Source of the DNA: a virus
Length of the DNA: 23,553 nucleotides
Reading direction: 5' to 3' (one strand)
Virus record (IMG/VR): IMGVR_UViG_3300028840_001667
Coordinates: 1-23,553 of that record
In this document: piece after piece, positions 1 to 23,553 of the stretch
How positions within the stretch are numbered: the first letter of the stretch is position 1
Layout of the letters: each line of letters opens with the position of its first letter
The notes under the pieces: model-generated
The model's database searches: none
The model's input: the letters and a program-made list of their open reading frames with translations, nothing else
Told to the model about the DNA's origin: nothing
Program-made: the position numbers and the translations under genes

Positions 1-1892
1 GAATACTTTGTCCATTGGCCGTTTATAAGATCACGGCAGAATACCACCTTATCGGTAGGAAATGACAACCACACTTCGTCGCGGTTATTGTCAAGTACAC
101 CGACACATTCTGATAGCGTCGTAACGTTTAGCGGCCAGTTGTCAGGATCTACGATTTCCGGCAGCAAGGCGCTGCTTGATTCACGGAACCGATACGGGCC
201 GTTGTTATTGATATAATAGGTATCACCCATAGCCATGACCAATGATCGTGCAGCAGCTAATCCAACTCGTTGTATAGTATCGAATACTCGCCAGGACAGC
301 GGATTCGTGGTATCCATGAACACTATAAGTATATCTTCTTTACCAAATACAATCAAACTGTCACGCCATTTACCAAGTCCAATGATTTCTGTAATGCCGT
401 GCTCTTGTACGGGTATGACATCTTCGGCATGGTAGACATCGTAGTCATAGGTGGCATCGTTACTAATGCTGCTGACACGTACAGCGTTCTTGATTGTTTT
501 TTCTCCATCCCAATAACGAGCAACATACTGACGACGGTTAACCATAGCGGCAACTTCGTAATTTAAATTACTTGTTTCGTCCTGTACGTATCCAAGATCA
601 GCATACATCTCCGGTTCGTTTTCCAGATAGGTATGGGTGTCGTAGATTCCGAAGCGGTAATAGCCGCCGTATAAGTACCAGCCGTCGAGTAGACAGAGAT
701 AGTATGTACCGGCGCCGGCACCACCATCTTCAAGTACATTCACATGGCTACCGCCGGTTTCATCAGTGCCGCTAATCGGCATCAAATAATCGAAGAACGA
801 AGCATCCACGCCTTCCAGATCAGTTTCATCGAACGATGACGTCTTGACGCCGAGTATCAACAAATCGCCGCCATGAGAGCCGAAGTCGTAACTACCGGCC
901 ATAGTAAACTGTAATGCGCCATCATATGATGCTTGAGCGCCTGGCTGTACATGTGTTTGTATCTTGGCATTATATATTGTACCGTCTTTGTGGCTTTGAA
1001 ACTTTCCGCGCCATTTAATGTCGTCATTCATACCAATGGTACGCAATAATCTGAATTTATCGACGCCGGAGTCTGCGCGGTAATTCTCACATCGGTACAC
1101 TTTAACGCCGGTGATTCGTTGCGGGAAGGACGCCGCAAGGAAGCCGAACGAGAATGAAATATACGACTCATTAGCTAAACCGGATGCGGTTATCTGATAT
1201 ACTGTATCTCCTGGTGGTCCGTATTGGTAGCCGTCAAATTGGAAGGCTAAACGATACGCAACTTTGGTGTCCGTTTCGAATCCATCATTATTGCTCCATG
1301 CGGCGTTATTAATATCATCGGCAACGGCAGATACCATAGATACATCATCCGGAGTGAGTAGTGCCGTGGTATCTCCAATTAGTCCTGATGAAATCGCTGT
1401 CTTGGTCTTGGTTGGATCATCGTATCCATAGGTGAATTGTTCCGGCGCGAACTGGATTAATACGGGATAGTTGGCCGATCCTGAGCCACATAATGCGAGC
1501 ACGCCGGAGGGACGTGGTAGAAATTTAATCACTGATGTATCGACCGTAGTAGATACAGATATTTCTGTCCACTGTGCGTTTCCGTAATCCCAATAATAAA
1601 ACTTGTTGTCCGTACCCGCCTGACACACAAAGTAAGGAGAATCCGCATCTTGGTGTGATGTGACCAGTTCACCGAGTTGATTGATAGTACGCCCACCTAG
1701 ACCGGATGCACTGAAATCTACACCGCGTAGCTGGGCGGTTGCATATCCCGGGCACTTGACAATTTTGCCAACGCTGCGAGACAGTTTAATGTTCGTAGCC
1801 TCAATAGCATGTGTATCCTTGACATCATAGGGATCAGTTTTAGTGTTGATCCCAAGGAATCCATTCCATGTGAGACGTTCAAGTCCTTTCAC
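1..1892 (-). CDS. Large tail/DNA-stabilisation-like protein, 3' end cut by window edge
   Basis: Starts with GTG at 1892 and stays open for about 630 codons to the window edge, so the C-terminus is missing. The start is supported by AGGAG at 1902-1906 and a GTGA overlap with the upstream gene. The protein begins VKGLERLTWNGFLG. Near residues 535-565 it has RVGLAAARSLV followed by GDTYYINNNGPYRF, and it ends in view with RDLINGQWTKYF. This pattern (a conserved Gly-Ala-Ser/Val turn, then a 'display/not-display' strand with NGPY) recalls the large beta-rich tail proteins of short-tailed phages, such as P22 gp10-like stabilisation and T7 gp12-like tubular proteins. The family resemblance is from memory and not tested. 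Downstream location after capsid and connector genes fits a tail role. It could instead be another beta-propeller virion protein. Confidence 0.6.
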   Translation of the reverse strand, partial: MKGLERLTWNGFLGINTKTDPYDVKDTHAIEATNIKLSRSVGKIVKCPGYATAQLRGVDFSASGLGGRTINQLGELVTSHQDADSPYFVCQAGTDNKFYYWDYGNAQWTEISVSTTVDTSVIKFLPRPSGVLALCGSGSANYPVLIQFAPEQFTYGYDDPTKTKTAISSGLIGDTTALLTPDDVSMVSAVADDINNAAWSNNDGFETDTKVAYRLAFQFDGYQYGPPGDTVYQITASGLANESYISFSFGFLAASFPQRITGVKVYRCENYRADSGVDKFRLLRTIGMNDDIKWRGKFQSHKDGTIYNAKIQTHVQPGAQASYDGALQFTMAGSYDFGSHGGDLLILGVKTSSFDETDLEGVDASFFDYLMPISGTDETGGSHVNVLEDGGAGAGTYYLCLLDGWYLYGGYYRFGIYDTHTYLENEPEMYADLGYVQDETSNLNYEVAAMVNRRQYVARYWDGEKTIKNAVRVSSISNDATYDYDVYHAEDVIPVQEHGITEIIGLGKWRDSLIVFGKEDILIVFMDTTNPLSWRVFDTIQRVGLAAARSLVMAMGDTYYINNNGPYRFRESSSALLPEIVDPDNWPLNVTTLSECVGVLDNNRDEVWLSFPTDKVVFCRDLINGQWTKY

Positions 1893-2290
1893 GTATTCTC
1901 ACTCCTGACAGAATAATAGCGATATTTATCAGACCGCATATTCATGGGCTTTACTTTGTCATTGCCATACTTGTTAGTGCGTTGTAATGCCCTGAACTCC
2001 TTCACGCCCTCCTCGTATTTCTGGAGTAGACGTGCATCCGTTTTACCGAACGTGTCCTCCAGATAGTCATTGATCACACCGGCTCTGAACTTGGAGATAT
2101 ACTCATCACGTAGCAGGAATTCGGCGTCATTCGTGAAGGATTGGACATCGTCGGTGAGTTCTGCATATAGCTCCACAGATAATCCGGAGTCCACCGCTTC
2201 ACCATACTCTGTACAAATACCAATTGTATTCACTTTCGGCCCAAGTCTGGCGTACCAGAAATATGCATATTCAGTGTTTGACGTTGCCAT
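1889..2290 (-). CDS. Hypothetical protein in the tail region (133 aa)
   Basis: Starts ATG with AAGGAG about 8 nt upstream, placed inside the 3' end of the preceding gene. Its stop overlaps the GTG start of the next gene by four bases, which implies translational coupling. The protein is soluble, with a Tyr/Trp-rich N-terminus (EYAYFWYARLG), an acidic middle and a charged C-terminal half (DKVKPMNMRSDKYRYYS). I do not recognise a family. Its fixed place between a beta-propeller gene and the large tail protein, with no intergenic space, suggests a structural or assembly role, perhaps a connector or chaperone, but nothing in the sequence proves this. Confidence 0.75.
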   Translation of the reverse strand: MATSNTEYAYFWYARLGPKVNTIGICTEYGEAVDSGLSVELYAELTDDVQSFTNDAEFLLRDEYISKFRAGVINDYLEDTFGKTDARLLQKYEEGVKEFRALQRTNKYGNDKVKPMNMRSDKYRYYSVRSENT

Positions 2291-2294
2291 TATA

Positions 2295-3236
2295 TCAACT
2301 CCTTAACCATGCGTTACGTGATTGTGGTTTTACATGCACAGATCGCACCCATGATACAGTACTCATGTTTGCTTCCGTGCCACCGATGATAATGTCATCT
2401 CCAAAGTCCCAATCGCCATCATCCGTGATCGTGATGGCATCGCCGGATGCCTTGCCGCTGTCTCTATCGTAACCGTACATACAGACGATGCAGTCGCCGG
2501 TGAAATCTGCTGCTAGGAACACGTGTTTGGACAGGGTACGAATGTCATAGGCGGTAGTCCAATCATCGGTATCAAAGTCCTCGTTTGCGATGAATTGTAG
2601 CGCGGCGTCTATAAGTACGTAATCCGCATCGCCGCCAGTAATAAACAGATAATCCTCATGAGCGCAAATGTAATCAGCCGCACTAAGATATGAACTCAGG
2701 TCTACTGATTTATTATCATACTCAAGGTCACTTTTGACACGATACACGATGTTGGAATCGGTGAGTACATACAAGTAATTACCTAGTGCAGCGATGGATT
2801 TATAATTTCCTGATGCTCCGGATATCTGTGCCGTCTGTAATCTATTAAGGGTACTTGGATCTAGTTTGTAAATTGTATTTGTGGAGTAATCTACTACATA
2901 TAGATTATTTCTGAATTGCGTCATGTTACTTAATGTGGTGAATGCTGCTGAACTGCGCACCTCTGATAACGTGTGTTTATCGTACATATGTACTTTGTCG
3001 TCCGTCGTGACGGCGGCGTATATATGATCGCCGATGATCTCAAGCGCATACGCTTTCACGGAACTGATCGAATCGACATATTTACCGCCATTCAACTCCC
3101 ACTTTAAGATACGAGAATTTAAGTTATCGGCAATCCACAAATATGGATAGTCAATAGCAATGGCAGTCGGACCGTTTAATTGGTTAGTCGCCGTACCGCT
3201 TGCTCCAAGCGTTAATATTTTTGTCCAATTCGTCAT
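2295..3236 (-). CDS. Beta-propeller (NHL/YncE-like) repeat protein, probable virion component
   Basis: I start it at the ATG at 3236 (MTNWTKILTL, 313 aa) although the frame is open to a GTG at 3329. The 31 extra residues lie over a separate small gene in another frame and look unlike protein. Another ATG at 3251 (MRITDM) is possible; none has a strong Shine-Dalgarno. The protein is a string of about six repeats of the type 'GPTAIAIDYPYLWIADNLNSR', 'NLYVVDYSTNTIYKLDP' and 'NYLYVLTDSNIVYRV', each an aliphatic strand, a [LY]Y[VI][VA]D-type turn and a Lys/Arg-Leu/Val strand. That is typical of NHL or six-bladed propellers, which bind proteins, RNA or sugars. There is no signal peptide. Its place among tail genes suggests a virion or receptor-binding component; this is inference. 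Confidence 0.7.
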   Translation of the reverse strand: MTNWTKILTLGASGTATNQLNGPTAIAIDYPYLWIADNLNSRILKWELNGGKYVDSISSVKAYALEIIGDHIYAAVTTDDKVHMYDKHTLSEVRSSAAFTTLSNMTQFRNNLYVVDYSTNTIYKLDPSTLNRLQTAQISGASGNYKSIAALGNYLYVLTDSNIVYRVKSDLEYDNKSVDLSSYLSAADYICAHEDYLFITGGDADYVLIDAALQFIANEDFDTDDWTTAYDIRTLSKHVFLAADFTGDCIVCMYGYDRDSGKASGDAITITDDGDWDFGDDIIIGGTEANMSTVSWVRSVHVKPQSRNAWLRS

Positions 3237-3237
3237 A

Positions 3238-3354
3238 TCAGTGATCCGCATAGTATTTAGTAACGACTGATCCCATAGCGGCACCGATGGTGAAGTGCAG
3301 CAGGGGGTGCTCATACCAATATGCCTCACGTTCCGTGTACTGTGTAACCGGCAT
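3238..3354 (-). CDS. Small 38-aa protein with a hydrophobic segment
   Basis: Small gene reading MPVTQYTEREAYWYEHPL, then a hydrophobic stretch LLHFTIGAAMGSVV and KYYADH. The ATG at 3354 has GAGGG about 9 nt upstream; a GTG six bases earlier (3360) overlaps the previous stop as GTGA and is an alternative start. Its TGA is two bases past the ATG of the beta-propeller gene, giving tight packing of stop and start. The glycine/alanine-rich hydrophobic core could be a single membrane segment with the N-terminus charged. Next to another membrane-anchored small protein, it may belong to a lysis or envelope module, but I know no family for it. Confidence 0.6.
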   Translation of the reverse strand: MPVTQYTEREAYWYEHPLLHFTIGAAMGSVVTKYYADH

Positions 3355-3356
3355 CT

Positions 3357-3659
3357 TCACGACCCTCGTTCGATGTATAAATCACCGTACCGTACACCGT
3401 TATCTACCAAGTCCATCTGTGTAGACGAGATCACATAAAATTCATCTTCCTGTGGCGTCTCTACGTACACGGTATCATGAACCGTCTGCGTAACATACTG
3501 AATCTCCGGCGGCACCGTAACGTAAACCGTATCGACCTCAGTTACTGTGTGATGCACCGGATAACCGACTCGCTGTACCTCCGGTTTACGTATCGGAAAT
3601 ACAGAACCAATCAGTATCCCACACCCTAACAATATGATGTAATTTATCGGCTTTCTCAT
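3357..3659 (-). CDS. Membrane-anchored protein with TVYV repeats (100 aa), spanin-like candidate
   Basis: ATG at 3659 with GGGAGTG upstream. Residues 6-23 (NYIILLGCGILIGSVFPI) form one transmembrane segment after a short basic N-terminus, so the remaining 75 residues probably face the periplasm. These carry an internal repeat: TEVDTVYVTVPPE (about 40-52) and VHDTVYVETPQE (about 60-71). Such extended Pro/Val-rich stretches suit a fibrous, envelope-spanning part. Size and topology fit an inner-membrane spanin or tail-associated membrane protein, but a typical spanin has a coiled coil, which is not obvious here. The cysteine at 13 sits in the membrane segment (LLGC), so a lipoprotein is also conceivable. 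It sits directly after the secreted beta-helix gene. Confidence 0.65.
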   Translation of the reverse strand: MRKPINYIILLGCGILIGSVFPIRKPEVQRVGYPVHHTVTEVDTVYVTVPPEIQYVTQTVHDTVYVETPQEDEFYVISSTQMDLVDNGVRYGDLYIERGS

Positions 3660-3663
3660 GATG

Positions 3664-6093
3664 TCACTCCCATAACAATACAGCAGTTGCTGTTGAGTTT
3701 TCCTTTAAAAACCCCGCATCAGTATCCATACTCACTCCGACATAATCGCCCGCATTGAAATTAAACACATCTCCTGTCAATATCGGCACACGTCCATTCG
3801 TTACCTTTGTATCCGTGGAGCCGGATATAGTAACATATTTATCTGTATCGCTACTAATTCCTCCATTCACTTGAAATCCTATCTGTGGATAAAAATACGC
3901 ATTTCCGGCGGTAACGGAATCAGACAACGCGGCGGCAATTGATACAACTCTTCCCTTTGTGGGCATAGGATACCTCAACGTCCCGACACTGCTATTTTTC
4001 ATTGGTGCGGGGGACAAATTCGCAGCCACGGAATCTTCATAGAAATACATAGCCCGTGCGTAAGGAAAGGATACATTATAAAAATCACTACTTTCTAACA
4101 GAAATGGCGTATCGATACCAATAAAACTCAAATCCGAATTATAAATATCATTGATATATAAGTCGGCATACTGACTACCATATGATGAATTATTTAGTAT
4201 CCGCGAGAAGAAGGTACGCTGCACCACAATGCCCCAATAATGATCAGTGGTGTCGGCTACCGCATCGAAATCACCAACATCATATTCAGATACTTTATTG
4301 TTCACGACATCACTAAACATCAAGCCGTCAAGGTTCATGGCGTGATATGTACCATCAGCGGTATTATTGTCATGAACGTCATTATTTCTAATAGAAGCGA
4401 ACATGTGGCCAAGACGTCGATACACTTTAACGCTATCTACATAAAACGTACCTCCACCTGTAGTCATAGTTATTTTCAACGTATCAGTGCCGCTTGGATA
4501 AAATATACAACTTAGACGTGTCCAGCCTCTACCGTCTTCACTATTCGGACCAGTTATGTTCTCCTGCTCCCATACTTGTGTGGCATTACCTATAGTCATA
4601 TTAACTTGCCGAGTCATTGTACTGGCAGTTTCTATGAATATCCACGCAGACGCTTCATAGGTAGTAACTTCCGTACTATCAATGTTAAGGTCCTCAAGTA
4701 CTTGTCCAAGCCCCTCATCCGCTGCATCTGTTACCAGTTTGCGAGACACGCTATCAGCAAGTACATAGGCGCTGGATGTATCATTTGTAGTAGGAGTACC
4801 TATATCAATCCAGTCAGCGTCATCAGTCAACATATTGGCGTCATCGATAGCAGCAGATGTACAATCGTTATGAGTAGCCGCGAATTTTATCCCATCATAA
4901 CCGTTATTCCAACACCGATTACCTTCGACCGTTATGAGTGCGCTTCCTGGGCTTACGAGTATTCCGTGTCCTGCGTTATTAAACACTGAATTGTTCTTAA
5001 CGGTGATTCCTTTATTATATCCACCAATACCAATGGCACCAAAAGACAATGTATTGCATCCAGACACAACATTATCTGCGATCAGGGCGTTCCGGTACGC
5101 AAATTGTGTATAACCAAGATGTCCTGCTACACGTATACCTTTGGCACTTGCAGCATTATAATTGGAACAATCTATCGTATTTCCAACTACATCCACGTTA
5201 TACCAGTCCCCGCCAGAAAGAGTTATTCCGCTGCCTCGTGTCTTTATTGTGTTATTAGCTAAGACCACATTATACACACGGTCATCATAGTCATTCGGTT
5301 CGATATCAATAGCACCAACATTATGAAACCCTTCAAATGTACAATTGGCTACCACTATATTACTGCCAACAGTAATTGACACACCATTTCGAGAACAGGG
5401 CGCATCGTTACAAGCGATACTATCTCCCTTAAATGTGCATCCAAATATAATGATATTTTCTGGATACGTCGTAAGTGTATCAGCTCCCCCTATCGTAATA
5501 CCGTCCCCTATACACTCAAAGTTACAGTTGTAAATTATAACATTCTTGGATGCATCTGTGATATAAATACCGGCATCGTACTGTAAGCCATAATCTGCTG
5601 CGCCAGTAGTATCTTGAATAAAATTAATCCCGCTTATTACAATATTGGAGTCCACTTCGATTTTACAATTAATCATAGATTCTGCGGCAGTGGTCTTCAC
5701 CGCATTAATCACAGAACTGTATCCATTGCCAAACAACGATGTGTTATTCTCCATGCTTATAGCGTCGTTGTTTTGGTTTCCAGTTTGCGTTGTAGTGAAG
5801 GTATCACTAGGGACGAATACACGAAAACCGGCAGATACCGCATCATCCGGATCAGAGTAGTCCTTGAGATTCCTTTCTGTTTGAACACGAGTCAACAAAG
5901 CCTCCAATGGCGAAAATATCTGATCTTCAAACCACGCCTTCGTGGGCTTTACCCCAGCAGCGGTGAGTCCAGATAATTCCTCCACCGCTTTGTCGAAATA
6001 CTGCGATATGAGGGTATCTGCATCAGCTGAAAATCCCTGCACCGCAAACAATAAAATGATGAAGCTAACTAAGCTGTGCTTGAGTATTCGCAT
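3664..6093 (-). CDS. Secreted right-handed beta-helix protein with inserted carbohydrate-binding-like domain (809 aa)
   Basis: Largest complete gene here. ATG at 6093 with GAGGG upstream; it overlaps the previous gene by 29 bases. Residues 1-25 look like a Sec signal peptide (basic start, SFIILLFAVQGFSA core). Residues 30-75 are helical. Residues about 110-410 are parallel beta-helix repeats of the pattern NIVISGINF, NVIIYNCNF, NIIIFGCTF, NIVVANCTF, NVVLANNTI, with Asn ladders as in pectate-lyase/NosD-like folds. Residues about 420-560 break the pattern and look like a jelly-roll carbohydrate-binding module (GWTRLSCIFYPSG, FYVDSVKVYRR). The helix resumes at 565-670, and 700-809 resembles a fibre C-terminal domain (YFYPQIGFQVNGG, FNAGDYVGVSMD). 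No catalytic residues can be assigned with confidence. Tailspike, depolymerase or secreted glycan-binding protein are all possible; the signal peptide is odd for a virion part. Confidence 0.85.
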   Translation of the reverse strand: MRILKHSLVSFIILLFAVQGFSADADTLISQYFDKAVEELSGLTAAGVKPTKAWFEDQIFSPLEALLTRVQTERNLKDYSDPDDAVSAGFRVFVPSDTFTTTQTGNQNNDAISMENNTSLFGNGYSSVINAVKTTAAESMINCKIEVDSNIVISGINFIQDTTGAADYGLQYDAGIYITDASKNVIIYNCNFECIGDGITIGGADTLTTYPENIIIFGCTFKGDSIACNDAPCSRNGVSITVGSNIVVANCTFEGFHNVGAIDIEPNDYDDRVYNVVLANNTIKTRGSGITLSGGDWYNVDVVGNTIDCSNYNAASAKGIRVAGHLGYTQFAYRNALIADNVVSGCNTLSFGAIGIGGYNKGITVKNNSVFNNAGHGILVSPGSALITVEGNRCWNNGYDGIKFAATHNDCTSAAIDDANMLTDDADWIDIGTPTTNDTSSAYVLADSVSRKLVTDAADEGLGQVLEDLNIDSTEVTTYEASAWIFIETASTMTRQVNMTIGNATQVWEQENITGPNSEDGRGWTRLSCIFYPSGTDTLKITMTTGGGTFYVDSVKVYRRLGHMFASIRNNDVHDNNTADGTYHAMNLDGLMFSDVVNNKVSEYDVGDFDAVADTTDHYWGIVVQRTFFSRILNNSSYGSQYADLYINDIYNSDLSFIGIDTPFLLESSDFYNVSFPYARAMYFYEDSVAANLSPAPMKNSSVGTLRYPMPTKGRVVSIAAALSDSVTAGNAYFYPQIGFQVNGGISSDTDKYVTISGSTDTKVTNGRVPILTGDVFNFNAGDYVGVSMDTDAGFLKENSTATAVLLWE

Positions 6094-6364
6094 TTGTATT
6101 ATCCCTCGCTTCCGGAGTTGTTTTTACTGCTACATTATTATCGACGATCACCTTGGTTACGATGCGTACCGATGCTGGAAGCTCCAGCTCCAGGGAACCG
6201 TCCGTTGTGTATGTATACTTACCATCCTGGCTGCGCGTATCACCTATGAACTCCTGCCACTTCGCCTGAATGATGCGGCGTATCGTTTCAGGATTAGGCC
6301 GTTGCCCGAGTCTGCGTCCAGCGATGGCATGTTCAACATCTTGTATTAATTCACCGACTGTCAT
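6065..6364 (-). CDS. Small head-tail adaptor-like protein (99 aa)
   Basis: Starts MTVGELIQDV at 6364, overlapping the previous stop as TAATG, with AAGGTG about 7 nt upstream. An N-terminal helical part (DVEHAI, ETIRRIIQAKWQEFI) is followed by beta strands (YTYTTDGSLELELPASVRIVTKVIVDN). This helix-then-ELPxxVRxVTKV layout is common in short connector and adaptor proteins of podovirus-like phages (SU10-type adaptor families). It forms a unit with the adjacent 235-aa gene. Assignment is from pattern and position; a small tail protein is the alternative. The final 29 bases also encode the signal peptide start of the beta-helix protein. Confidence 0.6.
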   Translation of the reverse strand: MTVGELIQDVEHAIAGRRLGQRPNPETIRRIIQAKWQEFIGDTRSQDGKYTYTTDGSLELELPASVRIVTKVIVDNNVAVKTTPEARDNTNANTQAQLS

Positions 6365-7071
6365 TATGCATCACCTTTCAGTCGCTTATTTGATTTACCG
6401 AATTCATGGGCTACAGCGGCCTGGATTAATGCTCCGGAAATCTCGTTCATCATGGATACCTTTTCTGGATCGTCACTCATCTGCTGTGCCACCGAGATGG
6501 CAGCGTTCAGTATAATTTCGTCAAGTGAGCCGTTGGTTTCCAGTGATGTAGTATTATTGGCGTCGTTTAACGTGTAACTGAGTGCCTTGGGCTGCCTGAT
6601 ATAGTGTACCCATGAACTGACTGGATAGGAACCCAACGAGACTTCGAGCATCAACAGATTCGACAGGATATAGAACACCGGTCTGCCATCGTTGCCTTTG
6701 AAGTGGAAATTTCCGGCGTATTGCAGATCATCCAGCTCACGTTCCACCGCAAATACACGAGCACCGTCTATTTCACACTCCACGTTTATAATGCCGGACG
6801 CTGCTACGTTGTAAGTAAAATTATCCAGCGAGAATCCAGATGCCAAGATAGACTGTGCTTCACGCTGTGACAATTCCCCGAGCAACTGATATGCGGATTT
6901 GCGAGCATTCGTATGACCAAGTACTGCGAGTACCATCTGGTTATACGCAGCATCCAGTGCAGCGAGTCTCTGGTTGGAAGTAAACCGTTCTCCATCTGTA
7001 GTCCCTGCCGATACTTCGTCTGCGAGCCTACGAGATAATTCTATTGATAAAGCCGCAACCGTAGTTGCCAT
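6364..7071 (-). CDS. Head-tail adaptor/connector-like protein (235 aa)
   Basis: Starts MATTVAALSIELSRRLADEV at 7071, sharing a base with the previous stop (TAATG). The pattern is a helical N-terminus with RLADE and NQRLAALDAAYNQMV, a beta-rich middle (VFAVERELDDLQY, FYILSNLLMLEVSLG), a VHYIRQPKALSYT strand and a C-terminal helix (LDEIILNAAISVAQQMSDD). The YxRxPxxL strand followed by an 'E.I...A' helix is a frequent feature of phage adaptor proteins that join portal to tail. Together with the next gene it probably forms the connector ring below the portal. No membrane segment or signal peptide. Function is inferred from architecture and position. Confidence 0.65.
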   Translation of the reverse strand: MATTVAALSIELSRRLADEVSAGTTDGERFTSNQRLAALDAAYNQMVLAVLGHTNARKSAYQLLGELSQREAQSILASGFSLDNFTYNVAASGIINVECEIDGARVFAVERELDDLQYAGNFHFKGNDGRPVFYILSNLLMLEVSLGSYPVSSWVHYIRQPKALSYTLNDANNTTSLETNGSLDEIILNAAISVAQQMSDDPEKVSMMNEISGALIQAAVAHEFGKSNKRLKGDA

Positions 7072-7889
7072 TATTCTTCACCGTTATCCTTCGTTACGGT
7101 TAAATCGTCATCAAATTTCATTGCGAATGTACTAGCATCCTGCTGGTATACCTGGACGCCGCGAACTTCGTGGCCGCATACGATACTGGTATTCACAAAT
7201 GTGTGAACGCCGATCTGTGAGCATTTACAACCAAATACCAAGTCCTCAGACCAGCGCATCGGTTTGCCGCCTGGCGTCATGGGTTTATACCAATACTGAA
7301 ACCATGGATACTCCAGTTCGGACGCCTTGTCGTCGAATAAAGACAGGTCAATCATCATGCAACCGGTTCCGGCGGCATCAGCTACATAGATAGAATCCAT
7401 TGCAAAGTCCGGATCTTTGGTGCCGTTGATGTCGTCAAATGCATCACCGGTCCAACGATACACAGCATTCACATAACCGGTACGTCTGATGTTATATACT
7501 CCGGCAGCTATATACACTTTCTCGTCGGCTTCCAACTCGAAGGTACTCAGGAGTCCGAGTGTGGTGTGAGGCGGGAAACTCATATCACTATCCACGAACA
7601 TCACATAATCAAACCCTCCGGCCAGTCCTTTCTCGATGGCATGGTTACGGAACATATCGACTGCACTGGTCTGTCCGGCGAACAACTCCACCTGGAACAC
7701 CATACCCGCACCGGCAGTGAGGTTGTGAAAGGTTTTGAAAAACAACGGCCTGATGTTGTCGTAGTATGACGTCGCTATAAGGACTTTAGGTAACGTGTCC
7801 AACTCAGGGCTGTCTTTGCCCAACTCTCTTCCGTCCGGCGCGACAATCCTTGACGACTCAGCCGGTCGTATAATTTTTGATTTCGACAT
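7071..7889 (-). CDS. GT-A glycosyltransferase, paralogue of the gene at 8829-9521 (272 aa)
   Basis: ATG at 7889 with AAGGA about 10 nt upstream, inside the 3' end of the preceding glycosyltransferase: the two frames overlap by 115 bases. Sugar-transfer fold features are PKVLIATSYYDN (about 34-45), the metal-binding FVDSDMSF with DSD at 100-102, AGTGCMMI (about 173-180), SEDLVFG (about 214-220) and CGHE (238-241), whose His commonly binds the metal. Motif order and spacing match the other GT-A protein here (DSD, then GTG, SED and GH), so they are paralogues. Acceptor and sugar cannot be told from sequence. The N-terminal 30 residues precede the domain. A shorter TTG start at residue 30 is less supported. 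Confidence 0.85.
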   Translation of the reverse strand: MSKSKIIRPAESSRIVAPDGRELGKDSPELDTLPKVLIATSYYDNIRPLFFKTFHNLTAGAGMVFQVELFAGQTSAVDMFRNHAIEKGLAGGFDYVMFVDSDMSFPPHTTLGLLSTFELEADEKVYIAAGVYNIRRTGYVNAVYRWTGDAFDDINGTKDPDFAMDSIYVADAAGTGCMMIDLSLFDDKASELEYPWFQYWYKPMTPGGKPMRWSEDLVFGCKCSQIGVHTFVNTSIVCGHEVRGVQVYQQDASTFAMKFDDDLTVTKDNGEE

Positions 7890-8839
7890 AGATCAAGTGT
7901 CCTTGTTACAAAGTGCTCATTGTAGGCATCAGTTCCAGGTTCCTCCTGGATACAAATGCCCTCTGATCCTACGGTTTCCGGCAGTCCGGCGCGGTGTGAC
8001 GTGATGACTGGAGTACCGGCGCATATAGATTGCTGCGCTACACCGCAGGAGGATTCGACAAAGTTAGAGTTCGGATACAGCAGGAGTTTAGCAGAAGCCA
8101 GTTCTGAAAGGAGGCGCTCCTGCTGTACCGGTTCATGTATATTAATTCCATCCAATTTCTCAAGTGCATCGAATATCGGTTTTGCTTGAATGTCGGATGG
8201 ATTATTATCAAGGTATAGAGATGTTTTGGCATACACGTCCAAGTACGCATCCGGCAACTCCGCTTTAATGCGAGGCCAGATTTTGATCATATTTTCAAGG
8301 CCACGATACCACGTACTGGCCCAGATAAATTTATTCTCGTCCTTCTCTACATCATCAGGAAACAATGATGGATCAACGCCGTTCTTGATCACTGTAGTTT
8401 TACCTTGCAAACCTGGATACATCTCATTCAGGGTGTCCCGTTGCCACTTGGACTTGACGACGAATCCATCGAGATGTTCACAAATCCACTTATCCCAAAA
8501 GATGTGATTATTAGGTTGGTCAAAGGCGTCGCCGCTCCAGTTCAGGAGGATACGGGGCCGTTCTCGGAACCATGCACGGATGCGTGTGTTGAGTATTTCG
8601 TGAGCGCGGACAACAATTAACGTGTCCAACTCGTCATCACGAATTGCAGTATAGGATTTCACCATCAATCCGTCAATCGGAGAATACTGTTTATCTGTGT
8701 TGCAATGGATTGTAATAGGCCATCCAGTTTGTACCAATGCCTGTGCAAGCTGCACTGCGCTCACCTCTGCGCCTCCCATCGGGCGATCAAGCCCGTTGCT
8801 CAGGTCCACCGGCGTTGTTAACCAAAAACTAATATCCAT
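7775..8839 (-). CDS. GT-B (GT4-like) glycosyltransferase (354 aa)
   Basis: ATG at 8839 with GAGGA 8 nt upstream, overlapping the upstream gene by 11 bases. GT4-type features are PMGGAEVSAVQLAQAL (about 20-35), VIKNGVDPSLFP (150-161), which is the linker between the two Rossmann domains, and VESSCGVAQQSICAGTPVI (about 261-279), the donor-sugar loop. In most GT4 enzymes this loop has Glu-x7-Glu; here the first is Glu262 and the eighth position is Gln270, so the second acid is absent, which may alter donor binding. No signal peptide or membrane helix, so it is cytoplasmic. It sits between the two GT-A paralogues and probably extends the same glycan. Confidence 0.88.
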   Translation of the reverse strand: MDISFWLTTPVDLSNGLDRPMGGAEVSAVQLAQALVQTGWPITIHCNTDKQYSPIDGLMVKSYTAIRDDELDTLIVVRAHEILNTRIRAWFRERPRILLNWSGDAFDQPNNHIFWDKWICEHLDGFVVKSKWQRDTLNEMYPGLQGKTTVIKNGVDPSLFPDDVEKDENKFIWASTWYRGLENMIKIWPRIKAELPDAYLDVYAKTSLYLDNNPSDIQAKPIFDALEKLDGINIHEPVQQERLLSELASAKLLLYPNSNFVESSCGVAQQSICAGTPVITSHRAGLPETVGSEGICIQEEPGTDAYNEHFVTRTLDLCRNQKLYDRLSRQGLSRRTEESWAKTALSWTRYLKSL

Positions 8840-9521
8840 AAATCAAGTCCTCATTGTTTTGCGGCTCGCACGGCTCAATCTTGGCGTATCCAGTTCCATC
8901 ACCACTACGTCTCTGCGGCCATACTACATACGGTCCGACATGTCCGGCTATCAAGGAACCGTCGATATGTATCTTATATCCAGCATCCTTGGCATTTTCA
9001 CAGAATACGTAATCCTCGGATACTTGTTCAATCTTGTTTTCATTAAAATGTTCTGTTGGTTTGTAATAAAACCACGGAGGTTCCAGTTTCTCGAACACCT
9101 CACGTTTGATAAGTATCCCGCCTGTGCCTATTGCATCAACCTCCTCAAGTCTCGGCATGGGCCACACGCTACACGGCAACCCTTCATCATTCAACCTTGC
9201 TGCACACGGCAAAATACCACGTACTTTGCGCAGATAAAATAGTCCAACAATATCCACGTCATGACTCAGTAATCTCCCAAGCGTCCCAGGTTTAAATATC
9301 ATATCCGAATCCAGCATGAGTATATGCGTCCAATCACCTTGGAGCATCTTATGCACCAGTAAATTCCTCGCCTGATTCGTCACCCTGTACGGCTGTATAT
9401 GAGGCGCAGAGGCGATGCCCTCAGACCCATCAGGATCAAGGGCAATCGCTGCCTGCATGGATTCTACGAATCCTACCTCAAAGTTATCATCTACAGGGAG
9501 TCCTATGAATACTTTATTCAT
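8829..9521 (-). CDS. GT-A glycosyltransferase (230 aa)
   Basis: ATG at 9521 with GGAG close upstream. It starts at the fold itself (MNKVFIGLPVDDN), so it is shorter than its paralogue. Key features are ARNLLVHKML (51-60), LMLDSDMIF with DSD at 71-73, GTGGILIKREVF (about 132-143), PPWFYYKP (148-155), SEDYVFC (168-174) and AGHVG (192-196). DSD coordinates the nucleotide-sugar metal; Glu-Asp of SED and His of AGH are likely acid/metal ligands. This compact type is frequent in phages. It follows the capsid genes directly and begins a three-gene sugar-transfer cluster. Its acceptor is unknown. The C-terminus is polar (CEPQNNEDLIYGY) and probably not part of the fold. Confidence 0.87.
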   Translation of the reverse strand: MNKVFIGLPVDDNFEVGFVESMQAAIALDPDGSEGIASAPHIQPYRVTNQARNLLVHKMLQGDWTHILMLDSDMIFKPGTLGRLLSHDVDIVGLFYLRKVRGILPCAARLNDEGLPCSVWPMPRLEEVDAIGTGGILIKREVFEKLEPPWFYYKPTEHFNENKIEQVSEDYVFCENAKDAGYKIHIDGSLIAGHVGPYVVWPQRRSGDGTGYAKIEPCEPQNNEDLIYGY

Positions 9522-9533
9522 GGAATCTCCAGT

Positions 9534-9881
9534 TTAATCGGTTGCGAAATGGCGACCGATAACAATACGATGAACGCTGAATGTCTTGCGGTGACTGTTC
9601 GTGTCCTCCGTAACATCCGGAGCGACGAACAGTTGATAAGCCAATTCATCGACATCGGTTGCGGGAGAATAGCTGTCAAAGACAGCAGCAAATCCGGCAA
9701 CGATTTGATTTAATTGTGTCGGAACAGCTACGTCAGTAGCATCTGTTGCAGCTCCCGACGCGGCAAAACTGCTATTGCCGACTTCGATGATCAAATCACC
9801 ATAACGCATACCACCAAGATCCATAGCTCTGACCAGCTTAAAAAGCGCATCAGTCTGGATATAATCTTTTCCTGTTGCCAT
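9534..9881 (-). CDS. Probable head decoration or minor head protein (115 aa)
   Basis: Lies 14 bases after the capsid gene with the strongest Shine-Dalgarno in the window (separate entry), so it is probably abundant. The sequence is Ala/Asp/Val-rich: KLVRAMDLGGMRYGDLIIEVG, then a small-residue stretch (SSFAASGAATDATDVAVP) and a hydrophobic part (QIVAGFAAVFDSY), ending KTFSVHRIVIGRHFATD. This size and position match head-decorating or stabilising proteins of other phages. I see no specific family motif, so a minor capsid or head-completion role stays possible. Confidence 0.6.
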   Translation of the reverse strand: MATGKDYIQTDALFKLVRAMDLGGMRYGDLIIEVGNSSFAASGAATDATDVAVPTQLNQIVAGFAAVFDSYSPATDVDELAYQLFVAPDVTEDTNSHRKTFSVHRIVIGRHFATD

Positions 9882-9887
9882 AACTAG

Positions 9888-9897
9888 TCACCTCCTT
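9888..9897 (-). promoter_or_regulatory. Very strong ribosome-binding site for the 115-aa head gene
   Basis: AAGGAGGTGA, ten bases matching the 16S anti-Shine-Dalgarno, 6 nt before the ATG at 9881. It overlaps the capsid stop codon (TAA at 9896-9898), so termination and initiation are adjacent. It predicts a high expression level for a structural protein. Confidence 0.8.
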
Positions 9898-11227
9898 ATA
9901 CAGACTCAGTGATACCGTAGAACACGCCGTGCGCAGTCGCATGATTGCGCCACAAACCTGTCATGGTGAACAATTCCGATTCGCGTGTATGCGACCGGCC
10001 TGGATTAATTTCACGTACCTGCACATCATGATTCCGCATGACCATGATATTCACGAAACTCGGATCAACGGCAATGCCGTCAACAGCGTATTCCATCGCT
10101 GACGTAGAAGCCTCAGTCAGCATCGGGTGACGCATAAGTTCCAGAATACCATGACCAGTGTCAATCTCTGTGACTTTAATACCAACAGCCTTCGAGATCG
10201 TGTCATTGAAAATCAGTGTTTTCTCCAAGTAGTTGTGCAGCTCAGTGTAAAACTTGCCGCCGACAAACAACCATTTACGTGCCGAAGCGTTACCGTAACG
10301 GAACAGAATCTCCGTATACTTACGCCACAGCGCCATGTCGAACGTAGACGCAAAGTTGAAGAATCGTGATTCTCCATCAAGCGCATCGGATGCACCAGGT
10401 ATAAACTCTACCAGACCGCCCGTTCTACGACGTGGTTTACCGCCTACGTAATCCTTGGCCTTACGACCGAAGAAATAGGCGTGTTCAATTTGACGGTTAA
10501 AAGTTTTACGCTTTCGCATCATGCGTTGCTCGAACGTTTCCTTGGCATACAAATCAGTAGCCGCGTACACGGAATCCTCACCGACTGTTTTGGTGAAGAA
10601 TTCCAGGTAATTCTGTACTGACTTCGGCTCATGATCTTTCGGAGACGGAGCAAGACCGCCATCAGCGATGTGATTGTTAGCCCAGAGTAGAGTATACTCC
10701 GACGTGATCGTGGACACTGTACCGGCAGCCGCAGCAGCCTGAGAGTATCCGTTTCCGCGAGCTACGAGAATCTTCGCATAACCGGCTGCCTTACCTGACA
10801 ATGTAACCGATCTCACGACGATATTCTCTTGCGTGTAGCCGCTATCGTACTTTGTTGTTGAATAATTTGCACCATCTGAGTCACAGAAAAGCTGAGGTAC
10901 AACCAGTACGTCACCTTCCTGGAGCCATTTGGCTTGGGCGTCCGTCATATATACAGTGTCGCCTTCATAATCTGTATCGGCACCATCAGTCGAGATCGTG
11001 AATTTTGCTGGAACTTCTTCACGTTCAAAACCTTTAGGCTCCGGATCAGTGACAACACTTTTCTTACCCATTTGACGGAATCGCCAATCGAGAGGAGCGT
11101 ATACACGGTCCAACATAACAACCTTGTCACCAATGTCAAATTTGCGTCGAATCGAGTACGTATCCTCAAGATTAAAATAATCGCTTACTACGTATCCCGC
11201 AGCAGCTCTTACAGCACTTCCTGCCAT
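9896..11227 (-). CDS. Major capsid protein (443 aa)
   Basis: ATG at 11227 with AAGGAGTGATG upstream. Length, position after scaffold and features fit an HK97-fold major capsid protein of the SU10/N4-like kind. It has a central helix with ETFEQRMMRKRKTFNRQIEH, then AYFFGRK, and a GGKPRRRTGGLVEFI stretch (about 262-277). This 'RK.KTFNR.IE.A.FFG' plus RRRTGGL arrangement is typical of this capsid group. The C-terminal half carries WRKYTEILFRYG, WLFVGGKFYTELHNY, and NPGRSHTRESELFTMTGL near the end. No protease or cleaved delta domain is evident at the N-terminus. It is one of the safest assignments here after terminase. Confidence 0.85.
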   Translation of the reverse strand: MAGSAVRAAAGYVVSDYFNLEDTYSIRRKFDIGDKVVMLDRVYAPLDWRFRQMGKKSVVTDPEPKGFEREEVPAKFTISTDGADTDYEGDTVYMTDAQAKWLQEGDVLVVPQLFCDSDGANYSTTKYDSGYTQENIVVRSVTLSGKAAGYAKILVARGNGYSQAAAAAGTVSTITSEYTLLWANNHIADGGLAPSPKDHEPKSVQNYLEFFTKTVGEDSVYAATDLYAKETFEQRMMRKRKTFNRQIEHAYFFGRKAKDYVGGKPRRRTGGLVEFIPGASDALDGESRFFNFASTFDMALWRKYTEILFRYGNASARKWLFVGGKFYTELHNYLEKTLIFNDTISKAVGIKVTEIDTGHGILELMRHPMLTEASTSAMEYAVDGIAVDPSFVNIMVMRNHDVQVREINPGRSHTRESELFTMTGLWRNHATAHGVFYGITESV

Positions 11228-11240
11228 GATTCATCACTCC

Positions 11241-12410
11241 TTAGTGATTGCGGGCGTAGGAATCAGTTCCTACGTCTAGGAATCCCGCTTTCTTGAGAGT
11301 TTGGGTGTCAGAATCGTCCTGAGGTTTCCGTGGAGTCTCAGCCGGAGGTTTGGTTGCTATTGATTTCTTCGGAGCACCGTTCTTCGGAGCACGATGTGAT
11401 AATTGTTTGATTACCGAAGCCGGCAGTTTGAAGCCTTTGGTACTGATGTCACGAGCGATACTGAGCAGGTATAATCCCGACTCACCAACCGTCTGTGACC
11501 ACTGTACCAGATCTTGTACCTCGGTCTCCGTAGTGAAATCATTAGGACGCATTTTACGTAAATACGCAACAGATTTCAGGGCTGCGTCTTTTTGCTGCTC
11601 CTGTAACCTCTCGGCACGGAGTTCGGCTTTGACCGATTCCTTCATCTGTTCGGATTCGTGTTTACGGAATGCATTCGAAAACTTTATATATGCGCGACCA
11701 CTCGACGTTGAAGGATCGTACTGATCCTCGGATACGTACTCTTCACCGGATTCAATAAAATCACGCGGATGTTTATCAAATGGAGTAGTGGCTTGAGACT
11801 GTGCTTTGGATACCGCCAATTGATCCTGTAGACCTTTGACTGTATCGTTCAATTGCTCAATTTGAGTACGTAATTGTTCGGCTTCGTGTTTATACTTGTC
11901 AGCCGTAGACTGCCACATCGTGATGCGCTCTGTATCACTCAGATTAGATTTATCCGGCTCCGGAGCTGGTGTAGCTGGTTGTTTCTGTACTTTCAGTCCG
12001 AGTTGTCCGGCTTCATCCAAACTGATGAATATGTCTTCGAATTCCTCCTGAGGCTCCTCCTCAGTAGATTCTTCACCTTCCGATTTATCTGAGCTTTCCG
12101 TATCATCGGATGACGAATCATCCTCCGCATCTTCCTGCTCCTCAGAATCAACCGGTTCATCGTCGGATTCATCGGTAGGATCAGGATGGCGACGTGCATC
12201 TTCCACGTCCTCTGTATCCTGAGATTCCGGTGTATCCTGCGAGGACGAATCCTCGTCTGCGATGTCCAAATTGTTTCCGTCGCCCAAGGTTCCAAACAGA
12301 TTACCGAGATCATTTTCGGTGAGTAGTCTGGAGTCTTTGGCTCTTTCTTCTGCGGCCACTTGCTCTGCATCGGGCGAGTGGTCTACTTTGTCAACTTCGG
12401 GTTCAGGCAT
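11241..12410 (-). CDS. Scaffolding protein (389 aa)
   Basis: ATG at 12410 with GAGGAGGG upstream; 13 bases before the capsid gene. The first 150 residues are extremely acidic and Ser/Asp/Glu-rich (DADEDSSSQDTPESQDTED-like composition), as in scaffolds that line the inside of the procapsid. Residues about 165-205 form a coiled coil (EAEQLRTQIEQLNDTVKGLQDQL). The C-terminal end is Lys/Pro-rich and basic (KKSIATKPPAETPRKPQ), the usual capsid-binding part. No serine protease motif was seen, so a fused protease is unlikely. Position between portal and capsid is decisive. Confidence 0.8.
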   Translation of the reverse strand: MPEPEVDKVDHSPDAEQVAAEERAKDSRLLTENDLGNLFGTLGDGNNLDIADEDSSSQDTPESQDTEDVEDARRHPDPTDESDDEPVDSEEQEDAEDDSSSDDTESSDKSEGEESTEEEPQEEFEDIFISLDEAGQLGLKVQKQPATPAPEPDKSNLSDTERITMWQSTADKYKHEAEQLRTQIEQLNDTVKGLQDQLAVSKAQSQATTPFDKHPRDFIESGEEYVSEDQYDPSTSSGRAYIKFSNAFRKHESEQMKESVKAELRAERLQEQQKDAALKSVAYLRKMRPNDFTTETEVQDLVQWSQTVGESGLYLLSIARDISTKGFKLPASVIKQLSHRAPKNGAPKKSIATKPPAETPRKPQDDSDTQTLKKAGFLDVGTDSYARNH

Positions 12411-12444
12411 CGAAACGCCCTCCTCTAATTATATGTGTATTAAT

Positions 12445-12462
12445 GAGTGATCGAAATCACTC
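12445..12462 (-). other. Hairpin over the portal stop codon
   Basis: On the minus strand GAGTGAT, loop TTCG, ATCACTC: a perfect 7-bp stem with a four-base loop. It contains the portal stop TGA (12457-12459) and precedes the scaffold gene by 35 bases. There is no T-run after it, so it does not look like a normal terminator. It might slow ribosomes, protect or process the mRNA between portal and scaffold. Confidence 0.5.
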
Positions 12463-14508
12463 GGATTTATTCGTCTGCTTCGCCTCGGCAACATCCAAGT
12501 CGCGTTCAAAATCCTTGACTGCATTCTTGGCATCGCTAATCGCCGTTTGTGCAGCCATGTTATATTTCTCAGACGCTTTCTGGACGTTCACATTTTTACG
12601 CAACTCGACGTTCTGAGTGCGCTCGCGCTGAATCTCGCCATTCAACTGGTTATTCTGCTCCTGGAGCTGTTGTAGTTGCTGCTGTAGTTGTGGTATCAAA
12701 TCCAGCGCTTCCGAAAGTTCCTGTTTATTCTTGCTAAGTGGCAAGTGTTCCAACAATGGTTTCAGGAATGCCGGATTTTGTGTAACCTGTAGTAAGTCCT
12801 TGAATAGTTGTGCCTTCTCCACAGATCGGCTTGGTGCCATACTACCGGCATGTACTCGCCATCTTGCACGGAAGTTGCTCATGTTGGTGAGCATTACCAG
12901 TGGTTCGTCTTTGTATAGTTGCTCAATCGCGATTGACGGCTCACCAAGCGCATAAGTTTGCTCAGTGTCCGTATCGCTGTCATAGGTACTGAATACCTTG
13001 AAATCCGTATACACCTGCGGTGCCCACTGAAAATACAGGTCATATAGCCGCTGGATGCCGCGCTCGATTTCAACACGAGGCAGCACCAGTGCCTCGTCAG
13101 CCCACTCACCAATCTGCAACGTGGCACCCAGCGTGCGTGGAGCCTGCGACGAATCACCCATAGTCAAGCCATGTTGCTGTAGACCGTATTCCATGGTGAT
13201 CGCCATGTAGTTCATGAGATATACAAAGGTGTCATTTATAGGTTCTGGTTTGATGGTTTCTACAGGTGGTTTACCTGTGATTGGATCAAAGGGGAGGAAC
13301 AACATGCCGCCGTGAGTGGTTAATTTCTCAGTAATCTCCTCCTCCGTCATCTCGAATTTTACGTTGGAGTTTATGATGAAGCGGAGCAGTGATCCCATAG
13401 CGGCATTACTGATTACCAGGTTCAACGCCTTGGACATGAATACTTGATTCTCGGATAGGTAGTCCAACTCACCGCGCGGTTCGCCATTAAAGGTATCTTC
13501 CCCGCGCATCTCGATGATTGGTACGCTATCAAGCTCGATCCACTCAGGTTCGCCGAGCTTCACCATGTCGCCGGCAGTCTGCGTAACCTTAACCATCGGA
13601 ATTCTGGCTTCGTATACCAGCGCAGCACCGGCCTCATACATCGCTTGATCTTCCGGTTCCAATGATTCTACGAACGCTTCCTCAGTTGCAAAGTATCCGT
13701 CCTTCTTGCCCTTCATTGCCGTGAGTAACTTACCATTCGGCCCCAAGTCGCGGAATACGAAGCCATCCACCTTCTTCGGTTCGTATGTCTCCAACAGCAG
13801 TACGAATTCCTTTTCGCCGCCTTCGAACGTAGCCGGTAATTCGACATCCGTAATACTACGATCTGTGCCTTCCATACCATACCGCACCGTATCGTCAGGA
13901 TGCAGCATTTGTGGCCGATCCTCTTTATACTCCGGATAGTCTTCGAAAAATTGGTCAGCGTCCATCAGGCGTCGCACTATAACACGTGGCGCTTCTTCAA
14001 TCTTTCTGGCTTGTTTATCATAAAATACATCGCGGTAGGATAGGTACTTAAACTTGAGTTCTCCAAGTCCGTAGTCGGCGTCAGGATCATAATACAGCAG
14101 CAAGTATCCTGCACCAGTACGCTGCTGTGCTGCTACACAGTCCGATACTTCCTTGTGACCATCAGACTGATCCCAGAAAAAGTCAGCCATTGCAGAGAAG
14201 GTATCCACCATAGATTGATCTTCGTCAGATATACCGAATATCTTGCCGGTTGGTTTATTGGCGACCAGCTTGGATACGCGCTTCCGCACTAGTGGTCTGA
14301 GACGATTGTCTACAAGTGTAGTCTCGCGGTTGGATTGCGCATCTTGACCTTCCGAGGTCTCGAAGACCTTGCCGTGGTATATATTCTCTATACGGTCGCG
14401 CTCTTCACGCCATTCCTGTGTATTCTCTAGGTATCGTCGGTAGTATTGGTAATTCCGGTAGGCATCCGGATCTTTGTTTCCCTGAGTAGCGTCTAGTGGC
14501 TCTGACAT
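12457..14508 (-). CDS. Portal protein (683 aa)
   Basis: ATG at 14508; an AAGGA lies 10 nt upstream but inside a hairpin (separate entry). N-terminal region RNYQYYRRYLENTQEWREERDRIENIYHGK and KPTGKIFG, the middle strand-rich wing and stem, and the final 80 residues form a long Gln/Glu-rich coiled coil (IPQLQQQLQQLQEQNNQLNGE) and then AAQTAISDAKNAVKDFERD. Such a C-terminal helical barrel is typical for portals of podovirus-like phages with a crown. It forms the dodecameric ring at the capsid vertex, binds terminase and admits DNA. Gene order terminase-portal-scaffold-capsid supports it. Confidence 0.88.
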   Translation of the reverse strand: MSEPLDATQGNKDPDAYRNYQYYRRYLENTQEWREERDRIENIYHGKVFETSEGQDAQSNRETTLVDNRLRPLVRKRVSKLVANKPTGKIFGISDEDQSMVDTFSAMADFFWDQSDGHKEVSDCVAAQQRTGAGYLLLYYDPDADYGLGELKFKYLSYRDVFYDKQARKIEEAPRVIVRRLMDADQFFEDYPEYKEDRPQMLHPDDTVRYGMEGTDRSITDVELPATFEGGEKEFVLLLETYEPKKVDGFVFRDLGPNGKLLTAMKGKKDGYFATEEAFVESLEPEDQAMYEAGAALVYEARIPMVKVTQTAGDMVKLGEPEWIELDSVPIIEMRGEDTFNGEPRGELDYLSENQVFMSKALNLVISNAAMGSLLRFIINSNVKFEMTEEEITEKLTTHGGMLFLPFDPITGKPPVETIKPEPINDTFVYLMNYMAITMEYGLQQHGLTMGDSSQAPRTLGATLQIGEWADEALVLPRVEIERGIQRLYDLYFQWAPQVYTDFKVFSTYDSDTDTEQTYALGEPSIAIEQLYKDEPLVMLTNMSNFRARWRVHAGSMAPSRSVEKAQLFKDLLQVTQNPAFLKPLLEHLPLSKNKQELSEALDLIPQLQQQLQQLQEQNNQLNGEIQRERTQNVELRKNVNVQKASEKYNMAAQTAISDAKNAVKDFERDLDVAEAKQTNKSE

Positions 14509-14516
14509 TATTCACC

Positions 14517-14550
14517 ATTCCTTAAACGGTTGCGAAAACGTTAAAGGAAT
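14517..14550 (-). promoter_or_regulatory. Hairpin sequestering the portal ribosome-binding site
   Basis: On the minus strand the arms ATTCCTTTAACG and CGTTTAAGGAAT pair over 12 positions with a single T-T mismatch and a 10-base loop. The 3' arm contains the portal Shine-Dalgarno AAGGA, which is thus hidden when the stem forms. No T-run follows the stem, so it is not an intrinsic terminator. The 5' arm copy has a near duplicate upstream (repeat entry) that could also pair with the Shine-Dalgarno. Confidence 0.6.
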
Positions 14551-14595
14551 TTAATGTCTACACATGAAGAAGGCAAGGAATTATTTTGTCTACAC
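14544..14595. repeat. Imperfect direct repeat between terminase and portal
   Basis: A 20-base unit AAGGAATTTAATGTCTACAC at 14544-14563 recurs as a 21-base form AAGGAATTATTTTGTCTACA(C) at 14575-14595, 31 bases apart. The second copy overlaps the terminase stop. On the minus strand each copy offers an ATTCCTT that can pair to the portal AAGGAAT. They form the only noncoding stretch between terminase and portal (81 bases), so they may be regulatory rather than random. Confidence 0.55.
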
Positions 14596-16305
14596 TTGCT
14601 TAAATTGGATGGACTTCCAGTGATCCACAGCATCAAATCTCTGCTGCGGCGTCTGCTTCTTTATCATATCTTTCCACGGCGTATGCAGTCGCATGTTTAC
14701 ATGTACATCTTCGTTCGGGAATGCCCTGATCCGCTCGGCTGGCGGTTCAGCGTACCTGTCTCCCATTTCGAAGGCATCCGCGAGATGAAGGCCGGAGTGT
14801 ATCATGGCTCCGAGGTTATCAAAGTCGTCCATAAGGGCACGTAGATCAGCATTAATGAACAACATTCCACGCTTGCCCATATTCTGGAACCTCAGAATAC
14901 GTTGAATCTTGGATTTCCGTGTAGACACAGGCACCGGTATGAACTGGAATGGATGGTCACGGTAGAATTCATTCGTAGCCATGTAGAAGTTAAAGTCTTT
15001 ATGGAATACACGTTGCCAGGTATTACTCTCGATGGCAACTTTGGAATAGTAATACTTCTCATGCAACTCCTCCACGGCATCAATGATGTCCGATGGATCC
15101 AGTGGTCGGAACAGATAATTAAGAGCAAACGTACACGGCATCAATACATCACGATTCTCGCCTGTCGGAAAGTATCCCTTACATGACGTAATCACGGCAC
15201 GTGGTCCCCAATCCTCCGCGTCGATCTCAGGGTCGATGCCGAGGAATGTATTTACTACAATAGGTTCCATATCATTGATGTATAGCAAATTCTGGTCATT
15301 CTTACGAGCGAAGTTCAACTCTACGGACTTGTACGGAATCCTCCGGCTCAGTTGCATCACTGGCCGGTTCATGCGCTCGTACATCCACTCTTCGTAACGA
15401 CCGGAATCAATGGCAGTCTGACGCTCTTTCAGCAGGAAGGCAGTCGGCCATTTATCCTCCCATATGGATCGGTCATTATCGTCGAGTGCAGAGTAGTCCA
15501 CGCCCTTCCACGCACGGTCACGCTTTACCGTGGCGAGTAGACATGTATCCGACAGCATGTTCCCGATGAGGCGTATTTTGCCGACCTCACCGTCGATACG
15601 GTACATTACATTTCGAAACAACCACTTGCGATGCCGCGAGAGCAGTGCTTCGGAATCCACATCCTCTGCTTCCTCCGGATCGTCGATGATAACGAGCGTT
15701 GGTCGTATTGCGCCCGTCTTGCGGCCACGTATTTTTCCCATACAACCGAGTGCTCTGATAACCACTCCTGTAGGGAGTTCGATTTCCGAGGCACTCCAAG
15801 GTCTATTCCTGGTAAGTCTAGTAATAGACTTCGGCTTAAAGTCGCCAAAGATTTCGAGCAGCTTCTCGTTCTCTTCGAGTTCGCGTTTGAGGTTATCAAA
15901 GTGTTCCTCCTCGGATAATTGCTGTGTGGAACCGCCTACAGTGATATAGGCGTCCAACTTATACATGGCACGATAGATCGGATATACCAGGGTGGCGATG
16001 GATGTCTTGCCAAATTCAGAGGGACACGTAATATAGTAATACCGTAACTCTTGTGCCAAGTCACGGTATATCTTCTTGTGGAATTCAGGTACGTCAGTGC
16101 GAATGTGCCAGTGCGCCTCTTGGCCCTGATCACCGAAGAAGAATTTGGAGAACTCGGCGATCACATTCGCCATGACTTGTGGTGGGTATACCTTGCCGGT
16201 TTCGGGATCAAACGGGGAGAAATAGTTCCGAACGAATGTGCGGTCTCGGTCTGTGATCAGGTGTATGCGCTTCCAGTCCCATGTAAAGTGCTGGTCGAGG
16301 TTCAT
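14590..16305 (-). CDS. terL: Terminase large subunit (571 aa)
   Basis: Starts MNLDQHFTWDW at 16305 with GGGTGA upstream, three bases after the preceding stop. ATPase part: YYITCPSEFGKTS (about 90-102) is the Walker A-like loop, with a PSEFGKTS form instead of canonical GxxGKT; TLVIIDDPEE (203-212) is Walker B; GCMGKIRGRKTG (187-198) follows the coupling region. Nuclease part: FLGIDPEIDAED (355-366) provides the first Asp, AIESNTW (424-430) the Glu and GLHLADAFEM (505-514) the late Asp. Together with the portal it packages DNA into the capsid. The gene upstream is not a recognisable small subunit. Length matches typical TerL of 480-600 residues. Confidence 0.92.
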   Translation of the reverse strand: MNLDQHFTWDWKRIHLITDRDRTFVRNYFSPFDPETGKVYPPQVMANVIAEFSKFFFGDQGQEAHWHIRTDVPEFHKKIYRDLAQELRYYYITCPSEFGKTSIATLVYPIYRAMYKLDAYITVGGSTQQLSEEEHFDNLKRELEENEKLLEIFGDFKPKSITRLTRNRPWSASEIELPTGVVIRALGCMGKIRGRKTGAIRPTLVIIDDPEEAEDVDSEALLSRHRKWLFRNVMYRIDGEVGKIRLIGNMLSDTCLLATVKRDRAWKGVDYSALDDNDRSIWEDKWPTAFLLKERQTAIDSGRYEEWMYERMNRPVMQLSRRIPYKSVELNFARKNDQNLLYINDMEPIVVNTFLGIDPEIDAEDWGPRAVITSCKGYFPTGENRDVLMPCTFALNYLFRPLDPSDIIDAVEELHEKYYYSKVAIESNTWQRVFHKDFNFYMATNEFYRDHPFQFIPVPVSTRKSKIQRILRFQNMGKRGMLFINADLRALMDDFDNLGAMIHSGLHLADAFEMGDRYAEPPAERIRAFPNEDVHVNMRLHTPWKDMIKKQTPQQRFDAVDHWKSIQFKQV

Positions 16306-16308
16306 ATA

Positions 16309-16569
16309 TCACCCAATTAAATACGAATCAGGGTAGATATTTGTAGTATCCATTTCGTGTTTTTTCAGGCGCTCAAAAAATCTCGGCGATACGATCGCGC
16401 ATTTTGGAGTAGTATGATACTTGAACATCACTTCCATTAATCCATTCCATTCATCTATAGTAAACCCAGAGTAAGTTCCAAGTATATTGGTTGGTTGTTC
16501 TTGATATGCTAATACACCAGGAACCGTTATACAAGCAGCGAGTGATTTTAGGAAACTACGGCGCTTCAT
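16309..16569 (-). CDS. Small protein with a Tat-type signal peptide (86 aa)
   Basis: I start at the ATG at 16569 (MKRRSFLKSLAACITVPGVLA), which has AAAGG seven bases upstream. The frame is open nine codons further, but that part covers the ribosome-binding sequence. KRRSFLK matches the twin-arginine motif [ST]-R-R-x-F-L-K, with Lys in place of Ser/Thr, then a hydrophobic stretch and VLA for cleavage. The remaining 65 residues have FTIDEWNGLMEVMFKYHTT and CAIVSPRFFERLKKHE, which loosely resemble a capsid-protein segment (WRKYTEILFRY, WLFVGGKFYTEL). Twin-arginine proteins fold before export and often hold cofactors. A role next to terminase is unclear. A Leu-Ala-Ala-Cys (10-13) is too near the arginines for a lipobox. 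Confidence 0.7.
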   Translation of the reverse strand: MKRRSFLKSLAACITVPGVLAYQEQPTNILGTYSGFTIDEWNGLMEVMFKYHTTPKCAIVSPRFFERLKKHEMDTTNIYPDSYLIG

Positions 16570-16589
16570 GTCTCCACCTTTCTCTACAT

Positions 16590-16694
16590 TCAGCACAAGT
16601 ACATTCTGACATTGAATACAGTATCCTCAGATACATAAAATACATCACCAATGGAAACCGTTTGTGTATGTGTTTTACAACGACGTTTCTTCAT
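16590..16694 (-). CDS. Small 34-aa basic protein
   Basis: Reads MKKRRCKTHTQTVSIGDVFYV then SEDTVFNVRMYLC. Its ATG overlaps the preceding stop as ATGA, and AAGGAG lies 11 bases upstream. A basic KKRR start is followed by SIGDVFYVSEDTVFNVR, a plausible beta hairpin, so the frame looks coding. It fills what would otherwise be a 121-base gap before the Tat-signal gene. Its small size makes it uncertain, and no family is recognised. Confidence 0.5.
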   Translation of the reverse strand: MKKRRCKTHTQTVSIGDVFYVSEDTVFNVRMYLC

Positions 16695-17080
16695 TCAACC
16701 GGCAGCTCCTTCACCAGGCAAAACTCGATGTCATTACCATTCGGATGAAACTGTAACGACAGGATTCGCCATCCATTCGACATTCTGTGCTTGAATGCAA
16801 TACAGGCATCATTGTTGACGAACTGATCCGAATCCGACCACACTTTCATTAGATTAACGCGGGACGTCTTATTCATGTAAAAGTCCTGTACTTGGCCAGG
16901 GAACTTTTGCTCGGTGTAGTCATCATTCTTGATCGGATACTGTATATTCTCGGATTGTGGTATATCAGCGGCGTCTATCACAGGCGGCTCCGGTGTCGGC
17001 ACCTCCGGTACATCGACGAAATCATCCAGCGGGTCATCCAGCAACCCGTCGTTTTGTACTACTTCGTTTTCGTTTTGCAT
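16691..17080 (-). CDS. Hypothetical protein with acidic N-terminus (129 aa)
   Basis: Start is the ATG at 17080 (MQNENEVVQND), with AAGGAG seven bases before; a TTG one codon upstream is unlikely. Residues 1-50 are acidic and Pro-rich (DDPLDDFVDVPEVPTPEPP), then a compact domain from about residue 55 (KFPGQVQDFYMNKTSRVNLM) to RILSLQFHPNG and FCLVKELPVE. Acidic tails of this kind occur in DNA mimics and chaperones. It overlaps the previous gene by 47 bases, in a run of small genes ahead of terminase. No family recognised. Confidence 0.75.
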   Translation of the reverse strand: MQNENEVVQNDGLLDDPLDDFVDVPEVPTPEPPVIDAADIPQSENIQYPIKNDDYTEQKFPGQVQDFYMNKTSRVNLMKVWSDSDQFVNNDACIAFKHRMSNGWRILSLQFHPNGNDIEFCLVKELPVE

Positions 17081-17360
17081 CAATCTTCTCCTTCATACGT
17101 TTTTTACGTCTCTCTAGGTACTCTCTCCGCAGCTCTATCTGAATGAAGGGTAGTTCCTTCATTCCGTGGTGCATCGCCTCAATGACGATTTCATTTATTA
17201 AATCCTCCGGTGAGCTGCCATGAACCCAACCAGCGCATGGAGCATAAGCCGACCATTTGCCAAAGTACGCTTCCTCGTCCGTACTACGGCGTATTTCCAG
17301 CTCACCTGTTGAATGGAGGATACTACATAACGACTCAAGTAGCGTATTTGTGTTCGCCAC
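17034..17360 (-). CDS. Hypothetical protein with a basic C-terminal tail (108 aa)
   Basis: Open from GTG at 17360, which overlaps the preceding gene by 26 bases; its ribosome-binding site is weak, so the start is the least certain part. The central region (LEIRRSTDEEAYFGKW, APCAGWVHGSSPEDLINEIV) looks globular, followed by IELRREYLERRKKRMKEK and KRKRSSTKRRVAG. The strongly basic tail (about 75-108) suggests nucleic-acid contact. In this location a terminase small subunit or packaging cofactor is conceivable, but there is no HTH that I can show. Confidence 0.65.
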   Translation of the reverse strand: MANTNTLLESLCSILHSTGELEIRRSTDEEAYFGKWSAYAPCAGWVHGSSPEDLINEIVIEAMHHGMKELPFIQIELRREYLERRKKRMKEKIDAKRKRSSTKRRVAG

Positions 17361-17553
17361 ACCAGTCTTCGATGCGCTTGTTCACGCTCTGCGGATAGCG
17401 TCTACACAGTCCTGTGTTTGGATTACTGCCGAGTGCTGTAGTATTCATGAATACACAGTTGCCACAACACGGAGCCGGTTTCTTCGGCGCTGCCTTGGTC
17501 TTTGGCTTCGCTACTTTCATGGTTGTTGCTGGTTTAGTTGTTTTGGTTGCCAT
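17335..17553 (-). CDS. Cys-rich zinc-binding-like protein with histone H1-like tail (72 aa)
   Basis: The ATG at 17553 (MATKTTKPATTMK) has GAGG seven bases upstream; the frame is open 39 more codons but those overlap the previous gene. Residues 1-28 are Lys/Ala/Pro/Thr repeats (KVAKPKTKAAPKKPAP), like a histone H1 C-terminal tail. Residues 29-70 hold CCGNC, then GLCRRYP and WCGEH: Cys29/30, 33, 50, 65 and His68, a plausible single metal site. DNA-binding basic tail plus a zinc knuckle may mark a small DNA-associated protein. It starts one base after the upstream gene's stop. Confidence 0.72.
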   Translation of the reverse strand: MATKTTKPATTMKVAKPKTKAAPKKPAPCCGNCVFMNTTALGSNPNTGLCRRYPQSVNKRIEDWCGEHKYAT

Positions 17554-17554
17554 G

Positions 17555-17812
17555 TTATTCCTCACTTTCAGTTTGTATGTCAAAATCTTCTTCAAATGAT
17601 GTATGTGGATAATAGTCGCCTGGTTTAGAGTTGACGATCCAGGTGTTAACTTCCGTACGTACCCACCCACTCGGAGTATTTATTCTCATTACATTTATAG
17701 AACTGAGATGCTTACCGTATTCACCTAGAAACTGAATCACTTCATCTACATTAGTGCCGTCCCACAGCACCGCCTTTACCTGTTTCGGTTTCTTTACGGC
17801 AGTTACAATCAT
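17555..17812 (-). CDS. Small conserved phage-type protein (85 aa)
   Basis: ATG at 17812 with AAGGAGG upstream; the ATG overlaps the stop of the 41-residue gene as ATGA. The motif string KPKQVKAVLWDGTNVDEVI, then RINTPSGWVRT, TWIVNSKPGDYYP and SFEEDFDI is a pattern I know from many phage proteins of unknown function: Ala-Val-x-Trp-Asp-Gly, 'I.T..G' and a Gly-[DE]-[FY]-Tyr-Pro ... Phe-Glu end. The fold is small and mostly beta. Its molecular role is not known to me. Confidence 0.78.
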   Translation of the reverse strand: MIVTAVKKPKQVKAVLWDGTNVDEVIQFLGEYGKHLSSINVMRINTPSGWVRTEVNTWIVNSKPGDYYPHTSFEEDFDIQTESEE

Positions 17813-17934
17813 CCTGTCCTCCTTTTGGAATTCAATACTTTCGCTTCAATTACCTTGCCGCGATGAATGGCAAGGCGAATCTTCTTGCCGCCTCTATGGA
17901 TTACTCTGAATTTCGTTCCCCTGGGCACCGGCAT
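17809..17934 (-). CDS. Small very basic protein (41 aa)
   Basis: The gene runs MPVPRGTKFRVIHRGGKKI, then RLAIHRGKVIEAKVLNSKRR and TG. GGAGGTGA (17941-17948) lies six bases before the ATG. It overlaps the 3' end of the 302-residue gene by 41 bases and its stop overlaps the next start (ATGA). Nearly a third of residues are Lys/Arg/His, with alternating strands, so it may bind nucleic acid like a small KOW- or OB-type protein; that is only a guess. Confidence 0.7.
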   Translation of the reverse strand: MPVPRGTKFRVIHRGGKKIRLAIHRGKVIEAKVLNSKRRTG

Positions 17935-18802
17935 CGTCAGTCACCTCCTCATTTGGATCCCGTAAACTCAAATCATTATATCCCTCCGGATGCTCAAGAC
18001 CATGTGCATGTTCCGGCACCTCCTGAGCATCCTCGACGCGTTCTGTTTTCTGCATGTGGAATCCACCGGCAGTCTGCGGCACCTGAGTGCGGTACGTAGC
18101 TTCCAGTGTCGCCATGGCAGGTTCCGGTTCCGGAGGTGTGCGTACATATCCTTGCTCCAAATCGGTCAGGTTGCCTTGTTGTGCGTTGAAGCAGGACTTG
18201 AACAATTCCACATGCGTGGGATCGAGTTCCTTACCATCCACGATACGTGATTTGATAGTCTCCAATACCTCCGTCATCAACTTGGTCTGCTTGATACGCT
18301 CTTCTACGATAACACCTTTGGGAAATCCCTGTTCATCTGCCATACGATCAAACTCCGATTGTAATATTAGTTGGAAATTGGGATGACGAATCGTATCCTC
18401 GACATCCGGTGGCGCCGCAAATCCGAAAGCCATTCGATGCGCTATCTGGACATCGCCGTTTCGAACCAGCCAGTGCGCGAGGTTCGTCCAGTCCTGTTGT
18501 TTTTTGGTGACGTTATTAAGCGTAACGCCACGAGTGAATACGCGGCCATCCATAAAGGGCATGGTTTTGGGATGATGTGTTCCAAACGGCGTGATGTAAT
18601 CGGTACGCTTGGCAGTGTTACGGGCACCGATGATCGGCACTACCCAGTTATTCGAGGTGAGTACAAATCCTGTCTTGGGGACGCCGCCGCCTTCGAATGG
18701 TGGGGTAAAGTAACGGATGCCAAGGTCGTCGGCTTCCTTCTTGGAGTAGTAGGTATACGTACCTTGGTATTGTTGGCCGGTTATTGTTACGGTGTGCGGC
18801 AT
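17894..18802 (-). CDS. Hypothetical protein (302 aa)
   Basis: ATG at 18802, with AGGAGG ten bases upstream and TAATG overlap with the preceding gene. N-terminal half: QYQGTYTYYSKKEADDLGI, FEGGGVPKTGFVLTSNNWVVP, ITPFGTHHPKTMPFMDG. Middle helices include EFDRMADEQGFPKGVIVEER and HVELFKSCFNAQQGNL. The last 85 residues are Glu/Pro-rich and probably disordered (TPPEPEPAMATLEATY, EVPEHAHGLEHPEG). No family is recognised. Its place four to eight genes before terminase could fit a replication or packaging accessory. Confidence 0.75.
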   Translation of the reverse strand: MPHTVTITGQQYQGTYTYYSKKEADDLGIRYFTPPFEGGGVPKTGFVLTSNNWVVPIIGARNTAKRTDYITPFGTHHPKTMPFMDGRVFTRGVTLNNVTKKQQDWTNLAHWLVRNGDVQIAHRMAFGFAAPPDVEDTIRHPNFQLILQSEFDRMADEQGFPKGVIVEERIKQTKLMTEVLETIKSRIVDGKELDPTHVELFKSCFNAQQGNLTDLEQGYVRTPPEPEPAMATLEATYRTQVPQTAGGFHMQKTERVEDAQEVPEHAHGLEHPEGYNDLSLRDPNEEVTDDAGAQGNEIQSNP

Positions 18803-18954
18803 TACTCGTCATCCTCCTGCTCCTTTAATTCCTTATAACACCAAAAACAATGTGGTAAACCGTCGCGATAGAACACCGTATTCTGATACCCCACTGCACG
18901 AAGATCCTCTTCGTGATACACAGTTCGTTTGCATCTATTACATCGCATCGGCAT
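18802..18954 (-). CDS. Zinc-ribbon protein (50 aa)
   Basis: Start is the ATG at 18954 (MPMRCNRCKRTVYHEEDLRA) with GGAGGG upstream; the twelve codons before it are an unused in-frame extension over the upstream gene. Cys5-x2-Cys8 and Cys36-x2-Cys39 (LPHCFWCYKEL) give a four-cysteine zinc site. The acidic C-terminus is KELKEQEDDE. Such small ribbons often modulate transcription or bind a larger enzyme. It overlaps the previous gene by 17 bases. Confidence 0.75.
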   Translation of the reverse strand: MPMRCNRCKRTVYHEEDLRAVGYQNTVFYRDGLPHCFWCYKELKEQEDDE

Positions 18955-19336
18955 CGTTACCCTCCGCAACTCGTAATGATTTGATCGCACCGGCCAGACA
19001 CTTCATCACGGCATCAAACTGCGTGTGCGTCAGCTTGAAAAATCCTTCATCATCATAATTCGTGAATTTCAGTCCCATATCGTACAACAGATACTCAGTG
19101 ACCTCATGTACAAAATAATGCAGGAAATCCACATCCGGCGCAATCGTTATAATAAGTTTCTCTGCGTCGTAATTCGCTGCATGTGCATCATCCTGGGGAG
19201 AGCGGATGACAACGGTCCACTCGTCCCCAAGGATGTGCGTTTTGAGGACCGCACCATGAGCAATGTTACCTGCATCAATAGGGAACAGAACGGAGGTCGG
19301 ACCAGAAGGCCCTGATTTTGTGGAAAGTGTACCCAT
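18938..19336 (-). CDS. HExxE metal-binding-like protein (132 aa)
   Basis: ATG at 19336 with GAGGAA about 8 nt upstream. Core: LIITIAPDVDFLHYFVHEVTEYLL, with His77-Glu78-x2-Glu81, and a later His104 (LTHTQFDAV) then CLAGAIKSLRV. The His-Glu-x-x-[Glu/His] helix followed by a His in an 'H..F....L' helix resembles a group of small phage proteins related to minimal metallopeptidases. With Glu where the second His usually is, catalysis is uncertain. It is the first gene after the terminator-like stem. The N-terminal 30 residues are Gly/Ser/Pro-rich. Confidence 0.65.
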   Translation of the reverse strand: MGTLSTKSGPSGPTSVLFPIDAGNIAHGAVLKTHILGDEWTVVIRSPQDDAHAANYDAEKLIITIAPDVDFLHYFVHEVTEYLLYDMGLKFTNYDDEGFFKLTHTQFDAVMKCLAGAIKSLRVAEGNDADAM

Positions 19337-19361
19337 GCTGCGATTTCCTCAAATTCGTATT

Positions 19362-19429
19362 AAAACGCGGCGGCGTGATTAACAGGGTCAGAATTTGCTG
19401 GTTCTGGGAGGAGTTAGATACGCCGCCAC
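19362..19429 (-). terminator. Terminator-like GC stem with T-run
   Basis: On the minus strand GTGGCGGCGT pairs with ACGCCGCCGC (ten positions, one G-T wobble), separated by 43 bases that hold a small inner hairpin (CAGAA/TTCTG). The 3' arm is followed by G and TTTT (19362-19365). It lies in the 99-base gap after the signal-peptide gene. The long loop makes it weaker than a classic intrinsic terminator. It may attenuate transcription between the promoter at 20259-20287 and the next operon. Confidence 0.5.
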
Positions 19430-19435
19430 GGGGAG

Positions 19436-19927
19436 TTACGGTTCAGAAATACCCATGTGGTATATTACCCAGAAATAGGTCTTACCGGCACCACGATAAT
19501 TCGAGTTATCTGTAATCCTGTAATATCCCATAACTGGAGTATATGCGGTTGCTCCATCTGTCGAGTTGTTTATAATCGACGCAGCAATCAGAGTATTGTC
19601 AAGTCCGGCAGCAGCACACGATGCTTCATCGAGGATACAGTCCAAGTCACCAGTGTATCCAATACAAATCGAGTCAGCAGGGCCGCCGTATCCAGCAGTG
19701 TTCCATCCGTCAAGAGTGTATGCGCCACATGAAGTAATAACGGCGTTAGTCGGCAATGCTCCGAGATTAACACGTAATACGGAGTCAACTGTGGCATCGT
19801 AATACACCTCTGACGTAGCCGCATTCAACCAACCATCCAGTACCTCTACCTTGTCTTTCCAGAATTGGGCGTTAACCGCAGTCGTCAGGAGTACCGACAA
19901 CAGCAGAAATGTGAGAAGTTTCTTCAT
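19436..19927 (-). CDS. Secreted protein with Sec signal peptide (163 aa)
   Basis: ATG at 19927 with AAGGA upstream, partly within a palindrome. Residues 1-20 (MKKLLTFLLLSVLLTTAVNA) are a textbook Sec signal peptide, cleaved after VNA. The mature part has four to five Cys (SCGAY, DSICIGYTG, DCILDEASCAAAG) that could form disulfides in the periplasm, and a sugar- or ligand-binding-like beta character (AYTPVMGYYRITDNSNYRG, TYFWVIYHMG). I know no family. Phage proteins that are exported may alter receptors or block superinfection; here this is only a possibility. It sits between a promoter-led small gene and a terminator-like stem. Confidence 0.72.
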   Translation of the reverse strand: MKKLLTFLLLSVLLTTAVNAQFWKDKVEVLDGWLNAATSEVYYDATVDSVLRVNLGALPTNAVITSCGAYTLDGWNTAGYGGPADSICIGYTGDLDCILDEASCAAAGLDNTLIAASIINNSTDGATAYTPVMGYYRITDNSNYRGAGKTYFWVIYHMGISEP

Positions 19928-19936
19928 GATTTATCA

Positions 19937-19950
19937 TCCTTTCGAAAGGA
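19937..19950. promoter_or_regulatory. Perfect 14-bp palindrome over the Shine-Dalgarno of the secreted protein
   Basis: TCCTTTCGAAAGGA is a perfect palindrome 10 bases before the ATG at 19927. The second half supplies AAGGA. In mRNA it could form a short hairpin that hides the ribosome-binding site, or as DNA a dimeric protein site. Confidence 0.45.
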
Positions 19951-19979
19951 GACGACGTAGGTGTAACTTATAGGTATTG

Positions 19980-20141
19980 CTACACCCACGCGCCATAATC
20001 AGTACGTTTCGAGTAGAGTGGACCACAACCGTTTCGATCCGGTGGAATGAAGTAAGGCATACCTGTGCCATCGTCCGCAGCAGCATCATCTTCATACAGC
20101 TTGATGCCGCTCCGCAGCCACGCGATGCGTAGCTTCCAGAT
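19980..20141 (-). other. Open frame after the small zinc-finger gene, possible second half by +1 shift
   Basis: Open frame bounded by an upstream in-frame TGA and ending TAG at 19980. Its clear part reads IKLYEDDAAADDGTGMPYF, then IPPDRNGCGPLYSKRTDYGAWV: varied, coding-like composition in a frame +1 to the preceding gene. There is only an internal ATG at 20060 (26 codons) with a poor ribosome-binding site; a CTG at 20099 has GGAG ten bases before. It may be a separate tiny gene or the C-terminal part of the zinc-finger gene at 20092-20232, lost by a sequence error or reached by frameshifting. Confidence 0.4.
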
Positions 20142-20232
20142 TCAATCCCTTCACCTCATTGCCGCATATGTTGCAATGTGCCCACCCATTGTCTTTAATT
20201 TCGTATGGAGCTTCCACCGTTTCAGTATTCAT
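20092..20232 (-). CDS. Tiny zinc-finger-like protein (46 aa)
   Basis: Reads MNTETVEAPYEIKDNGWAHC, then NICGNEVKGLNLEATHRVAA and ERHQAV. GAGGAG lies three to four bases before the ATG, and a good promoter 27 bases further up. Cys20-x2-Cys23 with His36 and His43 makes a C2H2-type site in a beta-beta-alpha order. Probably a small DNA- or protein-binding regulator. It is the first gene after the promoter and may be truncated by a frameshift, because the +1 frame stays coding-like for another 38 codons beyond the stop. Confidence 0.7.
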   Translation of the reverse strand: MNTETVEAPYEIKDNGWAHCNICGNEVKGLNLEATHRVAAERHQAV

Positions 20233-20258
20233 GATCTCCTCGTAGCGATAACTTTTAG

Positions 20259-20287
20259 AATGTAAACAATGTATACGGACTTGTCAA
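20259..20287 (-). promoter_or_regulatory. Sigma-70-type promoter
   Basis: On the minus strand -35 TTGACA (20282-20287, 6/6) and -10 TACATT (20259-20264, 4/6) are separated by 17 bases (20265-20281). Predicted start near 20252, 20 bases before the ATG of the zinc-finger gene, whose Shine-Dalgarno is GAGGAG. It begins three bases after the carbamoyltransferase stop, in one of the few spaces in the window. Confidence 0.72.
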
Positions 20288-20290
20288 GGG

Positions 20291-21850
20291 TTATTTCACC
20301 AGTACACCGTCTACCATAGCGACGCATTCCACCTCGGCACGGTTTAGCGTCCACAAGGTATCCTGTGCCGTTTCGTTGATCGCAGTGCCCAGAATATTCA
20401 AGCTGGTATTGATGAGCACCGGATAGCCGGTCGCCTCGCCTACCTGTTTCAGCAGCTTGTACACCTCCGGATTGAATTCCTCCGTGATAGTCTGGACTCT
20501 TGCGGTTCCGTCGTGATGTGTCACCTCGGTAAGCGATTCATCCTTCACCTGGGCATTCACCAGCATCAATTCCGACATACGAGATGGCTCGATGTCAAAG
20601 TACTTCGATGCATCATCAGCCGGTACGATGGGCGCGAGTGGACGATACCATTCCCTGCCCTTGAGTTGCTGACTGACACGTTTCCTATTATCATGTATGT
20701 GTGGTAGTGCGAATATACTCCGATGCGACAAAGCGCGTGGGCCTGCCTCGGAGCGGCCCTGATGCCACAACACAACTTTGTTCTGCGCCAATAATTCCGC
20801 AGTCTCCGAAATCACGTCGTCCGATATACTGCCGTTTGGTGGAGGAACCATTCCAAGGAACGTAATGTCCTGTGTTGTATACTCCTCCAAGCCCTCACCG
20901 TAAATATGGTGCAGTACGTACAACGCCGCACCTGCCGACAGTCCGGAGTCCTTGCAGAACGGAGCGCAGAATACATCCCAATCCTGCATGAAGTGTGAAT
21001 TGCCGTAGATGTTTAGTGCGCCGCCACCGGACAGGCAGAGGTTTTGGACGTTGAAGGATTCCTTTAACTTATCATTCATCAAGGATACTTCCCGCATCAG
21101 CAGGTGCTGCATCGTAGCAGCAACTTCCTGCTTGTGGTTGTCGCCACGTCTCGGAACCATAACCTCAAATTCCTTCCAGCCCGTATCTTCCATCAATTCT
21201 ACCAGTGGATCAATTTTGTACTCCATAGCATTCCCGTACGCCGCCAGCCCCATCAATTTACCGGAATCCCGCCAGTTCCCAAGCACACGATGCGCTGCCT
21301 GACCAAAGTATAGCGCCGAATTCAGGTTTGGGCATTCGATGTATTGTAACTCGGTGCCGACGCCGTGCATCACCGCGCTATTCTGATTATCAGGTGCTCC
21401 AGAGCCGTCATAACTCAGGCACACCGCATCATTCCAGTTACTTAAGTAGTATGACGACGCACAGTGCGCTATATGGTGCTGCACCTGCGCTGCCGGAAGT
21501 GTGTAATCCAGCAACGTAACTTGCAGTCCATCCTCATAGTCCCACGGCGTCATCTGGCGCGGACCTTTACGGTACAATGACGCTCCCTTGGTAATATGTA
21601 TCCCCCAGAGATCCTGCTCCCTCACAGCCGCCTCCGACCTGTTGCCGGATGGGATGCTCAGGGCTACGAAGTCGATGTCACGCATAGTAAGTCCGGCAGT
21701 TATGAGCGCCGTAGCGACCATGGTGTCATTGTAGCCGCGGTCATACTTTATGCGCGTAAGACGTTCCTTCTCGATAAGTGCTACCAGTCTGTTGTCCTCA
21801 ATTACGGCGCATGACGCGTCGTGTCCAAGATGTAGTCCTAAAATGTTCAT
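20291..21850 (-). CDS. NodU/CmcH-type carbamoyltransferase (519 aa)
   Basis: ATG at 21850, overlapping the previous stop (ATGA). N-terminal Kae1/TobZ-like part: MNILGLHLGHDASCAVIEDN, EKERLTRIKYD, metal-binding His125/126 and His129 (VQHHIAHCASS), SYDGSGAPDN (146-155), and CLSGGGALN (272-280). C-terminal part has WHQGRSEAGPRALSHRSI (362-379) and QLKGREWYRPLAPIVP (395-410), the carbamoyltransferase C-terminal signature. The family moves a carbamoyl group from carbamoyl phosphate, through carbamoyl-AMP, to a hydroxyl on a sugar, antibiotic, Nod factor or modified base. Full length (519) is close to the usual 500-600, so it is probably active. Substrate is unknown. It is co-encoded with a sulfotransferase. 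Confidence 0.93.
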   Translation of the reverse strand: MNILGLHLGHDASCAVIEDNRLVALIEKERLTRIKYDRGYNDTMVATALITAGLTMRDIDFVALSIPSGNRSEAAVREQDLWGIHITKGASLYRKGPRQMTPWDYEDGLQVTLLDYTLPAAQVQHHIAHCASSYYLSNWNDAVCLSYDGSGAPDNQNSAVMHGVGTELQYIECPNLNSALYFGQAAHRVLGNWRDSGKLMGLAAYGNAMEYKIDPLVELMEDTGWKEFEVMVPRRGDNHKQEVAATMQHLLMREVSLMNDKLKESFNVQNLCLSGGGALNIYGNSHFMQDWDVFCAPFCKDSGLSAGAALYVLHHIYGEGLEEYTTQDITFLGMVPPPNGSISDDVISETAELLAQNKVVLWHQGRSEAGPRALSHRSIFALPHIHDNRKRVSQQLKGREWYRPLAPIVPADDASKYFDIEPSRMSELMLVNAQVKDESLTEVTHHDGTARVQTITEEFNPEVYKLLKQVGEATGYPVLINTSLNILGTAINETAQDTLWTLNRAEVECVAMVDGVLVK

Positions 21851-22071
21851 GTATCCTCTCCGATTTTATATGTAGGTTCCACTTCCTGCGGCACCGTAAA
21901 TGTCGCATACCCCAAGTATATCCCGATACCAATTAAGAATCCAGCCGCCACTTTACCGGCGTCACTTATCCCTGAGCCGAAGGAGCCGTCAGATGCCATG
22001 AAGTTCAGGAATGTGACCAGTGTGTATTCAGTGCAAAGTGTAGCGATGAGTAATGCTGTATAACGTATCAT
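21847..22071 (-). CDS. Small two-helix membrane protein, holin-like (74 aa)
   Basis: ATG at 22071 overlapping the previous stop (ATGA), GAGGAGA upstream. Two hydrophobic segments: about 4-24 (YTALLIATLCTEYTLVTFLNF) and 38-58 (AGKVAAGFLIGIGIYLGYATF), with a short Gly/Ser loop between and an acidic C-terminus (EVEPTYKIGEDT). Size and topology fit a class II holin, and the gene next door is another short membrane protein. No endolysin is in the window, so this assignment rests on topology alone. It could also be a regulator of the envelope. Confidence 0.65.
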   Translation of the reverse strand: MIRYTALLIATLCTEYTLVTFLNFMASDGSFGSGISDAGKVAAGFLIGIGIYLGYATFTVPQEVEPTYKIGEDT

Positions 22072-22190
22072 TTCTCCTCGTCTCCATTATCTCGGAATAT
22101 GATCCACAGGATTCCAATGTATGCAAATCGTGACGCTGCAATCAACAACAGTACGCCTATCACTTTGCCTATCATTTCCAACTCAGCCAT
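22068..22190 (-). CDS. Small membrane protein (40 aa)
   Basis: Reads MAELEMIGKVIGVLLLIAAS, then RFAYIGILWIIFRDNGDEEK. ATG at 22190 with AAGGTG six bases upstream; it overlaps the sulfotransferase end by 19 bases and its stop overlaps the next start (ATGA). Residues 6-32 are hydrophobic, broken by Arg21, giving one or two short membrane helices. It may pair with the adjacent 74-residue membrane protein, e.g. as holin and antiholin; this is a guess. Confidence 0.65.
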   Translation of the reverse strand: MAELEMIGKVIGVLLLIAASRFAYIGILWIIFRDNGDEEK

Positions 22191-22681
22191 TGCCACACCT
22201 TGAGTACCTTCCGTGAGATCGACCAATTATGTTTACGTATCCTCCGTCTGTGTCGCGGCAGGTAATTCTCGCCGAATACAACCTCCGTGTCTATTGCCTT
22301 GCTATACCGCGCCACAGCTTCGTAGATATGCGCCATCCGGAGCAAATGATAATTCGGCGTACCGCCCTGTTTCTCCATGTTCGACGATATGATGTCCAGA
22401 GGGTTTCGTAACACATACACAACCTGGATCGGCACTGTGATACGCGGTATCAGTTCATCGAAATGCAGCGGTAGCCACGGCAATTTGTAGACACAACGGT
22501 CGTTCGTGTTGATTTCCTCTGCCAGCCGCTTCACGTCCAGGTCGTTCATATAATCCGGTTCCCAATTTTCGTAGTCTGCCGTGGATTCCTTCTTGCTACT
22601 GAGAGAGTATCCGTGATCCAGATACCACTTAGCTACGAGCGATGTGTAGCTGCGGGGCATTCCTACTATTATGATGTTCAT
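22172..22681 (-). CDS. Short sulfotransferase-like protein (169 aa)
   Basis: ATG at 22681 (MNIIIVGMPRSYTSLVAKWY), overlapping the previous stop as ATGA, GGGAG five bases upstream; an ATG four codons earlier covers that site. GMPRSYTSL (7-15) is the PAPS 5'-phosphosulfate loop, and VVYVLRNPLDIISSN (87-101), with Arg92 and Ser99, is the 3'-phosphate loop of sulfotransferases. At 169 residues it is shorter than most (250-300), which suggests a minimal core with a shortened C-terminus (the end is basic: RHRRRIRKHNW). It would transfer sulfate from PAPS to a hydroxyl, likely on sugar. Alternative: a related P-loop kinase. Confidence 0.82.
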   Translation of the reverse strand: MNIIIVGMPRSYTSLVAKWYLDHGYSLSSKKESTADYENWEPDYMNDLDVKRLAEEINTNDRCVYKLPWLPLHFDELIPRITVPIQVVYVLRNPLDIISSNMEKQGGTPNYHLLRMAHIYEAVARYSKAIDTEVVFGENYLPRHRRRIRKHNWSISRKVLKVWQWLSWK

Positions 22682-22905
22682 AGTAACTCCCATCTTTCAA
22701 ACAAGTCATTCACCCATTCCCGCTGCCGATCTGAGAAACTCTTGGGTGGGTTGGATGTGATGTCGTCGATAAATTGTTGCGACTTAGCATCCATTCTGGA
22801 ATCCGCGACGTTCCAGACTTCCCAAGCTCGCCAGTATGTGATATAGTCTGCTGCTCTGTCGAAGTATTCCTTCTTGTGTATTAATGTGTAAGGGTCAAGG
22901 TTCAT
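22678..22905 (-). CDS. Hypothetical protein (75 aa)
   Basis: ATG at 22905 with AAGGAGG upstream. Trp/Tyr-rich helical protein: DRAADYITYWRAWEVWNVAD, then SQQFIDDITSNPPKSFSDRQREWVNDLFERW. The 'FIDDI...SFSDRQREWV' part resembles a short C-terminal motif seen in several phage proteins, where Ser-x-x-Gln-x-x-x-[LW] caps a helix; I cannot name the family. Downstream overlap (ATGA) couples it to the sulfotransferase. Confidence 0.72.
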   Translation of the reverse strand: MNLDPYTLIHKKEYFDRAADYITYWRAWEVWNVADSRMDAKSQQFIDDITSNPPKSFSDRQREWVNDLFERWELL

Positions 22906-22927
22906 GATGCGTCCTCCTTGTGATATC

Positions 22928-23398
22928 CTATGCTATATAATCTGGTATCCTGAATATACGTTTTATCGCCCTCGGTATTTTATCATAATAAAGCCGTAAT
23001 TTCGCATACCTATCTTCGGCGATGATACGTTTCCGCTCATTATCCTGCGTCTCCCTGATAAAACCAAGAATTCGATGTTCGGCTACATCTAACTCCCTAC
23101 GTAGTTTGTGCGTATCCTTGTCTATGATATACTGTATAATTCCAGATACGATTTCCACATTCTCTCGTTGTATGTAGACTCTGGTTTCCTCTCCATTATT
23201 AGATTTAAATCTTACCGGAAGAAATTCTACACGCTGTACTTCCATTTCCTCTGCCGCAAATGGGTTCATTGTTGCATCGTGTACATCTTTCATGTCTTGT
23301 ATCAGTCCATGACGCTGATACAAATACACCTTATCTCTTTGTTCTTCCAGCGGTATATCAAAACTGGTCAATTGTATGCAGTGTGCTATATCTTTCAT
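22928..23398 (-). CDS. Hypothetical protein (156 aa)
   Basis: ATG at 23398, overlapping the upstream stop (ATGA), AGGAG 10 bases upstream. Begins MKDIAHCIQLTSFDIPLEEQ, then VEFLPVRFKSNNGEETRVYI and a helical C-terminal half from about 85 (VSGIIQYIIDKDTHKLRREL, AEHRILGFIRETQDNERKRI). That half is charged, likely coiled-coil, and ends in KIPRAIKRIFRIPDYIA. No family recognised; a nucleic-acid or protein-binding role would suit its charge pattern. Confidence 0.72.
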   Translation of the reverse strand: MKDIAHCIQLTSFDIPLEEQRDKVYLYQRHGLIQDMKDVHDATMNPFAAEEMEVQRVEFLPVRFKSNNGEETRVYIQRENVEIVSGIIQYIIDKDTHKLRRELDVAEHRILGFIRETQDNERKRIIAEDRYAKLRLYYDKIPRAIKRIFRIPDYIA

Positions 23399-23553
23399 TC
23401 TTCGTGATCTCCTATATCCGTGGGCGATGGGTACATCGCGGCATCTGTCTCAATAATCTCCTTGATGCCCTCTGCCCATTTATACTCAACATACGTACCA
23501 TTCTTCTGTGTGATCAAGATTCCCTTATCCACCATCTTGCGCATCTCGGATCG
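23395..23553 (-). CDS. C-terminal end of a winged-helix-like protein, cut by window edge
   Basis: The frame is open from the window edge to TGA at 23395; 52 codons are visible, starting RSEMRKMVDKGILITQKNGT and YVEYKWAEGIKEIIE. The 'L/M-x-K-M-V-x-K-G-I-L-I-T-x-K-N-G-x-Y-V-x-Y' order is a recognition helix followed by a wing, as in winged-helix DNA-binding or replication-type proteins. The upstream part is outside the window. The acidic tail ends in GDHEE, and the stop overlaps the next ATG. Confidence 0.6.
   Translation of the reverse strand, partial: RSEMRKMVDKGILITQKNGTYVEYKWAEGIKEIIETDAAMYPSPTDIGDHEE

Follow-up and report, generated by a model that had tools for sequence, protein, structure and literature searches.

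To our knowledge, few phages have been shown to glycosylate their virions. It is reported for mycobacteriophages (Che8, Rita and others), with the capsid protein named as the acceptor in the available summary of that work (Freeman et al. 2023, via PMC11256854). The locus described here, which lies in a stretch of viral DNA of 23,553 nucleotides analysed as a whole (the window), is similar to the system so summarized in that the glycosyltransferases (GTs) are phage-encoded. In Maravista, the mycobacteriophage GT genes are located close to the genome's 3' end, in comparison to the head block in the window, and neither a sulfotransferase nor a carbamoyltransferase is described in that summary. 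Another virus-encoded enzyme, A197 of STIV, is an essential GT with the capsid protein as its supposed glycosylation target, its donor and acceptor being unproven (PMC10551542). The GT-A enzymes of the window share the GT-A fold with A197, by profile (E 3.4e-6) and, for GT-A2, by structure; STIV, however, is an archaeal virus of another lineage and has a single GT in comparison to three in the window.

NovN and TobZ, antibiotic O-carbamoyltransferases whose substrates are sugar hydroxyls, are the closest solved relatives of the window carbamoyltransferase (E 2.4e-50 and 5.7e-48, respectively) and both domains of these enzymes are present in it, while their sequences, like that of NodU, are distant. 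A phage 5hmC carbamoyltransferase has also been proven (MetaGPA, PMC8670742); it belongs to the same superfamily and keeps the same conserved His/Asp residues, but all three of its specificity residues differ from those of the window enzyme, and no thymidylate synthase neighbour of the kind expected for the 5hmC type was recognised in the window, which is a genome fragment. In a cassette of marine T4-like phages (L040, L063, L075 and MH319754), a sulfotransferase and a carbamoyltransferase lie close together on one strand as they do in the window, but that sulfotransferase is of another subfamily (PF13469, ~300 aa), and the cassette is found beside tail fibres and usually without the GT-A of PHROG 1574. 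A literature search of limited coverage, in which absence is weak evidence, returned no paper joining a phage sulfotransferase and carbamoyltransferase as a glycan system.

Gene content of the window

The genes on which the comparison is based are as follows.

3664..6093, - strand: right-handed beta-helix protein with a signal-like N-terminus (PF13229, E 2.3e-8)
6364..7071, - strand: putative head-tail adaptor, by position (synteny) only
7071..7889, - strand: GT-A2 glycosyltransferase, DSD motif (PHROG 1574, E 6e-13; AF2, Foldseek)
7775..8839, - strand: GT-B (GT4-type) glycosyltransferase (PF13439, PF00534, PHROG 2170)
8829..9521, - strand: GT-A1 glycosyltransferase, DSD motif (PHROG 1574, E 1.2e-24)
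9534..9881, - strand: 115-aa protein, between the capsid gene and GT-A1 (ORF list, synteny)
9896..11227, - strand: major capsid protein, SU10 family (PF17236, E 3.4e-19)
11241..12410, - strand: probable scaffold protein, acidic (position between portal and capsid genes; synteny)
12457..14508, - strand: P22-like portal protein (PF16510, E 1.7e-25)
14590..16305, - strand: terminase large subunit (PHROG 38, E 3.2e-37)
20291..21850, - strand: O-carbamoyltransferase of the NodU/TobZ/NovN superfamily, 519 aa (Pfam, PHROG, PDB relatives, residue check)
21847..22071, - strand: hydrophobic 74-aa protein, between the sulfotransferase and carbamoyltransferase genes (ORF list)
22172..22693, - strand: sulfotransferase-like protein, 173 aa (PF13469 and PF00685 below cut-off; PAPS motifs)

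All five reported transferase genes were present in the ORF list of the 23.5-kb window, all on the - strand. The sulfotransferase and carbamoyltransferase genes precede the terminase gene by 4-6 kb, and ~ten small genes intervene; the sulfotransferase-like ORF has 16 bases in common with the ORF before it, and the 74-aa ORF shares 4 bases with the carbamoyltransferase start. Family searches gave no match for the 74-aa and 115-aa proteins, and a domain search with the scaffold candidate gave nothing over cut-off, its assignment being based on the portal-scaffold-capsid order in loci L100-L179. The beta-helix protein is a possible tail spike or adhesin. Single-sequence searches of viral and genome contigs with the major capsid protein, terminase, sulfotransferase and carbamoyltransferase found no close relatives of the window, and its head/tail genes had no pairwise match in the relative loci compared.

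Glycosyltransferases behind the capsid gene

The original prediction placed GT-A, GT-B and GT-A genes inside the head/tail block; they lie in the head block, and their identities were borne out by Pfam, PHROG, the DSD motif and, for GT-A2, structure prediction. The three GT genes are located one small gene after the SU10-type major capsid gene. The GT-B protein matched PF13439 (E 4.3e-9) and PF00534 (3.5e-7), both above cut-off, as well as PHROG 2170 'glycosyltransferase' (E 2.1e-20), and its gene overlaps that of GT-A1 by 11 bases. Homology between GT-A1 and GT-A2 was evident (E 1e-12, 28% identity), and the D-x-D motif (DSD) forms invariant alignment columns in both, with D71 and D73 invariant in GT-A1. 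The AF2 model of GT-A2 (pTM 0.74) matched GT-A proteins in the PDB by Foldseek, including COLGALT1 (E 3e-9) and STIV A197 (7e-8), and its top structural matches are protein-modifying GTs together with A197. The true start of GT-A2 is probably further in, because the listed one overlaps GT-B by 115 bases.

To see the arrangement in relatives, we used loci collected with a profile of a five-sequence alignment. The PHROG 1574 GT-A was just downstream of the capsid gene in 76/95 loci, a count which does not represent 76 independent events because one SU10-type lineage, favoured by this profile, dominates L100-L179. Even so, the capsid genes ahead of the GT-A belong to three types unrelated to one another (SU10, P22 and Mu gpT), and the capsid-then-GT-A order is repeated in annotated circular genomes. 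The usual gap between the two genes is 339-363 bases (~0.35 kb) in relatives in comparison to 374 bases in the window, and the slot taken by the 115-aa protein is that of a ~100-aa gene in the relatives. The window thus shows both marks of PHROG 1574, namely the GT-A fold with DxD and the place right after the major capsid gene. Further sugar-related genes were found in single loci, with extra GTs, methyltransferases and a UDP-GlcNAc 2-epimerase after the head genes in L111 and annotated sugar-transfer genes (n=3) in L012. These results support the link between GT and head genes as a conserved arrangement rather than an accident of the window contig, and the earlier view that GT placement favours modification of the virion is compatible with this arrangement. 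That view had also set the GTs between the head protein and a connector; the capsid side stands, while the connector side is by synteny, as the SU10 adaptor (PF24175, E 2.7e-40) is the gene after GT-A in relatives and the window protein in that place has no detected direct homology to the adaptor family.

Carbamoyltransferase and sulfotransferase-like protein

The carbamoyltransferase proved to be full-length and in the orientation of the GTs, as had been claimed. It matched PHROG 1601 over residues 1-514 of 519 (E 2.7e-102) and both Pfam halves above cut-off (PF02543, 4.6e-49, and PF16861, 6.3e-31), with the Kae1-like N-terminal and YrdC-like C-terminal domains both present at full length. 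The five catalytic and metal-binding active-site residues checked (H10, H125, H129, D148 and D301) are all kept, without any substitution in NovN, the 5hmC enzyme or 91 relatives. Its closest phage relatives share 31-35% identity, and its placement in a tree with long branches is unreliable, so that our conclusions rest on other data. Against the NodU NCBIfam model it scored 167 in comparison to a cut-off of 1000 bits, indicating that it is not a NodU equivalog and that the Nod-factor analogy fails as a statement of family membership. A Nod-factor-like signal molecule was considered and rejected, as the NodU cut-off was missed and no genes of acyl-transfer or chitin-synthase type were recognised.

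The sulfotransferase claim was upheld in part, with both PAPS motifs and the expected strand on one side, and a length of 173 aa and scores below the curated Pfam cut-offs on the other (PF13469, E 1.4e-4, 22.7 vs 27 bits; PF00685, E 3.5e-3, 17.2 vs 22 bits). The 5'-binding loop GMPRSYTS is followed 84 residues later by the 3'-binding motif LRNPLDIISS, and when 3892 ORFs with a minimum length of 100 aa were scanned with a two-motif pattern, defined after sight of this protein, no other carried both. That it is some other P-loop-type or a decayed protein, leaving only the GTs and the carbamoyltransferase to matter, seems rather unlikely to us. The failure at both Pfam cut-offs, the short length in comparison to ~270-310 aa for other phage sulfotransferases, the lack of any relative by tblastn and the lack of a significant hhalign alignment to the sulfotransferases that phages carry in the recurrent pair described below all fit such a protein, but the Walker A lysine is missing, the PRS-x-TS loop and R-N-P-x-D-x-x-x-S motif are of sulfotransferase type and suitably spaced, and the gene lies two genes before the carbamoyltransferase, mirroring that pair. 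The structure search proposed originally was informative for GT-A2 as given above, while the AF2 model of the 173-aa protein was of low confidence (pLDDT 38). The identity of this protein concerns one part, and either answer is compatible with any reading of the whole set.

A sulfotransferase was present in 22/46 carbamoyltransferase records, and all 21 of those mapped were within 2 kb of the carbamoyltransferase and shared its strand, the gene order taking four or more forms. Several of these pairs adjoin tail-fibre genes, which they closely follow in L040 and L063. The neighbourhood comparison thus confirmed co-occurrence for this pair but not for the GT-A module, which is mostly apart from it: the carbamoyltransferase was found in 0/63 and the sulfotransferase in 3/48 GT-A records, and a GT-A in only 2/80 carbamoyltransferase loci. 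L075 and L076 unite GT-A, a GT-B-type GT, sulfotransferase and carbamoyltransferase, with two GT-As, GT-B-type GTs and the pair all within 10 kb in L075. The relatives show two separate modules, a capsid-linked GT-A and a sulfotransferase-carbamoyltransferase pair, usually inherited apart. Relatives mostly carry them independently, which does not support the five genes as one inherited set, and the original interpretation is partly supported overall.

Possible functions of the two modules

With three GTs behind the capsid gene and enzymes of sulfate and carbamoyl type in the same window, the phage may coat its particle with a decorated glycan. GT-A1, made with the capsid genes, would probably use a nucleotide sugar of the host to start a glycan on a protein of the head or of another part of the virion, and GT-B and GT-A2 might extend it. 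The carbamoyltransferase, given its family and conserved active site, would cap a sugar hydroxyl with carbamoyl phosphate and ATP, and sulfate from PAPS would probably be added by the small sulfotransferase, as its motifs suggest. The two modules may act jointly on one candidate virion acceptor. Glycosylation of the virion by the phage itself, the glycan being capped with carbamoyl and probably also with sulfate, we regard as plausible, if somewhat short of probable. A more specific form, in which a short glycan on the capsid or an adjacent head/tail protein is finished with both groups into a charged host-mimicking or shielding coat, and the marine tail-fibre-linked pair serves a like strategy that arose separately, is speculative and on the unlikely side.

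The genes could also be two unrelated modules in one genome, the GTs acting on the virion and the other two enzymes on some small molecule or on a glycan of the host envelope or tail fibre, which we hold to be a real possibility, albeit a doubtful one. This would agree with the rare co-occurrence in relatives, with the ~11 kb of head genes and ~ten small genes between the modules in the window, with the third-position GC of the upstream pair (0.61, above that of the head genes), and with HTVC008M, where the carbamoyltransferase lies among methyltransferase, NadE-like and UDP-glucose/GDP-mannose dehydrogenase genes; L075 and L076, however, combine the enzymes, and in S-SSM4 the carbamoyltransferase gene is within the head block, where it directly follows that of the major capsid protein. 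It is well known that phages encode GTs and acyl transferases acting on host glycans, and remodelling of the host O-antigen or capsule by the whole set, for superinfection block or receptor change, would fit the nucleotide-sugar enzymes in some relatives, but it appears improbable with no typical flippase or membrane-anchored GT gene recognised in the 23.5 kb, and with GTs embedded in late head genes at a position kept across three head types.

Much the least probable is DNA hypermodification, in which the carbamoyltransferase would act on 5-hydroxymethyl bases and the GTs would glycosylate them. T4 is the classical case of DNA glucosylation, and we know of no DNA GT in the capsid-linked GT-A family. 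The existence of a phage 5hmC carbamoyltransferase (PMC8670742) speaks for this explanation, and base-modifying genes could be missing because the window is a genome fragment. Against it, the thymidylate synthase/dCMP hydroxymethylase family occurred in 1/46 carbamoyltransferase records and was not recognised in the window fragment, and at the positions of TobZ W408, G421 and R423 the window enzyme has W, S and R in comparison to I, C and T in the 5hmC enzyme (0/3 match). In addition, the carbamoyltransferases of contigs without modified cytosine adjoin group 1 GTs (PMC8670742). On these comparisons the DNA-modification reading of the window carbamoyltransferase appears disfavoured, including the link to modified bases raised in the original prediction.

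If glycosylation of the virion with sulfate-carbamoyl finishing is real, the literature searched holds no phage with such a surface chemistry. The proposal is testable now, as S-SSM4, S-SRM01 (a sulfotransferase together with a GT) and HTVC008M are cultured phages with parts of the modules, and the presence of one GT family behind the capsid gene in three unrelated head types provides a large set of candidate phages with glycosylated virions.

Gene order and enzyme families in the window

The window is the complete IMG/VR record, a linear fragment of 23,553 bases, and all genes of interest were located on the - strand, listed here in transcription order:

-, small genes, first in order, ahead of the sulfotransferase-like gene
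22693-22172, -, sulfotransferase-like protein
22071-21847, -, 74-aa hydrophobic protein, between the sulfotransferase-like and carbamoyltransferase genes
21850-20291, -, carbamoyltransferase
-, about ten small genes, from the carbamoyltransferase to the terminase
-, late block: terminase, P22-like portal, probable scaffold, SU10-type capsid protein, 115-aa protein
8829-9521, -, glycosyltransferase (GT) GT-A1
7775-8839, -, GT-B
7071-7889, -, GT-A2
-, probable adaptor, then beta-helix and other tail-region genes

Adjacent genes overlap by a few bases (8829-8839, 21847-21850, 22678-22693 and at 7071), which suggests co-translation of these neighbours. The products of 19436-19927 and 3664-6093 (the latter the beta-helix protein) carry, by eye, hydrophobic secretion-signal-like N-termini, unusual beside phage structural genes.

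All five enzyme genes of the original prediction were confirmed, with the sulfotransferase as the weak member. GT-B and the carbamoyltransferase passed curated cut-offs, and the His/Asp residues of the latter are retained, being invariant across 91 relatives, NovN and a proven 5-hydroxymethylcytosine (5hmC) enzyme. GT-A1 and GT-A2 gave no Pfam match over cut-off; they are mutually homologous members of PHROG 1574 that retain the DxD motif and further invariant columns, and the predicted model of GT-A2 matched GT-A fold structures. The sulfotransferase-like protein is short and its family scores were below cut-offs, but it carries both PAPS motifs at suitable spacing; a search for its relatives found none, and no usable structure model was obtained. 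Third-position GC was 0.61 in the carbamoyltransferase and sulfotransferase genes (20291-22693) versus 0.44 to 0.58 in head genes, and the two were possibly acquired together.

Glycosyltransferases beside capsid genes

Among 95 GT-A loci (80 IMG/VR loci fetched with the GT-A alignment and 15 others), the GT-A started 0.34 to 0.85 kb past a same-strand capsid gene in 76, the distance in the window being 374 bases, which strengthened the proposed link between GTs and the virion. Seven of the remaining 19 run into the end of their contig within roughly 0.5 kb, while two others (L100 and L111) have an upstream capsid gene of the Mu gpT type, which was absent from the capsid queries used. The link is not universal, as in about ten loci the GT-A lies elsewhere or could not be judged. 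The preceding capsid was of SU10 type in the majority, including the window, P22 coat in L006 and L014, and Mu gpT in L100 and L111. L011, L013 and L015 are annotated circular genomes that share the order scaffold, capsid, small gene, GT and next structural gene, the last being the SU10 adaptor where tested. The block can grow, as L012 and L111 hold added GTs and methyltransferases, and the window is an expanded case of it. In L111 the GTs, methyltransferases and a UDP-GlcNAc 2-epimerase form a run of about 10 kb (9995-20555) after the capsid gene.

The sulfotransferase-carbamoyltransferase pair

A PF13469 sulfotransferase over cut-off was found in 22 of 46 carbamoyltransferase records, in comparison to 3 of 48 GT-A records, and in all 21 mapped cases (contigs of 13 to 125 kb) it lay on the same strand within 2 kb of the carbamoyltransferase. 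At least four arrangements were observed: the sulfotransferase lay upstream, either adjacent or separated by one or two genes, or downstream, either adjacent or separated by one gene. The pair therefore represents more than a single inherited layout, although a large share of the contigs are near-copies. The window shows the same pairing, separated by one small gene, but its sulfotransferase belongs to a different subfamily.

In L040 and L063 the pair shortly follows tail-fibre genes, and 2OG-Fe(II) oxygenase-like genes accompany it in L063, L038 (by eye) and L076. The marine T4-like phage examples of the cassette (L040:5368-11593, L063:865-11713, L075:1858-11590, L076:305-11593, L020:881-6903, L038:108-5920) frequently include a PHROG 8954 protein (GT-B-like by eye) together with 2OG-Fe(II) oxygenases, and may represent a hydroxylation and glycan pathway for tail fibres. 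Two SU10-type phage contigs (L118:7519-8780, L134:5918-7524) carry, in their late region, a sulfotransferase gene directly followed by one whose product matches APS kinase (E 2.9e-13 and 2e-9) and may supply PAPS. In cyanophage S-SSM4 (L019:4546-7542) the carbamoyltransferase gene immediately follows the major capsid gene, and in the cultured Synechococcus phage S-SRM01 (L181:8998-13382) a sulfotransferase, a glycosyltransferase and a nucleotide-sugar epimerase lie downstream of a tail fibre gene.

Co-occurrence of all five genes was not the rule across relatives: the carbamoyltransferase was present in 0 of 63 GT-A records, and PHROG 1574 GT-As in only 2 of 80 carbamoyltransferase loci (L075 and L076), although absence from these records is not proof of absence because most are fragments. 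L075 stands out, since a single run of 10 kb holds two GT-As together with GT-B-type GTs, a methyltransferase and both a sulfotransferase and a carbamoyltransferase. In the records compared, the capsid-linked GTs and the pair meet rarely, and the five genes are not one inherited set. The joint virion-glycan interpretation found partial support, in the strengthened virion link of the GTs and in the sulfate-carbamoyl pairing seen outside the window.

Virion glycan or modified DNA

Carbamoylation of 5hmC by a phage carbamoyltransferase is established (PMC8670742), and the window enzyme could likewise act on DNA bases. This reading is disfavoured: the established enzyme has a thymidylate-synthase-type neighbour (PMC8670742), a family present in just 1 of 46 carbamoyltransferase records, and the window protein differs at the three residues singled out in PMC8670742, located through a TobZ alignment with an inferred six-residue offset. 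The same study states that carbamoyltransferases outside modified contigs adjoin group 1 GTs.

Gene position and enzyme family are established by the analysis; under the favoured glycan reading, we infer that the enzymes would act jointly, GT-A1 working with head proteins as the putative acceptor, GT-B and GT-A2 extending the glycan from putative donor sugars, and carbamoyl, possibly also sulfate, serving as caps. Both the GT-A profile and the GT-A2 model matched STIV A197, an essential GT of an archaeal virus suspected to glycosylate the STIV capsid protein (PMC10551542), and mycobacteriophage capsids are reported to be glycosylated (PMC11256854); virion glycosylation is therefore already known. 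The novelty, if the reading is true, would be the carbamoyl or sulfate caps, not virion glycosylation itself.
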